Part shown: in pieces, positions 1 through 64,000 of the stretch
Numbering within the stretch: the stretch's first letter is position 1
Layout of the letters: each line of letters opens with the position of its first letter
Source of the DNA: Ceratodon purpureus
Taxonomy: Eukaryota > Streptophyta > Bryopsida > Pseudoditrichales > Ditrichaceae
NCBI GenBank assembly: GCA_014871385.1
Contig: CM026425.1
Coordinates: 18,618,637-18,682,636, forward strand
Direction: 5' to 3'
Length of the DNA: 64,000 nucleotides
The notes under the pieces: model-generated
Seen by the model: only the letters and a program-made list of their open reading frames with translations
Databases searched by the model: none
Told to the model about the DNA's origin: nothing
Translations under genes and position numbers: made by a program

Positions 1-1134
1 GTCTAACAACGCAGTCATAGCCACAGTAGTCTCACAGACCTGCTCCTAAATCGCTATTCATGCGTTCCACGTGAATCTCAGTAAGTGCGCGCTCACGCGA
101 GGGAAGGCGTTTGTAAGCGTAAGCCGAGCCCACGTTCGTCGCTGTCGTAGAGCTTACAGAGTCGCTCAACATCCTCCTCAACATGACCAGACGCCTCAAC
201 GGCGCCAACAGCTCAGCTTGTCTCGATTTCCTTCCTCGCTTCTCAGCAGCTCACAAAGGCTCCAATCACGAGAAAAACTGCCCTGTGTAACCTTGAACCT
301 ATCAGTAAAGATTCTAAAGAAGCCAAGATCGATTCCAAAATTAAGTAACAATCAGCAGTCTCAAAAAATCACAACACTGAAAGACTACGTCATTGTCCCA
401 CAAAGATAGGGTCCCAAGTAACAGAACTGCTGATTTCCAGCGATGAACTTGCTACCACATTTGCGATTGAGAGCTTAGAAGAAAACAAAATACAGCAACA
501 ACGACTCCTTCTCAGTCCCTAAATGCATCACTGCCCACTTAAGAATGCTCTTCAAGAAGGTGCAAACTCACAGCAAAAGCTCAACCCAAGTGAGAGACTC
601 TTCAGGAAAGAAGATCAACGCGGCTGCAATCACGATTAAAAAATTGGATACAAAAACACAGCACCTACAATAAAATATCTACCACCTCTTAATTGATCCC
701 TAAACACAATCACTACCGTAGCCTTAACGACGTACTAAACCCAACAAGAAATCCCCACGGAGGCACCGTTAAAACAACACAGCGACGCCTACTCCGAATT
801 GAACTCAGATTAAGCATCACCGCAGCCCAATCGAGGACGTACCTGTCACCAACTCCACATGAACAATACATCAGAGCTGAAGTCCTATTCATCAACAACG
901 CTGCCTCAATCTCTGAGCATGCCCAACCCGCATAACCAATACCACTTCTTAGAAACACAAAGAAGCTAGCTGCATCAACTCTATGTTACTCTCGGCTCAT
1001 CCCTGAACATTAGAGTTTCTCTGTCGCTGATCTGCAGAGTTCCTGAAGATGAAACAACACGAAGAAGTTGGTGCAATCAGTGCATGCACAGCCCCACAAG
1101 GCACTGCCTTCGATCAAGACTAGTATCATACATG

Positions 1135-1356
1135 CGTGTGTGTGTGTGTGTGTGTGTGTGCGCGTGTTTCTTCGCACCACCTGGAACCTCCCTCGCTCAA
1201 CTCATCACTCACTCCTAATCATGGACAAACAGTAAAGAAAAGTGCACCGCTCTCTTCTCTGTACTGTGCCATTCAAGAGGAGCCTGCGGCCACTACTGTT
1301 GAGTCGATCACACCAAGATGCACTTTCTTTCTCTCTCTAACCTAATAAGTTAATCA

Positions 1357-1394
<38 letters not shown>
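1135..1394. repeat. (TG)n and (TC)n microsatellites
   Basis: A TG dinucleotide run lies at 1135-1160 and a TC run at 1361-1394. Both are uninterrupted over at least 13 units. Confidence 0.95.
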
Positions 1395-1395
<1 letters not shown>

Positions 1396-1616
1396 ACACA
1401 ATTTCCATTGCAATAAGTTAACTTGTCATGGACCTAGTACCTACCATGTTAGCTGTGCTGTGACTCGTACATGCGCCCGGGTACGAGAGGGAGTAACTTC
1501 CGCATCCACTGCAGAAATATCAAAATAACTTATCAAAACTCTGGAAACCCACCGCCTCCCATCATCCATGGCCCATGGGGTTGCACTACAGTACACTACA
1601 GTGCCCTTTAATTCCG

Positions 1617-2434
1617 AAGGAAGGAAGGAAGGAAGGAGCAAAGAATTCCACCTAAGTTAAGCTACGGCCACTACGACATAACTTAATTCTGCCCAGATCG
1701 ATCGGAGCCCATCCGTGGATGTCACTCTGCTGCCACTTGTATGCAGATGGCGAGGTTCTGGCCCTTGTTATGGGCATTGCCTGACATCTGCAAATTAAAA
1801 CCATCGCCCACATCCACTCATTTCTTTTTCTTTTTTTCCTTTTTCATTCCCGGTCGAATCTAAGAATGACGAATAATTACATCTGGAAGCAATAATGCAA
1901 GGTGAGCCTGGTTGGCTTGCGGAAACCCAACTTGATTGACGATTCGGGATATTTTGCTCTGACTGGGAGAAACCCTACAAGTTTGATTGCTGAAGGCAAG
2001 ATCGACTGATTGACTGCTTACCATGCAATGGGTTTGGAATGCTCAGGAGTCAGAAGAGAAGAGAGGCTCCTGGCTTGCATGGGTGGTTGCGGTAAGTAAT
2101 TTCTAACTCTTCCACCGAGCAAAGAGCACAACGAAAGGAATCCACACCGCAAATAGGTTTCGGAGACACACACCACATGGCTGCAATTAGTTTGGAACCG
2201 CTTTCCCTCCCTCCCTCCCTCCCTCCCCACTGTGGAGGTGAGTGACAGGCAGGGAGTGACACATAATATATAGTGACTGTCAAGGAGGGCTTGCACCATA
2301 ATATGATGGTGAGCATTTTCGCCATGGATAGGCGTACGTCCGTCTGTCTGTCTGTCTGTCTGTCTGTCTTGCTCTTACAGCTCTTACAACTCATAAGATA
2401 CAGTGACTGCGAGTGAGTGAGTGAGTGAGTGAGT
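1617..2434. repeat. Cluster of tetranucleotide microsatellites
   Basis: Four different tetranucleotide runs occur within about 800 bp: GGAA near 1617-1637, CCCT near 2205-2227, GTCT near 2341-2370 and GAGT near 2412-2434. Such a cluster suggests slippage-prone intergenic sequence. Confidence 0.9.
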
Positions 2435-3448
2435 GACTTCGTTCACAGCCAACAAAGGGCGACCCAGTTTCGGAGATGACTCTGTGAAGATGGCTGTCCC
2501 TCCCTCCGCGACTAGACTAGTGCACTGCACTCTACTCTGTCTTATATTATATCACTACACTACTGCCAAAAGTTCTTTCGCACAAGGGTTGGGCACAGGA
2601 AATGTGAATGATTGTTCCTGCTTTAATTGCTTTTCGAGTGAAATGTAACACAATTACCAGAAAACACACTACGGCTGCCTCACCCTAGAGAATCAGCCCC
2701 ACACTGGTACCCTCTCCGATGGATGCTCTGGATGCTTCCTTCGGTTTCTCATCCATCATAATTCAAGGAGGTAACCCATGGTTACCTTGACATTATGTGT
2801 TAAGAACTTTAGGGTTGTAACATATACTCTCCTTAAATTTGAAAAATAAGTATTTCTACACATGTTACCAATTAGATATTATCTGGAAGAAGAAAAAAAT
2901 TACCAAATGTGTTTTTTTCATCCAAATTCTTAAACTTATGCCATGGATGAAAAAAATTAGACTTATGCCATGGATGAAGGGATGCCTTGTTTTCACTCTA
3001 CAATTGATAGAAGGGAACAAAGGCCTCCTTTTAATTCATTCTTCTTGACCCCATCTCCACTACTCACAATCTTCCTTCTACCTATAGACCATATTTAAGA
3101 ATATAGGTCCGAAATGGGAATAAAAGGTCTCCACTAATCAGGTAGAAGTGGAAGTGAAGTAGTCTGAAAAATTAAAAATGTAGAGGTTGTTTTTGCATGA
3201 AATATGAAAGATAAGTCATCACATGCCATCACACTAGTCATCCAGATAATATAGATAAAATGCCATGCATTGATTACAATAGAAGCTTTACTCGAAATGA
3301 CGCCGCCAACACAAGGGATGAACTCATCCCTTACAAAACATTAATAACCTTTTGGACCTCAACCCTCCTCAACTTGTACATGATTATTCTCACAGTTTCC
3401 TTGTGAATTGACAAATCCTACTTCTATTCGAGATGGTTTTATTGCACT

Positions 3449-6400
3449 TTACTTGGGAGCCGTCCTTAGAGCCTGGTCAAGATCGGCAATCAAATCATCC
3501 ACATCTTCAATACCAACCTGCACAAGACCATGCACATATTGATCATGCAGTACAATCCATAGGGGCAAACTACAAGACTTGTTGTCCATCCGGATAGAGT
3601 TCAGAGTAGGAATCATTCATTCAAAGGGATTTCAGTACTGTTACTTACCGAAACGCGAATAAGGTCTTCCGTCAGGCCACGAGCCTCCCGTACATCTGTA
3701 GGTATGCTAGCGTGTGACATGAAGCATGGCAGACTAATCAGTGACTTCACACTCCCTGCCATGTTCACAAGTACAAGAATGATATGAGTTACAAAGCAGT
3801 TTTAAATCTGAAGATTAGAATTTATTAAGCCAGTCAATGCATACTGTGATCTGAAAGAACATAGTTCTTGCATAATCAACGAGCAGAGGAACAAGACAGG
3901 CAAGATACCAAAGCTCACGGTGATGCTGAATAGCTTGGTTTGTTCAACCACGTGTTTAGATACTGCTAACGATCCAGTATTAAAGCTGAAAACGGAGCCT
4001 GCACCTTTACACTGCAAAGAACAAAAGAAAGCTCAGATTCACTTTAATCCCTAAATATGAGCTTCATGTCACCCGCTAGCATGGCAGCTGGAAATAACAT
4101 ATGAGCTTGAGTTTGGGATCTTACCAGTTTACTTTCAGTGAAAATATCTTACAAATCACTAAGACAGAAAATTCCCAAATAGACGAACCTGCGAATAATG
4201 AAGGTCACGGCCAGTATGCTTAGGAAGGCCTGCATAATTCACACGAGTGATAAGTGGGTGTGCCACCAAAAACTCGGCGATCTTCTGAGCATTGGCCTGT
4301 CATAAGAAGTGAACACAAGCTCAATACACAGAATCAAACTGATGGCTACAAAAAGCAATAATGAAAAAGTATAATGATATTGACCTTTCAAATCCCCTCG
4401 AAGTTCAATAGGTAGGCTACTTCAAAATAACCTAACATAACTTAGCATGATTATCATACCTGTTGTCTCTCTACTCGTAAAGCCATGGTCTTTATTCCAC
4501 GTAGACATAACCAGCAATCGAAGGGTGAAAGACCCGTTCCTTCAGCATTTTGCAGAAAATACACCTCTTTCGCCAGACTGCATTCCAGTGAATTTACTTT
4601 TATTCCAATTGCTGGGATAAGTGAACGATACAGTAGGATCTCCAATTAGTTTATATGTCAAAATTTGTGATTTTATAAACAGTAAAGATTATCAAGTATA
4701 TTTTCCAGGACATTCAATGTATCTCTGAATTCTGCTGTACTTCACAATTACGCTGGTTCACACTAATGAAAGATGTCAATGCAGTGATGGATCCAGCAAA
4801 CTGCTCTCAACTCGGTCGCAAGGAACAGGCCCCTTTGAGGCAGTCGACAAGAGATCACAGGAATTATTCACAATCCAACCACATACCAATTAAAGTCAGT
4901 GCTGGGAAAACCAATATACTAAACGAAATGCGATGCACACCTTTCTCCCTTCACAGCGAGAACCCCGGCCATTACATCGCTGTGTCCTGCAATGAACTTC
5001 GTTGCAGAATGCATCACGATATCTGTACACAATACTCAGAATTAGATTCTAGTGAAGCATAAGTGCCCTAACTATTACAGCCATGAGATACTACAAATAA
5101 CAAACAGGTGAACGCATTCAGAGCTAAAACTGATAATGCTGTCAATAGTCCCCTTCAGGAAAAGCAGTGTGACATGACCACATGATCTAATATATATTTC
5201 ACAACATACCGAAATTTAGCTTGTTCAAAAGCATGACGCATGCAACTAAAAAAGCTATTTCTAATGCACCGAGGCCCAGAGTCCTCACCAGCACCAAGAC
5301 TTAGAGGTTTGGAAAGAATTGGCGACATAATGCTGTTGTCAACAATCACTAGTGCACCATGCTCGTGCGCAATTTTCGATATCTCCTGGACATATGAAAA
5401 GGATTTCAAGCACAATGGTTAATAACTTGTTGTATTTCACCAAACTCTGTAAAACTAAGAAAAGCAACAATAGCTACTGTGTATCTAAGTTACTTTATTT
5501 TCTTCATCAACCACTCCTTCAGGAGCAGGCACGAGTTCACAGGATAATAGTGGTAAAAAGTCAAAGCCATCAAAACAATAAGAGGTTTTAGTACCCGGAT
5601 GTCAGAAATCATTTGGCGCGGATTAGTGGGGCTCTCAAGCCAGACGATTCTGGTCTTAGGTCCTACTGCTGCTCTCACTGCATCCAAATCACCAGTATCT
5701 ATTCGCCTGTGGAAAAAACTCAAAGTCATTCAGTGAAGATACTAAACTAAAAGATGTGATCAATGTACGTGCACATTGCATGCTCGGTTATAGAAAAGAG
5801 CTTTAGTCATAACTCTGACAAATCCATAAATTTGGGTCAACTATCCATGTCTTTATCTCATTGGGATAACTCCCTGAAAGACGGATCACAAACTGCAGAC
5901 ATCACGAAGATTTGTACTGATCTAAGAACAATACACATCCAATAACTTGGGTATAATTTATAAATACTCTGCATTGGGTAAAGAAGAGGTCGTAGTGCTG
6001 TGCTTACTTCACTACCAAACCGGACTTTGGAGATATTCGCGAAAGAAGACGATCAGAACCCCCATATATATCGTCACCAGCAACAATCTCTTGGCCTTAA
6101 GACAATCCAACAAGGAACTTTTTGTAAGAGGACAGGGAAAAAGAAGAAAATAGAATACCATCAATAGTCGCTATATCTACAGACTGGAGAGTTAGAATTG
6201 ATTCTGACCTGCTTCAGCAAGACGAGTAATAGTAGCTAGAGCTGCCATTCCAGTTGTAAAGCAAAATGCCCGATCGGCACCTTCTAATTTTGCTAATGTT
6301 CTGCATCATGGGCAGCAAAGAACTAAAATTATGCCAGAGATAGTCCAGAAATTCCCAAGAGGGCGGCAGCGGAAGGATTAAGGTCATATTAGAAACCAGT

Positions 6401-7950
6401 TATGGCCCCTCGTAGGTACAGAACGCGAGAAAGTAGCACAAAAACGATCTGACATGCCTTTCAAGAGCATCCCGGGTGGGATTTCCACTTCGAGTGTAAT
6501 CGTAAGGACCACCTTCTGTTGCCGATGGCTGCAATCAATTCAACCCATATAATCAAACTTAATGTAATCAACAACCAACATGTTTCTGTGTTTTTCGAAA
6601 ATTAAAGACGAAAATTAAAGATCAAAGACGAGACTTGGTTCTAAGATACAAATCGCTACAAATGTTTCACCTCACCTGTTTGAAAGTGGCTGTTTGATAC
6701 AAAGGCGTACTTAGGGCACCATATGGATCGAAAGAATTATCTAACTGCTGAAGCTGAGTGGAAACTTGAAGCTCTCTTTCTGGTTCAGTGCAGTATCCAT
6801 CAATCACAAGCAAACACTCAAGCAAGTATGCTTCCATTGCAAGATGCACATGTAAGACAAATTTGACAAAACGCCCAAGCACTTCAAAAACTACTTCATG
6901 AATATTAATCTAAGAGGAAAGCTAACCAAGAGCAGATTCCTAGATTCGAAGAGAAACTCAGAGCCGACCTGTTGCAATATCATCGTCCCACATGGTGTCT
7001 CCTTCAGCTAATTCTCCCATACTTGTAGACACCGCCCTCGCTGCCAAGTTCAATGTTGATGCTGGAGTCTTCACAATAGCACCTGGCTCCTGGAAACTGT
7101 TCGTAATTCGATTTGATTTCAAAGGAAATGTCGACCATCCGGCATAAGACTACACGAAAAGAAGCCACAACTTCGAAAATCATAAGTCCGCCCGTCTCAC
7201 AAATTTCTCAAGGTTAAAAACATCACAATATCGAAATCATCTGACGCCTCAATCCACTGCTGCTTCCAAAAGACACCCTTTCTAATCCTTAAACCCTAAA
7301 CCCTGACCTCTACAACCACATCGAATTCCAACACCGGACCTCCACTAGAGGTCGAATGCAGACATATCAAGCCAAGAAATCAGCCACTCCACTTCAAACC
7401 GCAAGTCTCATCAGTCTCGCTGTCACGCACCCCATTCAAAGCTAATCGCAACGCAATCAAACCACAATTCACTGAGACGCCTCCACGGTGCTCCAAAACC
7501 AGGAACCACACACTCCTCACGAGATTCTACAACGCAAGACCATGCCTGCTCCACACGAGCCCAAAACGGAAAGAAAAAGCAACTCCTTGCCCACAGCACC
7601 CTCCATTCTCCAAACTCTTGAACACAAACCAACACAGACAAAGAAGCCAAAACCGTCTCATCCTCCTCTAGAGGAAATCCAACGTGAGAAGAATCCATCA
7701 CCTCCACACGAAAGCCAATGCCCTCCACCGGGCCGAGAGGAATTCAGCACATTCTCAGTCCACACAACACCGAATCCAGTGGCGAAAAAGTTGAGTGAGA
7801 GAGAGGGAGAGAGAGAAAGAGTACCTGGAGATGAAGAGAGGACGAAGCTATGGCCTTAAGCTTGGGAGCTGCGGCGAGTGCTGAACCTCCGAAGGCGGAG
7901 GCGGTGGCAGCTGCAGCGTCTACTCTGGCCATCGTCATGACCATCGCCAT
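3449..7950 (-). CDS. CBL: Cystathionine beta-lyase, 14 exons, plastid-type
   Basis: PLP enzyme of methionine synthesis that cleaves cystathionine to homocysteine, pyruvate and ammonia; plant CBL acts in plastids. Exons, in transcript order: 7950-7825, 7089-6969, 6779-6676, 6528-6458, 6300-6209, 6095-6008, 5706-5595, 5385-5289, 5022-4941, 4577-4460, 4296-4189, 4011-3909, 3755-3649, 3517-3449. They sum to 1272 bp (423 aa plus stop) with every phase matching. Family blocks appear in order: DPYGALSTPLYQTATFKQ, YDYTRSGNPTRDALE, FCFTTGMAAL, WLESPTNPRQ, DNSIMSP, then MHSATKF with the PLP lysine at residue 237, and GLTEDLIRVSVGIEDVDDLI. The Ala/Ser-rich N-terminus fits a transit peptide. An ATG at 8010 would add 20 residues encoded by a CTCTG repeat, so the start at 7950 is preferred. 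The exon 4 donor is GC rather than GT. Exon 3's 5' edge is the least certain. Confidence 0.92.
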
Positions 7951-9210
7951 CGCTCGCCTTCCTTCGCTCTGCTCTGCTCTGCTCTGCTCTGCTCTTGCTG
8001 CCAATTTCATGAGCTTCCTCTCTCTTCAACTTGGACTCTGGAGCCTATTCTATTCTCGCACTGCAGTGACTGCACTGTTTCGGACTACATTCATTCATTC
8101 CCTACTTTCATTCATTCCCTACTTTTCATTCATGGGAAGAATGAGCGAAAGCTCGCTCACGACACTTCAAACTTGCTGTTGGACTCAGGGGATACCCAAA
8201 ACCCACACTGGATCTAAAACCCACACTCGTCATCTCCCCTCAGCTGTTCATAGTTGTAGGCAGCGCTTTTATTTTCACTTTTACACAATGGTTGCAAAGG
8301 CGATCATTTCATTTCTAATTAGTAAAAAAGGCGAATAGTTTTTAGACTACAGTGCAAAAGTACGGCGACTTTCATTTCCAAAGTTTATTTTGTAATGGCA
8401 AATTTTGATTTTACACTGTATAAAACTCGGCGACACTAGAACATGCATGGATGCTACTGTGGCGATTACAGAAAATGCCATAGAGTTTAAATGGCGAAAT
8501 GTTCAACTCAGAAGTATTTACTAGAGCAAAGTGGATAAATTCATAAAATCCATAGTACAAGCCTGAATGTGACACTAAGCCTAGTGAACGTTCAATGTCA
8601 CCACATGACCTATATAAACAACAAAATGGCTCTAATGCCTGAATGAAAAAAAAAATAGACAAAAATCTTGAGTCACAATTATACATAGGTTAGTGAACGC
8701 ACAAACTTTGCATTGCAATTTGCTTAATCAAAGAATGAAATGAGACGCACACTGAGCATTGAATATACTTTGCAAGGTCACAACGATGAGTAGGACTCAT
8801 TCTAAGTACAGTCAATCAATAGTTGACAACATTCAGAGAAAAAGCAAGAAAACAAACGTCGGCACGAAGAGCAGAGGTCAGCAATAACGTAAGGGAAGAT
8901 GATACTCAGACCATTCACTAGAGTCTACACTCATACAAAACAAGGACATTGGACTCCTATGAGCCCTACACCGAGACTCATAATATGAGATCTAATTAGA
9001 AACAACTCAAACATGTGCCCACAATATGATCAAAGTTAAAACAATCAACAAAAATAACAAAAACAAAGAGGGCAAAGCTTAAGCCGTGGCACAAGAATCG
9101 TGCTCGAACCCACCACAGAATTGTGCTCGAGGCCACCACCCAGATCGTCTGATTTGCTCTAAGCCTTAGACTAATAGATAAGCAGCCCTTGAAAACTAAC
9201 GTGAAACAGT
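7951..9210. other. Intergenic, upstream of CBL
   Basis: A CTCTG pentanucleotide repeat at about 7971-7996 lies just upstream of the chosen CBL start. No other gene, RNA or clear promoter box is seen. Confidence 0.6.
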
Positions 9211-10703
9211 CTAAGTTTCACCTGCAATCTGAAAGTAACATGAGAAGTTGGAACCACGCTTGGATTTGCAACCACAAACTACGTAGCTGTGAGCCAAGTA
9301 ATGGCCACGCTCCCCTGTTACAAACCAGATATCAAAAACTTTCTTGTAAGGAAAGTTTTCAATTGTAAAGATACGTTGGGCACGCATTTCTACCACTACG
9401 TGCAAGTGCTCGTCTAAATTGTTCCTCAACTTCAACTTCAGAAAGCTCAGTGATGAAAACATTCTCTCGTCTTCGGTAGAGCCAATGACATGCACCATTG
9501 CTATCTCCGCCGACTTTGTAAACTCACATTAGGGGAAATATGGGGTCTGCAATGGGCCTTGTAAGACAGCCCGAAGGTAGGTGAACTGTTGCCCACGCAT
9601 GCCTCTCTAAGAAATTTCATTGGTGGATATCCTGCCCGGTGACAACAAAATTCGCCCCGCTGACAACAAAATCCGCTACTGTCCAATGGAGTGACAGCAC
9701 TGGGTACACGCCTTTGCTGCAAGCGATTGGCTGGACCTCCCAAACGCCGATTTGGCGACCTGCTGGCACCATTGGTGTCAGCAGGTAAAGTGCACGGGCA
9801 TGGCCAAATTTTGAGGCACGAGTTCCGACCAAAGGCCCATTGCAGACCCCATATTTCCCCTAATGTTGAAATTTTGAGTCATGGTATTATTGAAGTCCAA
9901 CACCCTCCACACTCTGATCAGGGGTTTCACATTATAGGGAGGCAATATTGTAGTTTTGCAATTATAGCGCATGCATGTTTTGAACAAGCTGCGTTGCACC
10001 ATGACAAACTCTTGATTGACAAGGGCGGGAACAAGGAGTTTTTGTCACCTTCACCCAAAATCTTGCCGTGCCCATAGTTGTCCATGAGGCACCAAAGGTA
10101 CTTCTCAAAGTGTTCTTCGGCTTTACGGTAGAGCTAGTTTTGAGGGTTTGGGATCCCAAAAGCATCCATGACATACTAGGTAGGAAAACAAGCATTGAGC
10201 TCTAAAATCACAAAGCTTGCAGCATCTGCACAAGCAGATCAACAATCAAAGTCAATGACCCGAAAACAAGTTCGAAATCAATGTGGCCAAAGGATTGGCC
10301 CACATTGCCCGATCTACTGCCCCCCCCCCCCCCCCCTCCCTCCTCTTTTGTTCAGCATGGATGTGATCCACTTTAAGTAGATCTGCTTGTGACTCAACAT
10401 GGTCAACTTTGTGAAGGACCAAAATTTGTCACACTTGAAGGTTGTGGCTCTATCCTTGGACATGTAGTGCAAGAATGCTTGACACACCTTCACAACAACT
10501 ACGAAGTCACAGATGTAGATATCTTTTGACTGAGTAAATTGAACCAGAATGTCTATCGCCTCCAGCAGCAAACAACTCATTCTGAGCAGCGTATAGGGAT
10601 CTAGCAACATCACAATACAAGCCTCCAATGCACTACATGAGAGAAATAAGAGGATTTTGGGACAACATCTAAGAGAATCAAAACCTTGGCTTAGGGACAG
10701 CAT
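9211..10703 (-). pseudogene. Decayed hAT-family transposase
   Basis: The minus strand holds disconnected pieces of a plant hAT transposase. At 9211-9498 the fragment STEDERMFSSLSFLKLKLRN resembles the C-terminal hAT dimerisation region, in which a conserved ER-FS-L pattern precedes K-KLRN. At 10314-10703 the phrase DIYICDFVVVVKVCQAF matches the segment that precedes it in large plant hAT proteins. Between them the frame is broken and a foreign inverted-repeat element (9527-9865) is inserted. No full frame survives. The N-terminal half was not recognised and may lie further right or be lost. Confidence 0.7.
9527..9865. mobile_element. MITE-like element with 34-bp inverted repeats inside the hAT relic
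   Basis: The ends, 9527-9560 and 9832-9865, are reverse complements over 34 bp, beginning CATTAGGGGAAATATGGGG. The element is about 339 bp, has no convincing coding capacity and splits the hAT relic. The target duplication is not clear; the ends could be read as TA or TTA. The superfamily is therefore unassigned. Confidence 0.8.
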
Positions 10704-11399
10704 TAACAGAGTCCATAGTCATGAACAGATCACATCTCCAACTCTAGCAACTACAAGCAACAAGAAACCAAAATTTTAAAGAGCGAAAAAGGCGAATAAA
10801 AAGGAAATGGGTGCACATATCAAGACATTTCAAAGAACCAAAAACAAAAATAGGTTCATGTTTTTCCTTGTTGCCATGACAAAGTCTGTAGGCAATTCGT
10901 AATTGTGATAGATGAAGAATTCTATTGCTACAAATTAAATGTAGAGCCTCAAGTTTTATGTTAATTTTTTCACTGGTTGGCATTTTCCTAGTCTTTTTTC
11001 ATTTTGGATTTTTTAAACTTATTTTCTTTTCTTTTAATGCTTAATTTTCTTTGCTTTGATGGTTTCCTACTTTGCTTTTTTTTGGCTAATTTTGCTCATT
11101 TCTTTGCAATGCCTGTTTGTGTGCAAATATCGCAAAATCCCTCTACGATGAATTGGATAACAAATTTCCTCAACTTGAGGTTTTCAATGCATTTTGAATA
11201 GTGTATCTTCAAGAATTGGCATCTAATGGGGGCAAACAAAATATTTTTCCAAGCACTTGCAATTGCTCAAGGAGAATCAACAAAGGAAGGCAATTGTTTG
11301 AAGGTGGGAAGGCTTTCATTACCTTTGAGATGCTCAATGCTTTGGCGCTAGATACGTAGAAGGGCTTATTTAAGGTGACCATGAAGGCCAACCACAAGG
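10704..11399. other. Host spacer left of the giant element
   Basis: Low-complexity sequence rich in TTT and TTTG runs between the hAT relic and the target-site duplication. Nothing coding is recognised. It may contain more of the decayed hAT element. Confidence 0.5.
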
Positions 11400-11409
11400 G
11401 AGCTAGTTC
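11400..11409. repeat. Target-site duplication, left copy, outer element
   Basis: GAGCTAGTTC here is repeated exactly at 55038-55047. Ten bp falls in the 8-11 bp range typical of Mutator-like transposons. Confidence 0.88.
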
Positions 11410-11600
11410 CAGCGAAGCAATCTTGTGAGCAGCGAGCAGCGAGCAGCGAGCAGGAAATCTAAAATTGGTCTAAATTTTTGAAAAAAAATTGACTTTTTTC
11501 AGAATTTGCGTTTTTTTTTTTTTTTTTTTTTTTTGGTTTTTTTTTTACGGGCAGTCAGAAATGATTATATTTAGTAAAGTACCTATTACCGTGGATTTCA
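11410..11600. repeat. Outer element left terminal inverted repeat
   Basis: Starts CAGCGAAGCAATCTTGTGAG, then tandem AGCAGCG units, then a poly-T/A-rich stretch. It matches the reverse complement of 54890-55037: near-perfectly over the first 50 bp, imperfectly to about 190 bp, where both sides share a CCTATTACCG block. Confidence 0.88.
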
Positions 11601-11703
11601 TGAATAACCACAAATAGTACATATAAATACAAAAATCAAAGGTTTTACTCTTTAAAAACAAAAACATATGGATTCACGATGATATATACTTAACGATTTC
11701 CAG

Positions 11704-11789
11704 CCTCGTTAAGGGGTATCTCGGATCCGAGAGACTCCACATTTGCATTTGGTAGGTGTCTCTCGGATCCGAGATACCCTTTGACGAGG
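11704..11789. repeat. Paired TCTCGGATCCGAGA palindromes forming one long inverted repeat
   Basis: Two copies of TCTCGGATCCGAGA (11719-11732 and 11761-11774) sit in mirror image, so about 86 bp forms one large imperfect palindrome. It lies between the left terminal repeat and the 3' end of the transposase gene. It could act as a protein-binding site or a transcription boundary. Confidence 0.85.
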
Positions 11790-12053
11790 CGGAAAATTAC
11801 AAATTTTTTTACCCCAAAAAAAAAAAAAAAAAAAAAAAAACATAAAATTTTTAAAAAAAAATTGAATATGGATGATTATTGGCTCTTCAGGACTATGCTT
11901 GTAGATCATCTGTGCAAAATAAATAACTAAAGTATAAGAAAGTAGTAGAATCTTTATTCTTCGCAGTTCAAATCAAATACAAATCCATTTCAAATCAACG
12001 TACTGCTGGGATATTGTTAACATAGATGTTCACTTCTGAAGGCTAAATGCATG

Positions 12054-15000
12054 CTACACTGCGCCCATACGTTCGAGAACGCGCATAACTTCATTGTAGC
12101 TATAGCTAGGAGCATGCATGAAGGAGTCCTCCTTAGGATCCATCTTGCACATGTATCGAAGAATATAGTATACATGTTTGCAATATTTCCATTGCTTTGC
12201 CTTTCCAAGAGTCTCCGAAATCATCTTCACAAAATCTGGGCAAGTGCATTCGGGGAAGCTGGCAATGGTGATGCGGTACATCTTGTTCCCTCCTGTGTTT
12301 AGAGTTACCACGCATCCATAACCTGGATAAGGAATAGTGGTTACTCCTGTAACACCACAGTAGTCCATGAGAGCGGCACTTTCCCACTTGTTTCTGTGAT
12401 CTACAGTGGGTACGTCAGGATTCCTTCGAATGGAATGATTGTTGCGCAGCGTAGGATGCGCATCTGGGTTTGCCGGTTCCTTGAAATGGGACCTGGGAAG
12501 TGGCCACTTTGAAGCTCCTTGGAATTGACGCCTTGGGGACAATTCACCTCGCTGCTGCAATTGAAATCCAGCCTCCTCAAGATCTAGAACTTCCTGACGA
12601 GTTAGATTAGTTCCAATTTTCACAGGCCACACCATAGGGATGCTCGGCCAATCCATAACCCAATTCTTGGGCCCCCCCTTCACGCAACGGTTGATGTCAT
12701 CGGGGCAGAACCAAAACTCTGCAGGAACAAGACGTTTGGTGTGATAGTCTTTCTTCCTCCCTGAATACGTAGGCGCAGGTGTTCCCTTTGCTCCCCTTGA
12801 TATCTTTGCATCGCATTTCTTCCTCGTCTGGGCTTGTAGGGCTTGACATTTTCGTGCTGACCGATTCGAAAGGCGAGCAATGTGCCACGTGTTAGGATCA
12901 CAGTCTGTTTCCTCTACAGACGTGGTATGCTGGACACCGCACGTTGGATCCGAAAGTGCTTCCTCAATCCTCGCTCTTCTTGACCTGGTCCCCATCGCAG
13001 GTATTGAATAATTCACCTTATCTGAGCGATGTGAGTCGTGAGCTGATCCTGGGGGGAGATCAAGCTTCCGCTTCAATGAGCCAAAGATCTCGGCGCCCTC
13101 TAGTCCTTTCTCTTTCGTTAGCACATCGTCCGCTTCAGGATAGGCCTTCATTGCTTCAGCAATCATGACAGGGTCCAAGCGCCGTTGTGCTTGACGAAGT
13201 CGGAGCTCTGCTTTATCAGGTCCTTTGCCCCCTCGCCCCCCCTTCAGATACTTCCTGTACTGCGTGATTTGCATGAAGGCGCGCATCATATCATCCACTG
13301 TGGCGTTGTATAGGCAGTTCCCAGTGTTACCAGATTGTTGAAGCCACTTGTTGTGTATTGTCTCCGCTAGGTTGCAAGAAGGCATGTCTGCTCGTTCATC
13401 AAGCGATAGATTCTGATAGAGAAAAAGAGAACTGTTTCAGTGAATAGAAGAATTTCATACAGGACTTGCACAGGGGCCAAGGTTTAAGGTTAGTTACTTA
13501 CCAGCTGCATTGCTCCACCCCATTGCCTGTAGCGGTAGTGCCAGAAGACCATCCAGTCATTGAGAGCTCGTAACGCAGCGTCCGAGGTGACACACCCTCC
13601 AGATTGCCACCATCCTCTGATGACGTTGTACATGTCCTCTGCCTCCTCCTGGGTCTTAGTGTCCTTCCATTGCTTGCACAGGGATCTCATTTGCTCTTGA
13701 TACTCCGGCTTGATGTGGGCTATGGTCACCCGCTCAAGGCACTTGGTCCAGTGAAAAAGACAAGTTCGTTCCCGACCTTCCATCTTGTCATTCACGTTTC
13801 CGTTGCCGTACACCTTCCGCACAGCATGCCAGTTCGCGCCTGCACTGTCCGCCATGAATCCTTTGAAGTTCGGCTTCGGATGTCCATTGTCCTCCATCAC
13901 ACTGTTCAGGTTCTCCCAGAACAAGGTCTGGGCAGTGGCGTCCTCAGACTGCATATCACATAGAGCTATGGTCATGACTCTGCAGTATCTACTATCATAT
14001 ACATGGCATGCCATGGTGCTCCAGTCCTTCACTCGTCTGACATGGTCGAACATGATCCACGAATCTTGAAGGTCTCCCCCGGGCTGCATGCGCTTCACTA
14101 GGTCCGTACCACTGCCAGGCATATCCACTGACATTTTGAAGATGAACACCTTCCCTTTTGTCTGGCCTGGAAATCGGTTTTCGTGGATGAATTTGAAGGC
14201 GTTGTACTCCTTCAATCGCATGATGTTATCGACTAGACCATTGTCCTGGCGTAGGAATTTCTTCGTACCTGCAACAAAGTGCCGAATGTTTGCATCCGAC
14301 ATGGTCTCAAACTTGTCCATCACCTGAGCCATGGGTGAACCACGAAGGTGATTCTGCCCTGGAGTCGCTCGAATGAGGTAGTCCGCCAGAAATATCTTGC
14401 TCGCTCCCAAAACGATGGCAGAGTTCTTCGCATTCGGAGTACGGAGGACTTGCTCGCCTATGCACTCGTACATGAGATCCAAGGTCTCAAGGCAGGTACC
14501 ATCCGAAACTGGATGTTTATGATGCCCGAGATGGATGGCGGCCCGAGTCATGTCTGGATCTTTGCTGGTGACATGGAAGATCCTCGCAGCACATAATTCT
14601 AAACAGACAGGGGGAGTATGGCAGATTTTGCAAACAAGAGTTGAGTTAGGGGGATGCTTCTCTCCTACTAAAATCTGACTTGGGGTAAGCCCAGCCCACT
14701 GAGTGGAATTCACCTTCCCTGGATTCCTATCTATATAATCACAGTTCAAGTTCGGGCACTGAAGATGTCCCGTACAGTTGGACTTACGAAACTTTAAGCC
14801 AAAGTCATTCTTAACATTCGTGGTCATAGTCTTACACCACGCGTGCCCGTCATATTGTTTCCCCATACCATCCAACTCTCCACTGAATGTCGTCGGGATG
14901 TTCTCAGGGAGAGGAGGCAACTCGAAGATCTTGTCACCATCATAGGTTGCGGGAAGGTACTTTACTTCTACATGCTCGAGGCTAGCAAAATCAATCGACA

Positions 15001-15607
15001 AAATATCTGACCTGCAGCCCCTCCTTCCAGCAGTCTTCTTGATGGCCTCCAAGATGCTACGCGGCTTCCGTGAAGTTGGATGAACAGGGGGGCGGCCTGC
15101 GGAAACTGATGGCGAACGTAGGTGAGTCCTGCCCGGCAGTGAGCGAGTGGACCCAACAGAGGTCCGTCGTTGAAAAGGATTCGCACAAGTATCTGCTAGA
15201 CGGATATCAGGGACCACATCATCGTCCGAATCGCTCAGGCAGTGGATGTCGGGAGCACTGCCTTCTACCTTGACCTTCACCAAAGCAGGAACTCGAACAG
15301 TGGAAGTAGAACTGGGCGGAGTTAGCATGACAGTAGACTCTGACATCTGTGAATCCGTGAGGCCGTAGACTTTATATGTACCACTATGTAATGTCCAAAC
15401 GAAACCCTCTTCCTCTCTGGTTTTCACTTGAAGAACAGTCTCACTCAACACTCCATTGTCATCAAAAATCTCCCTCTCAACGTACATTGACCCCATTCGA
15501 AAATGAAACCTAAGACTCAGAAGCTGCTCAGACACCTTCACTGATCCATCTGCACCTAATGGCGCTGTAAACGGGGCCACATGGCCATGGGCACGAATAG
15601 ATGCCAT
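12054..15607 (-). CDS. MULE transposase with zinc cluster and SWIM finger (outer element)
   Basis: Predicted DDE transposase of the Mutator-like superfamily, 1154 aa from two exons: 15607-13502 (702 codons) and 13412-12054. The intron has a GTAAGT donor and TATCAG acceptor and keeps the frame. Residues 278-289 (C-H-C-C), C326/C329 and H359-H365 form a WRKY/GCM1-like zinc cluster. The catalytic region has D521 (WIMFDHVRR), D587 (GFMADSAGANW) with C616/H619 (CLFHW), and E719 in MPSCNLAETIHNKWL. A SWIM finger lies at C1091, C1093, C1113 and H1115. The nested element's duplication begins one base upstream of the ATG, so the promoter is now 28 kb away. The inner copy (18891-22452) has the same length and intron position but lacks the second Asp. 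Confidence 0.88.
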
Positions 15608-15617
15608 TCTAAGCGCC
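15608..15617. repeat. Target-site duplication, left copy, inner element
   Basis: TCTAAGCGCC is repeated exactly at 43727-43736. The copy lies one base from the outer transposase start codon, so this insertion falls in that gene's 5' leader. Confidence 0.9.
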
Positions 15618-15769
15618 CAGCGATGCTACTGTGGCAGCGGCGAGCAGTGAGCAGTGAGCGGTGAGCAGCCAAAAATCGCACCGGGGGTCAAAAGTGAGCA
15701 GACAAAAACCGCACCGGGGCCAATATTTTCGTGTGCAAAAAACGCACCGGGGACCCATGGCCGTGGAAA
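15618..15769. repeat. Inner element left terminal inverted repeat
   Basis: Begins CAGCGATGCTACT, then GTGGCAGCGG, GAGCAGTGAGCAG units, and three copies of a unit ending GCACCGGGG. The right end has two such units. Homology ends near CCGTGGAAA on both sides. Confidence 0.9.
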
Positions 15770-15847
15770 TTTGTCGAGCATGTGTGGCATATAACCGTGG
15801 AAATTGCGAGGTACCGCCCCCGAATATTGGCAGCGGAAAGACTGTAA

Positions 15848-15858
15848 AATCCGACAGA
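15848..15858. promoter_or_regulatory. Isolated half-palindrome (ATCCGACAG) near the inner left end
   Basis: AATCCGACAG is the half-site of the inner palindrome and lies about 80 bp inside the left terminal repeat. As a single short match it could be chance. Confidence 0.3.
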
Positions 15859-15878
15859 CGCTCTTGGGCGACCATAGA

Positions 15879-16379
15879 ATGTTGAGGTACCTCAGATGTG
15901 CGCAAGTGATTAGCGGCATGGGGATGGTGAAAGAGGACTGTGAAGCTTGGGTTCCGAGTGCGGAAGAGTGCGAAGTAATTGATATCCTCTCAAACCTAGG
16001 TGACTACTCGATTCAGTCTGGAAGGGAAGTGGCTGTGATCGACAAAGCGGAAAACATGGAGAACTTGATTCCTCCAAGAGCAGGCCCATATTCTCAGCTT
16101 CGCGGTTCGAGGAACATTCCAAGGATCGCAAGTCCGTGTTGGAAGCCAAAGATGATGAGACCGATCGTGAGAAGGACGTTGAGATGCGCGGCCAATCCAT
16201 ATGCTGGTGCCGTTGGGGACGGAAAGATGTACGTGTCGCAGTTGCCCAAGCATTTAGAGAGACCAACAACGCCAACCATATCGGCGACTGATAGTGCAAT
16301 CAATCTTGAAGAACACCAAGGATGGGAGAGGCTAGACTTTTCTGTTGATGGAGAAGATAGTATTGCCGTTGAGCAGTAG
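15879..16379 (+). CDS. Hypothetical protein, inner element left end
   Basis: An open frame of about 166 codons starts at the ATG at 15879; an upstream ATG at 15804 in the same frame would add 25 residues encoded next to the terminal repeat. The protein is not recognised. It has an acidic first third (EDCEAWVPSAEECEVID), a basic middle (WKPKMMRPIVRRTLR) and an acidic tail. An AATAAA-like signal follows near 16491. It is the first gene inside the inner left end and points inward. Codon-level support for coding is weak; it could also be a remnant. Confidence 0.4.
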   Translation: MLRYLRCAQVISGMGMVKEDCEAWVPSAEECEVIDILSNLGDYSIQSGREVAVIDKAENMENLIPPRAGPYSQLRGSRNIPRIASPCWKPKMMRPIVRRTLRCAANPYAGAVGDGKMYVSQLPKHLERPTTPTISATDSAINLEEHQGWERLDFSVDGEDSIAVEQ

Positions 16380-17172
16380 TAAGGCTAACAAAATATTTAA
16401 GTGTATACTGCATTAGTGGTTGCAGCCGTAGCATCGTCCAAGCCTAGGAAATCTAAATGTCGTTATCATGTATCTTAACCAACCTGGGTACAATAAAGAA
16501 TGACATGGGGGGCGAGAAAATATTTCAATTTTGGCATTTCAATTTTACTCGATCTAATGTGATGTTTCACCTCCATTCTGGGTACAATTAAGATCTGTAA
16601 CAAGGACGTAGTGCAAAGGGCGGCCGGCGTTATGAACTTTTATATTAATTATGAAACCATAAGTTACCGTGACATAATTCTACAATTCCAATGTTAGTCC
16701 TGAACGGGTGGGCACCCTCGATATTGTTGGCAAGACTAAACTTACTGAAGAATCCGTCAGCCACATACAGGAGAATGGTAGGGGTGCGGTACTAAGGTAG
16801 TAGGGTGAAGGGAAGGACGACCGAGTGTCATGGGACTCCGACGGCCGGACTACTGCATCATCTGGAGCCGGTGGTACCTGGCTTATAGTGAGATAGGAAA
16901 TGAAAATAGTTTGTGGGACAGTTTAGTGACAAAGAACTCAACATACACAGACAATTTGTTTGTGAAACGGGGCTTGATGATGCACAGTTTGCTGTCAATT
17001 TGCTTCAAGAACTAAAGTGTAGTGATTCAAACAATGTGCAAATGTAAGCTTGGCAAAGATAGACTGATATCAAAGTGATTACATATGTATTAAAGGAGCA
17101 AGTTAAAATCAGTACAACGACTATACCCTGTTACAAAACAGCGACTATATCAGGATGCTGTCAACATAGATG
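16380..17172. other. Spacer, no feature recognised
   Basis: Contains the 3' flank of the preceding frame and the 3' flank of the convergent minus-strand gene. No repeats or palindromes were noticed. Confidence 0.5.
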
Positions 17173-17847
17173 TCAAACGGGAACTTCCTTCGCCACCTCC
17201 GATACAGACTGCAGACTTGGACCTATCACAGAACTATCACAAATCCATCTTTCGCCATTTCGTTTCCATAGAGAAATCATGCGCAGCGTAGGGCACTGCG
17301 TGGAAGGGTTGTCAACAACGTTAAGAACCTGCAGCCCCGAATACGCTTCCTGGCGGTACGTGTCTCGCCAGAAATCGACTCTCAGAAACGTGACTGGGTC
17401 GGGTGGGGAGGGCTGCGCAAAACACAACGTCACGCTGTTGCCGTCCGGGAAGAACCCCACCTGACTCAGTCGATGAAAGGTTGTGGACTCACTCGGAGGA
17501 ATATGAGGTGTCATGATTCCTCCGGAAGGTGCTTCCTGAAAGCCTTGGCCAGGTACCCAGACAAAAAGCATGATGCACCTCATCATCTTTGGAGCGTCAA
17601 CGGAATGGAGAAATTGATCATCAAAGACCACACTGCAGGTAAACACTTTCAAAAGCCACGTCTTAAAATTCTGAGACCAATCCTCAGCGCACTGGTAGAG
17701 TGAGAACTCAATCTTGGCCTGGGCGGAGGGTTTGCGAAATACAATATCCCCGATCTGCGGATCCATCATGGAGCTGGTGTCTAACATAATTCGCGATTTA
17801 CGGCCTAGGCTAAAATAGATTGGTTTCATCGCGAGGTCCATTGGCAT
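17173..17847 (-). CDS. Hypothetical protein, 224 aa (inner element)
   Basis: An uninterrupted minus-strand frame of 224 residues with balanced composition and many aromatics (FSLYQCAEDWSQNF, LFVWVPGQGF, WKRNGERWICDSS). No family is recognised. A TATATAT box on the minus strand at about 17890-17896 lies about 45 bp upstream of the ATG, which supports a real start. It faces the same way as the transposase. No matching gene was seen in the outer element. Confidence 0.6.
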   Translation of the reverse strand: MPMDLAMKPIYFSLGRKSRIMLDTSSMMDPQIGDIVFRKPSAQAKIEFSLYQCAEDWSQNFKTWLLKVFTCSVVFDDQFLHSVDAPKMMRCIMLFVWVPGQGFQEAPSGGIMTPHIPPSESTTFHRLSQVGFFPDGNSVTLCFAQPSPPDPVTFLRVDFWRDTYRQEAYSGLQVLNVVDNPSTQCPTLRMISLWKRNGERWICDSSVIGPSLQSVSEVAKEVPV

Positions 17848-18890
17848 GAGGCTTCAGCTGAGAATGATTATGCGATCTCCACTAACCTCATATATAGAGA
17901 CCATCCCACAAGCAATCACAGAGCGCCGGAATCAGCAATGAAACATTGGTAATTGAATACAGCTTTATCGATTGAGGTGTATTGTACTCTCACGAATTCG
18001 GCGGCAGTCTGGCAGGATTCAGGTGAGTTAACCGAGATTTTTTGAACTCTGGTTATGAGGAAAGCGTGCATTTCGATGACCTCCAAAACATTATCTAATC
18101 ATCATTTAGAATACAATACATATATCTCTCTTAATGGAGCAAACGGGATGATTATATAACGGGATATATACCTGCCAAAAAATCCGGCAGTAGGATCCCT
18201 GCAATATTGTGTCATCCGGGAGATCAACATGAATTTTACCGGACTTAAATTACTGAGATGTCATTTTGTTACCCGTAGGGTAGTTCTCTGAAGTGGTGGA
18301 AGGGCGCCACCCGTGGTTTTGGTTCGGACCCAGAACGTAGTGCCGGATCCGTCAGATGATTTCGGGGACGGACTTGAGGCAAGGTACCCTGCCGCGGGAG
18401 GGGAACGAAGTGGACTCAAAAAAACCGTCAGCCGGGTTTGGGAAGGGGCCATGATGAGGGGGACCCGGCCCAATATCAGAATTCTTCATTATGCCATGAC
18501 GACAACGTTATTCGGGATGAGAATTGCGACGGCGTTTGGATGGATGCAACAGTTAGATAGCAGAGAAGTGAGAGCATGTGCATTCTATGTCTTCGGTGTG
18601 ATTGGGTACCATTGATAATAAGAAATTTTACTATCGTTGGCGCATAAAGTAGATCAATTTCTGGGAAAACTTAGAATATTTATAGAAATAAATACAAATA
18701 TACAAAAATGTCTGGATTGAACCGTATACTAAACGATGCTCATGCCAACACATGATCTGAATATCCGACATGAATACGAGCAGTTTTGCCACCGCTTTAA
18801 TCTGTGACGTAATAGGAATAAAAATGTCACCGAGTTCGTACCGAGCGCCCTAGGATGAAGGTAGGGGAAAAAGACACATCAGAAGCAAAC
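17848..18890. other. Spacer between hypothetical gene and inner transposase
   Basis: Holds the 17173-17847 promoter and the transposase 3' flank. A weak plus-strand frame of 100 codons (18313-18615) has no supporting signal and is not called. Confidence 0.5.
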
Positions 18891-21800
18891 CTAGACATTG
18901 ATAAGCGAAAGAAGGCCACTCTGAAAAATAGCCTTGACCTCGTTAAAGCTGAGGCTTGGAGCATGGATGTAGGAGTCCTGGTGAATATCAAGGTTGCATA
19001 TAGCATTGAAGATGTAATAGAGATGCTTGCAAGGCACCCAGGGAGGTCGTTTTCCCAGCGACTTGATGGACATTTCCTTGAAGTTGGGGCAGGTGCAGGC
19101 GGGCTCCGGGCCAATTGTTATTTTGTAGACGTTAGACTCCGATACGGTCTCAGAGACAACGCTGATGATGCACCCGAAACCTGGGTTAGGTATGAGTGTG
19201 ACTGATTGGATTCGAATGGTGAGTAGAGTAGATGAGGCCCAGTTGTTCTCGTGCTCTGTTCGTGGCACCCGGTTACAACGCCGAATCTTGAATCCTCCTC
19301 GCACCGTGGGATATATTCCTGGAGCTGGGGGTACACTCCACTGCGAGAGGTCAAACCGTGGCCGCTGTGGGAGAGATGCACCGTCGTGAAAAACTTGGTG
19401 AGCGGGTAATTCTTGGCGTTGAGGGAGTCTGAAACCGGCTGCCTCGAGGTCAAGTATCTCCCTCTTTGAAAGGCGAGAGCCATGCTTGACAGGCCAGATA
19501 AGCGGGGGAGGGGGCATGCTGGAGACCCAGTTCCGCTTAGTACCCATGACGCATCTCTGGATGTCGTCGTTACAGAAGCAGAACTGCATCCATTTTTGCT
19601 GATCCTTCCTGACGTCGGTGAAGATGCCCCAGTAGCATGGCACAATTGTAGCCTTCTTTCCCCGTATGAGCCTCGCCGTGCACTTCTTATTCGTCCTCGC
19701 CTGTTGAGCAAAACACGCCTTCGCCGATCCCTTTGGAAGCCTGACAAGGTGCCACATACTCTCGTCCACATCCGTCTCCTCCACAGCGGTTACGTGATGA
19801 CGACTCCTGTTCTCGTCCGGGCTTGAGACTGGCGATGGGGGTGCCGCTTGGACCCTTTTTGGAGGTGAATCCTCTGGTTCAGCATCAGGCTCCTTGCGTG
19901 CTCGCGTATTCCTAGTGCTCAGACGAGGTTGAGAAAAATTTACCTTGTCCGGCCTGTGGGAGTCATATTCGGATCCGATCGGTTGATTCAGCTTCCGTTT
20001 CGTGGACCCAAAGAGCTCCTCGCCTTCGCGATGTGGCTCACGGGAGAGCAACTGTGGAGCGTCATGGAAGTGTTCAGTGGCATCGGCAAGGCGCTTGGGA
20101 ATCCCTGATTTTTGAGCTCGCCGTAAACGGAGTTCGGCTTTGCAAGGTCCCTTACCCGGGGTCTCACCTCGCAGGTAGGCGCTATAGTTAGTGCATTGCA
20201 TGAAGCCCCTGACATAATCGTCCACCGTGGCAAAGTAGATGTTGTCGCCACGATTGCCCGACATCTGAAGCCATATATTGTGCACAGTCTCCGAGAGGTT
20301 GCAGGAGGGCATCTCGTCCTTCTCGGCGTCCGTAAGGTCCTGCAATCAAAGAAATTGCTGATTCAATCAATTCTACGTCAAATAAGTGTATTAAGTGACT
20401 GGATAAAAAAAGAGATGTTGTACTCACCAATTGCATGAAGCCTCCCCACTGCCGATATCTAAAGTGCCAAAATACGAGCCAAAGTTCGAGGTCACGAAGA
20501 CCGGAGGCAGTAGTAGCGCCTGAGGAGGTCCACCATGCTCGGATCGCGTGGAAACGAATGTCGGCTTCTTCCATGTTCTTTGCATCACGATACTGCTTGC
20601 AAAGCACGTAATGCTGCCTCTGCAAATCTGATCCGATGATGTGAGCCTCAGTGTGCTTCCTAAGTGAGGTTGCCCAATGAAACTGGCACGTACGCTCACG
20701 GTCTGGCATTGGAACCGTCGCGTCGCCACTTCCATAGATCTTCCGCACACAGTTCCAGTTGGCCTGGGCGCTGTTCGCCATGAAGCCCTTGAAGTTGACT
20801 TTGTCATAGCCATGTTTTGCCATAATTCCGTTCAGGAATTGCCACATCACGGTCTGGGCCCTCACGTCTTCTGACTGCATATCACAAATGGCGATAGTCA
20901 TGACCCGGCAATACTGAGAGTCATAGACATGACATGCCATGGTTGTCCAACCCTTTGTGCGCTTGACGTGATCAAACATAATCCAGGAATCCTGGAGATC
21001 CCCGCCAGGTTGCATTCGCTTTACAAGATCCACTCCCGACCCGGGACCTTTCTCGGACATCTTAAAGATAAAAACCTTGTCCCCTTCAGAACCCTGCCCG
21101 GGAAATTTATTGTCATGAATAAACTCCCACTTGCTGCAGCCCCGCAAGGCAGCGATGCCGTCGATAATGCCCAGGTTACCGATCCCCCTGAAGGTCGTCA
21201 CGGCGTTCTTAAGCCCGGGCTTGCTGAGTGTATAATACTTCTTGAACACCTCATCCAACTCTTCGTCCGAAAGAATGGTCCGCTTCTCCCCCGGTGCAGT
21301 TAGGAGGTACTCACTCAGAAAATCCTTACTCGCCTCTAGAGCTAGGGCCGATGTCTTGGCGTGCGGAGTGTTCTGCATATGCAACTCGAGTAGGTCGAGA
21401 ACCTTCTGCTTGGTCTCCCTGCACTCAACGTATCCAACAGGGTGGTTATGTGTACCGATATGGATACACGCACGTGACATCGCAGGATTCCCGAGCACGT
21501 AGTACATCCTTGCAGGGCACGTGGCGATGCATTCCGGGGGATATCTGCAGATTTTGCATACAAGTGTGGACTTCGGAGGAGGATCACAACCAACGACAAA
21601 CGGGGTAAGCGTGACACCGTCCCACTGAGACTCGTTCACCTCCATCTTGCGCTTGTCTCCTCGAAGCAAGAAGTCGCACTTCTCGTTCTGGCATTTCAGA
21701 TGACCTGCACATACAGAATATCTGAAAGTCAGTCCTTGGTCGTTTGTGATGTTGGTCGTCATGGTCTTGCACCATGGATGTGCGTCGTACTTCTTATCCA

Positions 21801-22452
21801 TCCCTGCCATCGACTTTGCGCTCGCTGCAGTGCCGCGATCAGGGATTGGTGGAAGCTCGAAGAGCACGTCCCCGTTAAACTCGGTCGGTAGAAATGGCAC
21901 CCGATCCCTCTGAAGTGCTCTAAAGTCCAACCTCGATAATGCATTCCTCGCTCCGGGTTTGGAAAAAAGACGCATAAGGCCGGGGATGACACTGAAGCTA
22001 CCCGATACTGGTTTCTGCGAAGAACTAGGCTGAGCTTGGGACGGCGTAACGAAATCATCCTTATCTGACTCACTTAGGACATGAATGCGTTGAGCTACGG
22101 GTTGTTTCACAGGAGGATTTGGCTCGGTTCCAACATCGACAGTCGATGTCATGGATCGGCCCGGTGTTAATATCTCAGTGGATGCAGCCCAACGATCCGC
22201 AGTGAGTCCCCTCACGACATATCTTCTAGCCTCAAGAAGCCACTCCCTACCATCCTTAGCTCTAATCGGCATCTGATATACAGTTTGAATCAGTTCGCCG
22301 TCGTCGTTGACAATTTCTTCCTCAAGATGGACGGACTCAAGAACAAGGTTGTATCTCACGCTCAACAAGCTAGCGGTAATCGACCCTACACCCTCCGAAT
22401 TACATGGGACACAGAATGGAACATCGTGACCTTCAGCACGTATACGAGCCAT
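18891..22452 (-). CDS. MULE transposase with SWIM finger, catalytic Asp replaced (inner element)
   Basis: Homologue of the outer transposase: 1157 aa from exons 22452-20428 (675 codons) and 20339-18891, with donor GTGAGT and acceptor TTGCAG at the same protein position. The start MARIRAEGHD aligns with MASIRAHGHV of the outer copy, so the ATG seven codons upstream is not used. The zinc cluster (CAGHLKC, CKIC, HIGTHNH) and SWIM finger (ACTCPNF with PCKHLYY) are intact. D494 (IMFDHVKR) and the Glu of MPSCNLSETVHNIWL are present, but the second catalytic Asp is Asn (GFMANSAQANW, N560). If that Asp is essential, as in known MULE/DDE enzymes, this copy is catalytically impaired yet still full length. 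It could keep a DNA-binding or regulatory role. Confidence 0.88.
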
Positions 22453-22894
22453 CTCTACGGGTAAGATGTGCACAGAGTGGAAGAGCCGAAGTGAAGCAGG
22501 AAGGCTGTTGCATTGGGTGGTTTAAGAGTTTTGTAACCAAGTACGTGATAGTTCACCATTGCAGCGTCGTTCAAGACCAGTATCATGTCCCAGAATATAG
22601 TTGAACAGCTTTTATTTTGGGCACACAATCAGCATTAATGACTGACAGATTCAAAAATAAATCGTCTATGAGAAGAAACCGTCATGGCAAAGCCTATGAC
22701 GCCCTATGGAACCTCAATTAATAGGCGAACTCAGAGCTCGGTGGGGGACATTTAGCCTAAGTGCATCACACATTGGCCTTAGTCATTTTCAACATAGCAC
22801 GGTTGAGGTTCATTTCTCTCTCAATGCATCAAGGATCTGATAAGAGTATGAGCCGGTTTTGTCTTCGAAGTAAGTTTTACGTTCATCGTCACAG

Positions 22895-23269
22895 ATGCCC
22901 AAGTCACATCGGAGTGGGGGGTTAGGCTCCCCCAGTGAAGAAACCCAGGAGAGATCAGGGAAGAAGCGCAGAAAGAGTAAGACGGGGTTGCGCTTGACGG
23001 ACAGGAAGTATCAGAGTCAGAGCAAGAGTCAAAGCAAGGTTGTTCGTTCAGTAAGCTCGATTCTCAGGGACTCGAGATCCAAGATTGAAGGGTGTCCGAG
23101 CGTCAACACTGGAGGATCGGCCACGAAAGTTAGCAGCAATCACTTCGTCGACGGGCAAATGACGGTGGCCGTCTCAAGGAGGGTGTTCAGCGATCTACAC
23201 GCCAGTTCCATTCTTCAGCCGCGACATTCTGATGTAAGCTTGTCAGCACGATGTCTTGGTACGTTCTAG
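22895..23269 (+). CDS. Small basic protein or 5' exon, divergent from transposase
   Basis: A 124-codon frame rich in Ser, Lys and Arg, with an NLS-like SGKKRRKSKTG near the N-terminus. It lies head-to-head with the transposase and upstream of the ParB-methyltransferase gene. The outer element has a similar Lys-rich small frame in the equivalent place (45061-45649). A GTAAGC at about 23232 could be a splice donor, so this may be a first exon of a longer transcript. Confidence 0.45.
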   Translation: MPKSHRSGGLGSPSEETQERSGKKRRKSKTGLRLTDRKYQSQSKSQSKVVRSVSSILRDSRSKIEGCPSVNTGGSATKVSSNHFVDGQMTVAVSRRVFSDLHASSILQPRHSDVSLSARCLGTF

Positions 23270-24224
23270 ACGCAGCTGTAGCATCATGATTGATCAGCGA
23301 GATTTTCGCTAGCCAGTGCCAGGTCGGGATCAAGTACTCGTAGGACTGGTTTGCGGCATCAGAATAGTGAGTAGTTTGATCGTCATGATAAATGTTTTAT
23401 GGTTTAATAGTTTGCCGTCGCAATTTTCATGGTACGCTGGGCGTAGAGGAGGGAGTGGTTGTAGTCATCATCCAACCGGGTTGAAGCCGGCCGCGGTGTG
23501 TACTAATGGCTTATGAGGGTTTTAAAAGTTTGTAGGTTCTTGGCATGCATCACAGTCATTGTCATACTTATCTTTGAGTAGGAAGTTGGTGCGGTCATCA
23601 TTGTAGTTAGCTGTAGGAATTGATGGTTGTCGCGGTTAGGGTAGAGTGGGGGCCGCCGCGAGCAGGAAGTGTGGCTTAGAAGCTAATCGTGGCAAGGGAG
23701 TGAGCAAGAAGTGTGACTTAGAAGCCACTCGAGGCAAGGGAGTAAGCACGCATAAATTGAAAGACGGCGAGCCTTCCTCTTCAGTTTCCTGAGGGTTGTG
23801 GTGTTGGAGGTCAGAGATGCATGGAGGGGGTTTGGAGTGACGTTCTTTTGTAGGTTGAGGGTATGCTGAAATGGTGTAAGTATAGGTTTTGAGAGGGTTT
23901 GAGAGGGGCGGCTTCAGAGCACATCTCCATTTGGTTTGCCGTTGCAAGGTGTAGGTGGATAGTGGGAGGTCTGAATTATTGTGGCCGAGAAGGGTTTGTG
24001 GGTGTCAAGTGCGGCGTGTGTTCAAGGCTTTAATCATTGGCAGTGCACAACAACTAGTGACGGATTGCCGTATAATACGCATTACATCTGTAAGTGTTGC
24101 TTAGGGTTTTTGTGACTTTTTAGGGTTTATAATGTTATGCTTCGCATTTGGGTGTATTTGTTGTGCTCTGAAATGCGGCCTTCTATTGACCTGCATGTGA
24201 CGTGCCTCTACCTTGCAGGGCGCG
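23270..24224. other. Leader region of the inner ParB-methyltransferase gene
   Basis: Contains a direct repeat of about 44 bp (near 23660-23750). A CTTGCAG acceptor-like site ends at 24218, just before the ATG at 24225, suggesting a 5'UTR intron. Confidence 0.45.
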
Positions 24225-27200
24225 ATGAGCACTTCCCACGATATGGTAGACGCGGCCACAGAGGCAGTGAAGAGCGTGATAGACGATATTCCGAGAGGTT
24301 CCTTCATGGACGAGGATATGGGTAGTTCGCAACCTCCCATCCGTAATGGCAGGGCCCCTCCAAAAGTAAACTTTATGGGCTCCTTGCTCGAAGGAGATGA
24401 TGAAGTGGGCAAGGCGGGGTTCTCGAGCGAGCAGCAGGAGGAGGGCTCGCGTGAGCAGCAGGAGGACGGCTCGCGTGAGCAGCAGGAGGATGGCTCGCGT
24501 GAGCAGCCGGAGGAGGACTGGTTTCAGCAAGAACCCAGCAAGGACAAGGACAGCAAGGAGGATGACGATCAGACCGAGGATCAGACCCAAGTTGGTGATG
24601 GCGAAGCCGGCGCTGATACTCTATTGAGCCTTGGTGGGCAGGTGGAAGAGATTGAACCTCCTCGAAAGCCTGTGAATGTTCGGCAAGCATTCCGTCAATT
24701 CAGGGAGGAGTTGAAACCGGACCCATACGCTGCATTACTCAAAATGCGCCGCAGACCTCACCAATATTCAATGATCAAGATTCCCTTATGCCGGTTAATC
24801 CCATGTGATTTCGTGCGTCCAGCAATGCAGAGTGATGTACAGAAGTTGCAAGCTGAGTTCTTCAACGGCATAAGACCCGGGTCTGGGGCATTTTATGTTG
24901 CAGATACATCGCACATGGGGGACGTCGCAAGTGTCACCGAGGAGATGAAGTCAGGATGGTGTAACGCTTGGAAGGTGTTGAACGCTGCGTTCGAGGATGA
25001 GATCAGGCAGCACAGGGAGACAAAAGATCTTACAGGAAAGATGTTTTATGTCTTCGATGGTAACCACCGCACAAGGGCATGGCGGGAGTTCATCGAAGTG
25101 GAATACCCAGATGATCTTGAATGGGTTAAAGCAAACGGAAGGCCGGACTGTATTCTGCTCGATGTGAAGGGAAGCCGTGAAGCTCTAGTGACAGCAATGC
25201 ATGCCATCAACAAGTGAGTCTTAAACTGTGCCAGAGTATTAATTTCTCTCCGGATGTTGATATTGGATATAATGTCATAGAAATTTAGAATCTTTGATAT
25301 TAAAAAAGTGTGTGTTGTATTTGACACAGGGCCAATGAGGATGCTTACGTCAAAGAAAGGCTGCCGCACACTCTACACAAGATTCAGACGTACGGGCAAA
25401 TGTCTGTGGAGGAGCTGGAAAGGAGTGGAATTCTAACGCCGGATCTTCTGGCGCGCACGAAGAGTTCAACTAAGAAGTCGTGGCACTCGATGCCTCAAGA
25501 AGTATTTGTGACGTTTTTACACAGCGTAAGTGTTATAAGAAATCAGTGCTGTCAATTCGTAATTGGATGATTCAAGTCCCGAGATGTTAATGGCACGTGG
25601 ACTGAAACAGGCAACATTGGCCCAAGTCGCAGAGGAGGCTTCTCAAATTTGGATCAACGAGCACCCTGGTGATGATTCAGGGCACGAGATGAGGGCAGCT
25701 GTGGACAAGGCCGTGAAGGAAGCCAAGGATAGGCTGCAAACAAAGTTCAACAGAGAGCAAGCCGTTGCAAATCCAGTCCATGGCAAGGGATTTCAAAACG
25801 AGGTAAATACTTTGGAGTTGATCAATTGGGTTATTCTTTGAATATAGGACGCTAAAATTCGAGGTGATGAGTGGAAATGAATCGTAAAAATGGTCTGTCA
25901 GATTATTCTTTAAATCTTTGGACGTTCGGATTCCGAGGGGATGTGCCCATTAAGCTCGTAGAAATGATCTGTCGGATTTTTATGCGAGATTTTGGATGTA
26001 TAATTTCCAAGGGGATGTGCCCTTTAATTTCGTAAAAATAATTTGTCGGATTTTTATGCGAGATTTTGGATGTATAATTTCCAAGGGGATGTGCCCATTA
26101 AGTTCGTAGAAATGAACTGTCGGATTTTTATGAGAAATTTTGGATGTTAAATTTCCGAGGGGATGTGCCCATTAAGTTCGTAGAAATGATCTGTCGGATT
26201 TTTATGCGAGATTTTGGATGTATAATTTCCAAGGGGATGTGCTCATTAAGTTCGTAGAAATGAACTGTCGGATTTTTATGAGAAATTTTGGATGTTAAAT
26301 TTCCGAGGGGATGTGCCCATTAAGTTCGTAGAAACGATCTGTCGGATTTTTATGCGAGATTTTGGATGTATAATTTCCAAGGGGATGTGCCCATTAAGTT
26401 CGTAGAAATGAACTGTCGGATTTTTATGAGAAATTTTGGATGTTAAATTTCCGAGGGGATGTGCCCATTAAGTTCGTAGAAACGATCTGTCGGATTTTTA
26501 TGCGAGATTTTGGATGTATAATTTCCAAGGGGATGTGCCCATTAAGTTTGTAGAAATGAACTGTCGGATTTTTATGAGAAATTTTGCATGTTAAATTTCC
26601 GAGGGGACGTGCCCATTAAGTTCGTAGAAACGATCTGTCGGATTTTTATGCGAGATTTTGGATGTATAATTTCCAAGGGCATGTGCCCATTAAGTTCGTA
26701 GAAATGAACTGTCGGATTTTTATGAGAAATTTTGGATGTTAAATTTCCGAGGGGATGTGCCCATTGAGCTCGCAGAAATGATCTGTCGGATTTTTATGAG
26801 AAATTTCGGACGTTCATATTCCGAGGGGATGTGCCCATGAAGTTCGTAGAAATGATCTGTCGGATTTATATGAGAAATTTTGGATGTTCAATTTCCGAGG
26901 GGATGTGCCCATTGAGCTCCTTAAAAATGATCTGTCGGATTTTTATGAGAAATTTTGGATGTTCAATTTCCGAGGGGATGTGCCCATTGAGCTCGCGAAA
27001 AAGATCTGTCGGATTTTTATGAGAAATTTTGGACGTTCAAATTCCGAGGGGATGTGCCCATTAAGTTTGTAGAAATGATCTGTCGGATTTTTATGAGAAA
27101 TCTTGGATGTTCAATTTCCGAGGGGATGTGCCCATTGAGCTCGCGAAAATGATCTGTCGGATTTTTATGAGAAATTTCGGACGTTCAAATTCCGAGGGGA

Positions 27201-30200
27201 TGTGCCCAATGAGCTCGCGGAAATTTTCTAAAAAATCCGACAGATCGATTTATAACACTCATGGTAGCAAGGTACCACAGAGATTTTACATACATTTTGA
27301 TGATTTGGATCAATTATTTGCACTATGATGTGTTTTATTAATAATTTAAAGGAAAATGTGCCTCAAAATGCGAAAAATACCTAAGTACCCTGGAATGTTT
27401 GAGTCGAGAAATCATCTTTAGAATCCGACAGATGGTTTTTCTGTGTTCATTTACCTAGGTACTCTGGGAAACTAGTCGCAAGAAATTATCTCTGAAATCC
27501 GACAGATGATTTTCGAGTGTCAATCATCTCAAGGTACCTTGTCAAGTTGGTGATAGCAAACAAGTTTAGAAATCCGACAGATGATTTTCGAGTGTCAATC
27601 ATCTCAAGGTACCTTGTCAAGTTAATGATAGCAAACAAGTTTAGAAATCCGACAGATGATTTTCGAGTGTCAATCATCTCAAGGTACCTTGTCAAGTTGG
27701 TGATAGCAAACAAGTTTAGAAATCCGACAGATGATTTTCGAGTGTCAATCATCTCAAGGTACCTTGTCAAGTTGGTGATAGCAAACAAGTTTAGAAATCC
27801 GACAGATGATTTTATTGTTTCCATTTACCTAGGTACTCTGGAATGTTTGTCCGAAGAAATAATCTCTATAATGTGTCAGATGATTTTAATGTGTCGATTA
27901 CCGCAGGGTACTCTGTCAAGTTGGAGAATTTAGATTAGCTCTGAAATCCGACATATGGTTTTGATTGTGTCAAATTACCTTGGTACTGTGGGAAGTAAGA
28001 CAGTAGAAATAATCTCTGAAATTAGACAGTTGAATTCAATGTGGCCAATTCCTCAAGGTACGTCAGGAAATTAGATATCGTAAACAATCTAAAACCTATG
28101 ACAGATGGTTTATTTGTGTCAATCTACCTAGATACCTTGGAAACTTAGAGACATGAAATAATCTCAAAAATCCGACAGACGATATTGATGTGTCGACTTC
28201 CGCAAGGTACCTTGTCAAGTTGGCGATCAAAAATCATCTCTGAAATCCGACAGAGAATTATTTTGTGTTCACCTAGCTAGGTATTGTGGACTATATGACT
28301 CAAGAAATATTATCTGAAATCCAAGACATGATTTTTATGTGTCGAATACCCCAAGGTACCTCGGAAACTTGGCATTGATAAATCATCCGTCTTATCCGAT
28401 AGATGAAATCTATATCGTATTCTTTACATGGTACTGTGTTGCATTCGTATGACAGATCAGCTGTTGGACCCTTAAGCGGTGATCTAACACACTTTCTATG
28501 AAAGAAAATGATGATTTGTCATAGATAGTTAATGCTCTGTTATGAGGAAATTTGGTATTCGATGCAATGATGTCTCTCGGATTCTAATCTTCACTAGTCT
28601 GATTACTTGGGATGCTGTTGATTTTCAGATCAAAAGACATTATGATCGGCACCAAACCAAGGTTGAGATGACCATCGACAAGCTCCAAGCAATTGCAACA
28701 TCTGAGGTGTCGGCCAAAACCAAAGCGAAATGGCTGAGGTGGTGGAACGGGTCGGCGAGTTCAAGGAAAACATTGAAGTTTCCACCATCACCTTGCTCAA
28801 TTGAAGTGCTTAACCCCTGGATTACAAAAGCTGCATTTTGGGCAAACGTAAGTGTAGTTCATCATTTCTAGAACTCTGGGTTGTTACACTGATTCGAGGT
28901 TATAGCCGATGGCGTCCTCTTTAGTTATTTGTGTCTCACTCTTAAGTTGATTCTTTTGTATCAGTTGGAAGACGAAGTCGAGAAAGAGTGCCTCAACTGG
29001 TTGGCAACCAGTTCCGATGCAGAGGAAGACATTAACTCCAAGCGCACTCCTATGGCCGAGTACATCGAGAAGTGGCGTGTGCTTCTATGGGAGAAGGCAT
29101 ACTTGTCGTTCTTCACTGGAGCTAATGTGTATTCGAAGTCGCAACCATTCAATTCCCAACCAGGGACCGACATGGCTTGGAAGCGATGTCTGTATCGGTA
29201 CTTTAAGCGGGAGCTCATCCCAGCTGGTGTAGTTAAGAGTATACCACCTCCGTGGTTCAGCTGGACGGAGACATCGAATTCCGAGTTCATCTTCACAACC
29301 AACCAGCGGAAGATGTTCAATTTGAACCATCTGATTGAGTGCTGCTGGTATATCGAGTGCCCAAAGTCATTTGTAACTGCTGAGGAGAAGGCTATAAGGG
29401 AGATGTTTACCAAGAGGAAAGATGGGGAAGACGACACCCATGATATTTCAGATGAAGCACTTCCTGCTCAGGATGCAGAGCCAGAACAGGATACACAAGT
29501 CGTTTCGACATCCACTGGTGCCGGGGATGCGAGCACAAAGAAACGGAAGAGGGGAGCGAAGTCGGCATCGAAGGAGTCCCACCAGGAACCAGTGAAGAAG
29601 AAGAGCAGGGGGAAGAAGTCGGACCCAGCGACTGTTGAGCCGAATGGTGCGGAGAATGGGACATTCTCTCCAAGGATTGGACATGCTGAGAAGCCAGACG
29701 TCAGCGCACCTCAAGCAAGATGCCCTGTTCATGAGTTGATTCTGAATGAATCAATAACTGAGTGGCAGAAGGCAAATCCTAGAATGAGGTTGAAAAGCAT
29801 GCCAAAGGCTTTCAACGACATGGTCCAGTGGATTCGGAGCGTCACCCCTCAACGGGTCCGGATGAAGGACGGGAAGAGTGTTCGGGGGGGTGGATTGGCA
29901 GATCTCATTATCATTGATATTCCGGAGGGTCTACCGGTCCCTGGTATATCCGATGAGGACGAGATTCCAGATTGGAACAGCAGAGGCGACAATTACCTTG
30001 CAGCCGTCTTTGGCTTTGTTAAACTCGTTCTCCAAGACCAGGGGTGTGTGATCATTATCCATCCGGATGACAATGGCGAAATTGAGGACGAGATTCGTGA
30101 TTTTCATGAAGTGGTTGAATTGAAGTCTGAGAGGTCGTGGACAGGCATCAATAGATTGCTTCTTCGCTCCGCAAAAATAAGCGGCATGACAACATGCTTC

Positions 30201-31126
30201 TTTAAGGTGCAACTTCTTACATTATCCTCGAATAACAGCTTTGACTTCAGACCGACACCCGAGGATTACAAGAAAAAGAGCATCGACATCGTTGACCGTG
30301 ATGTCATCCTAAATTGGGTTACGCTGGAGCAACAGACGATGCGCAAGGAGGTGCCATGGCGAGGAGCGAGGGAGAAAGACGTGCTGTTCATCGAGAGCTT
30401 AATCAGAGCCACCACCGACCCTGGTGACGTCGTCGTCGATATCGGCGCCGGAACGGGTAAGTCTCGTCGTTTTTGCACATGCGAGGTAACTTTGAACAAG
30501 GCCTTTTTTTTGAAATTTGAAACTACTAAAATCTAACAGAGAGGCACTCAATTGTATCAGGTGCATCAATCAAAGCATGCCGGCAGTCAGGACGGAACAT
30601 AGTTGCGCTTGAGGATGACCCTGAGCTGTATACGGAAGCCCTAAAGAAGTTGGCTCTGCCGCCACTGCCTCTTCCGAAGGCGGATTCATCTCATGTACCG
30701 ATCAAGCCGATGATCGAAAAAGAAGTTCTGGCCACCCCTAAGCCGGTGAATAAATTCATCGCCATGATGACTGAGGAAAGCGACGACGAGTAAGTGAGTA
30801 TTTCAATGAACATTTTCTAAATGTGACATTTTGAAATGACATGGTTTTTTGTTAAATATGAATCTGTTTTTTGATACGGTTGTGGTTGCAGACTGCTGAG
30901 TCCGCGATCTGGTGGGATAATTAACGAGTGCATCAAGAAGATAGCTCTATCACCTGATTTGCTACATCTTCCAGAGTATGCCGAGCTAGGGGCTCAATTT
31001 CAAGCTAATGTGGAGTCTCCAACATTGAAGAAATTTACGCGTAGAAAATACGATGGTCGAGTCCTAAGCTTTGTGGATGTTGAAGCTGTAGTTGAATCTC
31101 ATAGCCTTCTTCTTGATCCAGAGTGA
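24225..31126 (+). CDS. ParB-like / DNA methyltransferase-like fusion protein (inner element)
   Basis: Seven exons: 24225-25213, 25330-25525, 25584-25802, 28629-28847, 28965-30456, 30561-30789, 30892-31126. All phases match, giving 1192 aa. Residues 66-95 are acidic repeats (REQQEDGS). Residues 183-315 resemble a ParB/sulfiredoxin domain: IPLCRLIP, then DGNHRTRAW at 278-286, like the ParB G-x-RR-x-RA box. Residues 733-759 form a KKRKRG...KKKSRGKK nuclear signal. Residues 850-1055 resemble beta-class N6A/N4C methyltransferases (PF01555 type): motif IV-like DIPEG (859-863) precedes EKDVLFIESLIRATTDPGD and SAM motif I VVDIGAGTGASIKAC, then RNIVALEDDPELY. Motif IV lacks the usual PP-aromatic, so activity is uncertain. 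Intron 3 is 2.8 kb and is filled with palindrome half-site arrays. Confidence 0.82.
25850..27235. repeat. About 18 copies of a 74-bp repeat carrying the half-site CTGTCGGAT
   Basis: The unit runs GATCTGTCGGATTTTTATGA, then GAAATTTTGGATGTT, then TTCCGAGGGGATGTGCCCAT. Two subtypes alternate in the middle (GCGAGATTTTGGATGTATAA and GAGAAATTTTGGATGTTAAA), so a two-unit block was amplified. The array lies entirely within intron 3 of the ParB-methyltransferase gene. Confidence 0.93.
27380..28420. repeat. 75-bp repeats carrying the opposite half-site ATCCGACAG
   Basis: Four near-identical 75-bp units (about 27497-27810) are flanked by diverged copies to about 28400. Each starts AATCCGACAGATGATTTT and includes GGTACCTTGTCAAGTT. 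The half-site is the reverse complement of that in the left array, so the two arrays face each other across about 27235-27400. Confidence 0.9.
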
Positions 31127-31870
31127 CCGCAGTATTACATGTTCATGAATTTTAATTTTCCAGTAATTCTCTGTGTATACAGTTTTTAATTCAACAATAC
31201 GGCCTATATACGTGGTTTGCATAGTAGTTACTTATTTGAATGAACTCTTCTTCATTACACCGTTTTCATTCTTTCTAAATTCATGGTATAAATGAAATAG
31301 CCGACTCAATCTTATTCGCTATAATGCTTATTTGCTGTTTTGGTATTTTTATTCTGTTTAGTATCTTCTATTATTCTGATAATCTGTTTCTACTATCTTC
31401 CATATTAAGTTAACTCTCTCTTGTATTCTCAATCAAATGTATAATTATTCAAGAATTCATTAACTTATTTCATGTTTATGCCTGAATTTCACAAATTTAT
31501 TTTTGAAAATACTTTCATTAAATGTTTTATAATCTTTTACAAATTTAATTTTCAATTAATATTCTATTAATAAAATGTGCACAGTTCTTTTACATTCAAT
31601 ATCAATCCCAGAGAAGGATTCCAAATGTCCATCGTCTATATTGACAGGGAGTCTTTTTGAACTTAAAGACCAAGACCTATATCCGCGCGTCATCTACCAC
31701 CGACCCCGGTGGTTTTCATGGAGCTCACAAACCTTGTGACAAATCCGACAGTTGGTTTCGGCTTGCGTTCTATGCCACCGGGGGTGTCATACCCGGGATG
31801 CTGAAACCCGGTAATAACGACCCGCAGCTTCCAAATACCAACCCCGGCGGCAATCTGCAAAGCCTAAACA
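31127..31870. other. AT-rich 3' flank of the ParB-methyltransferase gene
   Basis: AT-rich sequence with no coding signal to about 31660, then more GC-rich sequence leading into a promoter-like block. Confidence 0.6.
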
Positions 31871-31874
31871 TGGC

Positions 31875-32078
31875 TGTCGGATCCGACAATGGAAATCTAG
31901 CCTCGTCGAAATCCGCCGGCCTCTACGACCTTGTGCATACCCCATACTTTGGCGCCTAGTCAACCCTTCTTATTATCTTCTGACCTAGCCGCCGCGGCCC
32001 TCGTATCCTGAAGTTTTACTATAAATACCTTTCATTTTTCATAGTTTGTCACCTTCTGCTTAATCCATTTTGGTGAGT
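31875..32078 (+). promoter_or_regulatory. Palindrome, TATA box and leader splice donor of accessory module 1
   Basis: TGTCGGATCCGACA lies at 31875-31888. TATAAATA at 32020-32027 follows a GACCTAGCCGCC block shared with the second module (38953-38964). A GGTGAGTTT donor at 32072-32080 follows about 50 bp downstream of the TATA box, suggesting a short non-coding first exon. Transcription into the 96-bp array is inferred. Confidence 0.6.
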
Positions 32079-32149
32079 TTCATCCTCTATTTTTTTTGTT
32101 GTTCACTTTGATTGCCTTTCTGCTATTTTCGTCTCTCTCATTTCCGTTG

Positions 32150-33275
32150 CATATGTGAATTTGCTAGTGTCTGTGCTATCTTACTCTGGCTATGGAGGTG
32201 GGGGGCCGAGGCTCGAGAGGGCCGATGAAGCCTCTCCCGGCCCCTCATTTGTAAGTGTGCTTGTGTTTATGCTTCGTTACTGTAGCTATGGAGGTGGGGG
32301 GCCGAGGCTCGAGAGGGCCGATGAAGCCTCTTCCGGCCCCTCATTTGTATGTGTGCTTGTGTTTATGCTTCGTTACTGTGGCTATGGAGGTGGCGGGCCG
32401 AGGCTCGAGAGGGCCAATGAAGCCTCTCCCGGCCCCTCATTTGTAAGTGTGCTTGTGTTTATGCTTCGTTACTGTAGCTATGGAGGTGGGGGGCCGAGGC
32501 TCGAGAGGGCCGATGAAGCCTCTTCCGGCCCCTCATTTGTATGTGTGCTTGTGTTTATGCTTCGTTACTGTGGCTATGGAGGTGGCGGGCCGAGGCTCGA
32601 GAGGGCCAATGAAGCCTCTCCCGGCCCCTCATTTGTGTGTGTGCTTGTGTTTGTGCTTCGTTACTGTGGCTATGGAGGTAGGGGGCCGAGGCCCGAGAGG
32701 GCCGATGAAGCCTCTCCCGGCCTCGCATATGTGATTTTGCTAGTGTCTGTGCTATCTTACTGTGGCTATGGAGGTGGGGGGCCGAGGCTCGAGAGGGCCG
32801 ATGAAGCCTCTTCCGGCCCCTCATTTGTATGTGTGCTTGTGTTTATGCTTCGTTACTGTGGCTATGGAGGTGGCGGGCCGAGGCTCGAGAGGGCCAATGA
32901 AGCCTCTCCCGGCCCCTCATTTGTGTGTGTGCTTGTGTTTATGCTTCGTTACTGTGGCTATGGAGGTGGCGGGCCGAGGCTCGAGAGGGCCAATGAAGCC
33001 TCTCCCGGCCCCTCATTTGTGTGTGTGCTTGTGTTTATGCTTCGTTACTGTGGCTATGGAGGTGGCGGGCCGAGGCTCGAGAGGGCCAATGAAGCCTCTC
33101 CCGGCCCCTCATTTGTGTGTGTGCTTGTGTTTATGCTTCGTTACTGTGGCTATGGGGGTGGCGGGCCGAGGCTCGAGAGGGCCGATGAAGCCTCCCCCGG
33201 CTTGGAATTAGTGTATTTTCTTGTGTGTGTGCTTCCTTACTGTGGCTATGGAGGTGGGGGGCCGAGGCGGTTTCT
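32150..33275. repeat. 96-bp tandem array, about 12 units (module 1)
   Basis: Each unit carries GGGCCGAGGCTCGAGAGGGC, then GAAGCCTCTCCCGGCCCC, then a GTGTGCTTGTGTTTATGCTT linker. The GC-rich parts can fold back on each other. 96 is a multiple of 3, and several frames on both strands stay open, so openness is not evidence of coding. Alternatively one frame (32155-33405) runs in phase into the CTD-like gene start. Confidence 0.92.
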
Positions 33276-33351
33276 TCGCAGGTTGAAGAATGCTATAAAA
33301 TCTAATACGCAATTCATTGGTTTTTTCATTAGGAGTTCTCTAAAGCAAATA

Positions 33352-33996
33352 ATGGGGAGCAGTGATCAAGTACCGCCACCAGCTGAGACCGAGGTACTAG
33401 ATTAATAGTACACTAAACCTAAGATATCTCTGATTCACATACATGACTCCTGCCTCGTAATGTTTTGCTCACCTCTCATCTGAAAGAGAAATCTAACCTT
33501 CTAATTATTTCTGCTATTCTAGGTGTATACCGATGCATCTGAGAGGTCTATCTCCAACCCCATTCCAGTGATCAATGTTTCCGATCTCTCGGATTCATAT
33601 GATCATCAATTCTGTACCTGTGCTGGAGCAAGCCCTATGAGTCTTGGTGGTGGGCCGTTCGAAGTCCATTCTCCACAGTATATGCCTACCTCTCCAGTTT
33701 ACATGCCTACATCTCCAGTGTATGAGCCTACCTCTCCAGTTTACATGCCTACATCCCCAGTGTATGAGCCTACCTCTCCAAGCGCCTTGCCCACTTCTCC
33801 TGCACCGGATTCACCGCCAATGTCTCCTCCCTCTCCTTCATCGCCTATTCGAGTGAGGAGGCAAGCCCATGTGGTCTTTGCCCTTCCGGCAATACCGCCT
33901 TGCCCTGTTCCAAAAACCAGGCGATATTGGAGGAGGCGCCGCAACTGGAATTGTAGACAGGCTCGGGAGTATTATAGTCATGCATCACGTAGATAG
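33352..33996 (+). CDS. Small protein with RNA polymerase II CTD-like heptads
   Basis: Two exons, 33352-33393 and 33523-33996 (GAG|GTACTA donor, TTCTAG acceptor), give 171 aa in phase. Residues 67-101 are five consecutive heptads: [36 protein letters not shown] degenerate sixth (ALPTSPA) and SP-rich sequence follow. These match the Pol II CTD consensus YSPTSPS at Y1, P3, T4, S5 and P6; position 2 is Met or Glu instead of Ser. The C-terminus is strongly basic ([12 protein letters not shown]). No polymerase domain is present. A role as a decoy or recruiter for CTD-binding factors is inference only. The short first exon is the least certain part; the heptads are directly visible. Confidence 0.7.
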
Positions 33997-34017
33997 TACC
34001 TGTGTATCTAAAATAGA

Positions 34018-34240
34018 TTGGATGATTATCTAGCTAAGGAATAAATAATTTGAGAAACATAAAGCAACCACATATATATCCTATAGAATAGTATACAGTA
34101 CATGGAGATACAGTACATGAAACAAATAGAATACAGTACTTATAACAACCTTGTCAAAGTTAGTATCTACCTTGCTTGATATACATTCTCATATGAACAC
34201 ACTATTAGTAATAGATTGTATATATGAATATGCTTGTTAT
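34018..34240. repeat. Dispersed duplicate (copy 1), 3' flank of the CTD-like gene
   Basis: About 200 bp matches 37958-38150, including the shared phrase CTACCTTGCTTGATATACAT. It shows that the inner accessory region grew by module duplication. Confidence 0.8.
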
Positions 34241-35329
34241 TTTATCGGATTATCATTCACTAGAAATAGATTAAATTTAACTAACCTACAGAATTTATGA
34301 AAATTGGTATATAAAATAAACAGCCTAGACCTTCAATAGTCCAAGGACCATTATCTATTCAACATTTAATTGTGACCCAAAGTTCAAATGTCACCCATCT
34401 TTAAAACTTATCCTCGAATTTATCTGTAATCCTATTTTTTAATTGTTTCTTTACTAGTTGCTGTATTCAGTTCTGATTGTCATTTAGAGGTGGTGTCTAA
34501 ATCAATAGAGATTTCTATATGAAATTAGAAATGTAATCAAATAAAATATCGTATACTAATAGCATGATCTTATCATGCTGGGTTGTTATGTAACAGATGA
34601 AAGTCATTAAAACATATTTAGATCATAGCAATGGAAACAATAGTTGAAACTTTATCTCTAAACAAAGGTGATCTTCATATTATTTGCTATATTTCCATTT
34701 AACATTCATCCAAACACGATAGTGTCAATATCAATTTTCTCGAGTTCTGACTTATTTAATATTCTAATCCTGTAATCTCAGCTTTTCAGTGACATCCCCA
34801 TACTTTAAATGCACTCGATACAATCCCCTTGGAACCTCCCTAAAGCTCTCCTTGCAGCAGCGTTCTTGGCCTCGGGGATTCTTCGTTTTGTGGAAAACCA
34901 TCTGTCGGATCCGACAGATGGATTTCACTTCCAACAAAAACCGACGACCTCCATTCCACGCTCGGTTTTCGCGCCCGGTTATGGCGCCCGGTTATGGAAC
35001 CCGGGTATGGTGCCCGGTTATGGCTCTCGGGTATGGCGCTCGGAAAGGGCGCTCGTTTCAACTTAGCTTTTAAATAATTCAGCGTGGCACAGATCCAACA
35101 GATTCTTTGACCGCAACGGTTTTTGGCATCGTTGAATTAAATAACTATTGTGCTCAACCGTTCTCTATATTGAAAGGGTATATCTCTTACTGATAAGGCA
35201 TCATGAGTGATATGGAAGGATGGGCAAAATGCACAACCCTTTTTGTCAACATTTGAAAAAAAAAAAAGTTCTGTCCTCGTTATTTTAAATTTCCTAATCT
35301 TCGATTAGAATTCACGTTTACTTAATAGC
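34241..35329. promoter_or_regulatory. AT-rich spacer, then perfect palindrome and short GC repeats upstream of the S1-like gene
   Basis: CATCTGTCGGATCCGACAGATG (core 34903-34916) is an uninterrupted 22-bp palindrome. It is followed at about 34968-35045 by five copies of a 14-bp unit, GCCCGGTTATGG-like. The rest is AT-rich. Confidence 0.6.
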
Positions 35330-36361
35330 ATGGCAGATCATAGACTCAAATGCGTTTTTTCACTATTCTTTGTCTTAATTCTGACAACTTTCCTACGAGT
35401 ACAATCATTTGATGAAGAAATTATACAGAATGTATTGTCACCAGTTGAAATTACAAATAATATGCACAAGAAGGTATGGCTAGATTGCTTCGAAAAGATA
35501 TATGATCATGGTGTGCCAATAAAGCAAAACGTTGTGTTTGATCAAATTAAAGCTTATGCATCTGTCGAAGTTGGCCGCGGTCTTCTCGATTTTGAAGATA
35601 ATTTGTTTTGTGATTTTGAATACGAAATCCGCGAATGGAATTGTGCCATAAAATATGAGATAGATTACATGTGCATCTGGGAGCATCCACATGCTCGTCT
35701 TATGCGGCACAAAGATGCAAATTTCAACAATGACAATTGTCCAATCTGTGAACAAGGTCCCAGCCCTGATACATATTTGTGTCGATGGAATATTGAACGA
35801 GATGGTTTGTATGTTTCTTAGTTCCATCCTTTTAGCGGGAGACATCAGTACAAGCTATTTCAACATTGGAAGGAGGACGAGGACCACCACAAATTCCTCG
35901 CAGAGTACAGGATCTCTATTTTTAATGATTTGGATGATGAATTAATGCTTACATTTGGAGTTGTGGATGGCACAAGGAACACTGTGAAAATTCCTGGACG
36001 CCTTCGAGCACACATATCTGAACAATTTTTTCAAATATCCTTAAATCGACGCACTGATGAGCACTTACTAGGTTCGACTTGGATATGTAATTTTAAAGAC
36101 CTTGGGAGTATGGCTTATCGTAGAGATATTAAAATATGGACACCTCCTCTGCAAAACCACGTTTCAGTTCCTATCGAATGTATAGATTGCGCATGGAAAG
36201 CAGATAATGAAGGCATTTGGCTGGATCGGGTTGGATGTGGACAGACCGGATCAATTTGGGAAAAACGATTTGACTGGGTTCCAATACGAAAGCGGACAAG
36301 AGAACCTGGCAATGAAGATCAACCACCAAAGCGTCCAAAACTGGAGCACTTGGAACTTTAA
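35330..36361 (+). pseudogene. Secreted two-domain S1/SPH-like protein with an in-frame stop
   Basis: Two frames, 35330-35821 and about 35822-36361, are in the same phase and separated only by a TAG at 35819-35821. The first starts with a clear signal peptide (CVFSLFFVLILTTFLRVQS). Each half ends in a C-x-W-x4-DG/EG-(L/I)-(Y/W)-hydrophobic pattern (CRWNIERDGLYV, CAWKADNEGIWL) and begins with an I-x-N-x(L/M) pattern. This resembles plant self-incompatibility S1-like (SPH) domains, though similarity is modest. The stop cuts the predicted 343-residue product after residue 163. It could be a recent pseudogene, a short functional protein or a read-through product. The tail PPKRPKLE looks like a nuclear signal, odd for a secreted protein. 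Confidence 0.5.
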
Positions 36362-37400
36362 AATTTTAAAAAGTAGAGGCGTTATTACTATAAGTATTTT
36401 ATCCATTTTATATCATATTGATACCTCTTATTTTATGATTGTACTCAAAACTCTATTAGTCAGCGTTTGAAAATATGTATTCTGTAATTCATCATGGTAG
36501 GTAGAGAAAGTAATATATAGTGTGCAAATGGTGGTGGCCTACACCATGCTCAACAGTAAAACCTCTCTGTCTATTTCATTTTGCCTTGCAATTAACATTC
36601 TGTTATATTGTTTAATTGTTTCCTTTTCATTTCGTTTTATACATATGTATATATGCTTTTTACTTTATTTATTATTTTACATCTATCCACATTGAATATA
36701 CTGATTCAGTTCATTTTTTTTGGTTTAAACCTGTAATAGACTATATTCTAAAATTTTCTTTATTAAAAAGACATTTTCATTTCAAGTCCTTTTATGTCTC
36801 TGTTCTGTACTTGAGCTTAAAGACTATGACTAATGGTTTGTAAATATGTATATTCTAATTAATCTTATAGATATGAATCCCCTTATTGATCCTGGAGGAT
36901 TGAAAAAGTCTTCCAAGGTGTGCACATGGTGATGGCTTATAGCATACTCAACCCTGATACCCCTATGCCTAATATATTTATCACCGCTTTCTTGTTTCTA
37001 AAATATTTATTGACGGTTTTTTAAAATTCAATAATTCATTTTTTGATTATTTAATTTATCATTTATTAACGTTCTATCAACATAGTGTTCACGAATTCCT
37101 TTCCCTTTTTAAGGTTTAAACTGATTATGGAATCTTTTACCTTGTAGTGTATATTGTAAAAGTATCAATTCGGATATTTGCATATTATTGTTCTTTAAAT
37201 CAACTAGTTTATTCTATAAATAGTTAGTCACTTGTATGACCCCCATCATATGTCTCCTTTTACACTTCCCCGTTCATAAGTCAACTAGTCTAAGACTTCA
37301 GAGGCACCTTTTGTAAAGGGTGAGCCCTCCGAGGGGGGCTCACCCTTCATAACCCCCGTTGGGAAATACTAAAGTTTGGGCAAAATTAAAAATGTCATAA
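36362..37400. other. AT-rich spacer with a diverged duplicate
   Basis: Two related blocks (about 36475-36600 and 36838-36980) share phrases such as GTGTGCAAATGG / GTGTGCACATGG and ACTCAACC-like sequence. No gene is recognised. Confidence 0.5.
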
Positions 37401-37404
37401 TCAA

Positions 37405-37560
37405 GTTACATTAGCCGAGCATGAGCTATGGGCTGAAGGTTCACGATGACTTGGCCTGGTGGGCACATCCTGCTGCTCTTGCGGGGTGCCGGGTTCGAAT
37501 CCCCGTGGATACACGACCCATCGGGCAGCCTGGAAGGACTATAAAACTTCGGATCGTGCT
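37405..37560 (+). mobile_element. tRNA-derived SINE-like sequence
   Basis: An A-box-like TTGGCCTGGTGGG at about 37451-37463 and a B-box GGTTCGAATCC at about 37491-37501 are spaced as in a tRNA-type Pol III promoter. No clean cloverleaf forms: the T stem has a mismatch and no acceptor stem was found. A tRNA-derived SINE or relic fits better than a functional tRNA. Confidence 0.4.
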
Positions 37561-37569
37561 CGGTCTTCG

Positions 37570-37640
37570 AGCCCTGCGGGTTTTTTCCCGGGGCGGGTTT
37601 TTCCCCGGGGCGGGTTTTTCCCCGGGGCGGGTTTGTTACC
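37570..37640. repeat. Short tandem repeat, GGGGCGGGTTTTTCCCC units
   Basis: Three to four copies of an 18-bp self-complementary unit. They follow the SINE-like sequence directly. Confidence 0.85.
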
Positions 37641-37957
37641 CCCACAAACCCGGGAGGCCAACCGCCGCGAGCAACACCCCGCCCCGACCCCGGCGGTTCT
37701 TCCAAATCTCAGAATCCATCTGACGGATTTTTATGATGTTTTGGGCTCATTAGAGCAACCACCGGGGTTCACCTAGAGGGCTGTTCTGCGTCTTAAATTT
37801 TGAACGTTCATATTTTTTTAAAATTTCATAATTCCTTATTGTATATATCTCGTTCATTTGACCTATTTCTTGTTTGTTGAGTTTAGTATTATCTTTTAAT
37901 CTTTTGCAAGCATGTGTTGAACATCTCACTTCCTTTTTTTAACACCATTAAACATTT

Positions 37958-38150
37958 ATTGGATGATTATCCAACTAAAGATTATTTAATATGAGTGACA
38001 TAAAGCAGTCACATGGATAACATGTATAAGGAACAAGTAGAATACAGTACATAGAAATACCTTGTCAAAGCTAGCATCTACCTTGCTTGATATACATTAT
38101 GATATGAAGACACTATTAGTAATAGATTGTATATATGCGTATGCATGTTC
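37958..38150. repeat. Dispersed duplicate (copy 2)
   Basis: Matches 34018-34240 in order and orientation with scattered differences. It lies upstream of the second promoter and array module. Confidence 0.8.
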
Positions 38151-38260
38151 GGAAGCTGAATACCTAGCATCTGATACCCGACCTGTTGGGACCCTCGCTG
38201 CTGAGACCCGCAGCTTCTCAATATCAATCCCGGCGCAATCATGCAATCCTCTAACCTTGC

Positions 38261-39062
38261 TGTCGGATCCGACAATCGATTTCTGAGTTCTCCGAAATCT
38301 GCCGGCCTTGGTCTCGAACATTTCTTGTAGATAACTAGTCATTATGCATAATTCAAAAGTAACTAAGCTACTTTATGTTTTAAATTCATTATATGAGGTT
38401 TAACAACTTAGTTATTTATTCCTTTAGTGGGCTCACGACCTTTGGTTATACCACATTTATATCTGAACCAACAGTTAAATGTTACCCCACATTTATATCT
38501 GAACCCACAGTTAAATTTTACCATTTCTGTTCATTGCCAATATCAATATTCAGACGCTCATGTATCAGTTTTCACTTTGTTGTTAAATTTTACGAATATT
38601 TGAATATGCTCGAGATATTTAATCCAATATTGTTGGATCCGACACTGAAATACTGGCTTCATAGAATGTCTGCAACCCACATGCTATCCGAGTTCTTTAA
38701 CCCACACTCCGGTCATCAACCGCTGCGGTCATACGGGTGTCAACCACGCCGGACAGACTTCCCCCCCGGTGATACTAGGAGAAGTGCGATTCGGTCTGCC
38801 GGATCCGACAATCGATTTCAGCCAAAGCTCAAAACCACCGACCATCGTCACGCGCTTGATATTCCGCATTGTTCAGGGAGCTGCGCGGTTTCGGTTCCTA
38901 GCCGCAAGTACCATGACCTGATGCCTTGACCTGGTTTCGGATCGCATACCCTGACCTAGCCGCCTTTCTCGGATTCCGAGACGCCGCCATCCCAGGGCTA
39001 TAAGTAGTTCTATTCTCTTACAAATTTCTCACTTGAACTACAACGCCTTCTATCCGGTGAGT
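38261..39062 (+). promoter_or_regulatory. Palindrome cluster, TATA box and leader donor of accessory module 2
   Basis: Inner-type palindromes lie at 38261-38274 (exact), 38631-38644 (TGTTGGATCCGACA) and 38797-38810 (TGCCGGATCCGACA). A 15-bp motif, TCTCGGATTCCGAGA, lies at 38967-38981; it is outer-like but off by one central base. TATAAG at 38999-39004 follows it by 17 bp. A CCGGTGAGTT donor lies near 39055-39063. Confidence 0.6.
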
Positions 39063-39477
39063 TCCTTGCTTTCTTGTATTCCTCTACTGTTTTGTGAATT
39101 CTGTACTTCCATTGGCTGCTCGTAGCTTGGTCATTTTTATGCACAGAAGTATTCGGTACATTAGCTTGTCGTTTCTTTTTAGTGTAAGCTGGTTGTTTTG
39201 TATTTTTACTATAAGCTTCTTGATATCGCATAATCACCCTTCCATTGTCTTCGGTTGATCACTGCAAGCAGCTGCTCCTTACTTGTTTGCTGACAGTGAA
39301 GAAACGAGCGTCCACGACAAGCTTCGATACGTTCAGGACCGGCTTCGGCACTGTAAGGTACTCGCATTAGTAGAGAACTGATTGAAGTTGAGGAAGATAT
39401 GGCCATCTGTTTTGTGAGGGGTGAGGGAGGGCGGAAAGGGGTGGGAGGGGATGTGAGTAAGAAGAGAGATGGACAGT

Positions 39478-39990
39478 AGAGGGCCGAGGCCCGAGAGGGC
39501 CAATGAAGCCTCTCCCGGCCCCTCATTTGTGTGTGTGCTTGTGTTTATGCTTCGTTACTGTAGCTATGGAGGTGGGGGGCCGAGGCTCGAGAGGGCCAAT
39601 GAAGCCTCTCCCGGCCCTTCATTTGTGTGTGTGCTTGTGTTTATGCTTCGTTACTGTGGCTATGGAGGTGGCGGGCCGAGGCTCGAGAGGGCCAATGAAG
39701 CCTCTCCCGGCCCCTCATTTGTGTGTGTGCTTGTGTTTATGCTTCGTTACTGTGGCTATGGAGGTGGCGGGCCGAGGCTCGAGAGGGCCAATGAAGCCTC
39801 TCCCGGCCCCTCATTTGTGTGTGTGCTTGTGTTTATGCTTCGTTACTGTGGCTATGGAGGTGGCGGGCCGAGGCTCGAGAGGGCCAATGAAGCCTCTCCG
39901 ACTTGAAATTAGTGTATTTGCTTGTGTGTGTGCTTCCTTGCTGTGGCTATGGTGGTGGGGGGCCGAGGCTCAAGAGGGCCGATGAAGCCT
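39478..39990. repeat. 96-bp tandem array, about 5 units (module 2)
   Basis: Units are nearly identical to those at 32150-33275. A 1-bp deletion near 39898 breaks the frame that would otherwise run through it, which argues against the array coding for protein. Confidence 0.92.
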
Positions 39991-40079
39991 CTCCCGGCCA
40001 CGCATTTGTGTATTTGCTTCCGACTTCTCTTTGTTTGAATTTATTTATGCATACTCATCGTGTTCTTGTGGTTATGCAG

Positions 40080-40541
40080 ATGGCTAGATGTTCCCCGACT
40101 AATCCAATGGTCTGCAAGACTTGCCCTGCCCCCGGTGCTTGCGCCTGTCTCAGATTGTGTAGCCCACCAGTGCTCGAAGTCCCGGTCCCGAACAGATTGC
40201 CCCCAACTCCACGTGAGGTGCACACTGACCACTGCGGCGAATCTTTATCTCCAACCAAGGACCGTATGCACGTGATGTGTGTAGAAGGTCACGGGCGCTC
40301 TATTTGCTTTGAAGTGAAGAGTTCTGAGGATGGTCTTCCCGAGTGGGTCCAGAAGTGGATGGACGACGTCGCCGCTGGAGGCGACGGGCGTGATTACTAC
40401 CCAGAGGATGGTGGTTACCCTTTTGAGGATGAGGACTCGGATTGTTTAGAGTACGCTGGAGAGGAAGTTTACGACGCGGTAGATAGTCCTGGTATCCCTC
40501 TTGTACTTCTCAGCAAGGACGAGGAAGATTCGGATAAGTAG
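40080..40541 (+). CDS. Acidic small protein, Cys/Pro-rich N-terminus (inner element)
   Basis: 153 aa. The ATG follows a TTATGCAG acceptor directly, which fits a leader intron that spans the 96-bp array and starts at the donor near 39057. Residues 1-30 are Cys-rich (CKTCPAPGACACLRLC). The C-terminal half is very acidic (PFEDEDSDCLEYAGEEVYD, ending SKDEEDSDK). No family is recognised. The layout (TATA, short first exon, repeat-filled intron, acidic protein) is shared with the outer gene at 54022-54621, which also has a DYYP/DYCP-type acidic block. Confidence 0.6.
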   Translation: MARCSPTNPMVCKTCPAPGACACLRLCSPPVLEVPVPNRLPPTPREVHTDHCGESLSPTKDRMHVMCVEGHGRSICFEVKSSEDGLPEWVQKWMDDVAAGGDGRDYYPEDGGYPFEDEDSDCLEYAGEEVYDAVDSPGIPLVLLSKDEEDSDK

Positions 40542-41730
40542 ATGTGGGCTTCTCTAATTATCTGACTTTCAATTGCATACTTTTTTCTCCGCTCTGTGAG
40601 ATGATGCTACTGTTAAGCACTTAGAGCCCATCAAACACTTTTGAATGTGTATCACTATAAGTTATTTGTAAATAAATATATCGGCTTCTAACAAATTTTC
40701 GCATTCCGTGGGTTTCCTGCTAAGAAGCAAACTTAAATTCATATGAAGCGACCTTTCGAATTAGTACTTGCTTGGTTTAGATTTTCCAAAATAAGCGAGT
40801 AAAGATGATAGTAGTAGGAGTAGAACCATGCGCGCAACGGGGGTCGGTGGATCATTGCGAAGGAATTAATACCTTCTTGAATATCCTACGGACATTGGTA
40901 TCTGCTGCGAGGCAACTATAACTCAACATCGGAGAGATCATGGTGAGGCAATTTTTCTCTATCGGATCCGACACACGGTTAGAGCTCATTATCTAACTTG
41001 CTGACCCCCAGTTTTGCTCACCCTTGGGAACCCCCACTTTGAAGTAGGAAGTCATCTTCAGATTGCTACCAAAACTCTGAAAGTTGTGTGATTCACATTC
41101 ATCTAGTCTGCAGTATATGAAAGTAGATGTTTGGATGCATCCCTTCTGAATGATGAGAAACACTGGCCCATTTTCATGAATCATAGTTCAGAAGTGCAAT
41201 TCTTTACTACCAATGCAGTTCAGGACATACATGACTTCTGAAGGCTATCCACTGTTGAAGTATAGTTCCAGCCTTTAATTAGTCGTAAATCATATCCTCA
41301 ATCAACATGAGAGCTTTATACATAGTAGTATACGCCACTTAAGAGCGCCTGGCCGCATTAGTAGAATTTAAGCATTAATCCGATTTCCCCATTCTAGTTC
41401 TACCAGCCTAAATTTAATAGAATGTTACATTGAAAAATGCCAATTTCAAACTTTAAGTTGATGAGGGATGTCACCTTGATTTAATCAACTCGACTTTGGT
41501 TTAAATCCCTAAAATGCAACAATCCATTTGCCCACCACTGAATACGCAATTCATATAAAATTCTTGGCATATAACAAACTAAGTGATAATTGAAACTACT
41601 CCCTCAACTGCAACATTAAGTAGACATTTTTAATTAGCAACCACGTTGACCATGACAATATCTACCGTAGAGCCTGAGAGTTGCTACGGCAAAAACATTG
41701 AATGAAAGGATTACACGAACCTTGTTTTCA
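40542..41730. other. Spacer between convergent accessory genes
   Basis: Contains one variant palindrome, TATCGGATCCGACA, at 40960-40973. No coding signal is recognised. Confidence 0.5.
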
Positions 41731-42351
41731 TTATCGCTTTCCAAGCACCGCGTTGAGATGCACCTTCCTTCGCAAAGGCCATGAGAGAAGACCGCAACGC
41801 AGTGCTCGTGGTGCCCAATACTTTGGAAACATTTTCCTCTCGTTGGATGAAGACCCTGGTCCAGAGATGGAGGATTGGCCAATGCTGTAGCCCGGAGGAG
41901 GGCCCATCACCTCCATGTTATAACTATTTCGCAGGTGGTCACGCAAAAGTACCTTCTGCTGCAATGAAAGATCCCGGAGCTCCATTTCTACAAGTTTCTC
42001 GTCAATCTCAAATGGGATAACCCGGTCTGTCATAAACAAGGTGAGGGCCTCAGTCCAGTATGCATGAACCATACTTGTACCCCACTCGTCTTTCCGCTTC
42101 CTTGCATCTCGCGACTCCTTGAAAGCCACCACATACGCCGACCATGCTGGCATGGAATCAATCACCAGCACCCATCGATCACCTCTTTGTCGCAGGTTCT
42201 CAAGCAGCGTCATGTAGTCATAGCACCAGTCCGAGTTCTCAATGTATTCTCGATGCAACTCGGGCATGAGGTCTGGAAAGAGCTCAGCCATCGCTGACTC
42301 GGGCGTGACCCAACTCTGGCTGAACAAGTCGGTGATCACTGCGAAGTCCAT
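41731..42351 (-). CDS. Hypothetical protein, 206 aa (inner element)
   Basis: An intact minus-strand frame. Acidic and aromatic in the first half (MDFAVITDLFSQSWVTPESA, DWCYDYMTLLENL, WVLVIDSMPAWSAY), it ends in a basic tail (RPLRRKVH-like). No known family is recognised. It is divergent from the gene at 42825, with an inner-type palindrome (42514-42527) between them. Confidence 0.6.
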   Translation of the reverse strand: MDFAVITDLFSQSWVTPESAMAELFPDLMPELHREYIENSDWCYDYMTLLENLRQRGDRWVLVIDSMPAWSAYVVAFKESRDARKRKDEWGTSMVHAYWTEALTLFMTDRVIPFEIDEKLVEMELRDLSLQQKVLLRDHLRNSYNMEVMGPPPGYSIGQSSISGPGSSSNERKMFPKYWAPRALRCGLLSWPLRRKVHLNAVLGKR

Positions 42352-42513
42352 ACTACAATTCTCAAACTAAGGAGGCTAAAAACGAAGCACAAACAAAAGT
42401 GATAACTCAAGAGAGACATACTTGAGATCACATCCTCCGAATCCAAACAGGTTAACCCTAAACTTGCACATTAATGCGCAGTACCTCAATAACATTGTAG
42501 TCCAGTTTTTGAC

Positions 42514-42527
42514 TGTCGGATCCGACA
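42514..42527. promoter_or_regulatory. Inner-type palindrome between divergent genes
   Basis: An exact TGTCGGATCCGACA lies about 160 bp upstream of the minus-strand gene and about 300 bp upstream of the plus-strand gene. The position suits a shared control site. Confidence 0.6.
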
Positions 42528-42824
42528 TCATGTTTTGGGAGACTAAGATGTTGAAGGGTGTGGCATTCAGTATATCCGTACGTTTGAGTTTATTGCAATG
42601 TGCCATGGCCGCCAAAAACGTTTTAATTAACCTCCAATTATGAGCTAATATTTATGAATGGTTTCCTCCACCAACGGCTGAGCCTCTTATTTGTTGCTAA
42701 GAGCAACCTCATACAAACGCATTGCTCCTTGTCTCTCACACCCCCCTTGATTATTTTCTGACCTACATTGCACACCAAAGCTTCACTCCATCTTCTCTCT
42801 CATTCTCTTGCGATCACCGTGGTC

Positions 42825-43427
42825 ATGGATCAGTCTCCCCCCTCTCAACAGCCCGTTCAATCCTCGTCCAATAGCCATACCTCGTTACGAGAGCAGATCA
42901 AGTCTTCGATGCCTCCAACTACAGAAATGCTCCGGGTTCGATTCATTGCCTCTTCTGTTGATTTGAATATCTTTGATTTTACTTTACTCCCTACGGTTTA
43001 AGTTAGGTGTTTGCATTTTCTTCAAGATTCTGTACCTCACTTACCCTTCTTCTTCCACTGCATGCAGGACGGGTTACCATGGCATAATTGGGAGCTGAGG
43101 GAGTTCATTTCGAGAGTGACCGACAAGTACAAAGATCGTCGGCCTGGTAAGGAGGTGGACATGTTCTCCGACGTCCAACAGCTTCGTCAAGTGATCCGAT
43201 CAAATCGAGGCCAGATAGACTGGACCGAGGACGACGTTCGCACACTCAGGCGTGTTGAGAGTGCTTCCGGGATATCATGTCTAGAACCCGAGTTGTTTCA
43301 TTACTACATTCCAAGACTCAGATCAACATGGACTTCTACGGACAACGTTGTTGATTTTGGCAATGGAGCTCCCGGACCATCGGCTTTCTTAGAGGAAGAT
43401 TTTGATTGGGTAGAGGATAATGAGTAG
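42825..43427 (+). CDS. Hypothetical small protein, acidic C-terminus (inner element)
   Basis: Two exons, 42825-42935 and 43068-43427 (CGG|GTTCGA donor, CATGCAG acceptor), join in phase to give 156 aa. The N-terminus is Ser/Gln-rich. The middle holds DGLPWHNWELREFISRVTD and QLRQVIRSNRGQIDWTEDD, likely helical. The end is acidic (LEEDFDWVEDNE). No family is recognised. It is the last gene before the inner right end and points outward. Confidence 0.6.
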
Positions 43428-43606
43428 CCTAAGCCTTCCAATTCCGAGAACAGTGACAGCCCCCCCCCGGTGATTCTAAGGATCATTTTTAATATTTACA
43501 ATTTTTTTTCAATATATAAATTTCGCGGATTCTGGGATCTTGGTGTCTGAATTTCATTCATCCACTTCATTCGCTCATGGGTTTATAGGAACCCCGGCGG
43601 TAATTT

Positions 43607-43726
43607 TTTCCACGGTCATAGGGTCCCCGGTGCGTTTTTTGTCTGCTCACTTTTGACCCCCGGTGCGTTTTTTGGCTGCTCACCGCTCACTGCTCACTGC
43701 TCGCCGCTGCCACACCAGAATGCCCG
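43607..43726. repeat. Inner element right terminal inverted repeat
   Basis: Reverse complement of the left end: CGCCGCTGCCAC preceded by GCTCACTGCTCACTGCTC and two CCCCGGTGCG units. It is followed by 13 bp and the TCTAAGCGCC duplication. Confidence 0.9.
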
Positions 43727-43736
43727 TCTAAGCGCC
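43727..43736. repeat. Target-site duplication, right copy, inner element
   Basis: TCTAAGCGCC, identical to 15608-15617. Outer-element sequence resumes here: the original upstream region of the outer transposase. Confidence 0.9.
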
Positions 43737-44443
43737 TGGTAGAAGATTGGAGATGTAGAGTCATGCATTGAGAGAGAACTAAAGGAAGAGTGGGAATAAG
43801 AAGTGAGGTGATGATGATTACTCCTTAACTCTTTTATGTTGGTATCACCTCATGAGCCATCTATTAGGTAAGAGCGACATGGTGGATGACAAATCAAATT
43901 AGTAAAGTTGTTAAGCATTGGCGTTAAGCAATAAGACGGCTAAGAGAATACTGTTGGCTAGATTAGCATGAAATTCAAATCAATCACTCTTTTTCCAGAT
44001 ACAAACAGGAGTACGTGGCGCGGTGCGGAGATAATATGTCTCTCGGATCCGAGAGACAGTTTTACGCCGCAATTTGCAAAGTGTAAAATAGGGAAAATAT
44101 AGACATGACTGACGTGGAGCTTTCAAACTGATCTCCTCAACAACTCGACACAGTATTACAAAAAGCATATGCAACGGCGTAACTGATAATGGAGAAACGA
44201 ATGACGGCCACCTACACCAAAACAGGATTGATAGCTTCAATATTATTAAGAAATAGACTGCCACTTTCCAGTGATACATGTCGTACCTTATAAAATTAAA
44301 TAAGTGGAAGTGATATGACAAATAAATCTAAGATCATGGTCCTAGCAGAGTGTCAATACTCCTCCTATTTTTATTTTCGTGCATATTGATCGTACTATTC
44401 TTTTGGGATCCAGGGTCCACATCTTCAATTGCCGAGCATCCCT
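43737..44443. promoter_or_regulatory. Displaced upstream region of the outer transposase
   Basis: Before the nested insertion this sequence lay directly 5' of the transposase start. It contains an outer-type palindrome, TCTCGGATCCGAGA, at 44041-44054, about 300 bp from the insertion point. Confidence 0.6.
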
Positions 44444-44800
44444 TCATCTGAAGCTTTCGTCCTTTACGGCGCGGTGTACCGCGTAACAGAGCTCTTGTGT
44501 ACGTTCCCGGTTGAATGATTCCAACATCAGCATAGGCATGCTTCTTCCTGGAATCAGAATCATCGATGTGAGCATCGTAACGTCAGGCGCACTAGCCTCA
44601 ATGCCAGGATGTCCCGGGGACTTTACAGTATGAAAATGTAATGAACTTGGAAGAGGATCAGGAGGAGGTGAGACGTGGCCTTCATCACTACCTTTCGGAA
44701 TAGGCTCGAAAGGGCCTTCAAAATCGTCAATTGACAACACTAATGCCATGGCATCCTCGACCAAGGGGGAACTAGACCGCTTGCCTCCCTCTGCATCCAT
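44444..44800 (-). CDS. Hypothetical protein, 118 aa (outer element)
   Basis: Starts MDAEGGKRSSSPLVEDAMAL and contains a Pro-rich stretch (VSPPPDPLPSS). No family is recognised. A minus-strand TATAAG at 44867-44872, 66 bp upstream of the ATG, and a plus-strand TATAAG at 44970-44975 indicate a divergent promoter pair with the gene at 45061. Confidence 0.5.
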   Translation of the reverse strand: MDAEGGKRSSSPLVEDAMALVLSIDDFEGPFEPIPKGSDEGHVSPPPDPLPSSLHFHTVKSPGHPGIEASAPDVTMLTSMILIPGRSMPMLMLESFNRERTQELCYAVHRAVKDESFR

Positions 44801-45060
44801 GGTCAGATATGCGAAGAGGACAACCGCACCGTCGACTATGAGAGAAGGAACTAATTGGTATGGGTCCTTATATTACCAATGATACGTCATTCGTGGACGG
44901 AGAGGATTTGACATCCACGGAACTGTTCATCTCAATTAAGATTTTAATTATATGTCCAGAGGGGTAGAGTATAAGTACTGAAGCGTGGTCTGGAGCACGG
45001 CATTAGAGAGCGTGTAGAGTCAGTTGTTATAGTTGGGAATTTCTCTTCAGCTCTGCACAC

Positions 45061-45649
45061 ATGACGGCAAATAAGTCAAAAGATGTAGGAATAGAGACGC
45101 CAGTACCTAGGAGTAGCAAAAAGAGAGGCCAGACTTATAAGTTTTCTAGCGGTAAGCAGAAAACTGCTGCAGTGTTGAAAAAGAAAAAAAGAGTGGAAGG
45201 TGATAGCATAGACAGAACTGTTAGGACTCTAATGTATGAGGAAGTCTCTGAACAAGCGACAGAGTCATTTCGATTAGAAAGGGTGGAGGAGGACGCACTT
45301 GAGTTTGAAACACCACGTACTGGGAAGAGTGCGGCGGGAAGGAACCAAGCCGTCTCATCCGGGCCAGCACTTGAGTACAGTGACGCGGGGTCGAAGGATT
45401 ACAACCTAGGGTTTAGGGGAGGAGGAAAGAGGAAGTCCTGTGAGAGTGCCCTCATTGAGAGTGACGAAGAGGTTTTGGTTGAGGTAAGTAGAGTGTGATC
45501 ATGTTGTCCCTAATCCCATTCTCATGAGTCGCCTTGTGAATAATCATTGTCGTCTTCTTCCCCAGTATAAGGCTGCTTTGGAGGTTGGGACTTTGGATAT
45601 TCTTATTTGTAAACGCAAGTCTTTCTTCACAGCATTTGTTTGTAAGTGA
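45061..45649 (+). CDS. Lys-rich small protein, two exons (outer element)
   Basis: Exons 45061-45483 and 45566-45649 (GAG|GTAAGT donor, CCCCAG acceptor) are in phase and give 168 aa. The N-terminal half has basic clusters (SSKKRGQTYK, KKKKRVEG) like nuclear signals; the rest is acidic. It ends 36 bp before the ATG of the ParB-methyltransferase gene, so the two could share a transcript or be parts of one gene. Its counterpart in the inner element may be 22895-23269, in position and composition rather than clear sequence similarity. Confidence 0.5.
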
Positions 45650-45685
45650 CGAGTTAGAGAGTCGACTGTCTTGAGTTAATGAGAG

Positions 45686-48600
45686 ATGGCAGAAGATATT
45701 ACTAGAGACTTGGGTGCGCTTATACCCCTCGAAGGGTCAGATAGTAGTGACGAGAAGGAGAGCACTAATCCATGTCGGTCCAATGTGGGTAACCAGGAAA
45801 TGTCGGGGGGAGTGCGAAGCGCGTCAAGAGGAAAGGGGAAGGCGAAGCAGAAGTCAGGCGACGCATCTGCTTCAACTCAGACTGCGGGGGGGTCGTCCGC
45901 GATGGAGGAAGGGGCCACAGAGGAGGTAAGCAGTGGAGAGACATTCTTATGAATTTCGTCATCGGTGTTTGAATAATTCTCTATATCAGTTCGGATTGTG
46001 AAGTTGCTGTTTAGAGTGTCTGTGTGACTGCGCGAACTGTGGGTGGGGGTCCGCGGGTGAGCATTGCGCAAGCAGTAGGTGGGGGTCCGCGGGTGAGCAT
46101 TTAAGAGGGTGGGGGCCGCGGGGGGTATAAAGGGGTGGGGGTACTGAGAGAAGCTCTTTTCATCTCTTTCTTGGTGGAGGAGTCCGCGGTTGTTTGAGAG
46201 GGGTTTGGAGAGTATTGTGGTGGTGGAGGGGGCAGAGCTTGTTGTGAGTATGTGTTTCGTGAGCGTGAGGATGTAGGGCGTTTGCAGGGGAGAGTTCGCG
46301 GGTTCCTTTGAGGAGGGGGGTTCTATGTTTCAGGGTTTAGGTAGGGGTTCACTGAGGTTGAGGGTGTAAAGATTTAGTGGTTGATGTTGTTGAGGGTGTG
46401 TTCGGAAGTTAGTTTGTGAGGGTTGTTGGGGTGTTTCAGGGAGTAAATAAACAGAGAGGGTTTTGTGGGTCTCTTTGGAGTAGTGAATTTCTTGTGTATG
46501 ACGATGGAGGAGCGTGAGTCTGTGGTTTCTGAGGGTTCGCAGGTAAGAGCGGCCAGAACAAATTAGGTTTAGATCGGAGGGTGGGCAGTAGAAACACGTG
46601 TCTCGGATCCGAGACACGTTTCTGCAGCTCAGAGAATTAGATGATTTAGGAAAGCGACATTGTTTTCTTGCGCGGACGTTCGGGAAACATACTCATACTG
46701 TGTGCTCCTATGTGTATGGACAGATTACACCTTACGAGCCCGTGGACATGGATGCACCTCCACGCATTGGAGAGGGTGATGTTGATCCTGGCATTCATGT
46801 AACCATGGAGAGACTGCGGCAGAGAAGGAAGGGGAGAGGCCAAGAAGCAGTGACTGAAAGCCTTGACAAACCCGTGTATGAGCTTGAAATTCCTCTGTGT
46901 CGAATGATTCCAATGACAGAGGTTCGCGGCGCATTAGCTCCTGACATAGAGAAGCTGAAATCTGAGTTTGCTCACGGCTACAGACTTGGGTCATCTGTTT
47001 TCTACGTGGCCACCCGAAGTTATACAATGGAGACTCAGGAGGTAACTGAAGAGCAACGAGGCTCGTGGGATCCGATTTGGAGGGAGGCTGAGAAGACATT
47101 TGAGGAGAGGTTGAAGAGAACACCTGGTTTGGAAAAGTACTCGAATAAGATGTTTTACATCTGGGATGGTAATCACCGGCACAAGGCATGGAGTAGGGTC
47201 ATAACAGACTTTCATTCCCGTGATCCAAATCCAGCGTTTCATCCAAGCCCCAAGGCACATATTATATGTGTCACAGAGGAGAACAAGCAACGACTTCTAC
47301 ATGCGATGACACAGTGGAACAAGTAAGTTCACTTCTACAAGTGTCTTTTATGGCAAGTTTTGGTTACTGTGAAGTACTAATCATCGGATTATTCAATATC
47401 AGGAAGAACGAATACGACCATGTGAACCAACATTGGACTCACGAGCTCCGAAGAGTCATACAGTTTGGTAGTATGCCCTTCGACCAGTTGAGAACTCTCA
47501 TCTCTGAACGCGATTATGAGAACAGTCTGACAGAGTGGAACCGAGTCACAAAGAATAAGAAGTGGTACCATCTAACAGGGGATGCATTTTGCAACTTACT
47601 GTATGAGGTATTTTACGAAAACACTTATATGTCTTCTAAAAGCTGATTATAATGGCATAGGAGTACCCGTGGACTTACTCAATATCTCTCTTTTGCAGAG
47701 AGAAATTATCAATGCGCAGGAAGCAGCAATGAAGATATACGAGGACTCCTTAATAACTCACGGTGAAAAGAGACAAGGAGACAGCAACATTCTAATTGAA
47801 CGTGCAAATGCAGCGATAAAGGCTTGCAAAACGCACCTGCACACTGACATGGAACGCTTACTGGCAATAGCGGATCCGAAGAATGGAGAGGGATTCATCA
47901 GAGAGGTAAGACTTTTTTATTGTTTTGCTTTGTTTTTCCTTGGTTTTGTATGTTATCTTGCCTTCCTTTGACCCTCCGATAGGGTCTCTCGGATCCGAGG
48001 GACCCTTTCGGAGGGTCATTTTAGACCCAATGTGCTGCAATATCATCATATTGCAGCACATTTGGGGGGCCTTTTAACGTCTCTCGGATCCGAGAGACGT
48101 TAAAGGGCCCCCTAAATGTGCTGCAATATGATGATATTGCAGCACATATAGGGGCCTAAAATCGTCTCTCGGATCCGAGAGACGATTTTAGGACCTCTGG
48201 AAGAGCTAAAATATCATTATATTTTAGCTCTTTCAGGGGGCCCTTTAGCGTCTCTCGGATCCGAGAGACGCTAAAGGGCCCCCTGAAAGAGCTAAAATAT
48301 AATGATATTTTAGCTCTTCCAGAGGGCCTAAAATCGTCTCTCGGATCCGAGAGACGATTTTAGGCCCCCTGAAAGAGCTAAAATATCATTATATTTTAGC
48401 TCTTTCAGGGGGCCTAAAATCGTCTCTCGAATCCGAGAGACGATTTTAGGACCTCTTTAATAGCTAATTTATGATGATAAATTAGCTATTATAGGGGGCC
48501 TAAAAACGTCTCTCGGATCCGAGAGACGTTTTTAGGCCCCCTGAAAGAGCTAATTTATCATCATAAATTAGCTCTTTCAGAGGTCCTAAAAACGTCTCTC

Positions 48601-51176
48601 GGATCCGAGAGACGTTTTTAGGCCCCCTATAATAGCTAATTTATCATCATATTTGCATCATTTTCCTAAAATATGACTATGTATATGGTATTCTTCGAGT
48701 TTCATGATGTTTTGACATAAACTTCACTGATTTCTTGTAGATTGAAGCCCATTTCAGCACTTTCAGAAGCAAAACAGAGATGAATCCTGAGAAGCTCCAG
48801 CTGTTTGCAACTGCCAAAGTACCAGCAAAATACAAGGAGAGATGGGTACACTGGTGGAATATGAGCAAAGAATCACGTGAAATTTATAACTTCCCAAAGT
48901 ATCCCGCCTCAACATCAGCCCTTCGACCTTGGGTGGAAGTTGCAGCTTTCTGGGCCGGAGTAAGTTCATTTCAGTTTTCAAAATAATTGCTTATTTTGAG
49001 ATACCAATTTATATCTATCCGAGTGGAACGACATAGTTCAATGCAATGATTTCTGTAAAACTCATCATTGAAGGTGATAGTTTTGCAATTAGATGACGAA
49101 AGTCAGCTATATCGGTGAATCTATTCAGATGGGCTGACAGTGAACATCATATTTTCTTGCAGCTTGAAGAAGAAACTGGGATTCAGTATGCCCAAATTCT
49201 TGAAGACGAGGGGATCGTTATACCACCTCAAGCACCTGCAATGGGTATTGTGTCCATTGATAAGTTCGTTAGCACTGGAGCTCACAAACTTTGGAAGAAG
49301 GGGTTCCCGGAATTTCTTGGAAGGTATGGCGGGTTTGTGAAGTCCAAGCCTTTCAATGATCAAAAAGACACTAAGCTGGCTGTGAACCGGATGATTGTAA
49401 GGTATTTTTACTGGGAGCTTCTAAGGAAAGATGCCATTACAGTTGACAACATTCCCATTCGTTTCTCCAAGTGGCTTGATACCTCCAGCCCCGACTGTAT
49501 CTTCAACGATTATCAGAGGAAACATTTCTCTCGCCCTCATCTCCAAGAGTGTCCGTGGTATCTCGAGCTCAAAAAGGAAGAGAAAGAGCAGGACTCCGAG
49601 CGCGCCTACAAAGCCAAATGTGTGAGGGAGACAGAGGAGATGGAGGCGCAAGGAGTCAATACGCAGAATCCAACCGCGGAGGAATTCATGTCTGAGAAAG
49701 ATCGAGCAAAGGCAGTCGCTAAGAAGCAGGCCGAAGAGAAAAGGGCTGCAGCGAAGGCTCAGAGCGAGAAGGAGAAGGCGCTGGCCAAGCAGAAGGCAGC
49801 TGAGGATAAGGTCAATAACGAGAGACTTGCTAAGCTTGTCAAGCAGAAGGGACTAAAAGGCGCTATGGACGAAGAAGGAATTTCCCCTTCAGGCAGTAGT
49901 ATGCCCTCTCAGAGATCGCAGGGAGTCTCTATTCTGCCCAGCCAGGTCCTTAGTCAGACATACTATTCTGTCAAGTCGAAGGCCTATCCCAATCATCCAC
50001 CGGATGTTCTGCTGATCAATAAGAGTGCAGCGCAGATTATGGACGACATTAGCAACAACAATCCAAGATCTGTAAACGATTGGAAAGCGGTCGGTCGGTT
50101 CGTGGGTGGGCACCAGTCGCACAGGCGTCGCCAGTACAAGGGTGAAATTCAGAATGTCAAAGCAGTTGACCTTATCGTGTTTGACGTTCCAGAGAATTTG
50201 CCTGTGCCCTTCTTTGATGATGATGCCATTCCAGAGTGGAATGTATTGCCCATTGATACAGATCCGGATTCCCAGAAGTCAGAGTCTCCCTGGATCCATA
50301 AACACTTTGAATGGGCCAGTGAGTGGATCGCAGACGATGGAGTAGTCCTTGTGTTTTATCCTGACAGTAAGTTCATTCTCTCGGAGTTGGAGGGCTGGTC
50401 TCATTGGGCGGGATTCAAGGTGCAGCACAAGTGGATCGTCATGAACGACCTTAAGACAAACAGCCCTGATTTTCCAGATATACAGACCACGGTCACGAAC
50501 GCCATGCTGTTCGCGCGAGAAGAGAATGCCGCATTAGGCATTCCTGCTTCTCGATTCCATTTCTATGAGCAATCTGACCTTGAGGCTAAAGGCGTTGACA
50601 TGGTTAATCTAGGTTTCCTTGTTAACAAGATAAACCAGGATAACTGGACAGTGAGAGAAGTCAGTGGTGGTCCATGGCGTGGTCCACGTGAGAAGTCAGA
50701 AGACCTTTTCATTGGTTTGTTGGACCTTCTAAGTCAGGAGGAGGACATAGTTATGGACCTCACCACATCTACAGGTAAACTTAAATTCCGTCACACTTGT
50801 TAGTTTCATCGTTTCTTGAATCCTCCTCTATATCTTACTTCCTATTTCTTTTCGTTTTCCAGGCGCCTCTATCAAGGCCTGCAAATATATGCACAGGCAC
50901 CTAATTGCTCTCGAGGAGGACCAGAACCTTCACGATGAGATTCTGCTTCCACTTGTTCCGGATGCTGTCGAGGATGATTCGCCGGCACCTACTCCTCCTC
51001 CAAAGAAACGTGGACCATCCAAACACGCTGAAGAGCCTCCTTCAAAGAAAGCTCCTAGACGCTCCTGTGAGTGATTACTGTTTTTACTACAAATATTTTG
51101 GAAGTTTTATTTTTCGAATTTGAATCATCTTTTCAGACTGTTTCTAATTATATATTTTTTTGCAGATATAAAGTGA
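45686..51176 (+). CDS. ParB-like / DNA methyltransferase-like fusion protein (outer element)
   Basis: Eight exons: 45686-45925, 46724-47322, 47403-47607, 47699-47905, 48741-48959, 49163-50774, 50863-51066, 51166-51176. Phases match, giving 1098 aa. Residues 131-265 are ParB-like (LEIPLCRMIP; DGNHRHKAW at 228-236). Residues 418-490 (exon 5) equal the inner exon 4 in length (73 codons) and show WVHWWN / WLRWWN similarity. Residues 626-720 form a Lys/Glu/Ala coiled coil absent from the inner copy. The methyltransferase-like part has DLIVFDVPEN (motif IV position, D831) before SEDLFIGLLDLLSQEEDIVMD and DLTTSTGASIKAC. Here the SAM motif I glycines are lost, so catalysis is doubtful. Exon 1 and its splice to 46724 are the least certain. 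Confidence 0.78.
46601..46614. promoter_or_regulatory. Outer-type palindrome in intron 1 of the outer ParB-methyltransferase gene
   Basis: ACACGTGTCTCGGATCCGAG and its mirror make a longer palindrome around the core at 46601-46614. It lies about 110 bp before exon 2, in sequence read here as intron. Confidence 0.7.
47976..48655. repeat. Concatemer of alternating perfect hairpins in intron 4
   Basis: Eight TCTCGGATCCGAGA-type palindromes start at 47987, 48082, 48167, 48253, 48339, 48425, 48511 and 48597, spaced 84-95 bp. Each alternates with a second palindrome: AAAGAGCTAAAATAT and its complement, or GTGCTGCAATAT and its complement, or TAGCTAATTTAT and its complement. The flanks (CTAAAAACG, GGGCCCCCT) are also mirror-symmetric, so nearly every base is part of a hairpin. 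The first copy (CGAGGGA end) and the sixth (CTCGAATCC) are slightly altered. Confidence 0.95.
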
Positions 51177-51648
51177 GCGCACTGCTGCTCGCGGTCCTCA
51201 AGTCAGCACCACCTATGCCAGTCTTCTATAGACTATATGATACTGATATTTTATAGGATAATACCCACTATCTACGTATATTTCATTCAGTTTAGACAGA
51301 TTACATTTTGAGTTGCGTAAATCTGTGGGACAGGACTTTGTCTGTGGCCTAGCCTGAACAGGAATGTCACGTTCCATTTTGAATACCCATACTTCTATGA
51401 ATATATAATACTCTGGCTTTCGTTTTATGCGGCTGAGATTGTGTTCTTCCATTACGTCAAATTCAAATTTTTACCTGCAGTTTGCCCTAGTTCGTTTCAA
51501 TGCATTAATTGATAATGCAATTTTCATTCTTTTCTATTTATGATGGCATATCATTTATTACAAATTAGAAACCACATAGAACTTTTAGTACTCCATTCCA
51601 TTTCTTTATATTTCCTACATTTCAATAATATTTACACGTCCTCTACAA
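51177..51648. other. 3' flank of the outer ParB-methyltransferase gene
   Basis: AT-rich with no coding signal. It leads into palindrome-bearing repeats. Confidence 0.6.
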
Positions 51649-51654
51649 GTGCTT

Positions 51655-52471
51655 GAAAACGTGTCTCGGATCCGAGACACGTTTTCAAGGCTTTTATTTA
51701 TCTCCGATTATTTCATACCCTACCCTTACCCTTCCACACCAACCCCTTTAACCCCTCCCCTACCACCCCCCCTACCCGGCCGAGACAACGTGTCTCGGAT
51801 CCGAGACACGTTGTCTCGGCTTTTTTTTTTCCTAAAAAATTAACTAAAATTAAAAAAAACCCCTCTCCCCTCCCCTACTCTCCCCCTACCCTCCCCCTAC
51901 TCCCCCCCCTTAAACCCCTCCCTTATCCTCCCCCGGAGCCGAGACAACGTGTCTCGGATCCGAGACACGTTGTCTCGGCTTTTTTTTTTCCCAAAAAAAT
52001 AACTAAAATTAAAAAAAACCCCTCTCCCCTCCCCTACTCTCCCCCTACCCTCCCCCTACTCCCCCCCCTTAAACCCCTCCCTTATCCTCCCCCGGAGCCG
52101 AGACAACGTGTCTCGGATCCGAGACACGTTGTCTCGGCTTTTTTTTTTCCCAAAAAAATAACTAAGATTAAAAAAAACCCCTCTCCCCTCCCCTACTCTC
52201 CCCCTACCCTCCCCGTACTCCCCCCCCTTAAACCCCTCCCTTACCCTCCCCCGGAGCCGAGACAACGTGTCTCGGATCCGAGACACGTTGTCTCGGCTTT
52301 TTTTTTTCCCAAAAAAATAACTAAAATTAAAAAAAAAACCCTCTCCCCTCCCCTACTCTCCCCCTACCCTCCCCCTACTCCCCCCCCTTAAACCCCTCCC
52401 TTATCCTCCCCCGGAGCCGAGACAACGTGTCTCGGATCCGAGACACGTTGTCTCGGCTTTTTTTTTTCCAA
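51655..52471. repeat. 159-bp tandem array with a perfect 42-bp palindrome per unit
   Basis: Palindrome cores start at 51793, 51952, 52111, 52270 and 52430 (period 159, 159, 159, 160). A related single copy is at 51663. Each core is extended by GCCGAGACAACGTG on one side and its complement on the other, giving 42 bp. Units also contain a T-run, an A-rich segment and a long C/T-rich segment. Confidence 0.96.
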
Positions 52472-52489
52472 AAATTACTCCAAAAAATT

Positions 52490-52905
52490 AAAACCCCCCC
52501 TACCCCCTCCTCTTTCCCTCCCCCTAAACCCGCCCTGCCCCCTGCCCCTCCCCCTGCCCCCGCCCTGCCCCCTGCCCCTCCCCCCTTTCACTCCCCCTTC
52601 CCTTTGCCCCTCCCCCTTTCCCTCCCCCTTCCCCCTGCCCCTTCCCTCTTTCCCTCCCCCTTCCCCCTGCCCCTCCCCCTTTCCCTCCCCCTTCCCCCTG
52701 CCCCTTCCCTCTTTCCCTCCCCCTTCCCCCTGCCCCTCCCCTCTTTCCCTCCCCCTTCCCCACTGCCCCTCCCCTTTCCCTCCCCCTTCCCCCTGCCCCT
52801 CCCCCCATCCCCTCTCCATTCATCCCTCCCTCCCTCCCTTTCCCTCTACCTCCCTCCATCCCCCCTCTCTCTCTCTCTCCCTCCCTCTCTCTCTCTCTCT
52901 TCCTG
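52490..52905. repeat. About 400-bp almost pure pyrimidine tract
   Basis: Nearly all C and T on the plus strand, made of CCCCTTCCCCCTGCCCCTCC-like units and ending in CT microsatellite. Such mirror-like tracts can adopt triplex (H-DNA) structures. The open frames across it are compositional artefacts. Confidence 0.9.
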
Positions 52906-52909
52906 CGTG

Positions 52910-53090
52910 TCTCGGATCCGAGGGACTGTGTCTCGGATCCGAGACACGTCCTTCCCCTCCCCTCCCACCCTAACCCTGGTGCGCCGCCACCCTCCCCTCC
53001 CTCACTGGCTCTCGGATCCGAGAGCCAGTATAAGAGGGAGGGGGTTTCTCTCCCCACTCCCTCTTTCACTCACTCTCTAACAAGGTTAGT
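52910..53090 (+). promoter_or_regulatory. Three palindromes, TATA box and leader donor of the acidic-protein gene
   Basis: Outer-type cores lie at 52910-52923 (one mismatch), 52931-52944 and 53010-53023. The last is extended to CTGGCTCTCGGATCCGAGAG plus CCAG and abuts TATAAG at 53029-53034, with only 1-2 bp between. A CAAGGTTAGT donor-like site follows at about 53081-53090. Confidence 0.7.
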
Positions 53091-53987
53091 GTGTGAGTTT
53101 AATGTGTTGTTAGTGTGTTTTGTTAGTTTTGTTTTTAGTTAGTATATTGTATTGGTTTCGGAGTATGTTAGTTTTGGGTTATGTTACTGTTGGGATGTGT
53201 TTGTTAGATTCGGATTGTGTTTCTTTCGGGTTGTGTTAGTTTCTGGTTGTGTTAGTTTCGAGTTGTGTAGTGTTAGTTTGAGAGTGTGTTAGTTTCGGGT
53301 TATGATAATTTCGGATTGTCTTAGTTTCGGAATGTTATGAGTTAGTTTCTTGTCATGTTTGTTTCGGGTTGTGTTTTCATACTCTCGGGTTTTAGTCTCG
53401 GGTTGTGCTAGTTTCAATTACTGTTAGTTTCGGGTTGAGTCAGGGGTTAAGGTGTTGCGCATGATTTAGATGTTACAATGTGCTGCTTATGCTTAGTCAT
53501 GAACCTAAACCGCGTGATGTCTTTAGTCATATCCATTGTTTTCTGACTACCGTTAACTGTTTCTATGCAGCTTCTTTGTTTTTTCAAGTATCTTCTTCGA
53601 CCAATCTCTCGTACTGGTGAGTTTGTTGCACAAATATATGCTACTAGTAACTGTCGGTATGACAGTTCAACTATTTTAGATCAAATGTTTTTTACTTCAT
53701 GAAACTACTTTTTCTCTTTTACTGATTCGGGTTTACAATGTTTTGTGTTTAGATGGTTTCTTAATTAGATGGTTTTCAGTTTACAAGGTTTTGGATTAAC
53801 TTGGATTCGGATTGACATGGTTTCGGGTTTACATTGTTTCGGGTTTGCATACTTTCGGGTTTACAATGTTTTCTGTTTAGATGATATTTTAATTAGATGG
53901 TTTTCAGTTCACATGCTTTCGGGTTAACTTGGTTTCGGGTTCACATTGTTTCGGATTTACTGATGATTGCATTCTTTGTATGCGCAG
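53091..53987 (+). other. Probable leader intron with degenerate GTTTCGGGTT repeats
   Basis: Many imperfect copies of TTAGTTTCGGGTTGTG and later TTTCGGGTTTACA. It ends in a TGTATGCGCAG acceptor at 53987. The layout matches the repeat-filled leader introns of the inner accessory modules. Confidence 0.55.
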
Positions 53988-54021
53988 GTTCTTGGTCTTG
54001 TACTTAACTCTTCAATTCACC

Positions 54022-54621
54022 ATGGTGCTCACACGGGCTCGGCACAGGAGGCTCTCTGACCTTGGCATTGCTCCAGAACTCCTCCCAGGCGTTGCATCGG
54101 ATCGCACTCCTTTGAAGACCCCTTTATCGATGCCGGAGAACGGAGAGGAGGGTACTCCGGTGGATCCAGAGGCACCTCCAGTCCGCAAGCCAGTCGGAGC
54201 TTTGGACTATCTTAAGGAGGCAGGGATTGACATTGGAGGCTGCGACGATGAGCTTACCATCCAGGTGGTTGAAGTGGGGAACACCAACATCTGTGTTGAG
54301 GTTCCCCACTCAGACCATGGAGATTCGAAGCCCAAGGATCCCTGGGGGTTGGATGTTCATGGCGCCCCTGGTGATGACTATTGTCCTGGTGATGGCTACG
54401 ACTCCGACGGGTTAGAGGAGTACTTTGGCGGCCAGATTGACTACAGCTACGAGGCTCCTCCAGCACCAGAGGAGCGCCTTTTTCACGATGATGCCAACTC
54501 TGATTATGATGAAGCCTCGACCGAGTCCAACGGCTGGGGAGATAATGAGGGTTACCCGATTATGTTCAATGACACTGATACCGATGATAGCCAAGTTTGG
54601 CGCAGCCCTGATTACTTCTAG
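54022..54621 (+). CDS. Acidic protein, 199 aa (outer element)
   Basis: Starts MVLTRARHRRLSDLGIAPEL; an upstream in-frame ATG at 53929 lies in the putative leader intron and is not preferred. The body is acidic with Asp/Tyr-rich segments (DDYCPGDGYDSDGLEEYF, DYSYEAPPAPEE) and ends DTDTDDSQVWRSPDYF. No enzyme family is recognised. It is the last gene before the outer right end. The similar promoter layout and acidic blocks link it to the inner gene at 40080-40541. Confidence 0.65.
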   Translation: MVLTRARHRRLSDLGIAPELLPGVASDRTPLKTPLSMPENGEEGTPVDPEAPPVRKPVGALDYLKEAGIDIGGCDDELTIQVVEVGNTNICVEVPHSDHGDSKPKDPWGLDVHGAPGDDYCPGDGYDSDGLEEYFGGQIDYSYEAPPAPEERLFHDDANSDYDEASTESNGWGDNEGYPIMFNDTDTDDSQVWRSPDYF

Positions 54622-54889
54622 ATTTTACCTTCACTCTAGTTAGTTAGCTTCTTCGTATGTACATCCAGTTTTATTTGTACTTATACTGGATTGTATTATT
54701 CGAGTTTCAATATACTTTGTTAAGTATACCCGATGTATAGGCAGTTAAATTTTGTACATTTTTGCATCCTATCTATAAAGTATATAATTTACCGGATACG
54801 TATATCTATACATGTCTTCAAATAAAAAAAATCCGAAATTAAAGATCCCGGGACCAACCGAAACGGCCACTGAAACCCAAAGATTCCCT

Positions 54890-55037
54890 TTAGATTCTTC
54901 TAAGATTCCGCGGTAATAGGCGCTCTTATTAATTTTTTCAAAAAAAAACGAAGATTTTCAAAAAAAATCAGAAACTGCCCGATGAACAGTACTCTGCTCG
55001 CTGCTCGCTGCTCGCTGCTCACAAGATTGCATTCCTC
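54890..55037. repeat. Outer element right terminal inverted repeat
   Basis: Ends CTGCTCGCTGCTCACAAGAT then TGCATTCCTC, mirroring the left end. Poly-A/T segments and a CGGTAATAGG block correspond to the left-end CCTATTACCG. Confidence 0.88.
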
Positions 55038-55047
55038 GAGCTAGTTC
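55038..55047. repeat. Target-site duplication, right copy, outer element
   Basis: GAGCTAGTTC, identical to 11400-11409. Host AT-rich sequence resumes beyond it. Confidence 0.88.
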
Positions 55048-57170
55048 TCTTCTATACAACCTAAATCCCTTTATCAAACTTTGGAGGACTTTTTTTTTTA
55101 TCAAGGAAATAACTCAATGTAATGTAAATTGTTTGTTTGCATTCAAAACACTAATGTTGTAATGAGCAAGGTTGTAACTTGCAAAAATTGTAACTAAAGT
55201 TCAATTACCTCATTAGTGACTTAAACAAGTTAAACTAGAATATTGATCTAAACTTAAGATAAGACTATACATCTAAGAACCTAATATTTATACTACAATT
55301 TAGTATCATATAATAAGTCATTATTTATGGTTCATCTATGTGTGTTGCAAGAGTACTTGAATAAACATACGCTTCATAATCATGACTTATTGTAGGCTCA
55401 TTTTTCTCAAAAATATATTTACCTAGGAAGATTTTAATAATTACTACTTTGAATTAGCGTATATTTATATCAAAATATATATCATTATTTTCACAATTAA
55501 ATTTATGGTGAAGAAAAAATCATTAGTTATAAAACTATAGTTTGGAATGACCATTATCTTCTATTGTCTACCAGTGCTTCCCACTATAGCTAGATAAGCT
55601 GCCTAAAATCTTAGTTGTAGCTTTTGGACCAAATTCTATAAAATTGTTTTTAGATTGCGGGCCTTGAATGTAGCCTAGGAGGTGTGAATTTGTTTGTGAT
55701 CTGATGAATGATATGTTTGATGATTTTTTCATAAATTAAATATAAAAATTCTTCACTTCAATGCAATACATTTTTCATTCTTCAAATTATGGTGTATGTA
55801 ATACTAGTCTTAAGTCATGTGCTCGAAATTTTTATTAAAAACATTGAGTAAAAAAATGAAATTCAAAGAAAAATTGGAATGGTGTCATAGCAAAATAGAG
55901 TTGCAAGTAGATAAATATCACTTTGTATTACAAACTTGGCATTTAAGGTACAAGTCTTAACTCTATCACTTTAATAATTATATAGTTTTATAAAAGGAGA
56001 AAATAAAATAGGATTGTAAATTAATTAGGAATAAACTCTTTTAATAGATTGATTTTTTTTTTAAATAATATTTGAAATTGTATAGCTTATAGTCCCCAAA
56101 GTCAAAACAATTATAATGATGCAAAATAGTTACAATATAAGATTTATTTGGATTTGGAGTCAGAGCAAATTTTTTATGTATAATTATCTAAAAATTAATT
56201 TTAAATTGAAATTTTTGCGACAAAAATTAAAGTAGAAGGTAGTATAAGACCTTAATGGAAATAATAATACTACTTTATATGTAAACATATTATAGTTTCA
56301 ATTTCTCTCTAGCCAAAAGAAAAGGTAGATGATGCAAGTTGTCATCATAAAATCTCATTATATTTTTTATGAACTCAATATCGAACATGACAATAACATT
56401 AAATTGTAACAAAATGGTGATTAATAACAAATACAAAATAAATAAATATTTTAGTACAAATAAAGATCTATATGAGGATTTGATAGTTTTGTAAGAATTT
56501 GTGGGTTGTTAACGAACATATTTATAGTTATCAATAGATTGGTATGATTTTATTTTTTAAGTTCATATAAAATTCACAAAATTTTCAAAAATGTGTAATC
56601 ATAGATGGTTTTTGAAATCTATATTCAAACATGGCAATCTTATGAATGAAAACCATCCCTTTAAATAACTCTAGAAAAATTTAAATGATATTTGAGTTGA
56701 CAAATATATTTATTTTTATTTTTTTGGTCAAAATCCATATACTAATGTATTACATGTTGATATATCCTTTGTCCATAAATTTTAGACCTTTTATGGCTTG
56801 CTAGAAACATTTATGTTGTAGATGTAGAGGCCCTTTGATTGCTTTCCTATTAAAAGGGCAAACCTACATCCTGACATTATGTAACTACGTATATGTGGCA
56901 ACAACATCTATTTATATGATGACATCATGTATCTACTTATATGATGACACCATGCGCGTACACTATTAAAAACTTGGTAAAGTAATTGAGGTGCAAGTTA
57001 GAAGTCCACTTGCAGATCATCTAGTTGTAAAAAACATAATTAGATGCTTAGAAATTATATTCTAAATTAATAAAGCATGGTGGTAAATGGTTACAAGTCA
57101 CCTTTGTCTAACTCTAAGATGTTTTAGCCAAGTGTATTATTGTATGTATCGTCAATAAATGGGTCCAAAT
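55048..57170. other. AT-rich host intergenic DNA
   Basis: Very AT-rich, with no frame above about 60 codons and no recognised repeat. No GGATCC palindromes were seen. Confidence 0.6.
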
Positions 57171-59240
57171 TATAACTGAAAAGCCACTTTAGCAAACATA
57201 CGAGCAACTTCTTTATCTGTCTCCATCACAACGCCAATCTGAAAGTTGGTGGAGGAATTGTCAAAAGATATATCCTTCAATCATGTCTATTGTTCTAAAA
57301 TAGACATCATCTACAAATGGTATTCATATCGAAACATGTTTCTACAACGGATATAGATTTTGTTATAGTTCCTTATTGGAACCATATTAGGAGAGCTTAT
57401 TTAAGAAAGCATAGCCATCGTCTTCCAAGCCACCATAGAGTGCTGATCTTCAATAGTCTTTTAATTGTCCTATATGTTTGTTGTCAATAAAAAAGTCTTT
57501 TAATTGTTCCATATAATTGTTATGTACAAGAAAATGATGCACGTTGGTAATAATTGAATAATGTTCTATAAAATACATTATTAATAAGCTTTTTGATAGT
57601 GGGACCATTTCATAAATGTTATTTTTTACAAATGATTCAACAAAACATTGAACAAGAGACAAATTTTACCACATGTGACAATTGGAGCGACAAAATTATT
57701 AAACAACAAAACGTTAAAAAGTTAATTATTTAACATGTCACTCATTCCACAAACTTTGATTATGCTTCTTTAATCTTTAATCTTTCTTGTTTATATGTAA
57801 AAAATGTAGATTTGTTTAGGGACCACGCGACTAGTGAGTGGTCAAATAGACAAATAAGCTTGGTCTAGAGGAACAATGATTAGAAAAAGTCTTGAACAAT
57901 ACAATCAAAAGTATGAAAAGATATTAATTACACTTTGATGTTTCTCATACTCCCATCTATTGCCTATTCTTTAAAGTTCTCCAAAAAGTGCCTGTAGATG
58001 TAGCATGGCATATTTGCTTTGATACGTTGCTCTTGTTTGTTGCTTGGAATTGGTACATTGAAGTAAATTAACATCATCATCTAGGTGCTTTTGAATTCTA
58101 TTAACAATGAAGTGTAGGTGGCAATATTAAAATTTATTGGATTTTTTATTTTACAACAAGATTGTCAGAATGCAAAAGTAGGTGTTTTGTTTTTAGAACT
58201 AAAACAGGGTGGATCTAATGCCCCACGAACAAATGACATGGTTGCTGAATATTTGTGGATGAAAATAAAAACTAAACTTCCTCGTAAACTTCATGTTGGA
58301 TGGTAGATTGGACGAGTGAATTGGATAACATCTTAGAAGTGTAGAACGATCTTTGAGTGTGTATCGTCATTAAATGGGTCCAAACTGTCACTAAAAAGCC
58401 ACATACAAGCAACTTCTTTATTTGTCTCCATTACAACCCCACTTCAAAAATAGATTTGTTCAGCTGAAAGTTGGTGGTGGAATCGTCAAAAGATATATCC
58501 TTCTATCCTGTCTGTTGTTCTAAAATAGACATCATCTACTGATGGTATTCATATCGAAACATGTTTCTACAGTAGATATAAATTTTGTTGTAGTTCCTTA
58601 TTGGAACCATTTCAAGGAAGCTTATTTAAAAAGGCATGGCCATCGTCTTCCAAGCCACCATAGAGTGTTGATCTTCAATAGTTTTTTAATTGTCCTATAT
58701 GTTTGTTGTCAATAAAAAAGTCTTTTAATTGTCATATATAATTGTTATAAACAAGAATTATGAACTGCCTTATATATACTAGTCTTGTAGATGATGAAAA
58801 AGTCTTTTAATTGTCATATATAATTGTTATAAACAAGAATTATGAACTGCCTTATATATACTAGTCTTGTAGATGATGAAAAAGTCTTTTAATTGTCATA
58901 TATAATTGTTATAAACAAGAATCATGAATTGTCTTATATATATTTGTAACCAATAAAAAAGTCTTTTAATTGTTCCACATAATTGTTATGAACAAACAAA
59001 TGATGCACGTTGATAATAATTGAATAATGGTCTATAAAATACATTATTAATAGGCTTTATGATAGTGGAATCATTTCATAAATGTTGTCTTTTACAAATG
59101 ATTCAACAAAACATTGAACAATTAATGATAAAATTATATCACATGTGACAATTGGGAGCGACAAAATCATTAAACAATAAAACTTCAAGAACTTAATTAT
59201 TTAACATGCCACTCATTCCACAAACTTTGATTATCCTTCT
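57171..59240. repeat. Degenerate copies of the 60744 gene's promoter and 3' flank
   Basis: Blocks at about 57175-57480 and 58365-58700 match 60285-60625, the promoter of the gene at 60744. They share GAAAGTTGGTGG, TAGACATCATCTAC, TATTCATAT and TCTTCCAAGCCA. The block at about 57790-58053 matches 61262-61545, the gene's downstream flank. The coding part is missing or unrecognisable between the flanks. Another shared block (about 57480-57740 and 58955-59200) carries TGATGCACGTTG. Confidence 0.85.
58719..58964. repeat. 82-bp tandem repeat, three copies
   Basis: Units start AGTCTTTTAATTGTCATATA at 58719, 58801 and 58883, an exact 82-bp period, each containing GAACTGCCTTATATATACTA or a close variant. 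A diverged continuation follows. Confidence 0.93.
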
Positions 59241-60284
59241 TTAATCTTTAGTCCAGATTGCAATTCTAAACAGATTGAAATCAAAAGCTATAAAACCTTT
59301 GCAGACACTTCTTAGTAACAAGGATAATTATAGTTTTTCCATTCTCAAATTCTTTAGTTAAGTCTTGAACATCCATCTGCTATAAAGCTTTTCTGATACA
59401 AAATTGTACTTTCCATCTCGTATGATATTGTACTCTCCTTGAGTTCTTTGATTGTCATACTATTCTTTCCTATGTTGTAGTATACACTCCTTCCACATGA
59501 CATATGGTACTGTTTGATAATTTAAATCATGTTACTAAACTAAAAAGTGTTTCCCTTTACCAACCCTTTTTTTTTAGCAATGTTTGAAACTAAGCTTTCG
59601 TTATAAGGTATAGCTCTTTCTCATGGAATGATTTAGTATCCTTCATCGTATACCACAAATACACTCTCGTGTAATGTATAATTTTTGCCTAACATACCTC
59701 GCAAAAAATATTCACCATATTAAAAGAATAACATTTTTAATTGTATCATATAGTATTGCAGCAGTTAATATTCCTTAATATTTTATGATCATTGAACAAT
59801 TCTCTTCTCTTTGCATTTCTTAGTACTTCCTTTCAATTTTTAGCCTTTAATATACAAGTTTGACACTTGCAGCATCAATAAATTTGTTAACTACAAATAC
59901 TTATCTTTTAAGATAAACACCTTTCTTTCACTACAAATATTTTTCTTTCATCACATATAATTTTATTTTACAATGTCTTTTTCTTTACTTCTCCTCGTAT
60001 CTTTCATAATCTCTTCATTTCTTTTAATGTGATTTTTATCTTTTGCAATATCTATCATATATTTATTACTAATAATCATGATAAGTACCCCCGAGATTCC
60101 ACCTTAAAAATGCCAATTTTCATAGTAGATATGACTGATTCAAAAACCCACAATATTAGCGACCCATCGTAAGCATTAAATTTATTTCTGAAGGTAAATA
60201 ATGTACTACAGATTATAACATGGATTATCAATTTTAATGAATATGGCGTTTGTAAGATATTCTCAGCTAAGTGTTTTATTATGT
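59241..60284. other. AT-rich spacer, nothing recognised
   Basis: AT-rich with T-runs. No coding, RNA or repeat signal could be supported. Confidence 0.55.
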
Positions 60285-60556
60285 GTGTCGTCATTAAATG
60301 GGTCCAAACTGTCACTGAAAAGCCACTTTAACTAATATACAAGCAACTTCTTTATCTGTCTACATCACAACTCCACTTTGAAAATGAATCCGTCAACCTG
60401 AAAGTTGGTGGTGGAATCGACAAAAGACATATCCTTCCATCCTGTCTACTGTTCTAAAATAGACATCATCTACAAATGGTATTCATATTGAAACATGTTT
60501 GTACAGTGGGTATAGATTTTGTTGTAGTTCCTTACTAGAACCACATTAGGGGAGCT

Positions 60557-60564
60557 TATATAAG
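60557..60564 (+). promoter_or_regulatory. TATA box of the small membrane-protein gene
   Basis: TATATAAG, 180 bp upstream of the ATG at 60744, inside the duplicated promoter block. The two degenerate upstream copies read TTATTTAA at this point, consistent with loss of the box. Confidence 0.55.
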
Positions 60565-60743
60565 AAGGCATGCACATGGTCTTCCAAGCCATCATAGAGT
60601 GCTGATCTTCAATAGTCTTTCTTTGTGTGTGCTAGCTTCAATTACTCTGCAATTGCAATTGCCTATTTGGTGAGTGTACTCTTGGCTTGGTGTTGAGCAA
60701 GTTTCTGTGGAGAGATTGTGAGAAAGTGAGGTAGAACTGCTCG

Positions 60744-61163
60744 ATGAGGGGAATTCAGGTCCTTGGTGATGAAGCTTTTGGCCATGGCAAAGAGGTCTAC
60801 ACCTACGCCTTCTGGGGAGATTGCTGCTCGTACTTCTGGAGCATAATCAGATGGCTGCCTTTTCTTATTGCCGCTGTGTTTCCAATTCTGGGCATCGCCC
60901 GGATCATTTTTGTTGATCATGTGGCAGATGAGTTTCTTGCTATGACCGAAGAGCCTCTGTACCTACCGTCATCCGCGCTTGAGAGCTCAGAAAACTACTC
61001 TGTTAATGGGTTGCAGCTTGGGTGGGATGAGAGGGGTGATAACATGGATTATGCAGCAGAAGACGTGTATGAACTTAATTTACCGAGCTCCTTGTTTGGT
61101 GGAGAGGACTTAGAGGAGGATGGAGAAGATGGGCCTGATATTGATCACTGGGTGATTCTCTAG
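60744..61163 (+). CDS. Small membrane protein with acidic tail, unknown function
   Basis: 139 aa. Residues 31-57 (FWSIIRWLPFLIAAVFPILG and following) form one strong membrane segment. The C-terminal half is acidic (GGEDLEEDGEDGPDIDHWVI). No family is recognised. A single exon, a TATA box and duplicated flanking blocks in the vicinity suggest a locally amplified gene with lost paralogues. The start used is the first ATG after the duplicated promoter block. Confidence 0.6.
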   Translation: MRGIQVLGDEAFGHGKEVYTYAFWGDCCSYFWSIIRWLPFLIAAVFPILGIARIIFVDHVADEFLAMTEEPLYLPSSALESSENYSVNGLQLGWDERGDNMDYAAEDVYELNLPSSLFGGEDLEEDGEDGPDIDHWVIL

Positions 61164-62150
61164 TTGAATGTTATTAGCATCATGATGAAGTTCCCTAGAT
61201 GAGTTTCTTGCTGAAGGTAACTAGTTTTTCAGGTCATCTGTTTCTGATCTCTCGTCTAGACTTTCTTATTTAGATGTAAACAAGTGTAGATTTGTTTAGG
61301 GACCAGGCGACCAGTGAGTGGTCAAATAGACAAATAAGCTTGGTCCACAGGAACAATGATTAGAAAAGAGTCTTGAACAATACAATCAAAAGTATGAAAA
61401 GATATGAATTACACTTTGATGTTTCTCATACTCCCATCTATTGCCTATTCTTTAAAGTTCTCCAAAAAGTGCCTGTAGATATAGCATGGCATATTTGCTT
61501 TGATATGTTGCTCCTGTTTGTTGCTTGGAATTGGTACAGGGCCTAAGTGAAACATGGTTTTTGTTCTTTGTGAGGTGGAGGTTAGTATAGGTGAGATCCA
61601 TGGCTCCAACGAGGAACCCCTGACTTTCCAGGATAACACTCTTTCTTCTTTTTCCTAGATGAAACCTGTATCTTAGGCAACGCTCGGTATCTCCAGACCT
61701 GTACACTACCTTCTACACACCTGGTCAAATTCGGATGTCCACATGAAATGCGGTGGAAATATAGTTCAGAAGTGCCTCCTCGAGAAAAGACTGCGTACGA
61801 CTGGTACAGAAAATACGTGTACTGCTCTCTGCATGAACATTGAGTCAAGCCATTGTTCCGAGAGTGGCCTAGTGGGCACATCTAGCAGGTTCATTAATTT
61901 GCCTACATAACCTGATGTTTTTGTGAGGAAACTATTGCTTAGGTTAAGAGTTCAGCTTCATCGGGATTACTTTTACATTCAATGGGCGTTTTCAGGTGTA
62001 CACTTCCACCAAGCACATCTGCTGATGGTTAAAATTGGAAATAAGTTTAGAGAACCAGTGAACACCCAACTGCATGAGCTGGGTTGTGTCAAATAAAGGG
62101 ATAGCAGCACACCAGTGTTGGAGCACTCTTGCCTGTCTTCTAAGTGCTGA
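61164..62150. other. Intergenic, includes duplicated 3' flank
   Basis: 61262-61545 is the better-preserved copy of the block at 57790-58053. The remainder shows no gene. Confidence 0.55.
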
Positions 62151-63881
62151 CTATAAGTAAGCCCTTGCCTCTGGATACTTCTCTCTGAATCTGGTTAGAA
62201 GATCTTTGGGCACAGGTTGATTCTTGGTTAGTTTCTTGCCGTGTTGTTTGAGGGATGCTAAAACCTCTTTCTCAAAGTCGACCAAAGCCAGCACACCTGT
62301 CACCACAGAACAATGTTACGATTAGCATACATCACACAATTCCTGCACATTTGAAGCAGAATCAATCCAAGTTCCCGGCCCACAAAGTCATGCATGCTAC
62401 TTATTAAGTATCATTTGTCTTTGAGGTTGGACGACTTAAATATGTCAATAAATCAGTTACATACCAAGCTCAATTTCATGGCCATCCTCATCTTGACCAT
62501 TTTCAGCCTCCTCACTAGCTTCTTCTTGCAGTTCACGAGCTGTCTGTGCGTACCGCTCCAGAAACTCTTCTTCGGTTTCTTCGTGCTCATCAGATACATC
62601 AGAGCTTGACTCCTGCCAGAACCACGATCATAAGCACATTGCACTAAACCATGATCATAGTTGCTCATATCAAATACAATTTATTCTACTGTTGTTTATT
62701 ACTACATGTAAATTCAATCTACCTGTCCCACTCCAAAGATCGTCTTTAATCAATCTTCGAGTGCAGAGCATTGCGAACCATACCCCTTCTGATAGCTATA
62801 CTACTTTGCGGTGCATGAATATACAAGCTCCAACATATGCGTAGCACATCTAACACTGTCAGAACTTGCTATGAATTATTTCTTACATCGATGCTATCGT
62901 CGTTGTCATCGTCCTCATCACCTGAAGCAGACTCACTCCTTGTGTCAGATGACGTATCACTTCCATCAGTCTCTGAGGATTCAATGAGCTCCTTGAGATC
63001 TACCATGGACTCGAGCAAGGAACGCAAGCAGTGATTGGCAGCCGTTAGTCCCTTCCCGTTTTTCAGAAGGTCCTTAGTGATAATGTGCGCCATAACCCTC
63101 TGCAACCCAATCACTGCGCCCCGCCAATTCACAATGTTTATGATAAATTATCTTGAAAATGTACAACCACAAATTGGAGATCGAAAACAGCAACAATGAC
63201 AAACAGTGAGCGATGATGGTGAGGATCTGAGGACATGTGTGCTGAAATTGTTCGTGGGTAGCGAAATGCCTTTCCTCTTTTATCTAATACACTCTTAAAA
63301 TAACAACCTCGTATGAAGAGTGTAGTCAGATATGTCTTGTATTTATCAACAAGTTGAAGAATTCTATGTGTGGCAATTAACTTACCAGCCAGCTTCATCT
63401 CTGATTCCAATGAAAGACCAGGATCCGCTTCGCTTTCAGCTAGACCTGCCAGTGCCTCGGCATACATGAGCAGCCCTTGACATGCGCCGTCCTCAGTGAT
63501 ATCAAGTGTTGCATTGTCATCGGAGGATAAAGTTTTCTCCACTTGATCGGGTGAAACAATGAAGCACATGGTAATAACAAGGATAAGAGGTTTTGCTAAA
63601 GGTACAGTTACACTCGTCAACTGCTGAAGCCGTCGAGTAGCCACCTCGCAGAATCGAGGAATAAGAAGGTTTGAAATTGCCTCCCCCTCAAATGAAAGTT
63701 GCGTCGCATGCAAGAGAGCATGAGCGCAACGACAGGCACGCCAGCAGGCAGCTGGGTATGCGGACTCAATTGCCGACGTGATGAATGTTACCAAACATTC
63801 TAAAATAGATCGCCGAGGTGCTTGAGGTGCGGGTGAAGGAAGAACTTCGGCCATAGAGAAGTGCAACATTGGACACCTTCC
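62151..63881 (-). CDS. Importin-like ARM-repeat protein, C-terminal part
   Basis: Four in-phase exons, 63881-63386, 63113-62887, 62612-62465 and 62296-62151, encode the last 338 residues; more exons lie beyond the window. The first visible exon has SILECLVTFITSAIESAYPA and PLILVITMCFIVSPDQVEK, recalling the C-terminal helices of a plant importin-beta-like ARM family. Two acidic stretches follow (SASGDEDDDNDDSID and the following exon), then HEETEEEFLERYA, a conserved family phrase. Importins of this type move cargo through nuclear pores, but the cargo is unknown. Donors are GT and acceptors AG throughout. The assignment rests on remembered family resemblance. Confidence 0.78.
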
Positions 63882-64000
63882 CTGCGACAACATATTACTT
63901 AGTATGCGTTAGTTAAACACATATATGTAGTCAATTCAAGGAAACGACGCATACAATAATTCTCTGAAAGAACAGACTGTGGGTTCGTAACAATATTACA

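Follow-up and report, generated by a model that had tools for sequence, protein, structure and literature searches.

Different palindromic words in two nested giant MULE-like transposons, candidate family-specific binding sites of an element-encoded regulator

Two nested elements and their genes

The window, by which we mean the whole stretch of 64,000 nucleotides that was analysed, holds two nested MULE-like transposons, each flanked by a perfect 10-bp target-site duplication (TSD). The outer element (11410-55037) has the terminal inverted repeat GCAATCTTGTGAGCAGCGAGCAG and identical copies of its TSD, GAGCTAGTTC, at 11400-11409 and 55038-55047, and it measures about 15.5 kb once the inner insertion is subtracted. 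The inner element (15618-43726, 28.1 kb; TSD TCTAAGCGCC at 15608-15617 and 43727-43736) was inserted immediately upstream of the start codon of the outer transposase. A second, uninterrupted copy of the outer element, O2 (G000:C1:14.858-14.873 Mb), has its own TSD, ACTTGATAGA, and contains TCTAAGCGCC only once, which is the exact empty site of the inner insertion. Mutator-like elements (MULEs) are characterized by target duplications of about 9-11 bp and by terminal inverted repeats, and the 10-bp duplication was found here in two perfect pairs in the window and in a third one around O2. The observed/expected CpG ratio was 0.70 in the outer and 0.84 in the inner element, with lower values in the flanks (0.60 and 0.51); a raised ratio is compatible with low methylation, but composition and age are confounding factors, so we set it aside.

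Regarding the genes, the outer transposase (12054-15607, minus strand, 1154 aa) was modelled with the exons 13502-15607 and 12054-13412, and its C-terminus shows, by eye, a SWIM-like Cys/His pattern. The inner transposase (18891-22452, minus strand; exons at about 20428-22452 and 18891-20339) is 45% identical to it. Pfam gave no match at E<=1 for the spliced outer transposase, and among 11 homologues of its first exon (31 were found) a single one matched PF00872, weakly (E=0.034). Searching viral contigs with the transposase profile A2 returned 16 stretches and no confirmed relative, and a sequence search of the PDB with the queries A1 and A3 gave nothing meaningful.

According to the splice models, both elements also encode a predicted ParB-methylase-like fusion protein, which we call PM. 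The outer PM gene (46498-51074, plus strand, seven modelled exons, 1064 aa) joins a ParB-like region to a beta-class methylase-like domain; the inner one (24225-31128, plus strand, 1183 aa) also has seven modelled exons, a further 5' exon being possible, and the two proteins are 28% identical. Between the outer element and family A, PM is 47-52% identical (over PM residues 53-497 only), whereas the transposase of the same pair is 79-85% identical; by such protein comparisons, PM diverges faster than the transposase. A search for the ParB-like exon gave 1827 candidates for the inner type and 1829 for the outer type, and 150 of each were scored. Among those scored, many copies were 99% identical to the exon of the window and had open frames, and therefore the elements may still be active. 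Finally, the outer element has an acidic accessory protein, with a coding exon at 54024-54621 (plus strand, an open reading frame), which by eye resembles an inner protein at 39903-40541.

Two words and their distribution

Searching the window for TCTCGGATCCGAGA with up to 2 mismatches gave 26 matches, compared with a mean of 0.16 in shuffled sequence. Twenty-one of them are C-type palindromes, 18 exact and 3 one-base variants (47987, 48425 and 52910), and the remaining 5 are G-type sites picked up at 2 mismatches. The G-type palindromes are 7, namely 4 exact ones (31875, 34903, 38261 and 42514) and 3 with one mismatch (38631, 38797 and 40960). The original prediction placed the first type only in the outer segments and the second only in the inner element, and this is what we found at the coordinates it gave, for 21/21 and 7/7 palindromes respectively. 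It also held that the host flanks were free of both, and indeed neither type of palindrome nor any 8-base half-site occurs in 1-11399 and 55048-64000.

Actually, the true unit is the half-site and not the whole palindrome. The half-site TCTCGGAT occurs 39 times in the outer element and 3 times in the inner one, and TGTCGGAT occurs 41 times in the inner element and once in the outer one; an earlier count had missed 27 of these G half-sites, which form the tandem array of the intron at 25803-28628. Unbiased counts agree: ATCCGACA is the commonest 8-mer of the inner element (41, versus 1 in the outer), and the top 8-mers of the outer element, poly-A aside, are GGATCCGA (43 versus 14 in the inner), CTCGGATC (40 versus 1) and ATCCGAGA (39 versus 3). 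Two points of the prediction therefore need to be widened. The off-type site at 38967, proposed as the single exception, is present, but the few cross-type half-sites just mentioned must be added to it. Likewise, the two words do differ at the symmetric base pair that had been singled out, but the specificity also takes in flanking bases, since the outer sites read GT[CG]TCTCGGAT, with G at that place in 39/39, and the inner sites favour CTGTCGGAT, with C in 32/41. None of the own-element half-sites (0/39 outer, 0/41 inner) falls inside the modelled coding exons; these cover 50% of the outer and 25% of the inner element, and in the latter only the transposase and PM were modelled.

Outside the arrayed PM introns, the stretch that separates the 3' end of the transposase from the left terminus of the outer element contains two C-type palindromes (11719-11774), which are kept in O2. 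Another (44041-44054) precedes the start of the outer transposase by about 0.3 kb, the inner insertion being discounted, and in family A a T/C palindrome is similarly distant from the transposase start. One more (46601-46614) adjoins the 3' splice site of outer PM intron 1 (46543-46627). Nine C-type palindromes (51664-53023) lie upstream of the acidic-protein gene, in a 159-bp array and at 51664, 52910, 52931 and 53010, the last of which ends 5 bp before a TATAAG at 53029. In the inner element, G-type palindromes lie 5' of a TATA box at 32020 (31875-31888) and 5' of the ORF at 35.3 kb (34903-34916, a 24-bp perfect palindrome). Three others are grouped at 38261-38810 (38261, 38631 and 38797), the last two with one mismatch each and within an open frame that we did not count as a gene, and two more are at 40960-40973 (one mismatch) and 42514-42527 (1.2 kb short of the element's right end). 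The off-type TCTCGGATTCCGAGA (38967-38981) precedes a TATAAG at 38999 by 17 bp. A conserved Y-type palindrome beside the TATA box of G-type elements was considered but not supported, as TTTCGGATCCGAGA-N4-16-TATAA was found at 29 places and at 0 of the two G-element sites concerned, which the gap range may have missed. The 16-mer GTCTCGGATCCGAGAC occurred once in viral contigs, in one 7-kb contig, and was taken as chance.

This map bears on the possibility that the words are sites for the transposase, that is, transposition enhancers comparable to the subterminal sites of TnpA in En/Spm. The transposase is the only protein that no such element can do without, the two palindromes near the outer left end are 0.3 kb inside it, and a G half-site (15849) is found 0.23 kb from the left end of the inner element. 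However, the word is missing from the terminal repeats, and most sites are found well within the elements, in PM introns and in upstream regions. On the right-hand side the outermost palindromes are still 1.2-2 kb away from the ends, and conservation is far higher in the transposase than in PM. We consider this explanation unlikely, although it is the strongest of the alternatives.

In the 362-Mb genome we counted 1160 exact C/C and 591 G/G palindromes, with 0 for each reversed control, as well as hybrid palindromes of the types C/T (460), C/G (21) and G/T (66), many of the last in 180- and 225-bp arrays. Among the places listed on contig C1, 40/50 C palindromes were near another C, and no palindrome of one type was within 5 kb of the other (0/50 C and 0/23 G). 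As far as sampled, these counts and the 21 C/G hybrids thus show no free mixing or joint scattering of the two motifs.

The proposal of a self/non-self address code stands in that the words segregate by element, but the code is not element-specific. C words occur in several families, the ParB-like exons of which have only 46-52% identity to that of the outer element, and G words are common to group I and group II (about 51%). Mixing of C and T is free, and occurs even in one palindrome, and a third, further clade (the group III arrays) has another word. The clades of the ParB-like exon coincide with the dialect groups (2 changes, with 0/200 shuffles as low), in a tree of 12 rows that represent only about 6 independent lineages. 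Since the PM clades match the dialects, C mixes with T and G stands apart, the dialect is real but clade-level. A strict rule of Y versus G is blurred by the G/T hybrids; moreover, the group II array has 24 G half-sites plus 5 C, the locus L034 having 5 C and 2 A half-sites inside its G array.

Arrays in an orthologous intron

Intron 4 of the outer PM gene (47906-48740, plus strand) contains an 86-bp array with 8 C-type palindromes, including 2 variants (14 half-sites), and the orthologous inner intron (25803-28628, plus strand) contains 74/75-bp arrays with 27 G-type half-sites, first in plus and then in minus orientation. A tandem array (TRF) with the family's word was present in this one orthologous intron in 11 of the 13 introns examined (outer, O2, A, B, L022, inner, L033, L034, L035, L036 and L037); L024, with one palindrome, and L038 had no array. 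These 13 introns come from loci picked via palindromes or PM matches and are not a full survey. Eight of them (outer, O2, inner, L033, A, L034, L022 and L035) had matching splice sites (exon ending in ...F-x-x-E, GT donor, AG acceptor, next exon starting with I), and the rest were placed by flanking-exon matches; L037 and L038 had no downstream-exon match, and the 3' end of the intron was chosen manually in these two. L011, L014, L017, L027 and L028, with partial or rearranged PM matches, were left out of this comparison, and L001, L005-L008 and L029-L032 were outside the analysis.

Introns of different families share only fragments of up to 41 bp, except for the related pair L022/L024 (105 bp at 74%), therefore what is shared is the word and not the repeat. 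In 5/5 arrays tested the motif columns were more conserved than the rest of the repeat unit, a modest advantage, as each array had 3 to 19 windows, counting that of the motif itself, that were as conserved, and the motif served as the anchor of the arrays. An alternative is that repeats expanded neutrally and were passed on within each family, in which case the segregation reflects only the separate ancestry of the two elements; slippage spreads tandem repeats, every family receives its own, and the different word of group III agrees with it. Nevertheless, a CGGAT-centred word is common to unrelated units that occupy this intron in several families, isolated copies lie upstream of genes and none falls in modelled coding exons, so this explanation seems improbable to us. 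We give still less weight to a structural role of the DNA or RNA, in which intron hairpins yielding siRNA, cruciforms or replication origins would matter and the sequence would be incidental. The outer array does form near-perfect palindromes, one of 132 bp, but the inner and L033 introns carry the half-sites as direct repeats, not as a palindrome, and what recurs in the orthologous intron is the sequence and not the symmetry.

The candidate reader and comparison with known systems

The methylase-like domain of PM has the fold and the profile of a beta-class DNA methyltransferase (PF01555). The catalytic motif of this class is (D/N/S)PP(Y/F/W), and at the position aligned with DPPY stands D[VI]PE, which is present in 15 of the 17 aligned homologues. 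This argues against the word being the target of PM as a live methyltransferase (adenine or N4-cytosine) that marks its own element; furthermore, the half-sites of the inner array are mostly GGATT and therefore contain no GATC. We regard such a role as unlikely, slightly more so than that of transposase sites.

Regarding the ParB-like region, it contains the motif DGNHR, and palindromes of 14-16 bp have a form similar to that of parS, which would fit partition or tethering sites. The region, however, resembles the N-terminal regions linked to phage methylases rather than segregation ParB: hhalign aligned it with phage methylases at E=5.7e-5 over 47 columns, and Pfam shows no ParB domain in those methylases. 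In addition, Pfam recognised no helix-turn-helix, and chromosomal elements need no partition. A PHROG ParB-like match was obtained for one of the four ParB-like proteins scanned (E=0.085), and the AlphaFold model of this part was too poor to use (pLDDT 43.7). Partition sites are, in our opinion, the least probable of all the alternatives.

The best overall explanation, to which we give a probability of about 0.5, is that the words are family-specific binding sites of an element-encoded regulator, probably PM. The palindromes and half-sites would be cis-regulatory sites of giant MULE-like transposons, and the element's own protein, most likely the fast-evolving PM, would read the half-site T[Y or G]TCGGAT. 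This reader would gather on the arrays of its own intron, close to promoters and close to one end, and would maintain the activity of the element genes, most plausibly by counteracting host silencing in the way that VANC does for Arabidopsis VANDAL. The pyrimidine and G clades differ by one base pair per half-site, which allows reader and sites to co-diverge. We infer that a protein binds the word, and it is probable that the words serve a regulator encoded by the element. PM has about an even chance of being the reader; against it speaks that Pfam recognised no specific DNA-binding module in PM. Anti-silencing, instead of plain activation or autoregulation, is a tentative suggestion drawn from the analogy with VANC.

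En/Spm has subterminal 12-bp sites, the element-encoded protein TnpA and a methylation-linked regulation. The likeness lies in an element-encoded protein with many short repeated sites, although En/Spm belongs to another superfamily and has its sites only in subterminal DNA.

Phage methylases with an N-terminal ParB-like region, such as gp206 of the Gordonia phage RedWattleHog (MT521993), have the same order of parts as PM and profile similarity to both, and direct tblastn hits of PM to them are weak (E 0.2-5). PM differs in being eukaryotic and intron-rich, with extra helical regions and D[VI]PE in place of DPPY. A speculative scenario, for which we see roughly one chance in three, is that a phage-type ParB-methylase was captured by giant eukaryotic MULEs, ceased to methylate as DPPY changed to D[VI]PE and turned into a sequence-specific reader, while the word kept in arrays of its own intron diversified clade by clade (C/T, G and, in a further clade, an unrelated word), giving an anti-silencing system that originated independently of VANC. 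If PM reads the word, a methylase scaffold would have been recruited as a DNA reader in eukaryotes.

To our knowledge, family-specific anti-silencing words are known from Arabidopsis only; our literature search found no such system in moss, by which we do not claim that none has been published. VANDAL/VANC, the closest analogue, is described as an anti-silencing system of Arabidopsis (Hosaka et al. 2017, PMC5735166; Sasaki et al. 2023, PMC10398659), with VANC motifs in tandem repeats of introns, intergenic and terminal non-coding DNA, families set apart by closely related words and a transposase more conserved than the regulator (PMC5735166). The elements described here likewise have a short motif that is particular to the family and overrepresented in tandem repeats of non-coding DNA. 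The differences are that their words are mostly palindromic and CGGAT-centred, that the inner element is 28 kb long, and that VANC carries DUF1985/DUF287, whereas PM is ParB-methylase-like. Neither domain was found in either PM or the outer transposase (E<=1), in the inner transposase exons (E<=0.1) or in ten further ORFs of the window (E<=1), a search that could miss small unspliced genes. Because the orthologous intron of a single gene carries several dialects, readers can be paired with sites in tests of protein-DNA co-divergence, the differences amounting to one base pair per half-site. Numerous giant transposons, probably of a moss, show a VANC-like logic with an unrelated candidate reader.

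Nested elements and the positions of their words

The window (C5:18618637-18682636 of a 362.5-Mb eukaryotic assembly) contains one giant transposon nested within another. The outer element (11410-55037) is flanked by the 10-bp duplication GAGCTAGTTC and the inner one (28.1 kb, 15618-43726) by the 10-bp duplication TCTAAGCGCC, and the inverted terminal repeats of both are GAGCAG-rich. The inner element was inserted directly upstream of the outer transposase start codon, the duplicated site starting at the base adjoining the ATG. A second copy of the outer element without the insertion, O2 (C1, 14.858-14.873 Mb), has main aligned pieces 94-99% identical to the outer element of the window and a 10-bp duplication of its own, ACTTGATAGA; it carries TCTAAGCGCC once, at the exact empty site of the inner insertion.

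The original prediction had counted 21 palindromes of the outer word (C-type, after the variable base) and 7 of the inner word (G-type), and the motif search bore out both counts. The real unit of the word is the half-site, not the palindrome. In the window, TCTCGGAT occurs 39 times in the outer element, 3 times in the inner one and never in the flanks, and TGTCGGAT 41 times in the inner element, once in the outer one and never in the flanks. None of the 39 outer or 41 inner own half-sites lies inside modelled coding exons. These account for 50% of the outer element (transposase, PM, basic ORF and acidic ORF) and 25% of the inner one, where transposase and PM were counted and the other ORFs left out, including the open frame 38393-38929 that holds the G-type sites 38631 and 38797. 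PM is a predicted fusion of a ParB-like region and a beta-class methylase-like domain.

Two of the outer palindromes are near the left end of the element and one precedes the transposase start by ~0.3 kb; PM introns 1 and 4 contain one and eight, respectively. The other nine lie upstream of the acidic gene, and 5 bp separate the end of the last one from TATAAG. In the inner element, 27 half-sites are in the PM intron orthologous to outer intron 4, and palindromes were found upstream of several likely genes. The inner element also has an off-type Y-type (pyrimidine) near-palindrome, TCTCGGATTCCGAGA (38967-38981), followed 17 bp later by a TATA box. At 53146-53960, in what is presumed to be a 5' intron region of the acidic gene, are 16-bp TTTCGGGTT-like repeats that look like a decayed half-site.

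Other inner features were an ORF (33523-33996) with YMPTSPV-like heptads similar to the RNA polymerase II CTD repeat (PF05001 E=0.0047, below cut-off), an ORF (35930-36361) with weak similarity to plant self-incompatibility S1 (PF05938 E=0.05, again below cut-off), which follows an ORF whose start, by eye, resembles that of a secreted protein, and a 96-bp unit, open in more than one frame, common to two arrays (32162-33268 and 39481-40019).

Arrays in the orthologous PM intron

The PM intron array is the strongest evidence in the analysis. At eight loci (outer, O2, inner, L033, family A, L022, L034 and L035) the preceding exon has F-x-x-E at its end, before a GT donor, and the exon after the AG acceptor begins with I. 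TRF found a tandem array in 11 of the 13 introns examined. The outer element and O2 have an 86-bp unit with C/C palindromes, families A and B one of 95-96 bp with T/C palindromes, and L022 one of 347 bp with C-type palindromes. Single G half-sites are in the 74-75-bp unit of the inner element and L033, and G palindromes in the 149-bp unit of L034 (group II). In L035-L037 (group III) the unit is 151 bp long and its inverted word, GCGGTCGGG, is unrelated. The L024 intron lacks an array but contains a single C-type palindrome, and that of L038, a group III relative, has no TRF array above the chosen score cut. Group III is a further dialect: its PM relatives (L035-L038) are ~40% identical, three of the four have the 151-bp GCGGTCGGG units in the same intron, and no TNTCGGAT palindromes were found at these loci.

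Introns of different families share only fragments of up to 41 bp, except the related pair L022 and L024 (105 bp at 74%), and therefore the word, not the repeat unit, is the recurring part. In each of the five arrays tested, conservation was higher in the motif columns (0.95-0.99) than in the rest of the unit (0.83-0.92); the motif had, however, served as the anchor of these arrays, and the windows that scored equally well, its own among them, numbered 3 to 19 per array.

Dialects across the genome

Exact palindromes numbered 1160 (C/C), 591 (G/G), 66 (T/T) and 0 (A/A) genome-wide, and hybrids 460 (C/T), 21 (C/G) and 66 (G/T); reversed-pattern controls gave none, except for G/T (1 and 1). Many G/T hybrids are in 180- and 225-bp tandem arrays (C1:28266-28274 kb, C6:81.91 Mb and C5:19.66 Mb), which are probably further families.

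Spacing was examined in samples, the first places listed on C1. Among these, none of 50 C palindromes had a G palindrome within 5 kb and none of 23 G palindromes had a C palindrome, whereas same-type neighbours were found for 40/50 and 20/23 respectively, and 3/5 T palindromes were near C. At 20 kb, 16/50 C were near G and 3/23 G near C, all from the crowded region 14.76-14.88 Mb; at 14.757-14.884 Mb several G-type clusters and one complete C-type element lie close together. At two G-type places on C1 a C/T palindrome is 356 bp from a G palindrome. Of the listed PM copies of outer-like type, seven fell within the span of the C list, and each of the seven had a C palindrome no more than 7.4 kb away. 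No G palindrome was present at the 20 loci around C palindromes, four of which contained a single G half-site each.

The ParB-like exon searches were also samples (150 of 1827 inner-type and 150 of 1829 outer-type candidates scored). The tree of 12 exons, midpoint-rooted and with several near-copies that leave about six lineages, splits pyrimidine (5), G (3) and group III (4) rows with two changes of dialect, the minimum possible, and 0 of 200 shuffles were as low. Judged from sequence identity, PM evolves faster than the transposase, the outer element and family A being 47-52% identical in PM (residues 53-497, the remainder of family A PM being unmatched in the fetched stretch) vs 79-85% in the transposase.

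The dialects are real and not due to chance. The two words had been proposed to be an element-specific address code differing at one position. Pyrimidine against G at one position stands, but at the level of clades rather than elements; moreover, flanking preferences are wider and the third clade uses a different word. Distinguishing self from non-self is plausible between clades, but the code cannot tell apart families with a common word.

A candidate reader and the VANC precedent

The words are most likely sites of an element-encoded regulator, with PM as the most likely candidate reader, an interpretation modelled on VANC, the anti-silencing protein of Arabidopsis VANDAL transposons. The predicted regulator would collect at sites in its own intron, ahead of genes and close to one end of the element, and would keep the element expressed, probably against silencing. 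Counted against this reading are L034, which mixes half-sites (24 G, 5 C and 2 A), the existence of G/T families and the off-type near-palindrome at 38967 in the G-type inner element.

According to PMC5735166, VANC motifs are short and specific to a family, and tandem repeats of them build up in non-coding DNA, both in introns and in intergenic and terminal regions. Families are defined by related motifs, and of the two partners it is the transposase that is conserved. By sequence PM is not a VANC, DUF1985/DUF287 not being found in the profile search; the likeness would be in the proposed mode of action of the predicted regulator of these elements.
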